From Conchocele bisecta (lineage: Eukaryota > Mollusca > Bivalvia > Lucinida > Thyasiridae), in the NCBI GenBank assembly GCA_029237695.1, contig CM055265.1:110844773-110908772 (forward strand): DNA of 64,000 nucleotides, given 5' to 3'. The notes beneath the pieces were generated by a model that saw only the letters and a list, made by a program, of their open reading frames with translations, searched no databases and was not told the DNA's origin. Of the stretch, positions 1-64,000 are shown piece after piece. The translations under genes were made by a program, and so were the position numbers. Position 1 is the first letter of the stretch; each line of letters opens with the position of its first letter.

Positions 1-1995
1 CCACGATTTATGCCGATTACACTACGAACGTACTAAGAACTTGTCCCGAATTATCAATAACTAGCACGACAACACCACGAATATTGTCGAATGCACTATG
101 AATTATGCCGACAGCGCTAGGACTGCAGTAAGAACTACTACGACTTCTCACAGTGCCACTACGGTTTCACTACGATTCGGCACCAAACAGTTAAATACAG
201 GCTGTCAGAATCCCAGAAATCATACATTATGTGACTTCCAACCAGAGAACATCTACCAAGAAGATATACCAATAACTTCTACCATGGATACTCCTGGAAC
301 AATGTTGCCTCTCCGTGACCTCGTGGCACTGGAGGCAGATATTACACAGAATGACCTGGTTATTGCCCATCAGGTTGAGAAGCGGAGAAGAAGAGGTGCA
401 AGGAGAGCTAAACGATTTTGGTGCAGGGGCTGGTTGATACGAAGACCTTTACTAGGACAGTATGAAATGCTGATGGTTGAGCTCAGTCAGGAAGATGTAC
501 CAGCTTACAAGAACTTTATGAGACTGGAGCCCTTGATGTTCCAATAACTGCTTAACATAGTCAGTGGTAGAATAGAGAAGAAGGACACATGGTACAGGAA
601 GGCAATTCCACCTGGATTGAAGCTGGCGATTACCCTCCGGCACCCAGCAACAGGAGATAGTTACTATTCCCTGATGTATGGTTTCAGAGTGGCCCACAAC
701 ACCATCTCCTCCATTGTGTGTGATGTATGTGAAGCCATCGTTGAGGAATATGCAGATGAAGTGATCCCCTGTCCAACTACACAGGAAGAGTGGAAACTTA
801 TAGCTGACCAGTTTGGGGCCAGATGGCAGATGCACCACACCATTGGTGCATTGGACAGCAAGCACATATCAATGCAGTGTCCAAATAATTCTGGTTCTCT
901 CTATTTCAACTACAAGGGATATTATTCAGTAGTGTTGTTGGGATTGGTGGCTGCTGACTATAAGTTCTTATGGGTGGATGTTGGTGCCAACGGTTCTGCA
1001 TCTGATGCTCAAATCTGGAACCAGTGTGAGATGAAGGAGGTCATTGAAGATGGTAGCAATGGATTCCCAGAAGCAACACCACTCCCTGCAGATGACAGAC
1101 CCATGCCATACTTCATCATTGCAGATGACGCCTTCGCTCTTAGGTCATGGCTCATGAAACCATTCTCGCGACGCAACCTGACAAATGAAGAGACAATCTT
1201 CAAATACAGACTCTCAAGGGCTAGGCCTATAGTACAGAATGCCTTTGGCATCCTGGCCAACAGATTTGGAGCTTTTACGACCACACTTAGACAACAACCA
1301 TAGACCGTTAATAGCATTGTACTGGCCTGCGTTTGCCTTCATAACCTGATGAGAATGAGGTACCCTGCTACTCAGAAGACTCTCGTAGACCAGGAAGATG
1401 TGAACCACAGTATTATCCCAGGAGCTTGGAGGAATGGTGCCAACCTGGATGACATGGCCCACACTAGGGGTGGCAATTTTACAACAAGGGCAGCCAACCA
1501 ATCGATGTAGACTGTGTGACGTTCGAAAACAGAATGAATTTGTAACTGATCGGGGGTCTTTGTCTGATTCGCACAGACGTCGGGGTAGACCGGGAGTAGT
1601 CGCAATATAGTCGTAGTACAGTCGTGGTGGTTCGTGGTGCAGTCGGGGCTGATCTTGGCGAGTCGTGATGCAGTTGTGTCGCAGTCGTACCAGATCCTGG
1701 AGATTCTTGATATGTCGTACTGCATTCGTACTGGCAACGTAGTGGAGACGTGGTAGGTCGTTGCTATTTGGGGACCATCGGCTTGGAAAACGTAGAGCAT
1801 TCGTACAATAGTCGTCAGTAATCTTGGGTACTCATAGCACATTCGTGGCAAGGTCGGGAATGATGCCGATTCATGCCGATCTTTATCAAAATTTTGCAAA
1901 ACGTCGGGAAAAGTCGTGGTTGGATAGGTCGGGACTGATCGTGGATAGTCGTGAGTAAAATCTTGACAGCAAGACTGGGGGTTTAGAAACGTTGA
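1..1995 (+). mobile_element. PIF/Harbinger DNA transposon relic, left end outside the window
   Basis: The transposase relic at 284-1510 is flanked by non-coding DNA dense in short related words: CACGA/ACGAA forms on the left (1-150) and GTCGTG/GTCGTA forms on the right (about 1560-1960). The opposite orientation on the two sides suggests subterminal inverted repeats. The left terminus lies before base 1 and the right terminus is uncertain, somewhere near 1930-1995. The family assignment rests on the transposase. Confidence 0.7.
284..1510 (+). pseudogene. HARBI1-like (PIF/Harbinger, DDE_Tnp_4) transposase pseudogene
   Basis: One reading frame runs from ATG 284 (context accATGG) to TAG 1508-1510, broken by TAA at 545-547 and TAG at 1301-1303. 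Across both stops the frame still gives typical Harbinger nuclease sequence: a basic run followed by WLIRRPLLGQYEMLMVEL, then KLAITLRHPATGDSYYSLMYG, GALDSKHISM (first catalytic Asp), VDVGANGSASDAQIW (second Asp region), YFIIADDAFALRSWLMKPF, YRLSRARPIVQNAFGILANRF and LACVCLHNLMRMRYP. In active relatives the last block reads VVENAFGIL and its Glu is the third catalytic residue; here codon 1235-1237 is CAG (Gln). Length, about 408 codons, is normal for the family. Harbinger transposases cut and paste DNA and usually act with a Myb-like partner, which is not visible here. Two stops plus loss of the catalytic Glu make this copy non-functional. Confidence 0.93.
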
Positions 1996-2109
1996 CATCG
2001 GGGCAAGATTAACGTGCTAAAGACTGTGCCATCTATAATTTTTAGTAATACATGTATAAAGAATATTGGATTAGTCCACAGACAATACCGTACAATTGCT
2101 ACTTGTTTA

Positions 2110-2358
2110 TTAACCCTTAGACCGCGGTCTTATTTTTGTTGTTGTCTGCTGTTTATTTTCTATTTTCCATGTTATCATCAAAAACATGCTTTGACAGCAC
2201 TTTAGAATAATTTACAACATGCTTTGACAGCACTTCAGAATCATTTCCATTGGAAATGATTCTGAAGTGCTGTTAAAACATGTTTTTATCGAGAAATAAG
2301 GCAAGATATAAAAGCAACAGCAGACGACAATTGTTGTGAGTAGCGGTCTAAGGGTTAA
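2110..2358. mobile_element. TTAA-ended palindromic MITE, family T1, copy 1
   Basis: Flanked by TTAA on both sides (2110-2113, 2355-2358). The termini are TTAACCCTTAGACCGC and its near reverse complement. The whole element is one long inverted repeat centred near 2250, with arms carrying GTCTGCTGTT, AACATG and GACAGCACTT. TTAA plus a CCC start is the hallmark of piggyBac-type elements; the superfamily assignment is inference. Five more copies occur in the window. Confidence 0.85.
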
Positions 2359-2639
2359 CAAACCGTTCATAAACATAACACAGTATAGGTGACACCGGTA
2401 TCATTCACCCGTGCATGTATTCCTTTCCTATACTGATTACAAGGTTTGTTCCAAGTCCTGCCTAGTCGAGGGGATAGTGTGACAGACGTGACAGGGATCA
2501 TGAATTCAAATTTCACATTTTCATATAGAGCTTTTTTTATTTATTTCCCTTTTCTTTTTTTTCTTTTTGCACTGTATTTATCATATGTGTTGCCATTACA
2601 ATATACATGTATGTTAATGTCTGTGCGATACAGTTTTAA

Positions 2640-2833
2640 CCATTTCACCCCTAATTTAGGCCTAACTTGGATGCTAATTTTCCGATCAATCCAATCGTCA
2701 CAAAATGATTTTCAGAGGGTTATGTGGTTTTTTCTCTAAAGAATATGAAAATTACTTGCAAAAAGTGCAGATCCTGAAGAGACGGCTCGTGATGAGCCGG
2801 CTCATCTTGATCTACACCGTTTGCAAAAACAAG
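2640..2833 (+). repeat. Dispersed 'CACCCCTAA' repeat with hairpin (variant of family R)
   Basis: From TTTCACCCCTAA to the hairpin around GAGACGGCTCGTGATGAGCC. The same sequence occurs at 6590-8400 (interrupted) and inverted at 44705-44900. The hairpin block GTGCAGATCCTGA...TCATCTTGATCTACAC is a variant of the GACCAGTGTAGATCC...GATCTGCACTG palindrome found many times here. Confidence 0.65.
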
Positions 2834-2946
2834 TATTGCGGTCCGTCGTGTTGAAAGAGTTGCGTATTTGCTTAAGCTGCGTATTTGCTTAAATACACAA
2901 TTAAAATTGCCAAAAACCCAATTGAAATCAATAGTAGCGAGTATCA

Positions 2947-5411
2947 ACAAGACCTGTAGGAGAACAGCATAGCTCAACTACGAGGGTTGTCGATGTACAC
3001 ATAGCTTGACAAACAAGGTGGCTGCGGCCTGCATAAAAACCTTAACCAAGGTTGACTAAAAAACTTAACCAAGGGAAATTAACTAAGTAAGTCAAGGTTA
3101 AATGTAGGTCAATGACAGATATAGGTCAGGGGTTATTGATGTACATCACTATGAGAAAAGGTTGTCCAAGTATGTGTGTATGCACAATAGTATTCCATGT
3201 ACAAGCTTGAGTAAAAACCTTAACCAAGGTTGACTAAAAACCTTAACCAAGGGGAATTAACTAAGTAAGTCAAGGTTAAATGTAGGTCAATGACAGATAT
3301 AGGTCAGGGGTTATTGATGTACATCACTAGGAGATGAAGTTTTCCATGCATGGTTGCTGTAGGCCCAGGAGTATTGCATATACAAGCTTGACTAAAAACC
3401 TTAACCAAGGGGAAATAACTAAGTAATCGAAGGATAAAAGTAGGTCAAGGTCAAATATAGGTCAGGGATTATTGATGTACATCACTAGGAGATGAAGTTG
3501 TCCAAGTATGGTTGATGTAGGCCCAGGAGTATTCCATATACAAGCTTGACTATAAACATTAACCAAGTAATTCAAGGTTAAATGTAGGTGAAGGTAAAAT
3601 ATAGGTCAGGGGTTATTGATGTACATCCCTATGAGAAAAAGTTATCCAAGTATGGTGTCTGTATGCACAACAGTATTCCATATACAAGCTTGACTAAAAA
3701 CCTTAACCAAGGTTGACTAAAAACCTTAACCAAGGGGGGTTAACTAATTAATTCAAGGTTAAATGTAGGTCAAGGTGAAATATAGGTCAGGGGTTGTTGA
3801 TGTACATCACTAGGAGATGAAGTTGTCCAAGTATGGTTGGTGTAGGGCCAGGAGTATTCCATCTACAAGGTTGACTAAAAACCTTAACCAAAGAGAATTA
3901 ACTAAGTAATTGAAGAGGAAATGTAGGTGAAGGTCAAATATAGATCAGGGGTTATTGATGTACATCCCTATGAGAAAAGGTTGTCCAAGTATGGTGTCTG
4001 TATGCACAACAGTATTCCATGTAAAAGCTTGAGTAAAAACCTTAACCAAGGTGGACTAAAAACCTTAACCAAGGTGGACTAAAAACCTTAACCAAGGTGA
4101 CTTAAGTAAGTAATTCAAGAGGAAATGTAGGTCAAGGTGAAATATATATCAGGGGTTGTTGATGTACATCACTAGGAGATGAAGTTGTCCAAGTATGGTG
4201 GGTGTAGGGCCAGTAGTATTCCATATACAAGCTTGACTAAAAACCTTAACCAAGGGGAATTAACTAAGTAATTCAAGAGGAAATGTAGGTCAAGGTCAAA
4301 TATAGATCAGGGGTTATTGATGTACATCACTATGAGAAAAGGTTGTCCTAGTATGGTGTCTGTATGCACAATATAATTCCATGTAGAAAGCTTGACTAAA
4401 GATGAAGTTGTCCAAGTATGGTGGGTGTAGGGCCAGGAGTATTCCATATACAAGCTTGACTAAAAACATTAACCAAGGAGAATTAAGTAAGTAATTGAAG
4501 AGGAAATGTAGGTCAAGGTTAAATATAGATCAGGGGTTATTGATGTACATCCCTATGAGAAAAGGTTGTCCAAGTATGGTGTCTGTATGCACAATAGTAT
4601 TCCATGTACAAGCTTGACTAAAAACCTTAACCAAGGTTGACTAAAAACCTTAACCAAGGGGAATTAACTAGGTAATTCAAGGTTAAATGTAGGTCAAGGT
4701 CAAATATAGGTCAGGGGTTGTTGATGTACATCACTAGGAGATAAAGTTGTCCAAGTATGGTTGGTGTAGGGCCAAGAGTATTTCATCTACAAGGTTGACT
4801 AAAAACCTTAACCAAAGAGAATTAACTAAGTAATTCAAGAGGAAATGTAGGTCAAGGTCAAATATAGATCAGGGGTTACTGATGTACATCCCTAGGAGAT
4901 GAAGTTGTCCAAGTATGGTGGGTGTAGGGCCAGGAGTATTCCATATACAAGCTTGACTAAAAACCTTAACCAAGGGGAATTAAGTAATTGAAGAGGAAAT
5001 ATAGGTCAAGGTGAAATATAGACCAGGGGTTATTGATGTACATCCCTATGAGAAAAGGTTGTCCAAGTATGGTGTCTGTATGCACAATAGTATTTCAAGT
5101 ACAAGCTTGAATAAAAACCTTAACCAAGTTTGACTAAAAACCTTAACCAAGGGGAATTAACTAAGTAATTCAAGAGAAAATGTAGGTCAAGGTCAAATAT
5201 AGATCAAGGGTTATTGATGTAAATCAGTAGGAGATGAAGTTGTCCAAGTATGGTGGGTGTAGGGCCAGTAGTATTCCATATACACGGTTGACTAAAAACC
5301 TTAACCAAGGCGTGACGGTGACGCAGACGCAGACGCCGACGCCACGCCGACGCTGATGCCGACGCCGGGGTGACAATATAAGCTCTACTTATTCTTCGAA
5401 TAGTCGAGCTA
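2947..5411 (+). mobile_element. Helentron-like (pearl-like) non-autonomous element with tandem-repeat core
   Basis: Starts ACAAGACCTGTAGG, with a small hairpin (CTGT/ACAG), then TAGCTCAACTA. The core is a long tandem array, followed by a GACGC-rich stretch (5309-5370) and a 3' hairpin AGCTCTACTTATTC/GAATAGTCGAGCTA. The last arm TAGTCGAGCTA is the reverse complement of the 5' motif with one mismatch. It sits exactly between A and A of a family P element with no target duplication: the unoccupied site reads GAGTATCAAAAAGCAAT near 11318. No coding capacity, so it would depend on a helper Helitron. Pearl elements of oyster have this tandem-core design. Confidence 0.8.
3040..5305 (+). repeat. Tandem array, about 173-bp unit, with alternating dimeric structure
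   Basis: The landmark GTTATTGATGTACATC recurs 13 times (near 3130, 3312, 3468, 3611, 3786, 3951, 4156, 4311, 4531, 4706, 4876, 5026, 5210). Two unit types mostly alternate: one with CTAGGAGATGAAG and GTGTAGGGCCAGGAG, the other with CTATGAGAAAAGG and CTGTATGCACAA. The second type tends to be followed by two or three copies of an 18-bp subrepeat (GACTAAAAACCTTAACCA), the first by one. There is a rearranged unit at about 4390. Confidence 0.88.
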
Positions 5412-5684
5412 AAAAGCAATACAAAAATTGTGGTACCTTTATCATGCTGCAGAAAACAATAAACAAACCACAAAAATAGCATATTTTTCTAATTTTCAAT
5501 GAAAACACATCTTGGTATTTTATGAGAATTGTCTCCTTCGAAGCAAATTATTCGATAATTGCTGTATGTTGATGTGTAAACATTAGTGTGATTTTAATTT
5601 ACCCAATTACAATTTTGAAATACCCAATTGCTTCAGAAATGATGGTGTGACAACTCAATTATTAATTCCTTATCTGGAGCCCTG

Positions 5685-6589
5685 CATAGTCACAGTGTAC
5701 GTGTTGACATCCCTGTAGTAAACAGAAATTGGGAGTGAGTTCTCAACAAGCTTTCCACATTGACGATATAAATGACAGACGATAATATAGGTAGACCAGG
5801 TGTGTTATCATATCATAGCCTCATTTTCGTGCATAATAACTACATGATAGTCATCTTGGTGCGCAAAACGACATGTAGTGTGGCTCAGTGGTATCGAAGA
5901 GGGAGAATATCCACATACGTTTGCAAAACTTTTGTTCATTTTATCTGGTCGAGAGTTCGAACCTCACAAAACAAATTACTTTTGTCATATCATTGTTCTT
6001 TTTATGACTGGTTGCTGGAGAGGGAAATAGGTGAAACGGAGAGGGTTATCACTATTGACATATGACCTCAATACAACATGCAGACACATAAGAAATGTGC
6101 ATTAAGTTATTAGTTTTCTTCAAAGTGAGACTAACGTTCTACATGTAATCTATCTCATGCAATCTATTAATGCAATTTGTAAGAGCAACACACATAAAAA
6201 GAAATATATAATAAACAATAAACAAAATCAAAATATATGTATGAAAAACATAGATTTGAACTCACTACCTACGGCAATGATATACGTCACTTTAAGACTA
6301 CATAAGACTTGATGACAAATCTGAAAATCAATATTGAAAAGGAATACTGGCACAGGTATATTTACCTGTCTCACGTATTCTGTGTTTTGTTTATGACCGG
6401 TTTGTTTGTAAACAAGTAGCAAGTTATCGTCTGCAGACTATACATGTATATAGCAATACAGATAACATCGCCGTCACCTATTCTGTGTTTTGTTTATAAC
6501 CGGTTTGTTTATCGTCTGTGGACTATATATAGCAATATAGATAACATCGCCATCAGCTATTCCCCTCCACACAAACCAGCCATTAACCC
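5685..6589. other. Unique AT-rich sequence, no gene recognised
   Basis: Apart from the tRNA-like block at 5878-5965, nothing recognisable. A short direct repeat (TATTCTGTGTTTTGTTTATRACCGGT) occurs at about 6378 and 6480, and AGCAATACAGATAACATCGCC at 6453 has a near copy at 6531, so there is a local duplication of roughly 80-100 bp. Confidence 0.5.
5878..5965 (+). repeat. tRNA-like block with A- and B-box (SINE head candidate)
   Basis: TGGCTCAGTGGTA (A-box-like) at about 5881 and GAGTTCGAACCTC (B-box-like) at about 5951 lie some 70 nt apart. This is longer than in an ordinary tRNA gene, and no good acceptor stem is visible. Best read as a tRNA-derived SINE head or decayed tRNA-like sequence. 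Confidence 0.45.
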
Positions 6590-6604
6590 TTTCACCCCCA
6601 AGTA

Positions 6605-8165
6605 CAGTCGAACCTGTGAACAACGACCGGCAAAGGGAAGTGGCCAAAGTGGCCGTTGTTGACAGGTGGCTGTTGTTCTAAGGGTCAAACATTTTCCCGG
6701 TTTCACAACAAAGTCGGCCATGTATTTCGCATTCTATTATAATCTATATGCATGCATAGAAAACGTCTAGGCTGTATACACTTCCACCTGACGATTCACT
6801 ATTTGACGATTGTGGAAAATTGCATAAAAATGGCAAAAAATAGTCAATTGAATGTATTTTGTTATGATATCTTATTTTGTTGTTATTGTTTTTGAACCCA
6901 GCCTCGCTTTGGAAAATTATATGCTCTTCAAGATAAGTACATCCCGCGGCTTGCTTTGGTGCACCATTTAATAGCTTGTCGTAATGACATGTAAGCGGTT
7001 TAATTAATATGACCATTAGTATTCTGCTTTCTTATTCTCAATTTCACACCATCAGTTGAAATTAATAACGGTCATAGTCTTTATTAAAACGATAGCCTAT
7101 GTGGCGCGGCCTGTGAAAACCGCAATTTTTTTTGTAACAAAAACATTTCATTGAATGTGTCATGTCGAGTAACCCACGCGAGATAGGTGTCCAAACAGGC
7201 AGAGAACACCAGGCTTATTTGCTTTCTGTCCAATGTATAATATTCTGATCAAGCCCGAATATTTAAGCAGCTTATCACGAATTGGCATTGTCCGCAGACG
7301 TAATTATTGATGATTTTAATTAGAGATTGGTGAGCATTGTAAACCATGGGCAGACTAGACTACGCGAATCCACTGCCTGGTCTGGCCGCTAATGCAATAA
7401 GTCGGGATTTGTCGGAGATCGAGACCCAATTCACATAAACACGTTTGTCGTGTCACTTTAGACTGGTTCCCGGTATTGTTTCGCTAGGCTGCCCATCCGA
7501 CAGGGTACCAGTCTAGTGTCGACTACGTCGCTGATGTCAGCAACCGCATGTATTGATCTTTGATATGACTTTGTAACCCGCGGGGTGAAATTTACACGTA
7601 GTAAAACTTGACAAGCGCGGTGTGTTTGGAAGTCTTGTCACTGTAGACGAATCAGCATCGTGTAAAGACAGTTTGCCAACTAATGATGGAGTTTTATATG
7701 CGGAATTGCATTATGCCTATTGGAATACATGACACAGAATACATATCGGGAATTACCGATAAAGGCGTTATGCAATATTGTTCATGGAAAATGTTCAATG
7801 TCGCCAAAATGACACCGATCGATATGGGCAAGGTAAATGTTTTCAAAAGAGCGTTGTGCCAATGTATGCGAATGTAATCGATGACTAATTGGATACGACC
7901 ATTTGCAATTCAAATGATAGCGGCCATATTGTCGTGAAAGGAAAATTGCGATTGTGGTGCAATATTTATTTTGCCGACAAAACTCGACATGGCCGCTGTT
8001 CACATACAAAAATGCCGCGTGGGAATGAAAATAGCTGGTCGCTGATCGGGGGTGGCCGTTATTCCAAGGTGTTATAACGAACAAAATTGGACGGGGGGAT
8101 TTTTAACTGGCTGTTGTGGACAGGTGGTCGCTATTCCCAGGTGGTTGTTAGCACAGATTCAACTG
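6605..8165. mobile_element. TA-flanked Tigger/pogo-like DNA element, 1.56 kb, non-autonomous
   Basis: Bounded by TA dinucleotides and inverted termini: CAGTCGAACCTGTGAACAAC at the left and, read from the other strand, CAGTTGAATCTGTGCTAAC at the right. Subterminal GTGG/GGTCG words follow on both sides. TA duplication with a CAGT start fits the Tc1/mariner-pogo/Tigger group by inference. No transposase frame remains inside. The element interrupts a copy of the 'CACCCC' repeat that continues at 8168. Confidence 0.7.
7683..7832 (+). CDS. Possible exon-like ORF ending in a splice-donor-like site
   Basis: ATG 7683 (or 7686) opens a frame that reaches ATGGGCAAG followed by GTAAATG at 7833, a plausible splice donor. 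The peptide (about 50 residues, ending TPIDMGK) resembles nothing I recognise. It lies inside the TA-flanked element, so it could be a captured host exon, a remnant transposase exon or chance. An internal duplicate is absent and there is no supporting acceptor nearby. Confidence 0.15.
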
Positions 8166-8167
8166 TA

Positions 8168-8400
8168 ACCAAAAATGAATTTTATGTTAATTTTGCAACC
8201 AATCCAACCTCACAAAACAATTTTCAGACTAGTCCATTTATTAAAAGGGGGTGTTTTTGTTCTCAAAAATATGAAAATTACTTGCAAAAATTGCAGATCC
8301 TGATGAGACGGCTCGTCACCAGCGGGCTCATCTGGATCTACACTTTTTGCCCATGCCACTATACAGGCCTGTGGTGTTGAAAGAGAAAAAAGAAAACAAA
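8168..8400 (+). repeat. Continuation of the 'CACCCC' repeat with hairpin
   Basis: ATGAAAATTACTTGCAAAAA, GCAGATCCTGATGAGACGG and CACTATACAGGCCTGTGG match 2740-2830 and, inverted, 44730-44840. Together with 6590-6602 it forms the host copy into which the TA-flanked element inserted. Confidence 0.6.
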
Positions 8401-8846
8401 TAAAGTGACAAGTTTGTTCTGTGATGCTCTGACTCTCGACAAATTAGAATGAACAGAACTTCTATCGAAGATTGGATATTCTTCCCCATCGATACAACTG
8501 AGCTATAGAACATGCCAATTTGTGATTTGTGCCAATACACGTGCATTATGTTACTGTATGTAATTATCAGATACGAAAATGAGGCTATGATTTAATACAT
8601 TTTGTTTACGTATTTTTGGATGAGTCTATTGACCTCCATCAACTTATCAGCTTAGATCATTATAGCCAAGGTGCTGTAGGCCATGTTGTCTTATCTACAG
8701 CTATTACTGTCATACAAGCAATTTGTCTGTTGTTGGAAGTCCATATCAATATACGGGTGTTCACAAGAAATACTTGGTCAATATACATACCTCCACTTAA
8801 TGTGTTTTTGAGAATAAAAAATTTAAAACCGTTGATTAATGAAATA
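8401..8846. other. Stretch without a recognised feature
   Basis: No convincing coding exon, palindrome or tandem repeat was recognised between the dispersed repeat and the next Helentron-like element. Confidence 0.5.
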
Positions 8847-9796
8847 ACTAGATTGGTCAGTAAGCGAGGCCTACGGAATACCCCCCCCCCCACCCCCCCG
8901 CCCCCCGCGTGGGCCCAGGTACCCCTAAATATGTAAAATTTTCCAAGTGTGTCGCCTAGTGACCTTGACTCTATTAGCGGGGGCGGCACGAACGTGAATT
9001 TGTCACAGGGTGGTAGACGTCCATTGGAGCAATGCGTCTGTGAAATGTGAAGCAGATCCGAGCAAGGAAATAGAAGTTATAACCGATTTCTCTGATGTTA
9101 AGTTTTGTAAAGAGACTAAGTATGTAACCTTGACCTTGAGATCAGTGGGGATATGTCACAGCATGATAGTAGAGCCTTAGAGGAATGCATGCATGAAATA
9201 TTAAGAATTTACAATGAAGGAAATAGAAGTTATAACATATTTCTCTGATGTTAAGTTTTGTAAAGAGACCAAGTATTTGACCTTGACCTTGGGATCAGCG
9301 GGGGTTGGACGGTCGTAGATTTGTCACAACATGATAGTATAACCTTAGAGGAATGCATGCATGAAATATTAGGAATTTTAGATGAAGGAAATAGAAGTTA
9401 TAACATATGATGTTAAGTTTTGTAAAGAGACACAAGTATTTGACCTTGACCTTGGGATCAGCGGGGGTTGGATGGTCGTGGATTTGGCACAGCATGGTAG
9501 TAGAGCCTTACAGGAATGCACGAGTGAAATATTAATAATTTTCGATGAAGGAAATAAAAGTTATAACATATTTCTCTGATGTTAAGTTTTGTAAAGAGAC
9601 TTAAGTATTTGACATTGACCTTAGGATCAGCGGGGGTTGGACGGTCGTGGATTTGGCACAGCATGGTAGTAGCGCCTTACAGGAATGCATGTGTGAAATA
9701 TTAAGCATTTTAGATGAAGGAAATAGAAGTTACAACCTGACTCCAGTATACCCCCCCCCACTCCACCCTCACAACTCATTGCGGGGGGAGGTACAA
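8847..9796 (+). mobile_element. Helentron-like element with about 165-bp tandem repeats
   Basis: Starts ACTAGATTGGTCAG, then GGAATACCCCCC within a poly-C run (8881-8907). The tandem core has landmarks GACCTTGACCTTG at about 9129, 9287, 9442 and GACATTGACCTTAG at 9611. The 3' end is a hairpin between a TATACCCCCC run (9747) and GGGGGGAGGTAC (9783). The 5' GAATACCCCCC and 3' GGGGGGAGGTAC are near complements, following the same rule as the other elements here. The 3' boundary is approximate. Confidence 0.6.
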
Positions 9797-10049
9797 TACA
9801 AAATTTGTAAAAATTTACGAAAAAATGCGGAATATTTTTGACAACTTTCATTTTTAGATACTTTTTGAAAAACATCACATATGCAATAACGCATATTCTG
9901 TCATGAATGAGGTCATGATGTTCTATCTCTTACATCCTGTTCATCATTGTTTACATTTCACAACTGGACATTATGAAATCGCAGCTGTGTACGTGTATAC
10001 AACCACTTAAATACCCCCACACCATGCCCAACTTTCCTTCACATGTATT

Positions 10050-10512
10050 CAGAGCTCCAGATAAGCTGCGAATGCGCTTAAATACCCAATTAAAATTGCC
10101 AAAAACCAAATTGAAATCAGAATAGTGAGTATCAAAAAGCAATAACAAATTTGTGGTACCTTTATCATTCATGCTGCAGAAAACAATAAACAGAACTTAA
10201 ATACCCAATTAAAATTGCCAAAAACCCAAATGAAATCATAAGTAGCGTGTATCAAAAAGCAATAACACATTTATCATTCATGCAACAAATACAACATATT
10301 TTTCTTATTTTTCATGAAAACACATCTTGGTATTTCACGAAATGCCACGATATGTTTTCATTTAGAAGCAAACTAATTCAATAATTGCTGTCTGTTGATG
10401 TGTAAACAGTAGTGAGATTTTATTTTACCCAATTAAAATTTTGAAATACCAAATTGCTTCAGAAATGATGGAGTGAAACTACTCAATTATTAATTCCTTA
10501 TCTGGAGTTCTG
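10050..10512. repeat. Family P inverted-repeat element, copy 2
   Basis: CAGAGCTCCAGATAAG at 10050 to TTCCTTATCTGGAGTTCTG at the right. It contains an internal direct duplication of TTAAATACCCAATTAAAATTG (about 10077 and 10196), giving two AGCAATAACA blocks. Confidence 0.75.
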
Positions 10513-10516
10513 TGTA

Positions 10517-10684
10517 TTTAAACCATACCTTCTCAAGGAATGTATATGTTGTGACCACTCATTTTAACCGTTTCGACGAGACGGTTCAAATGGTGGTCGC
10601 GACATATACTTCTGAGTGCATAGAAGGAAAATATTTAGGATTTTCCGCAATGTAATGGCGTATCCTCAGCATGAAAGGGTAACC
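10517..10684 (-). mobile_element. Family T3 palindromic MITE, degraded copy
   Basis: Matches 17403-17610 in the opposite orientation: GTGACCACTCATTT, GACGAGACGGTTCAAAT, GGAAAATATTTAGGATTTTC, AGCATGAAAGGGTAA. The TTAA at the right end is mutated to GTAACC. Confidence 0.65.
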
Positions 10685-10733
10685 GTTGGCATTAAATGCG
10701 CCGAGTCTCAGATATTCACAGAAAGTGGTGAAA

Positions 10734-11054
10734 TACCGTGATCATCCATTTAAATTCCCCCTGTGGCATAGAATTTTCGAAAAGGGAACATCTAAAAGAG
10801 CATGTTTTTTTTAGAAATCAATAGTTATAAGACTGGCTTCCACGTGCTCTAAATGACTCAAAATACGAGTGCGGTGCTATTTGCTGTGTTGTAAACACCT
10901 GAGAGTAAGATTGCTAATTAATAAAACGTCCCATAGCTGTAAACATGCATTTCATTAGATCTACAAAAATTGTTAATCACATCAGGCTGAAGTCTCGTGG
11001 GACGGGGGGGGTGCGATTAAATGGGCAGGGGCGTTTAAATGGACGATTACGGTA
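10734..11054. mobile_element. TA-flanked MITE with about 30-bp inverted termini
   Basis: Left end TACCGTGATCATCCATTTAA; right end read on the other strand TACCGTAATCGTCCATTTAA, followed on both sides by a C-rich stretch. TA duplication fits a Tc1/mariner-type MITE. The interior, about 260 bp, has no ORF. Confidence 0.7.
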
Positions 11055-11235
11055 GGCGAGTAAAACATATTTATTATATGATAGCAAAGTGGGGCTTTGT
11101 TTGTGTGGTTCCGTCGGTACGTCGTCTGTCCGTTGCTATTTGAGTCGAGAAGATTGTAAGTTTCTTCCTTATGCCATAACTTCAAAATCACTGGATGCTT
11201 TACTTTAATATGTATACACTTGATACATGTGGACA

Positions 11236-11651
11236 CAGAGCTCCAGATAAGCTGCGTATTTGCATAAATACCCAATTAAAATTGCCGAAAAACCCAATTG
11301 AAATCCGAAGTAGCGAGTATCAAAAAGCAATAACAATTTTGTGGTACCTGTATCATGCTGTAGAAAACAATAAACAGACCACAAATATATATTTGTATTA
11401 CTTTCCATGAAAACACATCTTGGTATTTCTTGGTACATCTTGGTATTTCATTACAATTGTCTCCAAGGAGACAATTCTAATGAAATGCCACATGTTTTCA
11501 TTTCAAAGCAAACTAATTCAATAATTGCTGTCTGTAGATGTGTAAACAGTAGTGAGATTTTATTTCACCCAATTAAAATTTTGAAATACCCAATTGCTTC
11601 AGAAATGATGGAGTGAAACTACTTAATTACTAATTCCTTATCTGCAGCACT
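11236..11651. repeat. Family P inverted-repeat element, copy 3
   Basis: CAGAGCTCCAGATAAGCTGC at the left to TTCCTTATCTGCAGCACTG at the right. The centre is a short perfect palindrome, ACAATTGTCTCC/GGAGACAATTCT (about 11453-11479). This intact copy provides the empty site for the insertion at 2947-5411 and the TTAA target for the insertion at 24459-24687. Confidence 0.8.
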
Positions 11652-11705
11652 GGGGCATATGTGACACACTCACTTAACGTTTAATATGACCTTGACCTTC
11701 ATAAT

Positions 11706-11790
11706 CACTAGTGCTGCACTATAGAAGATACTGCATAAACACATTTTCATCTAGTAACCGGCGCAAGAACATTGCGCCGGTTACGCCGGA
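11706..11790. repeat. Fragment of the 'CACTGGTG' MITE
   Basis: CACTAGTGCTGCAC, ACACATTTTCATCTAGTAACC and GCGCAAGAACATTGCGCC hairpin; the first two blocks recur in the fuller element at 60860-61118. Confidence 0.5.
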
Positions 11791-11968
11791 CGGACAAGGT
11801 GGTAACTATATGCGGTCCTGAACATTTTTCAGGGTACATAAATATATGGTTACCAACAAAGATGAGTGTCCCAATATTGAGGGTTAGTATGATTGTACTG
11901 GTTTGTCACAATACACAATTGGATACAATTTGTTTTGGGAAACCCCTAAAGATTACTACGGTAAACAT

Positions 11969-12159
11969 CAGAGCTCCAGTTAAGGTGCGTAATTTGACCA
12001 ACTTGGGGTGAAATTTTGTTATTTCTTCATCAAAAATGACAAGCTGGGAGTGCTTTAGAATCGTCTCATTGAGACGATTCTAAAGCACTCCCAACTTGCC
12101 ATTTTTGATGGAGAAATAAGAAATTTACCTCCAAATTACGTACCTTAACTGGAGCTATG
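11969..12159. mobile_element. Palindromic MITE, family B, copy 1
   Basis: Near-complete inverted repeat: CAGAGCTCCAGTTAAGGTGC at the left, TTACGTACCTTAACTGGAGC at the right, centre GTCTCATTGAGAC flanked by AGAATC/GATTCT and AAAGCACTCCCAACTTG. It has the cassette GAGACGATTC ... GGAGAAATAA found in other MITE families. A second copy is at 20992-21182. Confidence 0.85.
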
Positions 12160-12314
12160 AAACATGTACTTACAAGTTTGGGTTGAAAGCCTTGCGGGAC
12201 ATATGTGGGTGTTCTTCCCGTTGCACGTCCGTGATCTCCACTCTGATTGGCTCCTTCATCCAGCAATCGGGGCGGATGCTCTGGAACCCCTTACGTGGCT
12301 TGTGAATCGCGGAA

Positions 12315-14075
12315 AATGGAATGATTTTGCCTTCTGAAAAACAGTGCAATGACTTGTGTGGCAGAAACAGAATGATGTCACCTTCTGTAAAACATGTGCA
12401 TGACCTGTGTGTAGCTGAAACAGAATGATGTCACTCTGTACCTAACATGTGCCTGCTGTGTACTTAAACAGAACGATGTACCTTTGAAAACATGTGCAAG
12501 ACCTGTGTGCGAAACAGAATGTGTACCTCGTAAAACATGCTGACCTGTGTGTAGCGAAACGGATGTCACCTTCTGTAAAACATGTGCATGACCTGTGTGT
12601 AAAGAAGAAACGAATGATGTCACCTTCTGTAAAATGTATGTGCATGACCTGTGTGAATGATGCTGTAAACAGAATGATGTAGCTGAAACAACGATGTTAC
12701 CTTCTGTAAAACATGTGCATGACCTGTGTGTAGCTGAAACAGAACGATGTCACCTTCTGTAAAACATGTGCATGACCTGTGTGTAGAAGAAACAGAATGA
12801 TGTCACCTTCTGTAAAACATGTGCATGACCTGTGTGTAGCAGAAACAGAATGATGTCACCTTCTGTAAAACATGTGCATGACCTGTGTGTAGCAGAAACA
12901 GAATGATGTCACCTTCTGTAAAACATGTGCATGACCTGTGTGTAGAAGAAACAGAATGATGTCACCTTCTGTAAAACATGTGCATGACCCGTGTGTAGCA
13001 GAAACAGAACGATGTCACCTTCTGTAAAACATGTGCATGACCTGTGTGTAGCAGAAACAGAACGATGTTACCTTCTGTAAAACATGTGCATGACCTGTGT
13101 GTAGCTGAAACAGAACGATATTACCTTCTGTAAAACATGTGCATGACCTGTGTGTAGCAGAAACAGAACGATATTACCTTCTGTAAAACATGTGCATGAC
13201 CTGTGTGTAGCAGAAACAGAACGATATTACCTTCTGTAAAACATGTGCATGACCTGTGTGTAGCTGAAACAGAATGATGTCACCTTCTGTAAAACATGTG
13301 CATGACCTGTGTGTAGCAGAAACAGAATGATGTCACCTTCTGTAAAACATGTGCATGACCTGTGTGTAGCTGAAACAGAACGATGTCACCTTCTGTAAAA
13401 CATGTGCATGACCTGTGTGTAGCAGAAACAGAACGATGTTACCTTCTGTAAAACATGTGCATGACCTGTGTGTAGCAGAAACAGAACGATGTCACCTTCT
13501 GTAAAACATGTGCATGACCTGTGTGTAGCAGAAACAGAACGATGTCACCTTCTGTAAAACATGTGCATGACCTGTGTGTAGCAGAAACAGAACGATGTTA
13601 CCTTCTGTAAAACATGTGCATGACCTGTGTGTAGAAGAAACAGAACGATGTCACCTTCTGTAAAACATGTGCATGACCTGTGTGTAGCAGAAACAGAATG
13701 ATGTCACCTTCTGTAAAACATGTGCATGACCTGTGTGTAGCAGAAACAGAATGATGTCACCTTCTGTAAAACATGTGCATGACCTGTGTGTAGCAGAAAC
13801 AGAATGATGTTACCTTCTGTAAAACATGTGCAGGACCTGTGTGTAGAAGAAACAGAACGATGTCACCTTTTTTATGTCACCTTCTGTAAAACATGTGCAT
13901 GACCTGTGTGTAGCAGAAACAGAATGATTTTGCCCTCTGTAAAACATGTGCAACGACTTACATGTGTAGCAGATACAGAATGATGTTACCCTCAGAAAAA
14001 CATGTGCAATCTTGTAGCAAGAGAATGATTTTGCCATCTGTGAAACATGTGCAATGACTTGTGTATTGCCTAGAA
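12315..14075 (+). repeat. 53-bp minisatellite, about 33 units
   Basis: The unit runs GATGTCACCTTCTG, TAAAACATGTGC, ATGACCTGTGTGTAG, CAGAAACAGAAT. Period 53 was measured at 12961, 13014 and 13067. Units vary mainly at three spots: GCAG/GCTG/GAAG before AAAC, AATGA/AACGA, and GTCACC/GTTACC/ATTACC. The centre is homogeneous. The left edge (12430-12700) and right edge (13870-14075) carry deletions and substitutions, as expected from unequal exchange. It reads open over stretches on the minus strand, which is a repeat artefact. Confidence 0.95.
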
Positions 14076-14287
14076 AATGGATCCATGACACATTGGGTGA
14101 ATTTTCCTTCTAACCAGATGGCTGTGGCCTGCAAGTCGAGCCCGCCAAGGCATTTGACAGTCACATTACAAAAACGTCAATGCAAATTTGACCATGACTT
14201 TGAGTGTTATGACCTTATGTGTGGGCTATAGAATCAAAATATGGATGATGATGAACAAACATGAAATTTCAATTGAGTTGCAGAGAT

Positions 14288-14527
14288 ATAGGTGACACAT
14301 TTAATTAGTATAAATAATTAAAAAATATCATGCCTCATTTGCATATGAAAATAGCCTGATACCACTGCCAGTCACTATCAGTAAAATAAATATTGCTAAA
14401 TGATTATATCTGTATAGCGCGCGGGCACTCGTAATTTTTAGAACTGGGGGAATAATGACACAATTATACGCTTATTTAATTCCTATAAAGAACATTTTGT
14501 GCCTACCGTGTGGGCATGTACCTTTAA
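14288..14527 (-). mobile_element. Family Q MITE, half copy
   Basis: Covers one half of the Q element: GTGACACATTTAATTAG, ATTTGCATATGAAAATAGCC, GACACAATTATACGC, and the terminus GTGGGCATGTACCTTTAA (TTAA at 14524-14527). The other half is missing. Confidence 0.75.
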
Positions 14528-14984
14528 AGCCAGTAACACTCTGTAACACAGTTTTACACTGGCGGCTTACAAAACTACAATATACAGGAAAGCATAAAAT
14601 GGGGAATTAAAAACCGCAGATGAGAACTTATATTACCAGTAAGCTCATTAAGTTAAGTCGATCGAGGAGGCACCATCTGGTGGAAACAAAATCTATACCA
14701 GCGATGCACGTAATTACATGATATGTATAAAATTATGTATATGATTGTATGTGTCATACAACAGAATTGATCACATGTATATGAGATCATAATTCCAGCA
14801 CAAAAATATTTACACAATTTCCTAACATTTGATTGGTCCGTAGCAAGTCTCTGTCCAAAATGTATATCCCAGTAAACTCCCATGTCAAACTACTTTCCGT
14901 AACCGTGAGGCGCAGTTAAAATAATTATTAAGAAAACGGAAAATAAACACATTTTCTTGATGAATTTATTTCAAATGCTGGAAT
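14528..14984. other. AT-rich stretch without a recognised feature
   Basis: No convincing exon, palindrome or tandem array. Short minus-strand frames here show no recognisable domain. Confidence 0.5.
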
Positions 14985-15150
14985 TATAAGGAATGAATGG
15001 TCTTTTTGTTGAATTTATCGTGGATATAAACTTGGAAAAGTCGCGGGAATACTGGACGAGGCCTTCCGGCCTTCGTCCAGTATTCCCGCGACTTTTCCAA
15101 GTTTATACCCCGATAAATTCCAAAAAAAGGCCATTCATTCCTACAATATA
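14985..15150. mobile_element. Near-perfect 150-bp hairpin (foldback MITE)
   Basis: GGAATGAATGG ... CTTGGAAAAGTCGCGGGAAT, ACTGGACGAGGCC, then the mirror GGCCTTCGTCCAGT and complementary arm to CCATTCATTCC. The inner arms (about 32 bp) match perfectly across a 4-nt loop. A fragment (CGTCCAGTATTCCCGCGACT) recurs at 44536. Confidence 0.85.
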
Positions 15151-15759
15151 AGTATGGAATGATTGATTGAATGAAAATTGATTGATTGATTGGTCGATTG
15201 ATCTTTATCTTTATTGACCCGAAACATCGTTCTGAAACGCTTGTTTCCTTAGTGATTACTAAAGGGAATTAACTCATGGTCACTTAGCACATGGGAACAA
15301 CAGGACTAGTCGCTTAGCACATGGGAAAACATCTACGTATTTCACTCATTTAAAAAAATATGTTTTTCGTTGTGTACAGAATTTGAAGCATTTTTATTTC
15401 TCACAATTCCAATTTTCTTGACACGTAACGATACTGGTATATACCAAACACTGCGTTCATAAATCAGTATTCTATCAGCTGGTTTGGTTGTCTGCCAAGG
15501 ATTGGTAAACATCACCGGGGTGAAACACGTCTGGTCCGAAGTGATCGCAGTCACTACTGCCTATTTGTGCGATTTCGGCTGGGCGATTTTATTTCACAAC
15601 AACATTCGTATTCATTTATCTCTTTCGATACAATGATGCCTGAATAATTCAGAAAAGTGCACAGTAAACATTACCGGTAGTATTCTAATGTATTTATTTC
15701 TGATTCCGAATATTATACCATATAACCGGACGTACCAGTACCCGTATTTCTATTTTTCT
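15151..15759. other. GATT-rich tail and otherwise featureless sequence
   Basis: A (GATT)n-like run at 15165-15205, resembling the tails of AATC-tailed repeats elsewhere in the window. A direct repeat of TCACTTAGCACATGGGAA / TCGCTTAGCACATGGGAA lies at about 15280 and 15310. No gene recognised. Confidence 0.45.
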
Positions 15760-15845
15760 TTCATTTTTGTGTTAAGAGACCATTGTTCTAAGCGACCATT
15801 TTTGGTGTCTCCCTTGGGTGGTCGCTTAATGCAAGTTTGACTGTA
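15760..15845 (-). mobile_element. Terminal fragment of a Tigger/pogo-like element
   Basis: Ends GGTCGCTTAATGCAAGTTTG, ACTG, TA. On the minus strand it starts TA-CAGTCAAACTTGC followed by GCGACC words, the same style as 6605-8165. The partner terminus was not found, although GTCGCTTAGC words at 15280-15320 may be remnants. Confidence 0.5.
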
Positions 15846-16129
15846 TTACTATCCTTGGTAATTGAGTGAAAAAAAAGAGTTAATATCTTCAATACAGGCG
15901 ATATATCAACACATATGTGAACAGCATGTCATTACCCGGGTGAATTTATTTTTGACAATTGGGAATTTATTTTACAGGTTGGGAAAAAAAAGAGGCCCCT
16001 AAGCTTGGGGGATGGGCCTATATTCGGCCCCTAGAGGCATGGTACAGGTCGGTTAGTCCCTGGCCCCAGAAACAGCTAAGATCATATACAGACGTGGCTT
16101 TGGTTTAAAGTATCATCGGAAAGACCAGT

Positions 16130-16300
16130 CAGTGGTTGGAAATACCATGAAAGTATTTTTGTGTCTAGGGTGAATTGAACCCAAAACCTCCAGTATAAGG
16201 AAGTTTCAAGTCTCATCCGAAAGACCAGTGGGATGGAAGTACTATGAAAGTATTTTCGTGCCTAGGGCGAAGACTGAACTCAAAACCTCCAGTATTGAAG
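16130..16300 (-). repeat. Two tandem tRNA-SINE-like fragments
   Basis: TACCATGAAAGTATTTTTGTG ... GAATTGAACCCAAAACCTCC and TACTATGAAAGTATTTTCGTG ... GAACTCAAAACCTCC form a direct repeat of about 95 bp. Blocks match the SINE at 21310-21512 (TACTATGAAAGTATTTTCAGT, GATTGAACC). Confidence 0.6.
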
Positions 16301-16314
16301 TGACTATACATCTC

Positions 16315-16480
16315 GGTATGTGGCTGTGACTGGAGAGATTGGGCTTATGGGTTATGCGACCAGTGTAGATCCTGATCAGCCTGTGCATCCGCACAGTCTG
16401 ATCAGGATCTGCACTGTTCGCTACTCCATCGATATAACACCCAGCATGCTTCTAACAAGCAATATCAGGAGCTACATGTG
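16315..16480. repeat. Family R palindromic repeat
   Basis: GCGACCAGTGTAGATCCTGA, TCAGCCTGTGCATCCGCACA, GTCTGATCAGGATCTGCACT form a palindrome, preceded by GTGGCTGTGACTGGAGA and followed by CACCCAGCATGCTTCTAACA. This is the best of more than ten copies in the window. Confidence 0.8.
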
Positions 16481-16527
16481 CCTCAACAAATCCACTCATC
16501 CACTCATCCACACATCCACTCGTAATG

Positions 16528-17067
16528 ACAAGACAGCAGTAAAGTGTCCAAGTATTGACGCAATCCTTCGTGTAAAATTGAAGATATTACATGTTGGAGA
16601 AACTCTTACAAACTTTTCCGACGTAACAAAATTGCTAAGTGTTTCAGCGACATTTCGAATGTGACAAAGGTCAAAGTCGTGTTAATGGTGGCGCGAGTGT
16701 GCGACAAATGTTCCGGTGATTCAAGTGTCCATGTATTGAAGCAATCCTTCACGTAACATATTGAAGAAATTACATGTTGGAAAACTTAATATTGACATAA
16801 CATAATGGCTAAGTGTTTCAGCGACATTTCGAAGGTGACAAAGGTCAAGGTTGTGTTAATGGTGGCGCGACTGTGTGACAAATGTTCAGGTGATTCAAAT
16901 ATCCATGTATTGAAGCAATCATTTGCGTAATATAGTGAAGATATTGCATGTTGGAGAAACTCCTACAAACTTTTTGACGTAAATGTACACGGATGCACAG
17001 ACATATGTACGGATGGAACCTAAAGAGCAATGCAATATGCCCCCCTTGCTATCCCATAGGGGGCATA
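16528..17067 (+). mobile_element. Helentron-like element with three about 180-bp repeats
   Basis: 5' start ACAAGACAGCAG. Repeat landmarks AGTGTCCAAGTATTGACGCA, ATTACATGTTGGAGAAACTC and CAAAGGTCAAAGTCGTGTTA recur around 16541, 16723 and 16898. The tail has ACGGATGCACAG / ACGGATGG words. The 3' hairpin is TATGCCCCCTTGC / ATAGGGGGCATA. A 5' partner of GGGGGCATA is not visible, so the 5' end may be displaced. The 3' end abuts a family R sequence (CAGTGTAAACCCTGATCAGA). Confidence 0.6.
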
Positions 17068-17402
17068 AACAGTGTAAACCCTGATCAGACTGCATAAACA
17101 TGCAGGTTGGACTGGGTAAACACTGGTCGCATAATTTTATAATAATCAAACCGGTTTAAAATTCTATAAAAAATGCATTGCAAAGAATTTGAATATCCTT
17201 TTCAGAATCAATTGACTCATTGATTGATTGGGGTTTTACATTCGATCAACAGCCAAGTCATATACAGACATGAATGGGTGAGCAACATACAGCATTCAAA
17301 TTATCACATAAACTTTCAGCACATAATCCCGATACAGAAACAAGCACCCTTTCTACACCAAAACCACTTGGCCCTAGATGTGAATCCCAGTAAAATTCAC
17401 CA

Positions 17403-17610
17403 TTAACCCATTTCATGCTGACGAAACGCCATTATGTTAGCGGAAAATCCTAAATATTTTCCTTCTATGCGCTCAGAAACATATGTCACGACCACCATTT
17501 GAACCGTCTCGTTGAGACGGTTCAAATAAGTGGTCACAACATATACTTTCATTGAGAAATAACAATAAATTTCACACCCGTAAATGTGTATTCCGAAAGG
17601 AATGGGTTAA
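17403..17610 (+). mobile_element. TTAA-ended palindromic MITE, family T3
   Basis: TTAACCCATTTC at the left and GGAATGGGTTAA at the right. The centre is GAACCGTCTCGTTGAGACGG, flanked by ACCACCATTT / AAGTGGTCACAACATAT, then TTGAGAAATAAC. TTAA is at both ends (17403-17406, 17607-17610). It shares the GAGAC...GAGAAATAA cassette. Confidence 0.82.
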
Positions 17611-17670
17611 GATATACATGTGTATACATGGACTTATTTATTGTTAAGATATGCAAACCCTGCCTTTTGA

Positions 17671-17860
17671 ACTAGACATTATGTTTGTGAAACATGGATA
17701 TGCCCCCTGGCATACTGGACTCTAACTGGAGAAACTCTTGCAAACTTTTTGACTTTTCAACGTAAACGTACACGGATGGATGGACGGACGTACGGACAGA
17801 ACCTCAAGAGCAACGCAATTTGCCCTCCCACCCCCCCGTTGCTATCGCATAGGGGGCATA
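17671..17860 (+). mobile_element. Minimal Helentron-like element, 190 bp
   Basis: ACTAGACATT, then the hairpin ATGTTTGTGAAACAT, then ATATGCCCCCT; a short core sharing GGAGAAACTC and ACAAACTTTTTGAC-type words with 16528-17067; an ACGGATGGATGG stretch; and the 3' hairpin arm AGGGGGCATA, exactly complementary to TATGCCCCCT. Flanks TTTTGA|ACTAGA and GGCATA|AAAAGG fit A/A insertion. Probably the smallest element in the window that keeps all terminal parts. Confidence 0.7.
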
Positions 17861-18930
17861 AAAAGGAAGTGAACGGGCCCAGCGAAAACATATACGGACT
17901 CATATTTCAGAATAGAATTTGAATAAATGTCTTAGACTGCGAATCACCAGTCAAGCTATTGTACCTTTTCGAATAAACCAGTTCAAGGTATTAAAGTGTT
18001 AATGCAACCACACACCACTGATGGACAAACTGATAACAGTAATCTATAATGTTCACAATCGGATGAAACCATTTTATTCATTTGCGACCAGCGAAGACCC
18101 TGACCACTGTTACAACGAGCGTTGTTTAATGCTATTTATTAATTTACTTTTTCGTATTTTAGACTTGGGGAATTAGGCTCAATTTGATCGAAAGATGAAA
18201 GACAAAGACACATGCTGATTCTATAATGTAATATTCCCAAGAGCTCCCTGGCAACCCAAACAATGCCTTTTATACTCAGCAAAGCGGACGTTATAGAAAG
18301 CACCTCTCACCACTCGGCTCAAATGCAAACAATGCAGACTTTCCACCCCACCCCCTAGAACTGTGTTTGTTCAACACAGTTCAAATTGCTATAATTAATT
18401 ACTAATTGAATGCAAACCTTAGATATTTTACATGCACATTTCATCCATTCATCTACATACACACAGCAAATATCAATGCCGAAATGAAATTAGAACTATG
18501 TCTAAATTGGCTTTTAATACGAATATCAAAGTCAATTTAGACATCAGACTGTCTTCTGAATCATATTTGGAACCATCTGTAATATGCAAATGACTGTAAA
18601 CAACTACATGTTATAGTATTATGTTTTGACTCCATGTAGCTCAAATACTAGTCATCTATGTTCAGTCTCAAAAGAGTTATTACAAGATTATATGAATTGC
18701 ACAAGAACAATTGCAGACAACAATTAAGCATTGCAACAGCGATCCTGCATTCATTGTGTGTGACCCCAAGCTATTTGACCAGGGCATTTAGCCCATTAAG
18801 GGTGTCTGGTTCCTGCAGACTGGAGATTTCTCAGAGTTCATGACCTCCAAAGAATGATAAACCATCAACCTTTGCAACCAGTCTAGTCCCAGATTGGACA
18901 ATGCGGCTGCATGGTTCAGTCAGGGTTTAT
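17861..18930. other. Mostly unique AT-rich sequence
   Basis: Contains a 13-bp-arm hairpin (ATGTCTAAATTG ... CAATTTAGACAT, 18498-18544). No exon with convincing splice signals was recognised. Confidence 0.5.
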
Positions 18931-19045
18931 ACTGTTTGCCATTCAGTCCATCAAATTGGTACACTATAACACCAGCCTGCGCATCCGCGCAGTCTGGTCA
19001 GGGGCTTCACTGTTCGTAATTAGGTCACTTAAACACCAACTATGT
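18930..19045. repeat. Family R palindromic repeat, degraded
   Basis: AACACCAGCCTGCGCATCCG, CGCAGTCTGGTCAGGGGCTT, CACTGTTCG. Only the central and right parts resemble the better copies. Confidence 0.55.
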
Positions 19046-19516
19046 ACCCAGCTACAAATTTGGACAAGTATCAAACTGGATACAGGCACAGGCTAATCAA
19101 TATCACACTACCGGAAGGCAGAAACGAAACAAGCATGGTTTTGTCCTATCGTGGGCTGTATATTAGGATTGTTTCCTGTCCGCCTATTGGAAAGTAAACA
19201 ATGTAGTGACATGAAATATGCATTATATTGATTGCCACACGACAAGGAAAGACAAGACTAATTGGGTTACTTCAATGTGAGAATGCTGGCAATTGTAACA
19301 CATGTAATTACCGTACCTGAAACATTAAAGGTGCCGAGTTTCAAATATGTGCCAAAAAGGGGTGAGATTTGTAAAAAAAAATTATTTATTTTTGCAAAAA
19401 TAGCATGTATGTAGCATGTGAGATAGTAGAATAAAGCACAAACGCCATAGAATTTGATCTAATTGGTTTGATTTAATGATGTTTAACGGCCGGTCATAAG
19501 GTCATTTTAGGCCGGG

Positions 19517-20014
19517 TTAAAGGTACATGCCCGCTATATAGGAATTAATTAAGTGTATAATTGTGTCACTATTCCACCAGTTCTAACTAAAAATTACAAG
19601 TGCCCGCAATACAGATATAATTAGTTAGTAATATTTATTTTGCTGATAGTGACTCGCAGTGGTATCAGGCTATTTTCTTATGCAAATGAGGCATGATATT
19701 TTTTAATTGTTTATGCTAATTAAATGTGTCACCAGAAAAAATTATATTTTCGACAGATTATAAAGTATGATCATTGCACATCAAAAAATAAATACAGAGA
19801 ATAAGTAGTAATGTCCCTTAACATTTTAAGGAAACACGGTCATCGCCCCTGATATCAGTGTGGAAATTTCCGTTTCATTTAAAATGTATAATAATAATGC
19901 CAATCAATATGTGGGGTAATGGTGAATGAATGTTTATTTTGCCAGAAAATGTCTCAGATGATGTCTCTGATATAAAGTACACGTGTGCCTACTGAGTGGG
20001 CGTGTACCTTTAAT
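19517..20014 (+). mobile_element. TTAA-ended MITE, family Q, complete copy
   Basis: TTAAAGGTACATGCCCGC at the left; GAGTGGGCGTGTACCTTTAA at the right. Internal landmarks: GTGTATAATTGTGTCACTAT, TGCAAATGAGGCATGATATT, GATATCAGTGTGGAAATTTC, TTTATTTTGCCAGAAAATGT. TTAA at both ends fits piggyBac-type or other TTAA-specific elements; no coding capacity. Confidence 0.82.
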
Positions 20015-20029
20015 GGGGTTGAATCCCAT

Positions 20030-20470
20030 ATGTTACCTGTTGTGATGGGGCTGGTGGTAAATCCCAAAATCAGCAAAAATATATATTCAGCCCTGCAATT
20101 AGAATAACCTGACCAGTAGCCTATTTCATCAACATTGCAAAGTATACTTTAGTAGCAAAGTATACATTGAGGGAGAAATTTTCATTTTTTTTTTAAATTT
20201 ATTAATTTTTATTATAATGAATTTATTACATTATCACAGCCATTTAATGGCTGTGATAATGTAATAAATTCAGTATAATAATTCTGCATACTTTTAATCA
20301 TGAAATATATGCATTTGTTAGTTCTATATGAAATAATGCATTTCAGGAAAAAAAATGATTACTCCCTCAAAGTATACTTTGCTAGTAAAGTATACTTTGC
20401 AATGTTGATGAAATAGGCCCCTGGTGCCAGGTCCTCACCACACCAGAGTCACTTAGCCCCACTCCCAAAC
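20030..20470 (-). repeat. 'TTCAGCCCTG' SINE-like repeat interrupted by a family K MITE
   Basis: Left part ATATTCAGCCCTGCAATTAG and right part TGGTGCCAGGTCC...CACCAGAGTCACTTAG together match, on the other strand, 50515-50600 (CACTTAAGT...TCTGGTGCAG, TGGCACCAGGCCAGGAGATT, CAGGGCTGAATATA). The K MITE at 20112-20428 separates the halves. Confidence 0.7.
20112..20428. mobile_element. Palindromic MITE, family K, copy 1
   Basis: Inverted termini CAGTAGCCTATTTCATCAAC and GATGAAATAGGCC; next AAAGTATACTTTAGTAGCAA in mirror with TGCTAGTAAAGTATACTTTG; centre CACAGCCATTTAATGGCTGTG flanked by ATTACATTAT. Other copies: 35443-35702 and 47850-48161. Confidence 0.82.
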
Positions 20471-20769
20471 AGTATTAGAATTAGTACTAATCATATTACT
20501 TTATAATGGGTATAACCGGATTCAACTGTCACATACCAGAAAGCTAAAGATGTACCTGAAGGTCAAACCAGGGATATCAGGAAGGATGAAACCCATCATT
20601 AAATATATCCTTCACATGATTCAACCAACCACCCACAGACTTTGATCAAATAAAATGGTGTATTTTGTTGATATAGATAATGTGCATGTACCTTTAAACC
20701 ATTATAGATGGGATACAATTATAGTTCATGTAGTATGAAGCTTCTGAGAAAGAAAAAAAAAATATTTTC

Positions 20770-20885
20770 TTTATTACATCTAGGAAGTATATGTTTTTAC
20801 CACTCGTTTGAACAATCTCGGCGAGACTGTTCAAATCACAGAGTGGTAACAACAGAAACCTTTATGGAGAAATAAACAAATAATG
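20770..20885. mobile_element. Small palindromic MITE related to T3
   Basis: TTTTTACCACTCGTTTGAAC, AATCTCGGCGAGACTGTTCA, AATCACAGAGTGGTAACAAC, TTATGGAGAAATAAAC. The centre and the GAGAAATAA cassette are as in T3; clear TTAA termini were not found. Confidence 0.6.
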
Positions 20886-20991
20886 GGATTTTTTCACAAC
20901 AAAAAAGATCATATCCTGAAATTTGCTAAATGTCCTTGTCAAATGCACTTTGTCAGCCGAGGACCCCATATATATTTCAATATTTGGAATT

Positions 20992-21182
20992 CAGAGCTCC
21001 AGTTAAGGTGCGTAATTGGACCAAATTTTCCGGACATTTTTCTTATTTCTTCACAAATAATGGCAAGTTGGGATTGCTTTAGAATCATCTTATCAAGACG
21101 ATTCTAAAGCACTCCCAACTTGCCAATTTTGGCGAAGAAATAACGAAAGTTGATCAAATTACGCACCTTAACTGGAGCTCTG
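20992..21182. mobile_element. Palindromic MITE, family B, copy 2
   Basis: CAGAGCTCCAGTTAAGGTGC to ACGCACCTTAACTGGAGCTC, centre ATCATCTTATCAAGACGATT flanked by CACTCCCAACTTGCCA. Pairing continues outside the usual termini: TTCAATATTTGGAATT on the left against AATTCTAAATATTGAA on the right, so the inverted repeat reaches about 20971-21208. Confidence 0.82.
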
Positions 21183-21309
21183 AATTCTAAATATTGAAAT
21201 ATTATATTGCATTTGACAGGTCATGAAGTGCTATTAAAAAAGTGTAGATAGGCACCATCTGGTACTTGATCATTGAACTACCCATTTTTTTGTAAGTCAA
21301 TTGTTGAAC

Positions 21310-21512
21310 AATGTGAAAGTGAAAGTGAATGGGTCTAACATCTCAGCAACAGGTCATGTCGTATAGAGGTGAAACGTCGATTTACCGTCTCGTCAGAAAG
21401 ACTAGTGAGATGGGAAATACTATGAAAGTATTTTCAGTAGCTGAAGCGGGGATTGAACCTACGACCTGCGGTATCGAAGTCCAATGCTCTGTCATTAGAC
21501 TATCAACCAACT
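21310..21512 (-). repeat. tRNA-derived SINE
   Basis: Read on the minus strand: a tRNA-like head with GAGCATTGGACTTCGATACC and a B-box GTAGGTTCAATCCCCGC, then AATACTTTCATAGTATTTCC. The pol III promoter would be internal, and amplification would need LINE machinery in trans. Acceptor stem and anticodon arm are not intact, so it is not a working tRNA gene. Confidence 0.7.
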
Positions 21513-21526
21513 GTGGAACAATCAAA

Positions 21527-22075
21527 GATCCAGATAAGGTGCGTAATGGCTTAGTTTACCCACTTATTTTAGCAGAATATGCATCGATTATCAAAAGTGG
21601 GAGTACAAAATACTCGCAGCAATGTGAAAATACTCATTGTTTCAAATAGTAGTGAAAATACGGTAATACACATGAACATTTACTTAGTGGAGCCGCAAAA
21701 AGAGTGTTTGCTTTTTGCAGCTCAAATAAGAATTTTTTTTAATTTTATCTCTTTGCATGCTAGCGGCGAAAATATCCGCCAAACAAATTAAGAGTATATG
21801 TTTTATTTCTCTCTGTAAATATGTCTTGAAATTTCATTAGAATTTTGTCCTCTAATGAAATTCCAAGACATATTCATGACATTTACAAGGAGAAATAAAA
21901 GAAAATATAATGAATTGTCATCTGCTATTGTTGAAATATTTATAGCCCACAAATTTCCCAGCATGCAAAGAGTTAAAGGATGAAAATTAATAATACATTT
22001 GTAAAAGTAAAATATGCATTGAATTTGAAATACGGGGGTATAATACTCTTTAGATACAAAACTTATCTGGAGCTC
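21527..22075. repeat. Inverted-repeat element with 'CCAGATAAGGTGCG' ends, containing a T4 MITE
   Basis: AGATCCAGATAAGGTGCGTA at the left and AACTTATCTGGAGCTCT at the right; related to families P and B. The inner segment 21739-21976 is a separate palindromic element. The right end lies about 10 nt from the splice donor of the exon at 22091. Confidence 0.65.
21739..21976. mobile_element. TTAA-ended palindromic MITE, family T4
   Basis: Left TTAATTTTATCTCTTTGCATGC, right CAGCATGCAAAGAGTTAA. Centre TTTCATTAGAATTTTGTCCT followed by CTAATGAAATTCCAAGACAT and AAGGAGAAATAAAAG, again the shared cassette. TTAA at both ends is visible, the left one within an A/T run. Confidence 0.6.
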
Positions 22076-22090
22076 TCCGCAAAGCACCCA

Positions 22091-22341
22091 CCTGCTGTAG
22101 GCTCTGCCACTCGGTGACCTTCAGATGACCCCGCGGACTGACACGTAGCTGTCGGCTTAAGGGCCCCGAGGGCCGAGTCCGCATCGCCGTGAGACTGATC
22201 GAGAAAATCCGCCGGCGTGTCCGGTTCATCGAGTTCGTCGAAGTCAGAGTCATCGCTGATAACAGAGAAAGATCGCAGAAACTGCACGGTTGTGTTACGA
22301 ATACCTGCGCTGTCATCCATAAGTGGTTGCTGTTCACCCAT
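22091..22341 (-). CDS. Candidate first coding exon of an unidentified host gene
   Basis: On the minus strand ATG at 22341 opens 83 codons to CAG|GTGGGT, a consensus 5' splice site at 22091/22090, leaving phase 2. The peptide begins MGEQQPLMDDSAG and has an acidic stretch (SDDSDFDELDEPDTP). It has no low-complexity or repeat character and is GC/CpG-richer than its surroundings, unlike nearly everything else here. I do not recognise the protein; an acidic, soluble N-terminal tail is all that can be said. Later exons should lie leftwards (below 22090) but none was identified. The start context (CTTATGG) is not strong, so a start further upstream remains possible. A MITE begins about 15 nt inside the putative intron. 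The plus-strand frame over the same bases looks like a shadow. Confidence 0.5.
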
Positions 22342-22798
22342 AAGTTTGTATGTGAGTGTTGCCTGCCTGTCAGCGCACAGAGTCAGCTATTGATTAACGG
22401 CGAGGCTCCTTGTAACAGCTTTCAAGCATTCTCCTTGAAAACGTGTTTTTGTGTTCCCATTGCACTCTTTTTCATTACATCGTCACAAAATATCTGCAAT
22501 TACGTATGATCCAGTGTTTGTCGTATGCAAGCCAGCTGGGTTTTTTGGCGGTCGGCTGTTCTCCGTTTTACTTCTGAGAGTTGTTTTATCGTGTTTTATA
22601 ATGCTGTTTATGTTAGAATAACTATTGTTTACACAGGTGTAATTCCAATAATACTTATCATGGTAACCAAATATTGTTGTGATATTTTTCATGTCAATTT
22701 GTCTTGTTTTGGCCGCACATGCAAATCATCTCCATTCTCATGTATTGTCAAAACAGGTTTTTGTTAAGAACAGTGCAAAATAAAAATGAATTCAGCAT
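22342..22798. other. Upstream flank of the candidate exon, no repeat recognised
   Basis: No repeat family of the window was recognised here, which is unusual for this locus and fits a host promoter/5' UTR region. No TATA box could be assigned with confidence. Confidence 0.35.
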
Positions 22799-23015
22799 TT
22801 AACACTTACACCACTATCTTAATTTTTTGTCCTGTGCTGTTTATTTTCTTTTTTCCATTTTTATCATCAAAAACATGCTTTGCCAGATATTGTAAGAATT
22901 TTTTTTGACTTGCTTTGACAGGGATGACAGCGCTTTAGAATCATATTGAGAAATAAGGCAAGATATAAAAGCAACAGCAGATGACAATTGTAGTGTGTAG
23001 CGGTCTAAGGGTTAA
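22799..23015. mobile_element. TTAA MITE, family T1, shortened copy
   Basis: TTAACACTTACACC at the left, AGCGGTCTAAGGGTTAA at the right; the centre is deleted (TTAGAATCATATTGAGAAATA), so the palindrome is asymmetric. Confidence 0.75.
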
Positions 23016-23204
23016 GTGCTAATTAAATTTTGTCGTCTGCGGTAAATGTTAAATTTTCAATATTTCTCGACAAAAACCTGTTTTGACAGCACACGAGTGG
23101 AGACGATTCTCATGTGCTGTCAAAACCGTTTTTCGTTAAGAATTAAGGCAAAACTGACAACAACAGCAGATGACAATTTCTGTCTCCAGTGTAGTGAGGG
23201 TTAA
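23012..23204. mobile_element. TTAA palindromic element, family T5, sharing its TTAA with the T1 copy
   Basis: From the TTAA that ends the previous MITE to GAGGGTTAA (23201-23204). Arms AAAAACCTGTTTTGACAGCA and TGCTGTCAAAACCGTTTTTC surround GAGTGGAGACGATTCTC. Related to T1 (GTCGTCTGC, GACAGCAC) but distinct. Confidence 0.65.
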
Positions 23205-23316
23205 TGTACTTAAAAGTGAACGCATTTTTAATGCATGTAAATGAAACCAAAGATGGCAGAATTAATGTATGCTGTGTGGAGATATTTTCTTCTAAATATA
23301 TGAAAATTTACATACA

Positions 23317-23658
23317 ACAAGAAATACGTCCGTCGAACGCGGATGCCACCTGCAGCATATTTGAGAAACTGTGACAAAGTGGTTAACCGAAAAGTGTGAC
23401 GGATGGACAGACAGGACGGGACGGACGGACGGACGGACGTTCTTACATTACTATACTTATGTGGCTTATCACATGTTAAATATTAGCCACATAAAACGAT
23501 TTTTAGCCACATAAAACGATTTTTTAGGTGGCTAATTGTAACCAACCCTATCCTTTACCAAGTCCATAACACTGTGGGGCTAGCCACATAAGTACCCTAA
23601 TGTGTGCCCGGACGGACGGACGGACGGACGGACGGACGGACAGACGGATGGACAGATG

Positions 23659-23690
<32 letters not shown>

Positions 23691-23740
23691 AACGGTCCAA
23701 ACACTATATGCCACCCGTTTCTTCGAAACCCGGTGGCATA
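23317..23740 (+). mobile_element. Helentron-like element with (ACGG)n and an embedded palindrome
   Basis: ACAAGAAATACG, small hairpin TCCG/CGGA, then GGATGCCACC; an (ACGG)n tract on both sides of a palindromic insert (23445-23603); (ACAG)n; and a 3' hairpin TATGCCACCCGTTTC/GAAACCCGGTGGCATA. The 5' ATGCCACC and 3' GGTGGCAT are exact complements. Host flanks ACATACA and AAAAGTGCAGATCCTGA match the unoccupied ACTTGCAAAAAGTGCAG at 2756, giving A/A insertion without duplication. Confidence 0.78.
23445..23603. repeat. Palindromic insert between two (ACGG)n tracts
   Basis: Arms ACATTACTATACTTATGTGGCT and, from the other strand, ACATTAGGGTACTTATGTGG. Three further AGCCACATA / TGTGGCT words occur inside, plus ACCCTATCCTTTACC. 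The insert lies between CGGACGTTCTT and GTGCCCGGACGG. A relative with different arms lies at 62683-62797. Confidence 0.7.
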
Positions 23741-23760
23741 AAAAGTGCAGATCCTGATGA

Positions 23761-24152
23761 CAGGGCTCCAGATTAAGGAATTAGTAATTGAGTATTGTTA
23801 CTCCATCATTTCTGAAGCAATTGGGTATTTCAAAATCTTAATTGGGTAAAATTAAATCACACTACTGTTTACACATCAACAGCAGCAATTATTGAATAGT
23901 TTGTTTCGAAATGAAAACATATCTTGGCATTTCATGAGAATTGTCTCCTTGGAGACAATTCTAATGAAATACCAAGATGTGTTTTCATGGAAAAATAAGA
24001 AAAATATTGGTGGTCTGTTTATTGTTTTCTGCAGCAAGATAACGGTACCACAAATGTTCTCATTGCTTTTTGATAACCGCCACTTCTGATTTCAATTGGG
24101 TTTTGGGCAATTTTAATTGGGTATTTACGCAAATACGCAGCTTATCTGGATA
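23761..24152 (-). repeat. Family P inverted-repeat element, copy 4 (inverted)
   Basis: CAGGGCTCCAGATTAAGGAA to AAATACGCAGCTTATCTGGA. Central palindrome GAATTGTCTCC/GGAGACAATTC with AATGAAATACCAAGATGTG. Confidence 0.75.
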
Positions 24153-24430
24153 TATACTGCTTACAAACGCCACTATAGAGGGATGCAGTGTTGAAATGTT
24201 TAAACAAAGTATGTATTTGTTGTGACAGTTAAGATTGACAGGTTGATTGAATGGAGTTTTATATCTGTTCAATTTTTTAAAGGCCCAACTGAAATTACAA
24301 TAAACTTCGAGCATAAAAACCACAATTTATGTATCCTGATCTGGTGCCAAGTGTCCTAACCACACCCACCACGTGGTCCTAGGTGTGACTCCTGCTACAT
24401 ACATGTACACTCACATCCTCTATCCAATAA
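24153..24430. other. Short spacer without a recognised feature
   Basis: A weak fit to SINE-like text (GATCTGGTGCCAAGTGTCC...CCTAGGTGTGACTCC) around 24338-24390; no gene. Confidence 0.4.
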
Positions 24431-24980
24431 CAGAGCTTCAGATAAGCTGCGTATTTGCTTAACCCTTTCCCTGTTTTGCGATATTTCGACTCTTCCAAAT
24501 CGAAAACATCTGAATAAAAGAATCAAATGCTGGGTCAAATGGTGGTTAAATTATCTGATAGAGTTGAAAACATTGTGGGAAAAGGAGAAATTGCTTGTTA
24601 CAAGCAATTTCTCCTTTTCCCACAATGTTTTCTAAAGACATCTTCTGCAGAGGCGTGAAAAGTCGTCTCTATCAGGGAAAGGGTTAAATACCCAATTAAA
24701 ATTGCCAAAAACCCAATTGAAATCAGAAGCAGTGAGTATCAAAAAGCAATAAAAAAAATGTGGTGCCTTTATCATACTGCAGAAAACAATAAACCGACCA
24801 CAAATATAGCACGTTTTTCTTATTTTTCCATGAAAACATGTTTTCAGTTAGAAGCAAACTATTCAATAATTGCTGTCTGCTGATATGTAAACAGCAGTAT
24901 TTTGAAATACCCAATTGTTTCAGAAATGATGGAGTGACAATACTGATTACTCAATTACTAATTCCTTATCTGGAGCACTG
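24431..24980. repeat. Family P inverted-repeat element, copy 5, with a nested T2 MITE
   Basis: CAGAGCTTCAGATAAGCTGC to TTCCTTATCTGGAGCACTG. The T2 MITE at 24459-24687 sits in GTATTTGC-TTAA-ATACCC, which is uninterrupted in copy 1 (about 2884) and copy 2 (about 10075). Confidence 0.85.
24459..24687 (+). mobile_element. TTAA-ended palindromic MITE, family T2, copy 1
   Basis: TTAACCCTTTCCCTG...GGGAAAGGGTTAA. Centre AAAAGGAGAAATTGCTTGTT/ACAAGCAATTTCTCC, arms ACATTGTGGG/CCCACAATGT. The TTAA of the host is present at both ends, a direct demonstration of TTAA duplication. Confidence 0.9.
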
Positions 24981-25142
24981 CAATAACAAAATATTATTAT
25001 TATCATGACCTGGAGACTAAATCAATTATCTGTTGATTACTTTTGAACTGTCTCAAAGAAAATATTCAAATAAGATGCCACAGAATATATGTACTGCAAA
25101 ATATTAGAATATGTTTAATGAAATAATATGAATTAACATGAA

Positions 25143-25760
25143 ACTAGAAAATTGTTTGTAAAAGAAAATGGCACCACTGTTGAGCATTCATGAATACGTT
25201 TGGAGAAAAAATTATTTTGAGAGTCGAAAAAGGGGCATAACTGCGGATGGAAGGGTGGGACAGTGAAAATGTTTACGTTACGAACTCCTGCACTTAATGG
25301 TTGGAATGTATACCGAGTATGAAAAGAATCGGCCAAAAACTATAGAAGTAGTTCACCCTACAAGGAAAAAACAAATGTTCAGAGTCGAAAAAGGCACATA
25401 ACTGCGGATGGATCAGTGGGACCGGGAAAATGTTTACGTTATGCACTCCTGTATTTGATGGTAGGGATGTATACCGAATATGAAGAGAATCGTACAAAAA
25501 TTGTAGAAGTAGTTTGCCGGACAAGGAAAAAAATATATTTACAGAGTCGAAAAAGGGGTATAACTCTGGATGTACATGTATCAGTGGAACAGCAAAAATA
25601 TTTACATTACGCTCTCCTGCACTTGATGGTACGGCTGTATATCGAATATGAAGAGAATCGGCCAAAACCTGTAGAAGTAGTTCACCGGACAAGGACAATT
25701 GTCTACTGACAGACGGACGGACAGGGTAAAGTTTAAACACTGTATGCCACCGACAACTTA
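25143..25760 (+). mobile_element. Helentron-like element, 3' hairpin incomplete
   Basis: ACTAGAAAATTG start with TGGCACCAC near 25170; tandem repeats of about 170 bp with GAGTCGAAAAAGGGGCATAA, TGCGGATGG, GTTTACGTTA, AGAAGTAGTTCACC (about 25221, 25381, 25544); then ACAGACGGACGGACAGG and ACTGTATGCCACCGAC. The right arm GGTGGCATA expected at the 3' end is absent, so the copy is 3'-truncated. Long open minus-strand frames come from the repeat. Confidence 0.6.
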
Positions 25761-25875
25761 ATAATAAACAGTTACCGAAACACGATTTTGACATTTCAGT
25801 AGTTTTCTAAGTACATGTAAGTGATCCAGTATAATTTGAAAGAATGTCACGATTTCAAAATCAATCTTATAACTG

Positions 25876-25984
25876 CGAGAGTGTAAAGTTACAATATACG
25901 GCATTGATTGTCGTAAGTTACGACAATCAATGCTGGATATTGTTACCTGAATGTTGTACGCGAATTGTAACTTTACACTCTTGT
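25876..25984. repeat. 109-bp palindrome
   Basis: GAGAGTGTAAAGTTACAATA / TTGTAACTTTACACTC outer arms and GCATTGATTGTCGTAA / TTACGACAATCAATGC inner arms; the left and right intervening segments are only partly paired. Confidence 0.8.
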
Positions 25985-26200
25985 ACGACTGGCAACATTG
26001 TACCAGACTATTGGAATAAGATGGTTAGCACAATAACTTTGTGGGGGTCCTCTACACAGCTAGTCATGAAATATTCATTTCCGTGTGTGCATAGTGTTTC
26101 ACGCAGCATATTTTCGCATGGTGCCATGCCATGCTTGAATTTGGTGGAGCCATGCTGCCCACCTCCCCAACATCAGCACCCACCATCACACCACCCCCAA

Positions 26201-27394
26201 ACAAGAGGGCCATGATGGCCCTAATTCGCTCACCTGACTCCATGAACACCAGACGAGAATGTGACATTGAGTTCATATGTTTTAAAAAAATTGTGCTATT
26301 TTTAGATGGCGGTCATCTTGGATTAAGCGATGACTCATTTTACCAAATCTGAAAATGCTTCACCCAAGGATCTGAACTTCCTATGAAGTTTGGCCAGCAT
26401 CGGCAATGTGGTTCCTGAGAAAAAGACGTTCAAAATCTCGAATAAATGGACCTTTTGGTGGCCATCATGGATGACATAATCATCCGATTCCGACAAATAT
26501 TGCATTAGAGCAATCGCCTCATCTATACCTTCAATTTGATATATGACATGAGCATATTCGGTCAAAAATAAAATTTGATCCCAATTTGACACCACGGGCC
26601 ACGCCCATTTTTGACCCCGGGGTCACCATTTTCACAACTTTGAAAGAGCATTGTACATCGATCATTCCTACGAAGTTTAGTCAAAATCCGGCTAGCGGTT
26701 CATGAGAAGAAGATTTTTTAAGAATTTATGCTATTTTTAAACGGCTGCCATCTTGTATTAGCGATGACCTCCATTTTAACAAATCTGAAAAGGCTTCACC
26801 CATGGACCATAACTTTTAAGTTTGGCTACCATGGGCCAAGCGGTTCATGTGAAGAAGAATTTTGAAATCTCTAATAAAAGAACAACTTTTTGACCTTTCG
26901 TCGGCCATCTTGGATGACATAACCATCCGATTTCGACAAAAAATGCACCAGAGTGATCGCCTCATTGATACCTTCAATTTGATATATGACATGACCATAT
27001 CCGGTCAAAAATAAAATTTGACCCCAATTTGACCCCACGGGCCACGCCCATTTTTGACCCCGGGGTCACCATTTTAACAACTTTGAAAGAGCATTGTACA
27101 TCGATCATTCCTACCAAGTTTTGTTGAAATCCGGTTGGCGGTTCTTGAGAAGAAGATTTTTGAAGAATTTGTGCTATTTTTAGACGGTGGCCATCTTGGA
27201 TTACGTAATGACGTCATTTTAACAATTTTGTAATCCCCCTACCTAAGGACCATGACCATGAAGTTTGATGACTATAGGCCCAATGGTTACCGAGGAGAAG
27301 ACGTTTGAAAATGTTCATGGACGACGGACGACGACGACGACGACGGACACATTGCGGTAACAATAGCTCACATGAGCTTTGCTCAGGTGAGCTA
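26201..27394 (+). mobile_element. Helentron-like element, family H2, 1.2 kb
   Basis: ACAAGA, hairpin GGGCCATGATGGCCC, then TTCGCTCACCTG; about 440-bp repeats (ATTTTTGACCCCGGGGTCAC, GCCATCTTGGAT, CCTTCAATTTGATATATGAC); GACGACGACGG tract at 27320-27345; 3' hairpin TAGCTCACATGAGC/GCTCAGGTGAGCTA. The 5' GCTCACCTG and 3' CAGGTGAGC are exact complements. A longer copy is at 53870-55947. No coding capacity; open frames on the minus strand are repeat readings. Confidence 0.85.
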
Positions 27395-27584
27395 ATAAAA
27401 AAAGAGTAAAATTTTATTTTTTTATAACATTACAAATTTGCTCAGACACCATTAGACATTATTATCATTATTTTCAAAGTTCTCACCATGCCCTTTTTAT
27501 TCGAGAGCTAGCGAAGGATGATACAACCAACATCCAAATTTGAGGTCTTCACTAGTTGTAAATGCCATAGGCATATCTCTAATC

Positions 27585-28045
27585 ACATTAGAGAAATGGG
27601 CCGAATCGCTTTTGTGATCAGCCACAATCTGATCAGGGTGTACACCATTCGCCATTCAGTCAGTGAAACACCTGTTAACCCTTACACCGCTATATTAATG
27701 TTTTTGCCGTCTGCTGTTTATTTTCTGTTTTCCATTTTTATCATCAAAAACATGCCTTGACAGCACTTTAGAATAATTTACAACATGCTTTGACAGCACT
27801 TTAGAATAATTTACAACATGCTTTGATAGCACCATTGGAAATGATTCTGAAGTGCTGTCAAACCATGTTTTTTTTTAGAAATAAGGAAAGATATAAAAGC
27901 AAAAAGCAACAGCAGACGACAATTGTTATGTGTAGCGGTCTAAGGATTAAGCCTTTACCTAACAGTGCAGATCCTAATCAGACTGCAGAAGAGTACTAGT
28001 AAATATGCAGTTAGACTGACAACAAAAGCCATAAGCCCCATTTCT
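27585..28045. repeat. Family R-like sequences flanking a T1 MITE
   Basis: GATCAGCCACAATCTGATCA, GTGTACACCATTCGCCATTC and GTGAAACACCTG on the left; CAGTGCAGATCCTAATCAGA on the right of the T1 copy. The two parts are not a simple continuation, so rearrangement or two adjacent R fragments are both possible. Confidence 0.5.
27675..27950. mobile_element. TTAA MITE, family T1
   Basis: TTAACCCTTACACCGC ... AGCGGTCTAAGGATTAA, with a direct duplication of ACTTTAGAATAATTTACAAC in the left arm that lengthens this copy. Confidence 0.82.
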
Positions 28046-28435
28046 CCATAAACACACACACACACTATCAAATCTATGAATCAATGTTCCACTATAGTAT
28101 GAAATATTACATCCAAGTCACTAACACCAAAGTTTATTGCTTCCACTACCTACAATTCGAATAACAATATATTACAGCACAGTAATAGCCAGGGAAATAT
28201 ACCTAATCTCATCTTCTAAACTAATCTAAATGTCAGCCACAGAAGCAAATGAGAATCACAGAAATGCTAGATAAATAACACACAATACTCAATAGTGGTT
28301 AAGCTAGTTTTTATTGCATTTCATTCGTTCTGGCCACGTCGATATACGTGAATGAGTTTAGTGTCCAAGCTAAGGTCAAATAGAGATAGGACTTTAATTT
28401 CGTGCCTCATCCAAAAGAGCAGTCAGTTGGAAATA
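28046..28435. other. AT-rich sequence with a short SINE-like fragment
   Basis: CA-rich run (ACACACACAC) at 28054-28066 and a fragment resembling the SINE body near 28376-28430 (GACTTTAATTTCGTGCCTCA, TCCAAAAGAGCAGT). No gene recognised. Confidence 0.45.
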
Positions 28436-28663
28436 TTAACCCTTTCCCTGATAGACAACTTTTCACTCCTCTGCAGAAGATGTCTTTTGAAAACATTGTG
28501 GGAAAAGGAGAAATTGCTTGTAACAAGCAATTTCTCCTTTTCCCACAATGTTTTCTACTCTATCAGATAATTTAACCATCATTTGACCCAGCATTTGATA
28601 TCTTTTATTCAGATGTTTTGGATTTGGACGAGTCGAAATATCGCAAAACTGGGAAAGGGTTAA
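28436..28663 (-). mobile_element. TTAA-ended palindromic MITE, family T2, copy 2 (inverted)
   Basis: TTAACCCTTTCCCTGATAG ... CTGGGAAAGGGTTAA. The perfect central palindrome AAAACATTGTGGGAAAAGGA ... TTGTAACAAGCAATTTCTCC is shared with copy 1 in the opposite orientation. Confidence 0.88.
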
Positions 28664-29080
28664 AGTTAGTATTTTTTACGTGGTGGAGAGCAGCAAAGTC
28701 GATAGAGACAAAATTAATATTTTTTTATTATTCATTCATAAAAGTACAGGTAATATGTGAGTGAGTGTGGCTACCATGTGAACTATCTCATATTTAATTT
28801 TAGATGAGGGTCAGAGGATACGAGGGTATGTGTATTATTGAAGATGAATCCATTTTTAGAATCCCTTAGAAATTAGAATGCTGGGAACGGAAACTGTCAG
28901 CTGCTGTTGTTTTATATTTGGCCTTCTTTCTCAACTAAAACATGGTTTGAGAGCAATTTAGAATCATTTCCATAAACACTTGTAAAAATTTGGTGATTGG
29001 TAAAAAATATTTATATTGCAAAATAAGTATTTATTTTTCAGTACTACATATAAACATTGTTACTAAATATTTTATTTAAA

Positions 29081-29330
29081 TTAACCCGTAGACCGCTCCT
29101 CACAACAATTGTCGTCGGCTGTTGCTTTTATATCTTGACTTATTTCTTAATAAAAACATGGTTTGACAGCACTTCAGAATCATTTCCAATGGAAATGATT
29201 CTGAAGTGCTTACAAAGCATGTTGTAAATTATTCTAAAGTGCTGTCAAAGCATGTTTTTGATGATGAAAATGGAAAATAGAAAATAAACAGCAGACGACA
29301 AAAAAATTAAGATAGCGGTCTAACGGTTAA
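29081..29330 (-). mobile_element. TTAA MITE, family T1 (inverted)
   Basis: TTAACCCGTAGACCGC ... AGCGGTCTAACGGTTAA; centre CATTTCCAATGGAAATG, arms AGCACTTCAGAATC/GATTCTGAAGTGCT. Confidence 0.85.
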
Positions 29331-29684
29331 TTATACTAGCGTGTATTATGGGAACTTCTTTAAAATGTGGTATTTTTTAAATTATCATTTCACAACTAAA
29401 AATAAAGAACTGTCACAATTTTTTCTTACTGGTACATGTGTAGAGAAAATACCAATTATGCCAAACAAAATTATCTCCCCTACTTATCACCGTTTCTGAT
29501 AGCATGTATTTGAATATAACGCATATACTGTGGAATGTGATCAAATAGAATAGTGTGATTGATTGATATATCCTCTGTGACCTAATTACCGGTGTATACT
29601 AAATACCGGTGATAGCCGAGGAATCCGAAAATTAAAAAGTTCAGTCATCGGCGCTAACATCATAGATTGTTGGCATGTATTGAT
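29331..29684. other. AT-rich sequence without a recognised feature
   Basis: No convincing exon or repeat family in this stretch. Confidence 0.45.
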
Positions 29685-29833
29685 CAGGGATTCCGCTGGG
29701 GAAAATAAAAAAATTACCACTTCAAAAAAAAATAAAACAATTTGCGATAAAAAATTACAATTTTCGAGAAAAAAAAATCCAATTTTCGAGAAAAAAAAAT
29801 CCAATTTTCGAGAAAAAAACCTCGGAATCCCTG
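29685..29833. mobile_element. CAGGGATTCC-ended MITE with 6-bp target duplication
   Basis: CAGGGATTCCGCTGGGG at the left, CTCGGAATCCCTG at the right, flanked on both sides by ATTGAT. The interior has three copies of AATTTTCGAGAAAAAAA. Related element at 47253-47428. CAGGG termini suggest hAT, but the visible duplication is 6 bp rather than the usual 8. Confidence 0.75.
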
Positions 29834-31194
29834 ATTGATGCTAACGGACACATAAAAAAATGTGCATTAAATTTTGCATTAAGGACACGTTCTATATCTG
29901 AACACCGTTTGATTCAAAGATAATTGCTTCTTAATGTGATGGAATATATGTATAACATATATGTGAACACTACCTTGTTACTGTATCCCATACAGCATAT
30001 GGAGTGGCGAACTCGGCAATCTCTGTGTGTTCAAGCCATCAGCCACTTTCACCTCTTATGGTGTTGGACACAAAACGCAAATATGAAGTAGAACATATAA
30101 TGTAGTTAATCAAATGTAGAAACGCCAGGAGAACGGACTCCTATCAATTATATTACACCAAACAGTAAAATATGTCAGTTTTCTGGACAGATTTGTGCAT
30201 GTGTTTTTATCAAGATGAACCACAATTATAAATAACCTCATACACAGAAAATCACACAGTGTATCATTTTTACCTGGCAAACCACACAACACATACCATA
30301 TATACCCACTACTGTACTCTGTTATTAGCTAAAAATCCAGTCACATGTAAGCAGTTACCTGAGTGTATTGTCGCTGGTGTCTACTTATCTAGTATGCGAG
30401 TAAATATGGCTTTAACTATGGGTAACGTGTGCACCAACAATGGACTGTGCATCAGATTGAAAAGTTTACACATCAAAATTTAATTTGGAGATTGATGGGA
30501 GAAATGCTCAGATATCTCGGTTTTTGTATAGTTTGCTGGCATAATATTTATAGCACATCATTGTCATATCTGTCTATGATGTATTGCACAAAGTTTTATT
30601 TGGTTTACTGTCATATTATTGGCAGCATGTGTCAAACGCACAAAGTGGTGAAACTGTACGATGGCTTGTACATACAAAGATGGCGGAGATGGCAACTCAA
30701 TGTACCATATAGTATACAGTAAAAAGACAATATTCACATATGTTATATTCAAATATCACATCACTCTTATGAAGCAATTATCATTGAAGCCGAGTGTATA
30801 CATCTATGTCATACTACCTTAAGCATTTGTTTTCTACAAAAATACAAGTTTGTTTAACAATCTGAAATCGCTCTATAAACTTGCCAACAGGTGCTCATAA
30901 GATTACATCATATTTTGTAAAATACTTGCTTTAATTGTTATCTACTGGTGATAATATGTCACAGGACATGCGCAAAACGGATTTGCTGCTTTACGGCAAC
31001 ATTCATCGTAGGTTGATGTGTGATGATTTTACAACAGTCACAGATTATTAGTTAACGATAGACAGCAAAATTTCAGATGGTGCTACATAGACTTTCATCT
31101 CTTTTAAATTCCTATCAACCAGTGTATTGCCGTTTGCTTTTTTATTCACATACAAGAAGGTGCAGATGTATCAAATGAATGCATTGTATTCATA
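29834..31194. other. 1.4 kb of AT-rich sequence, no feature recognised
   Basis: No tandem array, long palindrome or splice-bounded exon recognised. Short frames on both strands (60-100 codons) look random in composition. The longest repeat-poor stretch of the middle of the window. Confidence 0.5.
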
Positions 31195-31735
31195 ACAAGA
31201 GTGCCGCCGTAAGTCACAAAATACGTCCGTTACAGATGGGCCAGACAACGAAATGTGAAGCTGTTACCAAGGCAAGAAACAATACTGAGAATTTGAAACT
31301 CTATAGCATTATTTCTTCCTCTCATTGTGCTGAACAGGTATACTAATTTAGGTAGAGATGTGTAAAGTAGAAATTATATAGAATTGGATACAAAAATGTG
31401 GAAAAAATGGCCAAGTTTAAAATGTGATATTTTGGTTAAAAAATACTTTTTCGGCATAAAAACACGAAGGTGCACATCTTCAATATGTGTAGAAGACGTG
31501 TGCATAGTTTCAGATCGATTGACTGAACGGTTTCAGAGGAGTTGTGTACACAAACTCTGTACCCTATATAGAATTGTATAGAAAATGTAGAAAAAATGGC
31601 TAAGTTAAAAAGGTGATATTTTTGCTAAATAAATACGTTTTCGGCATAAAAACCCAAGGTGCACATCTTCAATATGTGTAGAAAGCGTGTGTATAGTTTC
31701 AGATCGATTGACTGAACGGGTTCAGAGCAATGTGA
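31195..31735 (+). mobile_element. 5' part of a Helentron-like element with two about 190-bp repeats
   Basis: ACAAGAGTGCCGCCGTAAGT and AAAATACGTCCGTTACAG (compare AAATACGTCCGTCG at 23323); two repeats carrying TTTTCGGCATAAAAAC, GGTGCACATCTTCAATATGT and TCAGATCGATTGACTGAACG. No 3' hairpin or (ACGG)n was found, so the element is 3'-truncated. Confidence 0.5.
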
Positions 31736-31959
31736 AAATACACATTGATTTTCAAATGGAGTATTAATGAAAATACTGTAATAAAGTTGTAAATTTAATT
31801 AGTTGAGATGCAAAATACCCTCAGCTTTTGATTGCGTATGAATTTTTCATTTAATTTCTATAAACAATAAAAGCTTCAAATATTTCACAATAGCTACTAC
31901 TGCAGTGCATGTACTACTAGACTAACATGCCATGTCTCTATATCATGTTTAACTTCTAT

Positions 31960-32620
31960 TTTTCATTATTTGACTTTTTTCATTTATTATTTTCTTTGCT
32001 ATAGAAACGGTAGTGAAAGCCATAGTGCTATGTCTACTGTCTGTTTCACGAAAGCTGCCCAAATTTTACGGCCATATAGACAATTCAAAAACAATATTAT
32101 TTTCGATAATATTAAATTAAAGGAAAATTTAAGAATGAGCCTTCTTTTTATTTCGTGAAATTCGGTCAAATATTTATTTTATTACGAAAAATTGATTTGT
32201 CTATGGGAATTTAACATGGGCCTGGGGTAAAAAGTGGTAAGGAAGTGTAGGAGGAGTCAAAAAACGAAAAAAATTGGAAATTGACTCCGAAACCCGACTA
32301 GATAGCTTGGATATGATCTAAGAAAATTTTAAAAATCAGTCCAGTATTTCTAAAATTCAAAAAAAATTCCCCATGTTAAATCCCCATAGACATCTTCACT
32401 CGTGAAGATGTCTATGGGGATTTAACATGGGGAAATTGTTTTTTCGGAATAAAATCAATATTTTACCAAATTTCACGAAATAAAAAGAAGGCTCATTTTC
32501 CTTTAATTTAATATTATCAAAAGAAATCTTGTTTTTGAATTGTTTACATAGCCGTAAAATTTGGGCAGATTTCGTGAAACAGACAGATAATGTACTACGA
32601 CTACGTATTACGTGCATATT
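31960..32620. mobile_element. Large palindromic element, about 600 bp
   Basis: Left arm TGTCTGTTTCACGAAAGCTG, CCAAATTTTACGGCCATATA, TTAATATTAAATTAAAGG-type words, CCTTCTTTTTATTTCGTGAA, TTTGTCTATGGGAATTTAAC; right arm carries the complements in reverse order. The right arm itself has a perfect hairpin at 32388-32425 (CATAGACATCTTCACTCGTG/AAGATGTCTATG). The middle of the left half is partly repeated at 33300-33470. Confidence 0.8.
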
Positions 32621-32624
32621 GAAA

Positions 32625-33754
32625 TAACCCACAAGTTATGTTATTTCAAAATATGTAAATTTGATACTTTATCACTGTTTTTGAAAATTCCACAGGAAAA
32701 TTCCACTTTTCAAGAGTAAGCCATCATGACTGTATATAAAAACAGTCATGAATGATGAAGTCACGACTATAATTACACGACCAACACGGAAATAGACAGT
32801 GGACGAAATTCGGCATTTTCGTAACACGTCTAAAGTTCTAGAAACAGTTTTATAATACATTTAAAGTGCTTGACAACGGCAATAAACCGGTATTTAATCA
32901 TTCAATTATAAACTAATCCAGTATGTTATCATGATATATGAAACAGCAGCGTATAAAACACAAAATAAAACAACTAACAGCCATCGTAAACTCCGTTTGT
33001 CAACGTTCAAAGGTCACGTGGTAACAGTTACTTCCGACTTAAGGGAGATAACAACGACGAACTTTCAGAATTTGATATGGTAGACGACGTCCATGACAAT
33101 ATGGGTTTATTGGGTAGCGACCAGCGTAGTCGAAATTTCCCATCATTCCCGATGTTTAGTTTGGGAAACTATACAGTACACGATTCATAGACTTGTAGCA
33201 TCTGTTCCACGTTTTGCTGCCGACGAAGGCTATTAAACACATTAAATCTAAAAAAAATGAAAGTACTTTTTCATCAATAACAAAAAATTGACGTAATTCC
33301 ATCAAATATTGATTTTACGGGGAAAATACAATTTTTATATGAGAATTTAACATGGGGGCTAAACATGGATTTTTAAAAATAATTTGTGGACTGATTTTCA
33401 AAATCTAACTTGTTTTCTTAATTAGACTACATCATTTCCAAGCTATCTAGACAGGTTTCGGAATCACCTTTTCCCCCCTTTTTTTCTACCCCCACGGCAC
33501 CGCTCCTTTTTGCTCCACGGCATGTACAATTTCCATAGGTCAAATGTTCGTAAGCAGCAAAACATGTAACAGATGGGTAACGCATACATACATACCTTAG
33601 ATTACTATTAACGAGACTATAATTGCCCTCCATTCATTATTGTACATTTTACACCGGCCGGACGCCCCTCTGTTGCTGGGGGTGGTGGCAGCACACACCG
33701 GCTAAAACTCCTCAATAACCCCGCCTCCTGAAACAGAAGTTTGTAAAGCGATAG
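32625..33754. other. Mixed sequence; weak promoter/exon hint at 33010-33190
   Basis: Contains a related fragment of the palindromic element (33230-33470: GAATTTAACATGGGGG, TTCCAAGCTATCTAGACAGG). At 33077 an ATG opens a 37-codon frame preceded by GGTCACGTGG and TTCCGACTT, promoter-like words, but the frame closes without a donor. No gene is claimed. Confidence 0.4.
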
Positions 33755-33850
33755 AGAAAATGGGCCTCATGACGTATGCGAGCAGAGTAGGCCCTAATCA
33801 GCCTGCACGTCCACGCAGTCTGATCAGGGCTACGATGCTCACACATTGTG
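33755..33850. repeat. Family R palindromic repeat
   Basis: AGAGTAGGCCCTAATCAGCC, TGCACGTCCACGCAGTCTGA, TCAGGGCTACGATGCTCAC. Confidence 0.7.
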
Positions 33851-33928
33851 TCACTGGAATATGTGTTTTATTGCCGTTACCAACACAGACAGTCGGACCG
33901 TGGAACGGTTAGATTCGAATGACCCACA

Positions 33929-34429
33929 TTAACGGTACATGCCCACTCAGTAGGCACACAATATTCTTTATATGAATTAAATAAGTGTATAATTGTGTCA
34001 CTATTCCACCAGTTCTAAAAATTACGAGTGCCTGCTATACAGATATAATCATTTAGTAATATTTGGTATAAACATATTTTATTAAATAATCCTTTACCTC
34101 ATTATCATTTTTCGGTATGCAAGCAGTGTTAAGAGGATTGGAACGAAATATTAGTAATATTTATTTTATTGATAGTGACGTGCGGTGGTATGAGGGCAGG
34201 CTATTTTCATATGCAAATGAGGCATGATGTTTTTTTAATTAGTTATACTAATTAAATGTGTCACCTGACAAAAATAATATTTTCGACAGATTATAAAGTA
34301 TGATCAATGCACATAATTACGTGGAGTAATTGTGAATGAATGTTTATTTTGCCAGAAAATGTCTCCGATGATGTCTCTGATATAAAGAACACATTGTTCC
34401 TCCACTACTGAGTGGGCGTGTACCTTTAA
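33929..34429 (+). mobile_element. TTAA-ended MITE, family Q
   Basis: TTAACGGTACATGCCCACTC ... GAGTGGGCGTGTACCTTTAA. The middle carries an extra about 100-bp segment (34065-34165) between two ATTTAGTAATATTTGG / ATATTAGTAATATTTATT words. Confidence 0.8.
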
Positions 34430-34483
34430 AGGCACTGCGTTTCAGGATATCCATAGAGAGTAATGCAACAGAATAGGAAAATA

Positions 34484-34636
34484 TGGAAGCGTCCTGGTGC
34501 CAATGCTAAAATAGTTAAGTCCTAATTAGGAGATACTAAGTCCTATTTAGGAGATACTAGTATCTCCTAATTAGGACGTAGTAATTCCTAATTAGAATTT
34601 AAAAATAGTTCAGCATTGGCACCAGAACGCTTCCAC
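34484..34636. mobile_element. Palindromic MITE, 153 bp
   Basis: GGAAGCGTCCTGGTGCCAAT at the left, ATTGGCACCAGAACGCTTCC at the right. The interior is repetitive in TCCTAATTAGGAGATACTA, making a second, inner palindrome (GATACTAGTATC). Confidence 0.82.
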
Positions 34637-34699
34637 AGGACAAGACTTCCGCCGCGGAAGGGGTGTCGCGCCTGCCGAGGAGGCTTTTGACCGTAACAT

Positions 34700-35275
34700 G
34701 ATCATGGGCATGTGCTAAAGTAAGCATCACAAAAACCGTCAGAAAAGTGCATGCTTAAAACACCAAAAAAGTTACGGTTGAAGAAAGGTTTTGACATAAA
34801 AAAGATGGCTAGGTGTTTCCACAACCATTTGAAAATCAAAAAGGTCAAGGTTATGTTAATGGATGCACGAGTGCGTTCCAAATGCTTACATGTGTACAAA
34901 CTTGTTGACACAAACAAAAATGGCTAATTGTTTCCGCAAAAATGGGAAGGTAAAAAGGTCAAGGTCATGTTAATGGCGGCATGAGTGTGTTCCAAAATGC
35001 TTACATGTATCAAGTGTCCAAACATTGAAGCAATCCATCAAGTAATATTAATATTATACGATGATGAAGAAACGTGTAAAAACTTGTTGACGCAAAAAAC
35101 AAATGGCAAAGTGTTTCCGCAATATTAAAGTTATACCATGATGAAGAAGCTTGTACACATATCAAGTGTCCAAATATTGAAGCAATCAGTCAAATAATAT
35201 TAAAGTTATACCATGATGAAGAAGCTTGCACAAACTTTTTGACGCAAAAAATGGCTACGTGTTTCCGAGATCGGA
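34700..35275 (+). repeat. Degraded tandem repeats related to the 16.5-kb Helentron-like core
   Basis: GGTCAAGGTTATGTTAATGG, TGCACGAGTGCGTTCCAAAT, TCAAGTGTCCAAACATTGAA, GAAGAAACGTGTAAAAACTT. The same word order as 16541-16990; no clear 5' or 3' element end. Confidence 0.6.
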
Positions 35276-35442
35276 GATTGCTAAAACAAACCTTATACGG
35301 AAAAAAAAACTGGCGTTTTCAACGCAACGCTAGTTATTTTTCAGTACTACAAACATTTCACAATATTTCCTTCCTGGTCCATGTACAGCGAAAATGCTAA
35401 ATTATGCAAAGCCAAATTATCTCCCCAGCATATCAGATCTGG

Positions 35443-35702
35443 AGACAATTTCATCAACATTGCAAAGTATATTTATATTAGTAATCATTTATTGTTCCCG
35501 AAATGCATTATGTCATATAGAACTAACGACTGCATATATATGATGCTTAAAAGTATGCATAATTATTATACTTAATGTATTACATTATCATAGCCTGTGA
35601 TAATGTAATCAATTCTTAAAAAAAATACAATTATCCTGAAAATTTCTTCCTCAAAGTATACTTTTCTAGATAAGTATACTTTGCAATGTTGGTGAAATAG
35701 AC
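35443..35702. mobile_element. Palindromic MITE, family K, copy 2
   Basis: TTTCATCAACATTGCAAAGT to CTTTGCAATGTTGGTGAAAT; centre TTACATTATCATAGCCTGTG. Slightly shortened. Confidence 0.75.
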
Positions 35703-35929
35703 TACCGATAGCCTGTACATTAATTAATATAGCGCACGGTTTTTAGGGAATGCCAACAAATGGTGCCATTGATATATATGTCAGTTTCTGTGCATGCAGC
35801 GAAAATTAAAAAAAATATATATAAACGTAACATTGACAAAATAATTTAGGAAATATGTATGTCAGGTCAACATGAATTACTAATTAATGCTGTTATTTAT
35901 CATAATTGCTAAACGACAAGTACGTCCCA

Positions 35930-36446
35930 TAAAAGGTACACACCCACTCAGTAGGTTATAATATAGGGAGACAGATAGTTTTGTATATTCTGTAGGTATG
36001 ATATTTTCTGGCAAAAAAAACATTAATTCACTATTACCCCACGTATTGATTGGCATTATTATACATTTTATACCAGACGTAAATTTCCACACTGATATCA
36101 GGGGCGATAACCGTGTTAAAATGTTAACAGACTGTTACTATTTATTCTCTGTATTTATGTTTTGATGTGCAATGATCATACATGTACTTTATAATCTGTC
36201 GAAAATATTATTTTTTTCAGGTGACGCATTTAATTAGTATAAATAATTAAAAAAATAGCATGCCTCCTTTGCATATGAAAATAGCCCGATACCACCGCGA
36301 GTCATTATCAGTAATATAAATATTACTTAATGATATTCCTGTATAGCGGGCACTCGTAATCTCTCCAACTGTTGGAATAGTGACACAATTATACACTAAT
36401 TCCATAAGAACATGTTGTGCCTACTGAGTGGGCATGTACCTTTTAA
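35930..36446 (-). mobile_element. Family Q MITE (inverted)
   Basis: AAAAGGTACACACCCACTCA to GAGTGGGCATGTACCTTTTAA. Internal blocks GGAAATTTCC-type, ATTATACATTTTATACC, CATTTAATTAGTATAAAT in the opposite order to 33929-34429. Confidence 0.78.
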
Positions 36447-36574
36447 TTTAGTTTTTCCGGGTGTGCAGTTTTGAGAGTTTCCTCTGTCACTGTGTGTCCC
36501 ATTTCTACAGTATAACTGTATAATATCACCTTTAATTGCCACAACTGTAGCATAATGGATGTGACTTGTAAAAT

Positions 36575-36690
36575 AGAGCTTACGATTTTTGCGACCAGTG
36601 TAGAACCAGATCAGCCTGATCAGGATCTGCACTGATCGCCATTCCATCAATGAAACACACCCGCCATGCTTCTTACAAGAACTACAGATC
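36575..36690. repeat. Family R palindromic repeat
   Basis: GCGACCAGTGTAGAACCAGA, TCAGCCTGATCAGGATCTGC, ACTGATCGCCATTCCATCAA, CACCCGCCATGCTTCTTAC. The central loop is deleted relative to 16315-16480. Confidence 0.75.
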
Positions 36691-36763
36691 GTCGTCAGAC
36701 TACACGAGTCTGCTATTTAATCATTATCACATCTTTGATACATGTTCTAGTTTTGTTTCTGCA

Positions 36764-37012
36764 TTAACCCTTAGACGCTACTCTCAACATTTGTCGTCTG
36801 CTGTTGCTTTTATATCTTGCCTTATTTCTCAATACAAACATGTTTTAACAGCACTTCAGAATCATTTCCAATGGAAATGATTCTGAAGTGCTGTCAAAGC
36901 ATGTTGTAAATTATTCTAAAGTGTTGTTAAAGCATGTTTTTGATGATAACAATGGAAAATAGAAAATAAACAGCAGACGACCAAAAACATAAGATAGCGG
37001 TCTAAGGGTTAA
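36764..37012 (-). mobile_element. TTAA MITE, family T1 (inverted)
   Basis: TTAACCCTTAGACGC ... AGCGGTCTAAGGGTTAA; centre CATTTCCAATGGAAATG; almost the same as 29081-29330. Confidence 0.88.
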
Positions 37013-37051
37013 CACAGCACATGGGCAATGCATGGACATGAGGATGTGATA

Positions 37052-37154
37052 ACACAGTTAGATCACGTTCGTCCGCATGTACGATCGATAATCAGCTCCC
37101 TAAAGCTCGCGGATTATCTCCTCGTACATGCGGACGAACCCTGATCTAACTGTG
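37052..37154. repeat. 103-bp palindrome
   Basis: ACACAGTTAGATCACGTTCG, TCCGCATGTACGA, GATAATC / GATTATC, CGTACATGCGGACGAA, CTGATCTAACTGTGA. Its right arm (ATCTCCTCGTACATGCGGAC) recurs alone at 37550-37572. Confidence 0.82.
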
Positions 37155-37184
37155 ACGTAGATCACAGATCACATACGTCCAAGT

Positions 37185-37540
37185 GGCCGTGACTGACGAA
37201 ATGAGGCGTATGGACTTTGCGACCAGTGTACATCCAGATCGGCCTGTGCATTAGCTACACTAATTCGCCTCCGATATGTTATCTATACGAGAAGTATGGA
37301 GCGAGGTAGCAATTTTGTTTCTATCTGTGCATCCGCACAGTCTGATCGGGATCTGCACTGTTCGCCGTTTCATCAATGACACACCCGCCTTGCTTGTAAC
37401 AAACAATATGGATCATTATCATGCTACATATGTGGCTGTGACTGGAGACATGGGGCTTGTGGGATTTGTGATCAGTGTCCGTATAACTCGTGATCACATT
37501 GCACATTCCTGTAGCCTGATAACGATTTACATGTATTTAT
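37185..37540 (+). repeat. Long family R unit, first member of an inverted pair
   Basis: GCGACCAGTGTACATCCAGA, TGCATCCGCACAGTCTGATC, CACACCCGCCTTGCTTGTAA, GTGGCTGTGACTGGAGACAT, GTCCGTATAACTCGTGATCA, CCTGTAGCCTGATAACGAT. A foreign 60-bp piece (37255-37320) splits the hairpin. The inverse of this arrangement is at 40380-40625. Confidence 0.75.
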
Positions 37541-38300
37541 ATAAGATAATCTCCTCGTACATGCGGACGAACCGTGATATAATTGTTGCGTAGATCACAC
37601 ATGACATAAACCCCATGTCTCCACTTACAGTCTAGTGTGTGTATGGCGGCTCAGTTTTGTGTACCGTGGTCACGTCTTGGTTTACATCCGTGTTTGTTGA
37701 CGTTTCGAATTATGAAATTGAATTTAACCGAACTGTGATAAGAAAGCCATTTAGTTGTACAAATATAGCATAACGATATCTTGGCATAACATTATAGGAA
37801 CATTTACGCACCCAGTCTACTCCAGTATTAATATGTGATAATACAACTCTGCATGGCAATTGTATTGCCAATCTGTTGGGTTTTTTTAATGCATATTTAT
37901 TTGTAAATGGGAATTTGGGCTTCGAGATAACACGGTAAATAAATTTCCCGGAGTTTTATGATTGTTTTACACTATCTATCTTATTATCAAGACATTCACA
38001 TTTGATCTGACCAATGTCTAATTCACGAAGTGAAAACATTAATAAACATCTCTAAGGACTGGAAGATTTCACGACGTGCATTTAAAAGAATGGCCACTCT
38101 ATAGTGTGAAACCCATTTGCATACTTCCCCGTTTTCTATATTTTATTTTCAAAAACCAGAATGTTTCTCCAACAATTTCGAGCAAAGTGGGAAATTTGGC
38201 ATAAAATCGAGCGGTTCACAATCTCCACAACTTATATGTGGGGCTTCGTCTTCAAGGCACCCGGCATTTCGAGGCTAACCATTTCATTAGCACATGTCTT
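37541..38300. other. No recognised repeat; one ATGGCGGC start
   Basis: At 37642 ATGGCGGCTCAG starts a 31-codon frame that stops before any clear donor. CACGTC and ACATCCG words occur nearby. Not enough for a gene call. Confidence 0.35.
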
Positions 38301-38309
38301 TATCCTAAT

Positions 38310-39060
38310 GTTTGCAAACAGTGTAGATTCAGATGAGCCGGGTCGTAAGGAGCCGTCTCATCAGTATCCGCACTACTTTTGGACATTATTGTGGAACGTT
38401 TATACCCCCCTCCCCCCGCCACCAAATGGTGAACGTTACATATAGTGTTACCGGCATCCGTCCCGTCTCGTCATGTCCGTCACAAGCACTTAACTTTCAG
38501 TTTCACGTAGCTACTTCATATTTCATACATGCATTTCTCTAAAGGTCCTTTGACATGGTGCGACAAATCCACGATCCTCTGTACCTCCAAAGTCACATAC
38601 TTATTGAATTCAGTTTAATTTATGCACGTAATGGATTAATATTTCACGTCAAGGTCACATACTTTCAAAACCACAAGGCTGTGGTAACTGTCTTATATAA
38701 ATTGTGTTTCTTTTCACATGACATTCAAAACTTTCATGCTCGGGTAAATATGATTGGATTTACATTTAATGAGCATAGGCTGCATATGCAGCCTATGCTC
38801 AATAAATGTAAATCCATGCCAATTTCTGTTTCCTACATGTAACGGATTCATATTTCATACGTGCATGCCTCTGATGGTCCTTTATCATTTAGTGACAAAT
38901 ACAAGATACCCCCCCCCCCCCACACACACACACACACCCTAAACCCAGGGCCAAGGACACACACTTAGTGTGTTTAAAATCTTAACGCTCGGGTACATTT
39001 CTGTTCTGTTCTGTTTGCTTCATATTTCACACATCATCCATCATAGTGTCCACGATCCTC
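38310..39060 (-). repeat. Inverted, degraded Helentron-type tandem repeats
   Basis: ATATTTCATACATGCATTTC, CTAAAGGTCCTTTGACATGG, CGACAAATCCACGATCCTC are the reverse complements of the landmark words of the 9-kb, 53-kb and 62-kb cores. C-runs at 38405 and 38910 and an (AC)n run at 38922 interrupt it. It begins with an R-variant hairpin (AGATGAGCCGGGTCGTAAGG...). The 128-codon plus-strand frame starting at 38970 overlaps this and looks like a repeat reading. Confidence 0.55.
38755..38816. repeat. 62-bp perfect-type palindrome
   Basis: TGGATTTACATTTAATGAGC, ATAGGCTGCATATGCAGCCT, ATGCTCAATAAATGTAAATC. Only one base is unpaired in the arms. Twin at 46473-46535. Confidence 0.88.
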
Positions 39061-39401
39061 CGGCCAAATTTTCAAATGTACCCTTCATTTGTTTCATTTG
39101 GTTGCCAGTGGTGGCATTCGTGTGCTCAAAGACCACATTTCTAGTGTTGTTTTATTTTATTATAAATACCTCTTTTTCTGAGTACTTAAAGAGTCTGCAC
39201 ATTAAAAGGGGGTTCACCCCTAAGTTACAGGAATGGAGTGTTCCATTATGTCGTCGGCTAAACTGTTGTTTCAAATGTCTGTATCTCTGTCATTCTGACA
39301 ACGTGTGCGTCAGTGGTTTGGTTCGGGTAGATAGCTACCATTATGTCCGAAAATAATTACATGTACATGTATGTGGATACGACTCGAGAAGTAACCCATT
39401 T

Positions 39402-39655
39402 CAATTGAACATAGTACTGTATGAGACCAAGTGAGTGGGGTAATGGATTTTTACTTGAACATAGTATTGTATGAGACCAAGTGGGTGGGATAATGGATTT
39501 TTAATTGAACATAGTACTGTATGAGACCAAGTGGGTGGGGTAATGGATTTTTACTTGAACATAGTATTGTATGAGACCAAGTGGGTGGGGTAATGCATTT
39601 TTAATTGAACATAGTACTGTATGAGACCAAGTGGGTGGGGTAATGGATTTTTTGT
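39402..39655 (+). repeat. 50-bp minisatellite, five units
   Basis: TTGAACATAGTACTGTATGA, GACCAAGTGGGTGGGGTAAT, GGATTTTTA starts at 39405, 39455, 39505, 39555 and 39605 (exact period 50). Units differ at one to three positions. Confidence 0.93.
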
Positions 39656-39769
39656 AATGGTTATTTGTTTTTGCGTCACAGGTCCGAGTCTTCCACCTGT
39701 GTATAAACGGACCATGCAGGAGCTACACTGGAGACAAATGATATATTAAGGCCTTTTCTCTCTAATCAC

Positions 39770-39905
39770 ATATGTGAATGTAACTGGAGCAATTGGGCTT
39801 ATGACTTTTGCGACCAGTGTAGATCCAGACCATCATGTGCACTGGTTCGTCATTTCATCAATGAAACACTTGTCATGCTATTAACAAGCATTATAGTTCG
39901 CCCTG
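39770..39905. repeat. Family R repeat, degraded
   Basis: TGACTTTTGCGACCAGTGTA, GATCCAGACC, TTCATCAATGAAACACTTG. Confidence 0.6.
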
Positions 39906-40019
39906 CTGTCTAAGCCATCGCTGGGAAGTATTGTGCTCCAATTATTTCACATATTGCAACGTTTAACCCCAATAAGTTATAGATCTATATTACCCAATTT
40001 AATTTTGTTTAAACTGTTC

Positions 40020-40380
40020 GAAATGGAAAATCACTACACGAATGGGACATTGCATTGTACACTTGTCTGAAATATAAGTATGTTATTGTTCACATATTGG
40101 ATTTTTCAGGAACTAAATGCTGCCGTTATTAGCGCTCCTTCGCATTTAATTCCTTAAAAATCCAATATGTGAACAACAACTTATACTTAATGATTAACCG
40201 TTCGAAAGGAAAATCAATACTCGGATTGGACATTGCATTCTACACTTGGTTGAACTATAACTGTGTTATTGTTCAAATATTGGATTTTTGCTAAATGTTG
40301 CGGTCGCTAGTGGTCCTCGCATTTAATTCCTTACACATCCAATATGTGAACAATAACTTATACAAATACATGTAGATCGT
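40020..40380 (+). repeat. Two tandem about 180-bp palindrome-bearing units
   Basis: Each unit has GAAATGGAAAATCAC / GAAAGGAAAATCAAT, GGACATTGCATT, then TTATTGTTCACATATTGGAT mirrored by ATCCAATATGTGAACAA. The hairpin loop contains AAATGC(T/G)...GCATTTAATTCCTTA. Confidence 0.8.
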
Positions 40381-40625
40381 TACCAGGCGACAGGAATGTA
40401 CAATGTAATCAGAGTTATACGGACACTGGTCACAAATCCCACAAGCCACATTTCTCCAGTCACAGCCACATATGTAGCCTGATAATGGTCCATAGTGTTT
40501 GTTACAAGCAAGGCGTGTGTGTCATTAATGAAATGGCGAAGAGTGCAGATGATGATCCCGATCAGACTGTGCGGATGCACAGGCTGATCTGGATCTACAC
40601 TGGTCGCAAAGCCCATACGCCTCAT
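40380..40625 (-). repeat. Long family R unit, second member of the inverted pair
   Basis: Contains, in reverse complement, the blocks of 37185-37540: GGACACTGGTCACAAATCCC, CTCCAGTCACAGCCACATAT, TTGTTACAAGCAAGGCGTGT, GACTGTGCGGATGCACAGGC. The two arms (about 240 bp) face each other across about 2.85 kb. Confidence 0.78.
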
Positions 40626-40689
40626 TGGACGTTTGCTTAACGGTGAAATGTACGTATGTTTGACAATGCTTAACCATACCATGAATGTA

Positions 40690-40875
40690 CGGGGCGCAAC
40701 AAAATTCATTTTTGTGCCACAAAATTCAATTCTGTGTCACAAAATTCACTTTTGTGCCACAGAATTCAATTTTCACTTTTGTGCCACAGAATTCAATTCT
40801 GTGTCACAAAATTCACTTTTGTGCCACAAAATTCAATTCTGTGTCACAAAATTCAATTCTGTCAATTCTGTACAC
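40690..40875 (+). repeat. 20-bp quasi-palindromic minisatellite
   Basis: Units alternate ACAAAATTCACTTTTGTGCC and ACAAAATTCAATTCTGTGTC. Each unit is nearly self-complementary (ACAAAATTC / GAATTTTGT type). Open in two plus frames, which is a repeat effect. Confidence 0.85.
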
Positions 40876-40999
40876 GCATGTAAGAAGGACGACCATTGGT
40901 CAGAAACTGCACTGGAGAAATGGGTCACGGTCGGCGATCTACACATTCAATGTCGATGATTCATTTCTCATTTTGCCGATGATTCATTTCTCATTCTTC

Positions 41000-41454
41000 T
41001 CATGCCATTTTGCTTCAACTATCTTCAAACAGTCAAACGTTGACAAACCCATTCGTATTTAAACTCATTTGCGTTATAATTGTACACATAATTCATGTAC
41101 ATGTAGATCTCCCGCGAGTACTGATCTCATTTATTGTGTATCGCAAGGTACATCTGTCCCAGTTAAATCAATAATACACGCGCTGTGACCTGTGTTCTGA
41201 CTGCTGTCTGTGTTTATAAACAGAATGTGTGTATTGGGCCATTTGAGGAAACCATTTGTAGTATTTGTGTAGATACCATGGATACTAAGATGGTGTATAC
41301 TGTAAATAATGCATGTAGACACATAGTTGCGAACACGTAACTTCACAACTAGTAGACACAGATCCAATACCATTTGTTTCACAAGGTTAGATCTACTGTT
41401 AGAATACGACGTCATCTAATGTCATTTTCGAGCATAAAACGTTACCTGATAAAT
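41000..41454. other. No recognised feature
   Basis: A short direct repeat GCCGATGATTCATTTCTCATT-type at 40955-40995 ends the preceding region; nothing convincing afterwards. Confidence 0.45.
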
Positions 41455-41602
41455 AGAATACCAGGCTAGTGTATTTTAATATCAAGTTTATCAGGCTCGA
41501 CTCGGAAGCGGTAGGAATTCCTCGGCAAGCCTCGGAATTCCTACGCGTTTCCTAGCCTTGCCTGATAAACTTGATATCAAAATACACTAGCCTGGTATTC
41601 TC
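41455..41602. mobile_element. Near-perfect 148-bp hairpin
   Basis: AGAATACCAGGCTAGTGTAT, ATCAAGTTTATCAGGC, AGGAATTCC, loop TCGGCAAGCCTC, GGAATTCCT, GCCTGATAAACTTGAT, ATACACTAGCCTGGTATTCT. A foldback MITE of unknown type. Confidence 0.85.
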
Positions 41603-41689
41603 TATATATGGGCATGCTCTCAGGTCTAGCTATGTCCCGGCTACTTTATGTTTGACCCTGTTTACATAATTGAAGGAAAATTCTGAATA

Positions 41690-41745
41690 TTTTTCTTATT
41701 TCTCCTTCAAAGTATATATGCTTATATGGTGTGACCACTCATTTG
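41690..41745. repeat. T3-related MITE fragment
   Basis: GAATATTTTTCTTATTTCTCCTTC, AAGTATATATGCTTATATGG, GTGACCACTCATTTG: one arm of the T3 type, ending where palindromy would begin. Confidence 0.55.
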
Positions 41746-41959
41746 TAATCATAATATAACCAAAATAACTGTCCATAAAGAAGTATAATATTGATATATT
41801 GGGTCCTGCATGGCGCCCCGTAGAATGGGCCAGTAACCGGAGATGTGTATGTGCTCATATGCCCGAATGGCGATCTTTGACAAAAAATCACACCAAAACC
41901 ATGTGGGCCAATGAACTTCACGGAAATAAACTCCGTTCTTATGACATTGGACACCATAA

Positions 41960-42041
41960 TTAGGTTTGAGACGGCTTTCAGCTGCGCCGAAAACCTATTG
42001 TTAGGTTTGAGGCGGCTTTCAGCTGCGCCGAAAACCTATTG
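41960..42041 (+). repeat. 41-bp exact-type direct duplication
   Basis: TTAGGTTTGAGACGGCTTTC, AGCTGCGCCGAAAACCTATTG and TTAGGTTTGAGGCGGCTTTC, AGCTGCGCCGAAAACCTATTG; one difference. Each unit also carries AGGTTT/AAACCT and GGCTTTCAGC/GCGCCG partial symmetry. Confidence 0.85.
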
Positions 42042-42099
42042 TATTCGTTGTTTTGTTTTTTTGTTGTTTTTTTTTTTGTTTTTTTATTCAGCCGCTCAG

Positions 42100-43420
42100 T
42101 CTACAGCCCAAACCGCTGGTCGGATCGACTTCAAATTTTGCATGCCGATTCGGATCAAGTGTGAGCAGAGACTTAGAGAGAAATCTCTTAATGCCACTTT
42201 CCACGAAACCGGAAGTGACGTCATACTTTCTATAACTTCCTTATTTTCCAACTGATTGGAAAGCTGACAAAATTCTCAATCTCGGACTCGCTGACAGTTC
42301 TCGGCTATCTGGTCAAATAAGAGAGCTATAGGCATTTGAAGTTGAAAAATGTACATACTTTTCAACGAATTTTCCGATTTTTTGCCGAATTTCGGCTGAT
42401 AACGGGTGGTCTTTACAAACGTTTTCCAATTTGTACAGTAATGTCAGCAACATAATTTCTTGCCAGTGTGATAGGGGAGTGTCAGGCGCATAAAAGATGA
42501 TAATGTTCAGAGCTCTATCTTGACTACTTCCGGTTATATTGGATGTCAAAGATGAACGTATTTTTTTCAAGTTTTCAAAGTAGAGCAAACGGATGTGACG
42601 TCAGCTTCGTTATTTATCAATAGATTTCAAAATTTCTTGCTGCGGTCGATATTTCAGTCCTTTAGCTAAAACTTTCCCGCTTTGTGCCCGGCCTATGGTG
42701 AAAAACAAACGAAAACTTCACTGGCGGAATATTGCATATTTCCGTTTTATTAGGTGTATTTACAAATGGCGTAAACTGCCATTTAAGGGCGATAACTATC
42801 GAAAAATAATCATCCGCTGACTTACGGGCTCCCTCCATCTACACCAAACCGCTGGTCGGATCGACTTCAAATTTTGCATACCGATTCGGATCAAGTGTGA
42901 GCAAAGACTCAGAGATTTTCAGATATCTTTTAATGCTACTTTCCACGAAAACGGAAGTGACGTCATACTTCCTATAACTTCCTTATTTTCCAACCGATTT
43001 CAAGAATTCTTTTTGCATTGGAAAGCTGACAAAATTCTCTATCTCAAATTCACTGACAGTTTTCGGCTATCTGCTCAAATAAAAGATCTATATACATTTG
43101 AATTTGAAAAATGTACATACTTTTCAACGATTTTGCCGAATTTCGGCTGATAACGGGTGGTCTTTACAAACGTTTTCCAATTTGTACAGTACTGTCAGCA
43201 ACATAATTTCTTGCCAGGGTGATAGGGGACTGTCAGCAGCATGAAAGATGATAATTTTCAGAGCTATATCTTGACTACTTACGGCTCTATTCGATGTCAA
43301 AGATGAACGTATTTTTTAAAGTTTTCAAAATAGAGCAAACGGATGTGACGTCAGCTTCGTTATTTATCATTCGATTTCAATTGTTTTTGCTGTAGTCGAT
43401 ATTTCAGTCCTTTAGCTAAA
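42100..43420 (+). repeat. Tandem duplication with about 735-bp spacing
   Basis: AACCGCTGGTCGGATCGACT occurs at 42110 and 42845; GGAAGTGACGTCATACTT at 42211 and 42952; GGTGGTCTTTACAAACGTTT at 42405 and 43156; GGATGTGACGTCAGCTTCGT in both. The second copy lacks the poly-T leader of the first. Each unit has two CRE-like GTGACGTCA sites, one beside an ETS-like CCGGAAGT. No ORF or known domain. Confidence 0.85.
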
Positions 43421-43429
43421 ACTTTGGCT

Positions 43430-43497
43430 GAGGATCGAACCCGGTATCCCTCGCTCCGAGTCCATCGTTCTACCTCTAAGCTAACCGGCCCCACATA
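43430..43497 (-). repeat. tRNA-derived SINE head
   Basis: On the minus strand: TTAGCTTAGAGGTAGAACG (A-box TAGCTTAGAGG) and CCGGGTTCGATCCTC (B-box GGTTCGATCC), 34 nt apart. The acceptor stem does not pair with the 3' side and the anticodon stem is poor, so it is a SINE head or tRNA relic and not a tRNA gene. Confidence 0.6.
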
Positions 43498-43670
43498 GGT
43501 GTGATGATGCGAACACAATAATGTTGGACTGTTCATTATAAAACTTCAGAAATTCTTTTTGCAACCGATAGTTTACATCTTGGGCTAAAGCTTAGGTACA
43601 CATGAAATCAATGTTTGAGGCTCAAACCGTTGATGCAGCTCAAGCTGCTCTAGTTTTATATTGTCCTTAT

Positions 43671-43914
43671 TACGTAACGGATTTTTTTATGAAATATGGC
43701 GCATCAAACGCGTCTTGTTAAGCTGCATTTTGTGGTCTCTGTATTTTAGCCTAAACTTCTGTCGTTTTTGCGAAGAAACGATTTCCGTGTCTCCGACACG
43801 GAAATCGATTCTTTGCAAAACGACATAAGACTGTGCCAAACTCCCTGGACCACCAAATGCATCTCATGAATACGCGTTTGCTGCACCATATTTCATCGAG
43901 ATCCGTTGCATATT
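43671..43914. mobile_element. Palindromic element, about 240 bp
   Basis: TAACGGATTTTTTTATGAAATATGGCGCA / TGCACCATATTTCATCGAGATCCGTTGCA outer arms (in parts up to 20 nt matched), AAACGCGT / ACGCGTTT, CGATTTCCGTGTC / GACACGGAAATCG central hairpin, GTTTTTGCGAAGAA / TTCTTTGCAAAACGAC. Confidence 0.78.
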
Positions 43915-44704
43915 AAGGTAAATATCAAATAACTCCATTTGGAGTGGGCGACGTTGTTGTTGTTGTAACCACGTGGCCATGCACCTTGTGTGTGGTATGA
44001 ACGACAGATGCTTCATTACATCATACCCAATTTTACTCCCATATTAAATATTAGAGTAAAAAATGGGCATTATGTAAACAGCGTTTTGTCGTTCACCAGG
44101 AAGTAGCACGACAATTAATATGCAGTGTTCGGGATAAATCCAGGGGCTACATCTGCATACCTGTACAGACAAATTGGTCCTAGTTCTAGGTTCATAACTC
44201 TAGCTATACCCGCTTTTGAAAACAAATGGGTGTCTGTCCGTCTGTCTGTACGTCCGTCACGTTTCTTGTAAGATGTACAAAAAAATAACCGTAATAGGTT
44301 GGGACTTGAAACTTGGTGTATGCTTTCCGTAAAGTTAAACCCGCAAACAGCGACACTGCGACCGCCACTTAACTCATTAGCATATTATCTGCAATGACTG
44401 AGAATTTCCATATAGTTACTTATTAGCTCGGATAAAACCCTATTGCATATAAAGCGGAAAACGTGCAGTTACATTAGTCACAATGTAACACAGGCCCGTA
44501 CGCAGAGGGGGTGTGACGGACGGGTTGGTACGCACCCGTCCAGTATTCCCGCGACTTTTCAAAGTAGTCAGTATGTGACGACTGCTGGAATATGTTGGTC
44601 AACATGGTTACTTTGTCTTTCTTTGGTATTGCGATATAATAAACTATACAAGGGTTCCAGCTTGGGTCGGACACAACCTCGTATCATAACAAATTCAGTA
44701 TTTG
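43915..44704. other. Mostly unrecognised; short repeat fragments
   Basis: GTCTGTCCGTCTGTCTGTAC at 44231-44250 resembles a Helentron tail in reverse, and CCAGTATTCCCGCGACTTTT at 44540 is a fragment of the 15-kb hairpin. No gene recognised. Confidence 0.45.
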
Positions 44705-44900
44705 TACCCTTTCACCCCTAAGTTCAACACCACAGGCCTGTATAGTGGTATTGGCAAAAAGTGTAGATCCAGATGAGCCGGCTCGTGACGAGCCGTCTCA
44801 TCAGGATCTGCACTTTTTGCAAGTAATTTTCATAATTTTGAGAACAAAAACACCCCATGTTCATAAATGGACTGGTCTGAAAATCATTTTGTGATGATTG
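44705..44900 (-). repeat. 'CACCCC' repeat with R-variant hairpin (inverted)
   Basis: CCCTTTCACCCCTAAGTTCA, GATGAGCCGGCTCGTGACGA, GCCGTCTCATCAGGATCTGC, AATCATTTTGTGATGATTGG. Complete relative of the interrupted copies at 2640 and 6590-8400. Confidence 0.7.
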
Positions 44901-45059
44901 GATTGGGTTGCATGTCGCTGATATTGATTTCGAAACTCACTCATAGTGTCTGTAAATGACGTAGAAAATTGACATTTCCTAGCTAATGCGGTATTCAATT
45001 ACGCAAGTATACCGAGTGTTTTATGATTGTTTTTCTTTTGGAAATGCATGTCAACTATT

Positions 45060-45305
45060 GGTGCCATATGTGGCTGTGACTAGTGAAATGGGGCTTATGG
45101 GATTTGTGACCAGTGTAGCTCCTCATCAAATAGCACACTTCTGTAGCCAGATAATGAACTATATATATTGAGTGTTAGAAGCATGACGGGTGTTTCATTG
45201 ATGAAATGGCGAATAGTAGACATATCCTGATCAGACTGTTCGGATGCACATGCTGATCTGGATCTACACTGGTCGAATAACCCATAAGACCCATTTCTTC
45301 AGTCA
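45060..45305. repeat. Family R repeats, two facing fragments
   Basis: GTGGCTGTGACTAGTGAAAT...GACCAGTGTAG and, inverted, GTTTCATTGATGAAATGGCG, CTGATCAGACTGTTCGGATG, GATCTGGATCTACACTGGTC, CAGTCACATCCACATA. Confidence 0.7.
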
Positions 45306-45340
45306 CATCCACATATTAGAGGATTATTGATTTTTTTTAG

Positions 45341-45470
45341 AGCAATAGCGAAATATGCCGATGCGATAAAGGCGGCAATACCAGAGTCTGGCAAGATGCG
45401 ACATTGGCCGTCATACCACTATGTGTCGTTATATCATTATATTGCAGCTATACATGAACTGGTCACGAAG
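45341..45470 (+). CDS. Possible internal exon of an unknown gene
   Basis: Preceded by TTGATTTTTTTTAG, a strong 3' splice site pattern, and followed by ACGAAG|GTTAGA, an acceptable donor. Frame starting at 45342 is open through the exon (first base completes a codon): AIAKYADAIKAAIPESG..., ending HELVTK. The 43-residue peptide is not low complexity, and the DNA is not part of a repeat family seen in the window. I recognise no domain. No neighbouring exon on the plus strand was found; the frame stops at 45491-45493. Chance cannot be excluded. Confidence 0.28.
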
Positions 45471-45599
45471 GTTAGAAGTCAACTTTTCACATGACCCATC
45501 GCAATAAATACCAGAATGCAGTACAATAAACAATGATACCGACTACACAATAAATATCACATGTTTGTGTACAGATATTCTACTAGTCATGATGAAAAT

Positions 45600-45690
45600 G
45601 AATGAATCGCCTATACGACCAGTCTAGTCCTTGATCACCCTGCGCAATCTGATCAGGGAATACACTGTTCGCTAAAGTCGGGTGTGTGCA
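45600..45690. repeat. Family R repeat, degraded
   Basis: ACGACCAGTCTAGTCCTTGA, TCACCCTGCGCAATCTGATC, AGGGAATACACTGTTCGC. Confidence 0.65.
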
Positions 45691-45733
45691 GTACTGATGA
45701 CTCTAAGGGGTACGCCTGTATTGGGTGCAGAAT

Positions 45734-46010
45734 AGTTCTGAGTACATAACTCTAATTACATGTCATTCCACTGCATTACATACGATATTAGTTCTGAGTT
45801 CATAACTCTACTTACATTTCATTACACTGCATTACATACGATATTAGTTCTGAGTTCATAACTCTACTTACATTTCATTACACTGCATTACATAAGATAT
45901 TAGTTCTGACTACATAACTATAATTACATTTCATTCCACTGCATTACATAATATATTAGTTCTGAGTTCATAACTATAATTACATTTCATTACACTGCAT
46001 GACATAAGAG
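45734..46010 (+). repeat. 56-bp minisatellite, five units
   Basis: AGTTCTGAGTTCATAACTCT, ACTTACATTTCATTACACTG, CATTACATACGATATT repeats at 45734, 45790, 45846, 45902 and 45958 (period 56). Confidence 0.92.
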
Positions 46011-46470
46011 GTATGACGGAGTAGTCTTTCCAAATGTGCGTTTGGAGCGTTCTTGTTTACTTTCTACTTCGTGGAGAGTGACTTAAGAATTTTGCTACTA
46101 CACACCATTTTAGGTAAGTTTATGGTAATATTTTGGTGTCACGTTGTAGAATTGTCTCTCCATAACAATATAGTGAAATATGTTTACGGTGTAGTACGGA
46201 GCCCCGCAGGGGACATGACTTTTGTTTTATTAATTCGTTCCTTCGAATTTTGTGTAGCGTGGTGTAGCGTTATAATGCAACCTGTTGCCTATAAAGCGGA
46301 AAACGTGCAGCTAGGTGCTGAAGTATGCTAGTCAAGTTGACCAACAACGTCAACAACACTATGGACAATCTCGACGAGTTATATGTTTATGGGTAATCAC
46401 ATAATTATGTAGCTGTTACTGGAGAAATGAGGCTTGTGGATTGGGTTACGCGACTAGATGGATTTACATT
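46011..46470. other. Unique stretch with a strong donor-like site
   Basis: CCATTTTAG|GTAAGTTTATG at 46112/46113 resembles an exon end, but no start or acceptor before it could be assigned. GAGCCCCGCAGGGGACATGA at 46199 is a GC-rich hairpin word (CCCCGCAGGGG). A family R start (GTTACTGGAGAAATGAGGCT) lies at 46414. Confidence 0.35.
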
Positions 46471-46472
46471 GA

Positions 46473-46535
46473 TGGATTTACATTTATTGAGCATATGCTG
46501 CATTTGCAGCCTATGCTCAATAAACGTAAATCCAA
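46473..46535. repeat. 62-bp palindrome, twin of 38755-38816
   Basis: TGGATTTACATTTATTGAGC, ATATGCTGCATTTGCAGCCT, ATGCTCAATAAACGTAAATC. A second GATGGATTTACATTGATGG lies directly before it, a partial duplication of the arm. Confidence 0.85.
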
Positions 46536-47252
46536 TAATTGTTTTCAAGAAAACATTGTTAATGTGAATTTTACAGACTATCATAATTTTGCACTTACGA
46601 ACATTTTAGTCGTACGAGGTTTAGTGAAACGGGCCCCAGAAATTTGAATATCCACAAATCGCATAAGCCCCGTTTCTCCAGTCACAGCCACATATATAAA
46701 CCGGAATACATACATACATATAGAAACCATAAACCACAATACAATACGTTTGATATAGACGCGTAACCAACATACCTCTTGTGTACACCACAACTAATAT
46801 CCTTCCAGTTTGTTTTTAGAGAAAATATATCCGACATATAACTGTATAAGGTATTTCAAAATCACTATTTCGACACAGGCGAATTTAAAATGAAAACTCT
46901 CGCGTGGAAACAGATATGGGCAGCCCAGATATGATCGACGACTAAACGTTATCTGTCACTATTTACTATCAACTATCTGCGAAAGTAATCCAAACTTCAC
47001 ATACTGTATATTTGGATACACATCAATAGGTATGTACATTCCATATTGGAATGTACATATACCCGAGATGTGTGTGTGTGAATAGGAAAGTTGCTGTATT
47101 GGAAAATCGAACACATTTCGCTATTCAATACAAACATACACATACACGTGGTCTAATCTCCCAAAAAGTACACCCGGCTTTGTGAAAATATACGGATGGA
47201 TGGATAGCATAGCTACATTTTGCCAAAATAACATAAATTTGCATATACTAAG
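46536..47252. other. No gene; one short hairpin
   Basis: A family R start in reverse (CATAAGCCCCGTTTCTCCAG, TCACAGCCACATATA) at 46660-46697, and a hairpin ATGTACATTCCATATTGGAA at 47033-47063. Confidence 0.45.
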
Positions 47253-47428
47253 CAGGGATTTCGCTGGCGATCGCCACTTTCGCAACTGGCGATACAAATA
47301 AACAATAGGCGATAAAAAATTACAATTTTTTTTTTATTTTTTTTTTCCGAAAATTGTAATTTTTTATCGCCAATTGTTTTATTTTTTTTGAAGTGGCGAT
47401 TTTTTTATTTTCCCCAGCGGAATCCCTG
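47253..47428. mobile_element. CAGGGATTTC-ended palindromic MITE with 6-bp target duplication
   Basis: CAGGGATTTCGCTGGCGATC at the left, CCCCAGCGGAATCCCTG at the right, flanked by ACTAAG on both sides. Arms GGCGATAAAAAATTACAATT and AATTGTAATTTTTTATCGCC meet at a T-rich centre. Same family as 29685-29833. Confidence 0.82.
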
Positions 47429-47849
47429 ACTAAGTAGAAAGAGGAAATTTCGCATTTGCTCTGAAAATTCACCAACTTTCGATGCATGACAAAATTAGCG
47501 ACACTATTTTTACAGATCTACCCACAATACCGAGTTTGCTTTTCTATCTTTCAAACCAAATTAACATAATATACATATAGACGGGTGCTCGCTAACTATC
47601 TGGCAGAACAAAGGTGTAGATATTTATCAAACTCGACAAACATGTGTTTGGCATATCATACTGTGTCAGCTTGCGCATTTCCTCATAAATTATAGTTCCC
47701 ATGCAAAACCAACGTACTATACCTGTGTGTGTTAAATTGTGTACACTATATTGTATTATGGACACGATATAAACACAGGTGTTTAAAGCGTCAGTAACAC
47801 TAGTAAGTGTGTGTAAGTGTGACAGTTGTGTTGTTTGACCAGAGTAAAC
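47429..47849. other. No recognised feature
   Basis: AT-rich sequence without a recognised repeat or exon. Confidence 0.45.
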
Positions 47850-48161
47850 CAGTAACCTATTTCACCAACATTGCAAAGTATACTTTACTAGCAAAGTATA
47901 CTTTGAGGGAGTTTAAATCATTTATTTTTCCTGAAATGCATTATTTCATATAGAACTAACAAATGCATATATTTCATGATTAAAAATATGTAGAATTATT
48001 ATACTGAATTTATTACATTATCACAGCCATAATGGCTGTGATAATGTAATCAATTCGGTATAATAAAAATTAATAAATTTATCATAAAATTGAAAATTTC
48101 TCCCTCAAAGTATACTTTGCTACTAAAGTATACTTTGCAATGTTGGTGAAATCGGCTACTG
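47850..48161. mobile_element. Palindromic MITE, family K, copy 3 (best)
   Basis: CAGTAACCTATTTCACCAAC to GTTGGTGAAATCGGCTACTG; AAAGTATACTTTACTAGCAA / TGCTACTAAAGTATACTTTG; centre CACAGCCATAATGGCTGTG. Nearly complete self-complementarity over 312 bp. Confidence 0.87.
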
Positions 48162-48436
48162 ACCTTGTGTAAGCTGTCCGCATATGGCACAGTAACCCGA
48201 ATTTTCTGGTTAATGACAAAGCTCCAAGAAAAACAGGACTTCAACATTCAAATACAAGTGGGTCTGAAATTATCACATTTATAACACCAACACTCTAGGC
48301 CAATTTTGCAGGTTGCACACAATATGTCTAACTGAGGATTTTTTTTTTATTTCTCCGACTTTCTGCTGTTTTCGAAACATAATTAGAATAGTTTGTAACC
48401 AATTTACCTTCTCAAGCGTTATTCACCTGTGGATAT

Positions 48437-48595
48437 ATAGAGAATAGTAGGTTAGTGCCGTGAATGGGAAAAAATATCTGGCAAGGCTTAGGAAACGAGA
48501 TGGGCGAGGCTCTACCGAGCACATCCCGTTTCCGAGCCGCGCCAGATATTTTTCCCATTCACGGCACTAAACTACTATTCTATTTATCCCGTCAA
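48437..48595. mobile_element. Near-perfect 155-bp hairpin
   Basis: AGAATAGTAGGTTAGTGCCG, TGAATGGGAAAAAATATCTG, GGAAACGAGATG, loop GGCGAGGCTCTACCGAGCAC region, CATCCCGTTTCC, CAGATATTTTTCCCATTCAC, GGCACTAAACTACTATTCT. Confidence 0.85.
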
Positions 48596-48767
48596 CACCT
48601 ACTAATGGCTTTAAAATGCAAAAATAATAATCCCAGCCACCGCACATATTCATACGCAGTGATTAGGTCGTATTGACAGGATATCAAAAATGTTTCACGG
48701 CACCGTGTTTCACGGCACATACGCACTGTGTTGACGGGATAAAAACGTACGAGTTCCCAATGCTGTC

Positions 48768-48770
<3 letters not shown>

Positions 48771-48802
<32 letters not shown>
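48771..48802. repeat. (AT)16 microsatellite
   Basis: Uninterrupted AT dinucleotide run. Confidence 0.97.
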
Positions 48803-48806
<4 letters not shown>

Positions 48807-49920
48807 TTTTACACCTGTACGTGTATGTCAGAGCGAACGAGCCGAATAAACGTGATCAACCGGAAAAGCTATTATATGCGACATAAGTAAAACCCTATAT
48901 AAGTATACCAGCCTGACATGTCGTTGTTTACATGCTTTGTTTATATAAACATTGGTGTACAAATAAACATGGAATTCCTGTAGATATTTCCCTGTTTATT
49001 ATTCAAGCCCCTGTGGGTTGAATTTAGGTTTGTTTAATGGATTTTCCAGGTCTCGCAGGATCGCGTAGTGATTTTTTTAGCAGCCAACGCACGTTCATAA
49101 TTTTACCTACGCCATGTTAAAGAATGCGAATGTGAACGGTGCATTATGAACGTTTCACTCATATTTTTCGCCAGCTACATTTTTTTTCGCTACAGTTATA
49201 TAATTTCTCAAAAAACTTTCTTATTTTATCAAATATTAACTGTCGTGTTGCATAATAATATCTTTTCGCGGGTTATGCTGACCGATACACATACGTCGCT
49301 ATATACGCCATGAAAAATAGTTCTGATATGAGCTAACATAATTTGTATTGTGTCGTGTAATACATGTGTTGTTATTTTTTCTGCACGACATTTATATTAG
49401 AAAATGTTTATCTGATATAATATAATATAAACTGGCATGTATTCATTTGAAGAATTTTTTTTTTCACGCGCAATGATACAACCGCATGTCTCCGTATAGT
49501 ATTTTCCGACCGCCATTTTATGCCGACCCATTCCATAAACACAAAGAATATGTAAGATTTGTATCGGTTCTATTGTGATAATATATCCACATTTATTGTT
49601 ATATTATAAATAAGTTATCTCATCTTCTATTGCACAATATTTTTTTAATAATCAGCGTGGTGGAAGCTATTTTATTTAATTCATACCAAGAAAACATTAT
49701 CTGGTAGCCTGCCTGGAATCGAAACTGAAAGTATGATATAAATAGAACACAGCTACTGAGTTCATCTACAGGATACATCGCGAGTTTGATTGGGAACTAC
49801 AATCGCGGTGCATATCGTAACAAGAAATTTGTGGCACAGATATTATACTACACAGACTAGTGTAAAAGTGAAACTGTTCAGTGAAATCAAAGGAAATAGG
49901 CAAGGGGGGAATCCCATATA
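48803..49920. other. 1.1 kb of AT-rich sequence, no feature recognised
   Basis: No member of the window's repeat families was recognised. Frames are short; no convincing splice-bounded exon. Confidence 0.45.
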
Positions 49921-49980
49921 CAACACGCAGAGTGATTTCCCCTAGACGACTCTTCAAGAGAAATCACTCTGCGTGTTGTT
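49921..49980. repeat. Hairpin with 18-bp perfect arms
   Basis: CAACACGCAGAGTGATTTC and GAAATCACTCTGCGTGTTG around a 20-nt loop. Confidence 0.85.
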
Positions 49981-50332
49981 GTTTTTTGTTCTGTCGTGTT
50001 TAGTGAATGGATTCTCGCTGTCTACCTTATTCATATACTACTATAAACATATACGTACATTAATAAAATTGTCTGGCACCTGTGGTTAAACATGGTCACA
50101 TATTATTTAAATAATTAACAATTCATTTCCATGGTTTGCGTGAATATTGTCCAATTATTGATATTATTTACTCTTTTTTTTTCCACTGCAGATCTGGTTT
50201 CAGAGAAGAAGTGATATTGCAGATCTGGTTTTTGGAGAAGAAGTGATTGATGGTACATGTATGTGAAAATAATTCTTCCACCACCCCACCCCAACAACTT
50301 CCTGTGCATTCAACAAGACTGCATGGGAGGTA

Positions 50333-51420
50333 CATGTAGGAGGGAGTAGCGAAGGGTAATTTAACGATTGGTGTTCATCCTTATGGAGTGCCAACGTACA
50401 TAGTTTGGCCATCATGTACTAACTTTGGCCCCCTGGTACTTGAGAGCTAAATCCTGTTATGCCCCATTAAGAAAGTAATAGCATTAAAAGCTAATCATAT
50501 TGCTTTTGGGGTGAGCTAAGACTTAAGTGATTCTGGTGCAGCATGGATCTGGCACCAGGCCAGGAGATTCTAATTTCAGGGCTGAATATATATAGTTTAT
50601 GTGAATATTGAGCTGTGATTTTGGGAATTTCCCTCATTTTATACAGGTTGAATACAGGATAGTCCATCCTGTTGGCCCGGCCTTACATGACCCTGGCTGT
50701 TGATAGGCCGTTAAACACCAATAATCAATCAATCAATCAATCCACAGCACTCTAATTTCAGGGCAGAATATATAGTTTATGTAAATATTGAGCTCTGATT
50801 TTGGGGGAATTTCCCTTACTTTTTTTACAGGTTGAATTCAGGACACTCCATCCTGTTGGCCCGGCCTTACATGACCCTGGCTGTTGATAGGCCGTTAAAC
50901 ACCAATAATCAATCCATCATCCTTAATGGAATGCTGACTTACATGGTTTGGCCCTCATGTACCAACCATTTCAGCCCCCTGGTACTTGCGAGCTAATATG
51001 CGCAACATGTTACAACAGGATAGATACTCCAACACCTAAAATGACTATTTACACTATTATATAAACCATATTTGAATATATGCCTTTGTTACCAGCAATA
51101 AACATTTGTTCTCTTATTTTTGAGGGGGAGGTAGGAGGGAGTAGCGAAGGGTAATTTAGCGATCGGTATTCATCTTGTCGGAATGCCCACTTACATGGTT
51201 TGGCCCTCATGTACCAACCATTTCGGCCCCCTGGTACTTGAGAGTTAAATCCTGTTATGCCCCATTAAGAATTTCTGTATATGCAAGGATTATGTTCCTA
51301 TCCTCAGGAGTATGCTTTCTCATCGGCGAGCATTGCATTTGCCAAAATGGTACAAGAGGGCCGAACCATGTAGGTCGACCATATGGTAAGGATGTCCTAC
51401 TCAGCAGAAGGCTAGATTGA
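50333..51420 (+). repeat. Cluster of AATC-tailed SINE-like repeats
   Basis: Block 1: GGAGGGAGTAGCGAAGGGTA, GGTACTTGAGAGCTAAATCC at 50339, with related text at 50915-51000 and 51131-51260. Block 2: TCAGGGC(T/A)GAATATATA, ATCCTGTTGGCCCGGCCTTA, GGCTGTTGATAGGCCGTTAA, CACCAATAATCAATC at 50575-50742 and again at 50757-50918. The (AATC)n ends look like retroposon 3' tails. Confidence 0.7.
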
Positions 51421-52026
51421 TTGATTGGATCCCTTCTATGACCCAATCAAAATGAATGCAAACCAATTTTTAGCATATTGCTTATCCACACACACGTACT
51501 GCGCAGAATTTCTGGACTTTCAGTCCTTTGATTATGGCACGTCGCTATAGTCATGATCGATATATTGCGATTGACAAAACAGTTTCTCATACTGGAGCAG
51601 TGGGTAAACTGGCGGCCGACGGTGACACTTGATTTTAATTTTGCACTGCATGCGTTCGATCCTCACTTTGGCCATATTATTTTTTTTTAATATTGTTTTT
51701 GTGTTTTCTTTTTCTTTTTAATGCATCTTTATTACATGTAACAACAATTGACATGGTAATTATGAACCACATGCATCCACGTTTATTTATTTATTTGTTT
51801 ATTATCTGAAGTGAGAGGTTTATTTTTCGACATGGTGTTCTCCATATTTGCATTTGTAGTGAGTCGAGGTGGACTTTCACAATAACACACGAATGTGCAG
51901 AATGCATTTCACAATGATTAGGTTTAAAATGAAGTGTTTTATAATGTTGTGTAAAAGTAAATGCACGACTGTTTCGGGATGTGTGCGTTAGCTCTGGCGC
52001 GAAAATAGTAAAAGCGAGAGAAAAAT
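51421..52026. other. Mixed sequence; weak tRNA-like words
   Basis: GCAGTGGGTAAACTGGCGG at 51596 and GCGTTCGATCCTCA at 51651 are spaced like A- and B-boxes but no cloverleaf is credible. T-rich run at 51680-51720. Confidence 0.4.
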
Positions 52027-52105
52027 GTATGCCTTTGGCAGGATTCGAACTCACGACCGTCCGATCACAAACAGCAGATCTACCCACTAGAGCGCTAAAC
52101 GATGT
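52027..52105 (-). repeat. tRNA-derived sequence (SINE head)
   Basis: Minus strand: TTTAGCGCTCTAGTGGGTAG (A-box region) and GTGAGTTCGAATCCTGCC (B-box GAGTTCGAATCC). Acceptor and anticodon stems are not convincing. The minus-strand ORF over it is a reading of the tRNA-like text. Confidence 0.6.
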
Positions 52106-52423
52106 TACTATTATTATCAATTCTATCGAATGTTAATGCGTTTGCGCTGGTATACAAATACCATGTCTACAACATAAGACGTAAACTATTTAAAAATAGC
52201 ACGTGTTTACAATAATATTTACAATAATAACGCGCCAGCTCAAAGCGGTACACCTCTACATGCAAACACAATTTTACAATGGGAGGTTTCAGAGGCGGTG
52301 TATCATGTTTGGGAATGATATGCATATGATAGCACACACCCACTGGGTCAGACACGCTTTAGGTCCAATTTCACACGCGTTCCCACGATCACGAAGTCCC
52401 GTATTTCGTGTAAATATTTTATA

Positions 52424-52667
52424 TTAACCCTTAGACCGCTATCTTATTTTTTTTGTCGTCTGCTGTTTATTTTCTAGTTTCCATTTTTATCATCAAAAAC
52501 ATTCTTTGACAGCACTTTAGAATATAATAATTTACAACATGGTTTGACAGCACTTCAGAATCATTTCCATTGGAAATGATTCTGAAGTGCTGTCAAACCA
52601 TGTTTTTATTGAGAAATAAGGCAAGATATAAAAGCAACAGCTGAATACAATTGTTTACAAGGGTTAA
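52424..52667 (+). mobile_element. TTAA MITE, family T1
   Basis: TTAACCCTTAGACCGC at the left; the right end is shortened (ACAATTGTTTACAAGGGTTAA). The right TTAA (52664-52667) is also the left TTAA of the next element. Confidence 0.82.
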
Positions 52668-53869
52668 AGGTCCCACTCAGTAGGCACAAACTGTTCTTTA
52701 TAGGAATTAAATAAGTGTATAATAGTGTCACTATTCCACCAATTCTAAAAATTACTAAAATAACAAGAGTTGTCAGAAGACAACAAAGCTCGCCTGTTGG
52801 CAGCCTTCACTCAAACATGGCACAGTTGTATACAAAACATGAATATTATATAGCTTGACCTTGGGTTAAGGGGTGTGCGGTGGACCTTGATATTGAGATC
52901 AGTGGTGGGTCGTGGATTTGCTATAGCACGATATAGCATATTAAGATAAATGCATGCATGAAATATCACTGCGCTCCCTGAAAACAGAAGTAAAACAAAA
53001 TTAAACCCAACATTAAGTTTATGAACGCACTAAGTTGGTGATTTTAGTTGGTGATATAGCTATTCACATGAGGAATGCATGTGTGAATGTGCTAAGTTTG
53101 TGACCTTGGGGAAAGGGGTGGGGTGGGTCATGGATTTGCTGTAGCACAATAGACGATCATCAGATGAATGCATCTATGAAATATCAGGCGTTTCTTGTAA
53201 AGAAACAGAAGTTATAAAAAGACATTTACTCCAACGTTAAGTTTATGATGTTGATCTTGTGGAAAGGGGTGGGGGTGGGTCATGGATTTGCTGTAGCACA
53301 AAGGAGGATCATCAGATGAATGCATGTATGAAATATCAAAATGTTCAAAGTGTAAAGAAACAGAAGTTACACAACATTTACCCCAACGTAAAGTTTATGA
53401 ACATGCTAAGTTCGTAACTTTGACCTTGGGGTAAAGGTTAGGTGGTGGGTTGTGGATTTGCTACATCATGGTAGAGGGTCATATGAGGAATGCATGTATG
53501 AAATATCAAGGCGTTCATTCAAAGGAAACAGATGTTATCAGACATTTACCCCAACGTTAAGTTTATGAATGTTTATGAATGTGCTAAGTTTGTGACATTG
53601 CCACTGGGGTAAGGGGTGGGGGCGGGTCATGGATTTGCTATAACACGATAGAGTATCATCAGATGAATGCGTGTATGAAATATCAAGGCTTTACATGAAA
53701 GGAAACAGATGTTATAACGTTAAGTTTATGAATGTGCTAATTTTATGACCGTGACCTTGGGGAAAGGGGTGGGGGTGGGTCATGGATTTGCTATAGCACG
53801 ATAGAGTATCATCAGATGAATGCATGTATGAAATATCAAGGCGTTCCCTGTAAAGAAACAGAAGTTATA

Positions 53870-55947
53870 ACAAGAGGGCCATGATGGCCCTAATTCGCTC
53901 ACCTGCCTCCATGAACACCAGAGGAGAATGTGACATTGAGTTCATGTGTTTTAAACAAATTGTGCTATTTCTAGATGGCGGTCATCTTGGATTAAGCGAT
54001 GACTCTCATTTTACAAAATCTGAAAATGCTTCACCCAAGGATCTTAACTTCCTATGAAGTTTGGCCAGCATCGGCCATGTGGTTCCTGAGAAAAAGACGT
54101 TCAAAATCTTGAATAAATGGACCTTTTGGTGGCCATCATGGATGACATAATCATCCGATTCCGACAAATATTGCACCAGAGCAATCGCTTCATCGATACC
54201 TTCAATTTGATATATGGCATGAACATATTCGGTCAAAAATAAAATTTGACCCCAATTTGACCCCACGGGCCATGCCCATTTTTGACCCCGGGGACACCAT
54301 TTTCACAACATTGAAAGAGCATTGTAAATCGATCATTCCTACCAAGTTTAGTCGAAATCCGGCCAGCAGTTCATGAGCAGATTTTTTAAGAATTTATGCT
54401 ATTTTCAGACGGCGGCCATCTTGGATTAGCGATGACCTCCATTTTAACAAATCTGAAAAGGGTTCACCCATGGACCATAACTTTTAAGTTTGGCTACCAT
54501 GGGCCAAGCAGTTCATGTGAAGAAGAATTTTGAAATCTCTAATAAAAGAACGACCTTTAGACATTTCGGCGGCCATCTTGGATGACATAGCAATCAGATT
54601 TCGACAAAAAAAAATGTACCAGAGTGATCGCCTCATTGATACCTTCGATTTGATATATAACATGACCATATTCGGTAAAAAATAAAATTTGACCCCACGG
54701 GTCACGCCCATTTTTGACCCCGGGGTCACCATTTTAACAACTTTAAAAGAGCATTGTACATCGATCATTCCTACCAAGTTTCGTCGAAATCAGGCTAGCG
54801 GTTCATGAGAAGAAGATTTTTTAAGAATTTATGCTATTTTTAGACGGCGGCCATTTTGGATTAGCGATGACCTCCATTTTAACAAATCTGAAAAGGCTTC
54901 ACCCATGGACCATAACTTTTAAGTTTGGCTACTATGGGCCAAGCGGTTCATGTGAAGAAGAATTTTGAAATCTCTAATAAAAGAACGACCTTTTGACATT
55001 TCGGCGGCCATCTTGGATGACATAACAATCCGATTTCGACAAAAAATGTACCAAAGTGATCGCCTCATTGATACCTTCGATTTAATATATAACATGACCA
55101 TATTCGGTCAAAAATAAAATTTGACCCCAATTTGACCCCACGGGCCACGCCCATTTTTGACCCCGGGGTCACCATTTTAACAACTTTGAAAGAGCAATGT
55201 ACATCAATCATTCCTGCCAAGTTTCGTCGAAATCCGGCCAGCGGTTCATGAGAAGAAGATTTTTAAGAATTTATGCTATTTTTAGACGGCGGCCATCTTG
55301 GATTAGCGATGACCTCCATTTTAACAAATCTGAAAAGGCTTCACCCATGGACCATAACTTTTAAGTTTGGCTACCATAGGCCAAGCGGTTCATGTGAAGA
55401 AGAATTTTGAAATCTCTAATAAAAGAACGACCTTTTGACCTTTCGGCGGCCATCTTGGATGACATAACAATCCGATTTCGACAAAAAATGCACCAGAGTG
55501 ATCGCCTCATTGATACCTTCAATTTGATATATGACATGACCATATTCAGTCAAAAATAAAATTTGACCCCAATTTGACCCCACGGGCCACGCCCATTTTT
55601 GACCCCGGGGTCACCATTTTAACAACTTTGAAAGAGCAATGTACATCGATCAGTCCTACCAAGTTTTGTCGAAATCCGGTTGGCGGTTCTTGAGAAGAAG
55701 ATTTTTTAAGAATTTGTGCTATTTTTAGACGGCGGCCATCTTGGATTACGCAATGACGTCATTTTAACAATTTTGTAATTCCCCTACCTAAGGACCATGA
55801 CCATGAAGTTTGATGACTATAGACCCAATGGTTACCGAGGAGAAGACGTTTGAAAATGTTCACGGACGACGGACGACGACGGACGACGGACGACGACGGA
55901 CACATTGCGGTAACAATAGCTCACATGAGCTTCGCTCAGGTGAGCTA
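53870..55947 (+). mobile_element. Helentron-like element, family H2, 2.08 kb, nested in H1
   Basis: Same ends as 26201-27394 (ACAAGAGGGCCATGATGGCC ... CAGGTGAGCTA) with about four 440-bp repeats instead of two. It is inserted in the H1 tandem repeat: left AGTTATA, right AAAAGACATTTACTCC; a sister repeat (53213) reads AGTTATAAAAAGACATTTAC, so insertion is A/A with no duplication. GACGACGG tract at 55866-55900. Confidence 0.9.
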
Positions 55948-57393
55948 AAAAGACATTTACTCCAACGTTAAGTTTATGATGTTGATATTGGGGAAAGGGG
56001 TGGGGGTGGGTCATGGATTTGCTGTAGCACAATAGAGGATCGTCCGATAAATGCATGTATGAATATGAAATATCAAAGCGTTCCCTGTAAAGAAACAGAA
56101 GTTACACAACATTTACCCCAACGTAAAGTTTATGAACATGCTAAGTTTGTCACCTTGACCTTGGGGTAAGGGTTGGGTGGTGGGTCGTGTATTTGCTACA
56201 GCATGGTATAGGGTCATCTTAGGAATGCATGTATGAAATATCAAGGCGTTCCATCAAAGGAAACATGTTATAAGACATTTACCCCCAACGTTAAGTTTAT
56301 GAATGTGCTAAGTTTGTGACCTTGACCTTGGGATAAGGGGTGCGCGGTGGGTCATGTATTTGCTATAGCACGATAGAGTATCATCAGATGAATGCATGTA
56401 TGAAATAGCAAGGCGTTCCATGTAAGGAAAGAGATGTTATCAGATATTTACCCCAACGTTAAGTTTATGAATGTGCTATGTTTGTGACCTTGACCTTGGG
56501 GAAAGGGGTGGGGGTGGGTCATGGATTTGCTATAGCACGATAGAGTATCATCAGATGAATGCATGTATGAAATATGAAGGCGTTCCCTGTATATAAACAG
56601 AAGTTACACAACATTTACCCCAACGTTAAGTTTATGAACATGCGTGTGTGTGACCTTGACCTTGGGGTAAGCGTTGGGTGGTGAGTCGTGCATTTGCTAC
56701 AGCATGATAGAGGGTCATCTGAGGAATGCATGTATGGCATATCAAGGCGTTCCATGAAAGGAAACAGATGTTATAAGACATTTACCCCAACGTTAAGTTT
56801 ATGAATGTGCTAAGTTTGTGACCTTCAGCTTGGGGTAGGGGTTGGGTGGTGGGTTGTGGATTTGCTATAGCACGATAGAGGGTCATCTGAGGAATGCATG
56901 TATGAAATAGCAAGGCGTTCCATCAAAGAAAACAGATGTTATCAGACATTTACCCCAACTTTAAGTTTATGAATGTGCTAAGTTTGTGACCTTGACCCTA
57001 GGGTAAGGGGTGGGCTGTGTGTCATGGATTTGCTATAGCACGACAGAAGTACATGTATTATCAGATGAATGCGTGTATGAAATATCAAGGCGTTCCATGA
57101 AAGGAAACATATGTTATAAGACATTTACCCCAACGTTAAGTTTATGAATGTGCTAAGTTTGTGACCGTGACCTTTCTGAAAGGGATGGGGGTGGGTCATG
57201 GATTTGCTGTAGCACGATAGAGTATCATCAGATGAATGCATGTATGAAATACCAAGGCGTTCCCTGTAAAGAAACAGAAGCTATACAAATACATTTACTC
57301 CAACGTTAAGTTTATGATGTTGATCTTGGGGAAAGGGGTTTAGTTTAAACATATTTTATTGCTCTAATTTGACATGGTATATAAAAATAACAG

Positions 57394-58136
57394 TTAAAGC
57401 GGCTCCACTCCAGATGGGATTACAGTGTACTGTATTTTTTTCACGCGATGTTTACCTGCATTTGCTATATATCTACACATTGCGAGCTCATTTTCGGTTG
57501 GTGGATGTTTATATTCGCGTTAAATCGTACTTTATACGTCCCTATACGAAAGGGCTTTTCCGTTTCCAATTCTATTTTTACTTACGACCTGCTTGCCGTA
57601 CGTAATCCCACGTGACACAAATGGCCCACAAATCATACTTCCGGGCATGCGCACATCGCGTCCAGCTATATCAACAACAATGTCCGACTCTGAGGTAAGT
57701 CGATACATATTAGCGTTATACACAGGCGTTCTATATGAAACAAATGTGTTTCAACATCAATACATTTCCAAATAACTTACTTTTACCTAGGGCAGACCAC
57801 AGATGTTGTTTAAATATATAGAAAGTATGTATTCTGAACATGTCAAAACCATGCTCGTCTCATCTTCCGCTCTGCGAGTCGCCATTTTGGTGGCCAAGAC
57901 AGTCAACTGCGCATGTGCATGATACCACGTGACGGGCAATATCAGTATAGCGCGAATTATAAAAATAAATGGGAGTAACGCGCGCCACTCCCAACAAATT
58001 AATTAATATTAAATAAATAAATATCTATACTGGCCATTTATAATTTTTAAACCTGTCGCAATAGTTACATCATTAGGTACTTATTTATTTAAAATAGTAT
58101 CCGTTTTAACCCTCATCTGGAGTGGAATCTCTTTAA
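57394..58136 (+). mobile_element. TTAA-flanked element with promoter-like and first-exon-like content
   Basis: Left TTAAAGCGGCTCCACTCCAG, right CTGGAGTGGAATCTCTTTAA: inverted termini sharing TCCACTCCAGATG, TTAA at both ends. Inside, 57600-57700 holds CCACGTGAC, ACTTCCGGG and GGCATGCGCAC (E-box, ETS-like and NRF1-like words) before an ATG with a splice donor. A second cluster at 57880-57935 (CTTCCGC, GCCATTTTGG, GCGCATGTGCATG, CCACGTGAC) is arranged in mirror fashion. TTAA fits the piggyBac group by inference. Confidence 0.65.
57680..57694 (+). CDS. Possible 5-codon first exon (MSDSE) with consensus splice donor
   Basis: AACAACAATGTCCGACTCTG, AG|GTAAGTC. The donor is an ideal match (GAG|GTAAGT). 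The exon lies just downstream of promoter-like words. An acidic Ser/Asp/Glu N-terminus is common in piggyBac-type transposases, so this may be the first exon of a lost transposase, with the remaining exons deleted. A captured host promoter is the alternative. No downstream exon was found. Confidence 0.3.
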
Positions 58137-58658
58137 TACATACAATTTTACAAAAAGAGCAAACGGGTTGGGCTACAAGTTTTTGCAACATTAGTTACAG
58201 CCCGTCCCAATTGCTTATTGAATATATCTAAAGAGGTATAACAGGGTGAATATAAGTATTTTGTTTGTGTTTCACATTCTCTATAGAGCAAGTATAATTA
58301 TACTAATTTTCACATGAGCATATCAATCAAGATAGTGAAATTTCTTAAATTCTTAAATAGTAATATCGACATGCTCATGATCTAATCAATATTAAACGAA
58401 ACTATCAAACATAATTGTTCAGTGTAACATTGTTGCACCCAATCAATTCACCACTCACCTTCCAAGCTAAGTGGCCTTGATCGAGAGACCCCCGAACATG
58501 CTCATACAACCGACACCCGAAATCAGCCACCTATACTGGTCGTGACCGAGCATGCTCGGTCATTACCACTAAAAGCGCCACGACTCGAGCACGGACCGCG
58601 GAGCACACACAGGAATACTCGCGAGCAAGGACACAGGTAACCTTTTGTAATAAACAGC

Positions 58659-59568
58659 TTAACGCGTAAGTTTAATGTAATTTTGGACTTCTTTAAATAT
58701 GCATGAATTATCTTCAACAGTTAGCGATTCTTTACCAAATAGTAGGGTTTGCACCGATAATGGATGGTACTGACGGGTTGCTTCAAGGAGGTCGATTCGT
58801 TGCTGATGATATAATTGACATTTGAAAAGAAAATGTTCAGCGTCTTCGTCTTCGGCAGAACATTGACATAAAGGAGATTCTCTCAAGTGATTTTTATGTA
58901 GATCTGCATTAAGGTTGCTGCATTGGTTTCTTATACGGCAGTGGTAAATGGATAAAGTTCTATCGCCGATAAGAAAATGTTCTGGAACTAGTGGAGGTCT
59001 GAATATTTGTTTTAATTTATTTTTAAAAACGGCAATCGATTCGGAATTTTTTATTTCATTATTTAGTTCATTCCAAAATGCCACAGATGACGGTATAAAA
59101 GATTTAGAATAAAGTTCGGTCCGTCGAGCTAATGTAACAAAATTGTTCATATTACGTAGTCCGTATGTATTATTTTCTCCGACCAGTTGTGGAAAAAGTT
59201 GGTGTACATAAGTGGGTAGTATACCTTCCTTTTCTTTATATATTATTATTAGTTTCTGAATTTGTCGTCGGTCTGAAAGAGATACCCATCCAATTTCTTT
59301 GAGAAGAGTGTTTATTGATGATGACCGGGTTATTCCTGTTTACTGTTCGTGCTGCTTCGTATTGAAGTTTTTCGTGGGATTCGCGTTCATAGTTTGTGCA
59401 ACTATCCCATACAATTGATGCATATTCGAGAACCGGTCTCATGTACGATATATATATTTGATTTAGAGTTTTTCTGTTTATTTTAAATTTGATCATTTTC
59501 ATAGAACCTAATACCTTCGACGCAGACTTAATTATATTTTAAATATGTTCATGCCAGTTACCATCAGG
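58659..59568 (-). pseudogene. Non-LTR retrotransposon ORF2 C-terminal relic (reverse transcriptase end)
   Basis: Minus strand. From the truncation at 59568: HEHI, stop TAA (59539-59541), NIIKSASKVLGSMKMIKFKI, NRKTLNQIYISYMRPVLEYA, SIVWDSC, EKLQYEAARTV. A one-base insertion near 59340 shifts the frame. It then continues TGITRSSSINTLLKEIGW, LSDRRQIQKLIIIYKEKEG, LPTYVHQLFPQLV, NNTYGLRN, then RTELYSKSFIPSSVAFWNEL, a Cys/His pattern CQC...HFLFKC, and stops at 58659-58661. This is the typical tail of molluscan LINE ORF2 proteins (thumb and C-terminal Cys/His region). The palm domain with the catalytic Asp pair is missing, so it cannot be active. Confidence 0.88.
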
Positions 59569-59851
59569 GGGGAAAGGGGTGGGGGTGGGTCATGGATTTG
59601 CTGTACCGTAGCACAATAGAGGATCATCAGATGAATGCATGTATGAAATATCAAAGCGTTCCCTGTAAAGAAACAGAAGTTACACAACATTTACATGTAT
59701 GCATGTATGAAATATCAAGGCGTTCCATGAAAGTAAACAGATGTTATAAGACATTATAAGACATTAACCCCAACGTTAAGTTTGTGGACGCCGACACCGA
59801 CGACGCCGGGGGTATGCCATAAGCTCTTCTGCACTTCGTGCAGGCGAGCTA

Positions 59852-60164
59852 AAAAGCGAGCTAAAAATTGAAAATGCGTGGATTTAACGACGGCGTCTCC
59901 CAAGCAGGGGAGAAAGGAAAGAGGTGGATACAGAGGAAACCGGCCTCAGTGGGCCTAGCTCTTATTAGAATAGGGCCTATCTCTTATTAGAACCTGGTTC
60001 TCCTTCAAATCTGATACACGGGACCACCTTTCAAAGTCCCCATCCGAAAGGACTAGTAGAGCAGGAAATACAAAGTATCTCAGAAATACTGATGCCCGGG
60101 AACTGAACCCTGAACCGAACCCGCTGGCAGTCCGACGGTGTTATCCCTCGGCCACGGTCTACTC
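59852..60164 (-). repeat. tRNA-derived SINE, host of the H1 insertion
   Basis: Minus strand: head GACCGTGGCCGAGGGATAAC (A-box TGGCCGAGGG) and CAGGGTTCAGTTCCCGG (B-box), then a body with GGACTTTGAAAGGTGGTCCC and TAATAAGAGATAGGCC. A 13-bp direct repeat TCTAAAAATTACT (52744-52756 and 60165-60177) brackets SINE plus H1, as expected if the SINE entered family Q first and H1 then entered the SINE end. Confidence 0.75.
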
Positions 60165-60186
60165 TCTAAAAATTACTATACAGATT

Positions 60187-60443
60187 CAGGGCCGTAGCCA
60201 GACCTAAAATGAGACGAGGCGAAACAAATATTGTGAACAAGCGAGCGCGAAGCGCGACGCGCACCGCTAACGCGGGGGGTTTGGGGGTCCTCCCCGAAGA
60301 AAATGTTGACATCTAGATCGTCATAGACGCGATTTCCTGGCACTTAGACCACCGGATATGGCATTAAATATAAACAAACAAAAAATCGGCAAAATCTGAG
60401 ACGAGGCGGCTGCCTTGTCTGCCTCATCCTGGCTACGGGCCTG
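60187..60443. mobile_element. hAT-like MITE, 257 bp
   Basis: CAGGGCCGTAGCCAGACC at the left and TCCTGGCTACGGGCCTG at the right; the CAGGGCCGTAGCCAG terminus is characteristic of hAT-type elements. AGATT occurs on both sides (GATT|CAGGG, CCTG|AGATT); a full 8-bp duplication is not clear. The interior has GCGAGCGCGAAGCGCGACGC and GGGGGGTTTGGGGGTCCTCC. Confidence 0.75.
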
Positions 60444-60859
60444 AGATTTAATCATTTAGTAATATTTATTTTACTGATAGTGAGTGACGGTGACTCACAG
60501 TGGTATCAGGCTATTTTCATATGCAAATGAGGCATGACATTTTTTAATTATTTATACTAATTAAATGCGTCACCTGAAAAAATAAATGTCGACAGATTAT
60601 AAAGTATGATAATTGCACATCAAAAAATAAATACAGAGAATAAATAGTAGTGTCCGTTAACATTTTAAGGAAACACGGTTATCGCCCCTGGTATCAGTGT
60701 GGAAATTTACTATATAAAATGTATAATAATGCAAATCAATACGTGGGATATTAATGGTGAATGAATGTTTATTTTGCCAGAAAATGTCATATCTATAGTA
60801 TATAGAAAATTAACCGTCTTCCTATATAATAACCTTCCGAGTGGACATGTATCAAAATC

Positions 60860-61118
60860 ACTGGTGTTGCACTCCGCGCCGGTGGAAAATGTTTCGTGTC
60901 GAAATAGGCGCCGGATTCCTCGCGACTTCCAATTTAGCTACATGCAGCAGATACATGAACACATTTTCGTCTAGTAGCCGGCGGAAAAAAAAGTTACTAG
61001 ACGACAAATGTGTTTAAGTGATAGCTCTAAGTAGAGCTGAGTGCCACCTCGTCAGGAAACCGGTGCATTTTTCGACGTCCCACATTTACGCCGGCTCGGA
61101 GTGCAGCACCAGTGAAAT
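60860..61118. mobile_element. Palindromic MITE with CACTGGTG termini
   Basis: TCACTGGTGTTGCACTCCGC at the left, CTCGGAGTGCAGCACCAGTGA at the right, with further symmetric blocks GCGCCGGTGGAAAATG / CATTTACGCCGGC and ACATTTTCGTCTAGTAGCC / TTACTAGACGACAAATGTG. A fragment of the family is at 11706-11790. Confidence 0.8.
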
Positions 61119-61300
61119 ATAGAGACTTATAGTAGGGTCATTTTCGAGGATTCCGTGACCATTATGTTCCTACATTTGTTATTGTTGATTTGGCAACTTG
61201 AACCATTTTAGGAACAAAATATCTTCTATGCATTTTTCAAAAATGATGGGAAAACATTTTAGAGCACACAATTCAAAATGGCCGCCAACGCCATTTTTAA
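61119..61300. other. Unassigned spacer
   Basis: No repeat family of the window recognised; AAAATGGCCGCCAACGCCAT occurs just before the next element. Confidence 0.4.
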
Positions 61301-61672
61301 ACTAGAAATGGACGCTTGTCGACAAGCGCATGTGTATCCCCCTCCCCAGTTACACAAGTAGTTTGAAAAAAGGGTGTTCGAGTTATGTTCCGGAGACAAA
61401 ATCAGTGACGGAAAAAACAAAGGGAGATAACTAAAAAATTAGTGATGCAAGAGTTGTCATTCTTGCGTGACACACCTTTAGGGTTGTGATCTATGCATGT
61501 GTGAAGTTTCATGAAAATATTCCAAAGGGTGTTCGAGTTATGCTCCAGACACGAAATCAGTGCACAAAACAACAAAGGGAGATAACTAAGAAATTAACGA
61601 CGCAAGAGTTGTCATTCTTACGTGCGACACACATTTGGGTCGTCTTCTATGCATGTTGTGAAGTTTAATAAA

Positions 61673-62875
61673 ACTAGAAAATGTGTTCATAGAACACGGA
61701 GTCCCACAAAATGGTCCCACATATCGCTGAAATATGAAGCTGATCCGTGAAAGAAAACAGAAATTATAAGATATTTACCTGAGCGTTAAAGTTTTTGAAG
61801 CACTAAGTATGTGATGTTAACCCTGGGCTTGGCGGGGGCGGGACGAACGTGGATTTGGCACAGGGCGGTAGAGGACCATTAGAGCAACGCATATATGAAA
61901 TATGAAGTTGATCCGTGAATGGAAAGAAAAATTATAAGATATTTACCTGAGCGTTAAAGTTTTTGAAGCACCAAGTATGTGACCTTGACCCTGGGATTGG
62001 CGGGGCAGGACGAACGTGGATTTGGCACAGGGCGGTAGAGGACCATTAGAATAATGCGTATATGAAATATGAAGATGATCCATAAAAGAAAACAGAAAGT
62101 ACAAGATATTTACCCGAGCGTTAAAGTTTTTGAAGCACTAAGTATGTGATCTTGACCCTGGGCTTGGCGGGGGCAGAACGAACGTGGATTTGTCACAGGG
62201 CGGTAGAGGACCATTAGAGCAATGCGTATATGAAATATGAAGCTGATCCGTGAAAGAAAACAGAACTTATAAGATATTTACCCGAGCGTTAAAGTTTTTG
62301 AAGCACCAAGTATGTAACCTTGACCCTAGGCTTGGCGGGGGCAGGACGAATGTGGATTTGGCACAGGGCGGTAGAGGACCATTAGAGCAATGTGTATATG
62401 AAATATGAAGCTGATCCGTGAAAGAAAGCAGAAATTATAAGATATTAACCCGAGCGTTAAAGTTTTTGAAGCACCAAGTATGTGACCTTGACCCTGGGCT
62501 TGCCGGGGGCAGGACGAACGTGGATTTGGCACAGGGCGGTAGTGAACCATCAGAGCAAAGTGTATATGAAATATGAAGCAGATCGGTCGAAGGATGAAGA
62601 AATTATGAGACATTTACCCGAGTGTTAAAGTTTTGTGACGGACGGACGGACGGACGGACGGGAGGACGGGACGCACGTTCCTACGAATGAATACTTGTTG
62701 GGTTTTTACTGTATAAAAATACCCAACAAGAGTACCCAACACTATCCTAACCCTACCCAATAAGATCCCCGTACACTTACAACAAGTACCCATTCGTGTG
62801 TGCGGACGGACGGACGGACGGACGGACGGACGAGGGTAACACTAAATGCCCCCTCCACTATCGTGGTGGGGCATA
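61673..62875 (+). mobile_element. Helentron-like element with five about 165-bp repeats and (ACGG)n
   Basis: ACTAGAAAA, hairpin TGTGTTCATAGAACACG, GAGTCCCAC; units with GTGACCTTGACCCTGGGCTT, GGACGAACGTGGATTTGGCA, AGAGGACCATTAGAGCAA; (ACGG)n on both sides of a palindromic insert; 3' hairpin ATGCCCCCTCCAC/GTGGTGGGGCATA. Host repeat GAAGTTTAATAAA | AAATATTCC compares with intact GAAGTTTCATGAAAATATTCC at 61512, so insertion is at an A run without duplication. Confidence 0.75.
62683..62797. repeat. Palindromic insert between two (ACGG)n tracts
   Basis: Left ACGAATGAATACTTGTTGGG; right, from the other strand, ACGAATGGGTACTTGTTG. The interior has an inner hairpin (TTGTTGGGTTTTTA / AAAAATACCCAACAAG) and AACACTATCCTAACCC. 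Flanking words ACGTTCCT and TGTGCGGACGG match those around 23445-23603. Confidence 0.7.
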
Positions 62876-63014
62876 CAAATATTCCAAAGGGTGTTCGAGT
62901 TATGCTCTGGATACAAAATCAGAGCACGAAACAACAAAGGGAGATAAGTAAACAAGAATTCCGCGGAATCAGATGCCTCGCCTGGGCCCGAAAGCAATTT
63001 TCACTGGCCCGAAT

Positions 63015-63098
63015 ATATTATACAATTATTGACCAGTGAGCCATAGAATATCAGATTATATTCTATGGCTCACTAGTCAATAATTGTTTTATTATATG
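63015..63098. repeat. About 80-bp hairpin
   Basis: ATACAATTATTGACCAGTGA, GCCATAGAATATCAG, ATTATATTCTATGGC, TCACTAGTCAATAATTG. Arms near-perfect over about 34 bp. Confidence 0.85.
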
Positions 63099-63099
63099 A

Positions 63100-64000
63100 T
63101 AATAGTCTGTATATAGCACTTACGACCTTATGCTACTAGACAAAAATTGAAAAAGAATTTGAAGAAAAAAAAAGTTTTTTTTTTTTTAAATTAAAAATAA
63201 TAATGCTTGCTACTGGAGCCCAGAATTTTTTTTAATAGTCCTATATTTACCTACATATATCTGCACAGGTCCACATAATGCCACAATATTTTCAACACAG
63301 TTTACGGAAATGTAATATACAAAACAAAATAAAATAATAATGCTCGCTACTGGAGCCCAGAATTTTTGTTAATAGTTACGGAAATGTAATAATGTACCTG
63401 TATAAATTACCTGTAATAAGTTAGTGGTCAGTTAAAAAATTAAAAAAAAAATTAAATTTCAAAAAAATAAAAGAATAATGCTCCCTACTGGAGCCCAGAA
63501 TGTTTTTTAATAGTCCTATATTTATCTACATATCATATATATACAGGTCCACATATTGCCACAATATTTTCAACACAGTTTACGGAAATGTAATATAATC
63601 ATTTACCTGTATAAATTACCTGTAAGTGGTCAGTTGCACATGCTAGCACATGCACAGGTGAATAGTCTGTATATAGCACTTACGACCTTATGCTACTAGA
63701 CAAAAATTGAAAAATAATTAAACAAAAAAATTAAAAACAAAAATGAAAAAAAAAATGGAAAAAAAAATGGAAAAAAAAGGAATGGATAACAAAAAAAGAA
63801 AAAAAAATGAAAACAAAAAAAAAAATGGAAAAAAAAAGTTTAAAAATAATAATGCTTGCTACTGGAGCCCAGATTTTTTTAATAGTCCTATATTTATCTA
63901 CATATATCTGCACAGGTCCACATAATGCCACAATATTTTCAACACAGTACCCAATGTAGTAATTTACCTGTATAAATTACCTGTGGTCAGCAGTGGTCAA
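63100..64000 (+). repeat. Irregular tandem repeats in A/T-rich DNA
   Basis: AATAATGCTTGCTACTGGAG, CCCAGAATTTTT recurs near 63199, 63337, 63474 (CTCC variant) and 63847; TGCACAGGTCCACATAATGC, CACAATATTTTCAACACAGT at 63261, 63542 and 63910; TATATAGCACTTACGACCTT at 63108 and 63670. Poly-A/AAAATGGAA runs at 63720-63840 give long lysine-rich frames that are not genes. Confidence 0.8.

Follow-up and report, generated by a model that had tools for sequence, protein, structure and literature searches.

HINEs with family-specific, matching subTIRs in the genome of Conchocele bisecta

The 64,000-nucleotide stretch of Conchocele bisecta DNA analysed here (the window) contains repeats on its minus strand that are almost certainly HINEs, i.e. 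non-autonomous Helentrons, which are rolling-circle transposons of the Helitron2 type. The best explanation overall, which we consider very probable, is that these HINEs carry family-specific subTIRs whose two copies are required to match. The label "Helentron-like", given to them in an earlier note, was borne out, since the published HINE plan was recovered element by element. The assignment of 5' and 3' ends in that note had to be reversed: in the HINE plan, the 5' end is the hairpin beside the A-run (which reads as a T-run in the opposite strand), and AC(A/T)AGA, taken as the 5' start, is instead the complement of the 3' terminus. On the minus strand, the order is thus T|T insertion, 5' subTIR, IR, microsatellite, tandem repeats, 3' subTIR and palindrome, and the "motif" described earlier is the family-specific subTIR (also termed ATIR). 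The matched change at both ends is real, but it is already published and not new: species- and family-specific subTIRs were tabulated by Yang and Barbash (2008, Table 1; PMC2374699), and compensatory mutations were reported by Bao and Jurka (2013; PMC3627910), who proposed that 5'ATIR-3'ATIR pairing opens the 5' hairpin.

The following elements were distinguished, all on the minus strand. The full element E1 (2947..5411) has its 5' subTIR at 5401-5411, an IR at about 5381-5389, a C-GAA-G loop at 5395-5397, the 3' subTIR at 2970-2980 and a weak palindrome at about 2954-2967. E2 (17671..17860) is a 190 bp element without tandem repeats, with subTIRs at 17851-17860 (5') and 17699-17708 (3') and a C-GATA-G loop, while E3 (23317..23739) carries the subTIR ATGCCACC at 23732-23739 and 23343-23350 and a C-GAA-G loop. 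E4 (26201..27393; subTIR AGCTCACCTG) has the loop C-AAA-G. E5 (52763..59850; subTIR AGCTCGCCTG at 59841-59850 and 52787-52796, C-GAA-G loop) is split by E6 (53870..55946; C-GAA-G loop), a member of the E4 family that sits in the E5 tandem array; the interruption corrects the earlier description of the 52763 element. E7 (8847..9793) is degenerate, with subTIRs TACCTCCCCCC / TACCCCCCCCC and no GNA/GNNA loop. E8 (61673..62875; C-GATA-G loop) is inserted into the array of an outer element, of which the window holds the 3' part (TATCCCCC family, 61301..61672). Two further pieces are a HINE with the 3' end ATGGCACCAC and tandem repeats and without a 5' hairpin arm (25143..25760, end approximate), and a HINE-like 3' end (62952..63100, extent approximate) with the palindrome ATTCCGCGGAAT and the motif ATGCCTCGCCTGG, for which no partner was found in the window.

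Matched subTIRs near the two ends, as expected of HINEs, were found in E1-E7 (7 of the 8 window elements with both ends) and in an element located elsewhere in the genome, at L044:1774-2217. The 5' subTIR forms a hairpin with a complementary IR, imperfectly and most weakly in E2. Near the 3' end, E2, E4, E5, E6 and E8 have a clear palindrome, whereas in E1, E3 and E7 it is weak or there is no prediction of one. Tandem-repeat arrays occur within E1, E4, E5, E6, E7 and E8, and microsatellites are also present; E2 has no array.

The assigned ends coincide with insertion boundaries where this could be tested: joined flanks found spanning empty sites for E1, E3, E6 and E8 (four of eight elements tested), with boundaries exact to a base or two. 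Four such sites, located in the window, were obtained for E1, and three for E3. In all four elements the empty sites read A|A on the plus strand, which is T|T on the HINE strand, without a TSD. For the other four elements the joined-flank search gave no empty site, E7 having been searched with a wrong end (9783). A canonical Helitron1 (5' TC, 3' CTRR, A|T target, no inverted repeats) was rejected, since both the ends and the empty sites disagree with it. A MITE or TIR transposon was also rejected, given that the four elements with empty sites lack a TSD and the inverted repeat is subterminal at one end.

The six core elements (E1-E6) and the five quoted sequence pairs were found at the positions given earlier, and the complementarity claimed between the motif and the last hairpin arm holds in 6/6 of them, one having a mismatch (1/11) and one spanning only 8 bp. 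The first pair, TAGCTCAACTA/TAGTCGAGCTA, is complementary except for one mismatch in 11, and E4 and E6 have a mismatch at subTIR position 1. The four elements said to follow the plan more loosely fared unevenly: E7 matches at 10/11, E8 at only 7/9, and the 25143 element lacks a closing 3' arm. The far end of the fourth, at 61301, lies outside the window; its motif recurs in the complete element at L044:1774-2217. This complete element comes from a random genome block and was the one pursued of five rows (from 4 x 50 kb random blocks), having been picked for its 61301-like 5' end and therefore not blind. The end of E7 was placed by searching for the match, and both its ends are C-runs. The score of E8 with its own ends does not exceed that with swapped ends. 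Of the four elements with boundaries supported by empty sites, E1, E3 and E6 match and E8 does not. The insertion of E8 despite a 7/9 subTIR match counts against a constraint on matching.

Each core motif was compared with the 1164 16-mers of the window that stand before AAAA, the arms of the elements themselves being among them. The number reaching the score of the own arm was 1 for E1, E2 and E5, 2 for E4 and E6, and 9 for E3. When own ends were compared with swapped ends, the identity alone reached the observed sum among 120 (five families), 720 (six) and 40320 (eight) permutations, a result that is biased upward because the ends, including those of E7, were picked with complementarity in view. 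With the E7 end set at 9787 instead of 9793, the seven-family permutation gave 2/5040. Judged by alignment score, the closer match to the 5' subTIR is the 3' subTIR in E1, E2 and E5 and the IR in E3, E4, E6 and E8, with a tie in E7 (3 better, 1 equal, 4 worse for the 3' subTIR), hence the two ends do not as a rule match each other more closely than the hairpin arms do.

Hairpins and A-runs in AT-rich DNA might produce such a pattern by chance or through an assembly artefact, and short matches are by themselves common within 8-9 kb. Within 8 kb, an 8-9 bp match beside a loose hairpin arises easily. Random starts passed a test demanding nine exact bases in 56/3000 and 74/3000 cases. Applied to AC[AT]AGA sites, the same test was positive at 5 of 35 on the plus strand and at 1 of 24 on the minus strand; two of these six positives (32297 and 32532) look like chance, and the core elements E1 and E3 fail because nine exact bases are demanded. 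A relaxed end scan of random blocks gave many chance rows and was left out of the evidence. Against this explanation stand the empty sites of four elements, the many scored copies and the reversed-pattern controls (0 matches), which make it exceedingly improbable; for E1, E3 and E6, the core elements for which empty sites exist, it is in effect refuted.

Matched ends were also observed genome-wide. Of 42 element-like places tested at one position of the subTIR, 35 have a matched pair there, either C-G (17) or A-T (18), and the other 14 combinations together account for at most 7, one of which belongs to the class with G/T on the left and C/A on the right. If the remaining six all fall in the mixed A/C by T/G cells, Fisher's P lies between 7e-7 and 7e-6, depending on the split. 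The 42 places, compared at their ends, are copies and not independent events. Genome-wide, 40 relatives of E2 were scored (of 2283 first-look candidates), two of them being among the 42 places, and 24 of the 40 alignments, including the window copy, span positions 1-190; as the query stops at 190, these show that both ends are kept and not that the ends are boundaries. Another copy search gave 40 scored copies out of 1312 first-look candidates. E3-type arms around C-GNA-G, a pattern that includes the loop, occur at 3232 + 3303 = 6535 places in the genome. Reversed-pattern controls gave 0 matches in the case of both the paired-state and the C-GNA-G counts. Four random blocks of 50 kb, 200 kb of the genome in all, contained few HINE ends and a single recognised full element.

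These copies bear on an explanation by pure descent, in which each family copied a source whose ends matched by luck and decay has been too slow to separate them, with no present constraint. In its favour, the ends hardly vary among the thirty top-scoring loci of the E4/E6 family, 12 of which have both ends within the locus, and the sole motif change among these 12 (L023) is one-sided and was left uncompensated. It is harder to reconcile with the match seen in 7 of 8 differing families (in elements partly picked for complementarity), or with C-G and A-T both being common genome-wide while the remaining combinations are rare. Moreover, the look-alike subTIRs of E1, E4 and E5, compared by eye, differ at positions 7 and 10, where both ends changed in step, as they did at position 6 in two of the three. 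Pure descent is accordingly judged improbable.

As to why matching may be required, the match of the subTIRs could reflect the binding of a single protein (Rep or a partner) to one and the same sequence, duplex or single-stranded, at either end, without the ends ever pairing with one another. Any inverted binding site would covary alike, the measurements are compatible with this account and matched states prevail genome-wide; we give it a little short of an even chance. That the ends truly pair with each other, and are not just recognised by a shared protein, is put forward tentatively, as somewhat less than evenly probable. The G opposite T in E1 would still pair weakly, which does not favour protein recognition, and neither do two features of the 5' hairpin that point to folding at the 5' end. 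Firstly, the inner stem keeps 16/16 pairs in four families with different stems (1/24 permutations; derangement mean 4; E2, E4 and E8 left out). Secondly, the hairpin is closed by C-GAA-G or C-GATA-G in 6 of 7 families defined without reference to the loop, on the HINE strand only, compared with 0.4-1% of other hairpins in the window. Loops of this type (GNA/GNNA) constitute an extra-stable class in DNA, and the 5' hairpin of Drosophila INE-1 is probably likewise closed by a GNA loop. A stretch of the INE-1 sequence was sought in the literature, where no paper containing it was found. From the inner-stem covariation and the strand-specific loop, folding of the single strand is probably of importance at the 5' end. 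The loop kept in these 5' hairpins is a small addition, not found in the literature searched.

In the mechanism that we propose, a Rep/helicase supplied in trans would nick the 5' T|subTIR junction, and the displaced HINE strand would fold at its 5' end into a C-GNA-G or C-GNNA-G mini-hairpin. When replication arrives at the 3' end, the 3' subTIR would present that signal a second time. It would be recognised either through base-pairing with the 5' subTIR, which would open the hairpin (the model of Bao and Jurka 2013), or by the same protein surface. Both subTIR copies would have to match either way, so that families would keep or replace the two together. A more specific and rather unlikely version is that the Helentron 5' end acts as a strand-specific two-state switch, in which the GNA/GNNA mini-hairpin is selected on the displaced strand, its stem is freely replaced and it is opened by pairing of the 3' with the 5' subTIR once replication is complete; the loop class, which this genome has in common with the printed FoHeli1/2 ends of Fusarium, would then mark the Helitron2 branch structurally.

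The elements resemble, in the portions of the publications available to us, several known systems. Cg_HINE of Crassostrea gigas (Vojvoda Zeljko et al. 2020; PMC7492417) shares the 5' subTIR of 11-12 bp with a complementary IR, a GTCY/GTCC-type microsatellite, tandem repeats, the 3' subTIR and palindrome, a T-rich target without TSD and several families per genome; the families differ, and the loop sequence of the 5' hairpin is not discussed in that portion. Helitron2 (PMC3627910) has asymmetric terminal inverted repeats, a 5' hairpin, compensatory mutations among related elements and a proposed 5'-3' pairing, the example stated there being one Culex pair, whereas eight families and a genome count are given here. 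DINE-1/Helentrons of Drosophila and mites (PMC2374699; Thomas et al. 2014, PMC4067079) also have species- or family-specific subTIRs, a TT target, central repeats and a stem-loop, although mite subTIRs are palindromic and, in flies, the complementarity of the 5' IR is only partial. In Fusarium oxysporum, the printed 5' hairpins of FoHeli1/2 are also closed by C-GAA-G, and the 3' end CTCCTGT of FoHeli3-5 resembles TCT(T/A)GT of the window elements (PMC5148889). These elements are fungal and include autonomous members, and central tandem repeats are not described in the portion available. For FoHeli1, which has like ends, a joined-end PCR product was obtained, which rolling-circle amplification did not confirm (PMC5148889).

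Matched Helentron ends, recognised yet little tested, have now been counted over several families in one genome. The orientation of the elements has been corrected, and the loop class tells which of the two strands forms the hairpin. Should the loop recur in further genomes, it would provide an automatic signature for Helitron2-type 5' ends and a direct substrate for assays of Rep binding.

An autonomous partner and outside relatives were also searched for. The element pattern gave 0 matches in viral_contigs, as did a Helentron Rep motif written as a DNA pattern, and the 7 matches in genome_contigs were all in records titled as bacterial and without the remainder of the motif. The domain Helitron_like_N (PF14214) has 77 matches in the C. 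bisecta genome, in open frames of up to 2046 aa, and was found in 0 of 14 control genomes. None of the ten window frames (of 22) compared with Pfam matched a Helitron Rep, and the sole strong match among them was DDE_Tnp_4 at 548-1303.

The six core elements described in the earlier note (E1, 2947..5411; E2, 17671..17860; E3, 23317..23739; E4, 26201..27393; E5, 52763..59850; E6, 53870..55946) and its five complementary sequence pairs were all found in the window (64 kb, 38% GC). One of the 11 positions in the first pair is mismatched, the third pair spans 8 bp and the remaining pairs are perfect across 9 to 10 bp. The direction assigned there has to be reversed: sections of PMC7492417, PMC2374699 and PMC4067079 describe HINEs (non-autonomous Helentrons) as a T-rich flank, 5′ subTIR, complementary IR, GTCY-like microsatellite, tandem repeats, 3′ subTIR and palindrome, with insertion at TT, and the window elements match this order on the minus strand, terminating in TCT(T/A)GT. 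What was taken for the 5′ motif thus corresponds to the 3′ subTIR, the last 3′ arm to the 5′ subTIR and the left arm to the IR.

Joined flanks of eight elements (one, E7, 8847..9793, with a wrong end) were searched against the window, and spanning empty sites were found for four: E1 (4 sites), E3 (3), E6 (20 rows, mainly tandem-array copies) and E8 (61673..62875; 1 site). The junctions lie in the plus-strand A-run, to within a base or two, without duplication. The proposal that the assigned ends are insertion boundaries thus holds for these four; for the other four the window search found no empty site. E6 is nested inside the tandem array of E5, and E8 inside that of the element at 61301..61672. 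A dispersed repeat has at least five copies in the window (10076-10192, 11262-11382, 24010-24130, 24684-24801 and around 2947), one of which holds the E1 insertion.

The end match was scored between the motif region (bases 12-45) and the arm (last 16 bases) in E1-E5, E7, E8 and E9, a full relative of the 61301 element in a random genome block (L044:1774-2217). Own pairs scored 9, 10, 8, 10, 10, 9, 5 and 8, respectively. Permuting the 5′/3′ partners, as the earlier note had proposed, ranked own ends best (1/40320): the sum of 69 was reached by the identity alone among 40320 assignments, with a derangement mean of 38.7 and maximum of 53. This test was not blind, in that complementarity guided the choice of elements and the end of E7 was set where it matched; E9 was picked for a 5′ end resembling the 61301 motif, from a search that ignored its other end. 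Of the four elements whose boundaries have empty-site support, three have matching ends, the exception being E8.

The 5′ subTIR has two possible partners. Three families with look-alike AGCTC ends were compared by eye. Between them the subTIR changes in step at both ends at positions 7 and 10, and also at position 6 in two of the three, and E4/E6 have a subTIR mismatch at position 1; IR mismatches affect position 6 in two families, and positions 7, 8 and 10 are each affected in a single family. By alignment scores in eight elements, the better partner of the 5′ subTIR was the 3′ subTIR in three and the IR in four, with a tie in one, and this split indicates that both partners are kept. Judged from sequence, matched ends would fit base-pairing of the ends as well as one protein reading both copies alike, and neither comparison separates the two.

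A genome search (1.89 Gb) for pairs of 9-10 bp ends spaced much as in E2, with one central subTIR position varied over all 16 base combinations, gave 42 places, which are copies and so represent fewer independent events, and compared ends, not interiors. The C-G state occupied 17 distinct places and the A-T state 18, so that two matched states hold 35 of the 42, with 6 to 7 outside them; one place fell in the class with G/T left and C/A right, which does not tell matched from unmatched. Fisher P is 7e-7 to 7e-6 if the mixed A/C by T/G cells contain all of the remaining six, and reversed-pattern controls gave zero. Relatives of E2 numbered 40 scored out of 2283 first-look candidates (81-100% identity), with full end-to-end alignment in 24 of the 40; the E6 start had 40 scored matches out of 1312 candidates.

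Parts of the literature anticipate the paired-change idea. Bao & Jurka 2013 (PMC3627910) state that, in Helitron-1N1_CQu and -1N2_CQu, these end features are preserved by compensatory base mutations; in their view, pairing of the 5′ and 3′ ATIRs may destroy the 5′ hairpin and set the replication end point. Yang & Barbash 2008 (PMC2374699) tabulate subTIRs specific to individual species and infer that the 3′ stem-loop underwent compensatory mutation, and Thomas et al. 2014 (PMC4067079) define families by identical subTIRs. The main idea of the earlier note is thus already in print, and the window contributes further families and counts.

The 5′ hairpin also covaries in its inner stem, a part without a copy at the 3′ end: in E1, E3, E5 and E6 all 16 pairs beyond the closing C-G are kept with different bases (permutation 1/24; derangement mean 4), a count that includes neither E2 and E8, whose inner stems have 3 and 4 pairs, nor E4, which resembles E6. 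The loop is nearly constant, C-GAA-G in E1, E3, E5 and E6 and C-GATA-G in E2 and E8, all six on the HINE strand. A GNA or GNNA loop thus occurs in six of seven families defined without using the loop; E7 has no such loop, and in the E4/E6 family the E4 copy carries AAA instead. Outside element ends, C-GNA-G or C-GNNA-G closes 25 of 5411 hairpins with stems of at least 3 and loops of 3 or 4 (11/2537 and 14/2874), and 2/246 and 3/300 of those with stems of at least 5. E3-type arms around C-GNA-G occur at 3232 forward and 3303 reverse genome places, a pattern that required the loop; all six strings shown were identical to E3. Families are partly related (E1, E4/E6 and E5; by resemblance, E2, E8 and E9), and the loop is therefore best read as a feature conserved across two or three lineages. 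G-C-closed GNA and GNNA loops are described in part of PMC4686876 as forming extra-stable DNA mini-hairpins. Both printed 5′ hairpins of Fusarium FoHeli1 and FoHeli2 likewise close with C-GAA-G (PMC5148889), a paper whose main text does not contain the word 'loop'. Literature searches linking Helitron to mini-hairpin, GNA loop or GAA loop found no Helitron paper, and one on triloop and GNA gave a single Helitron mention, in a plant lectin paper judged by its title.

No Helitron Rep was found among ten window frames searched in Pfam (22 frames listed); the genome has 77 Helitron_like_N matches, in open frames of up to 2046 aa, against 0 in 14 control genomes. An open frame at 548-1303 (+) carries a DDE_Tnp_4 domain (Pfam, E 1.6e-25) and is presumably a PIF/Harbinger-type transposase fragment. 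Within E5, a 226-aa open frame (58659-59339, minus strand), with no Pfam match above cut-off, may be a piece of a retrotransposon lying within the HINE.

Four separate short arrays (2183-2246, 27749-27832, 29193-29256 and 36875-36938) consist of a 33-bp tandem unit, AACATGCTTTGACAGCACTTYAGAATAATTTAC or its near-complement, perhaps another repeat family. An end resembling ACAAGACGCGTTTGATGCGCC at 43718 (-), for which no matched subTIR was found within the window, recurs three times in random blocks (L038-L042, about 47623 (-); L048-L052, about 34891 (+) and 14813 (-)) and can likewise be read as a 3′ end of the TCTTGT type with a palindrome. A long palindrome around GGCC-GGAA-GGCC at 15067 (-) is repeated in the genome (L038, about 8103; L048, about 325 and 1078).
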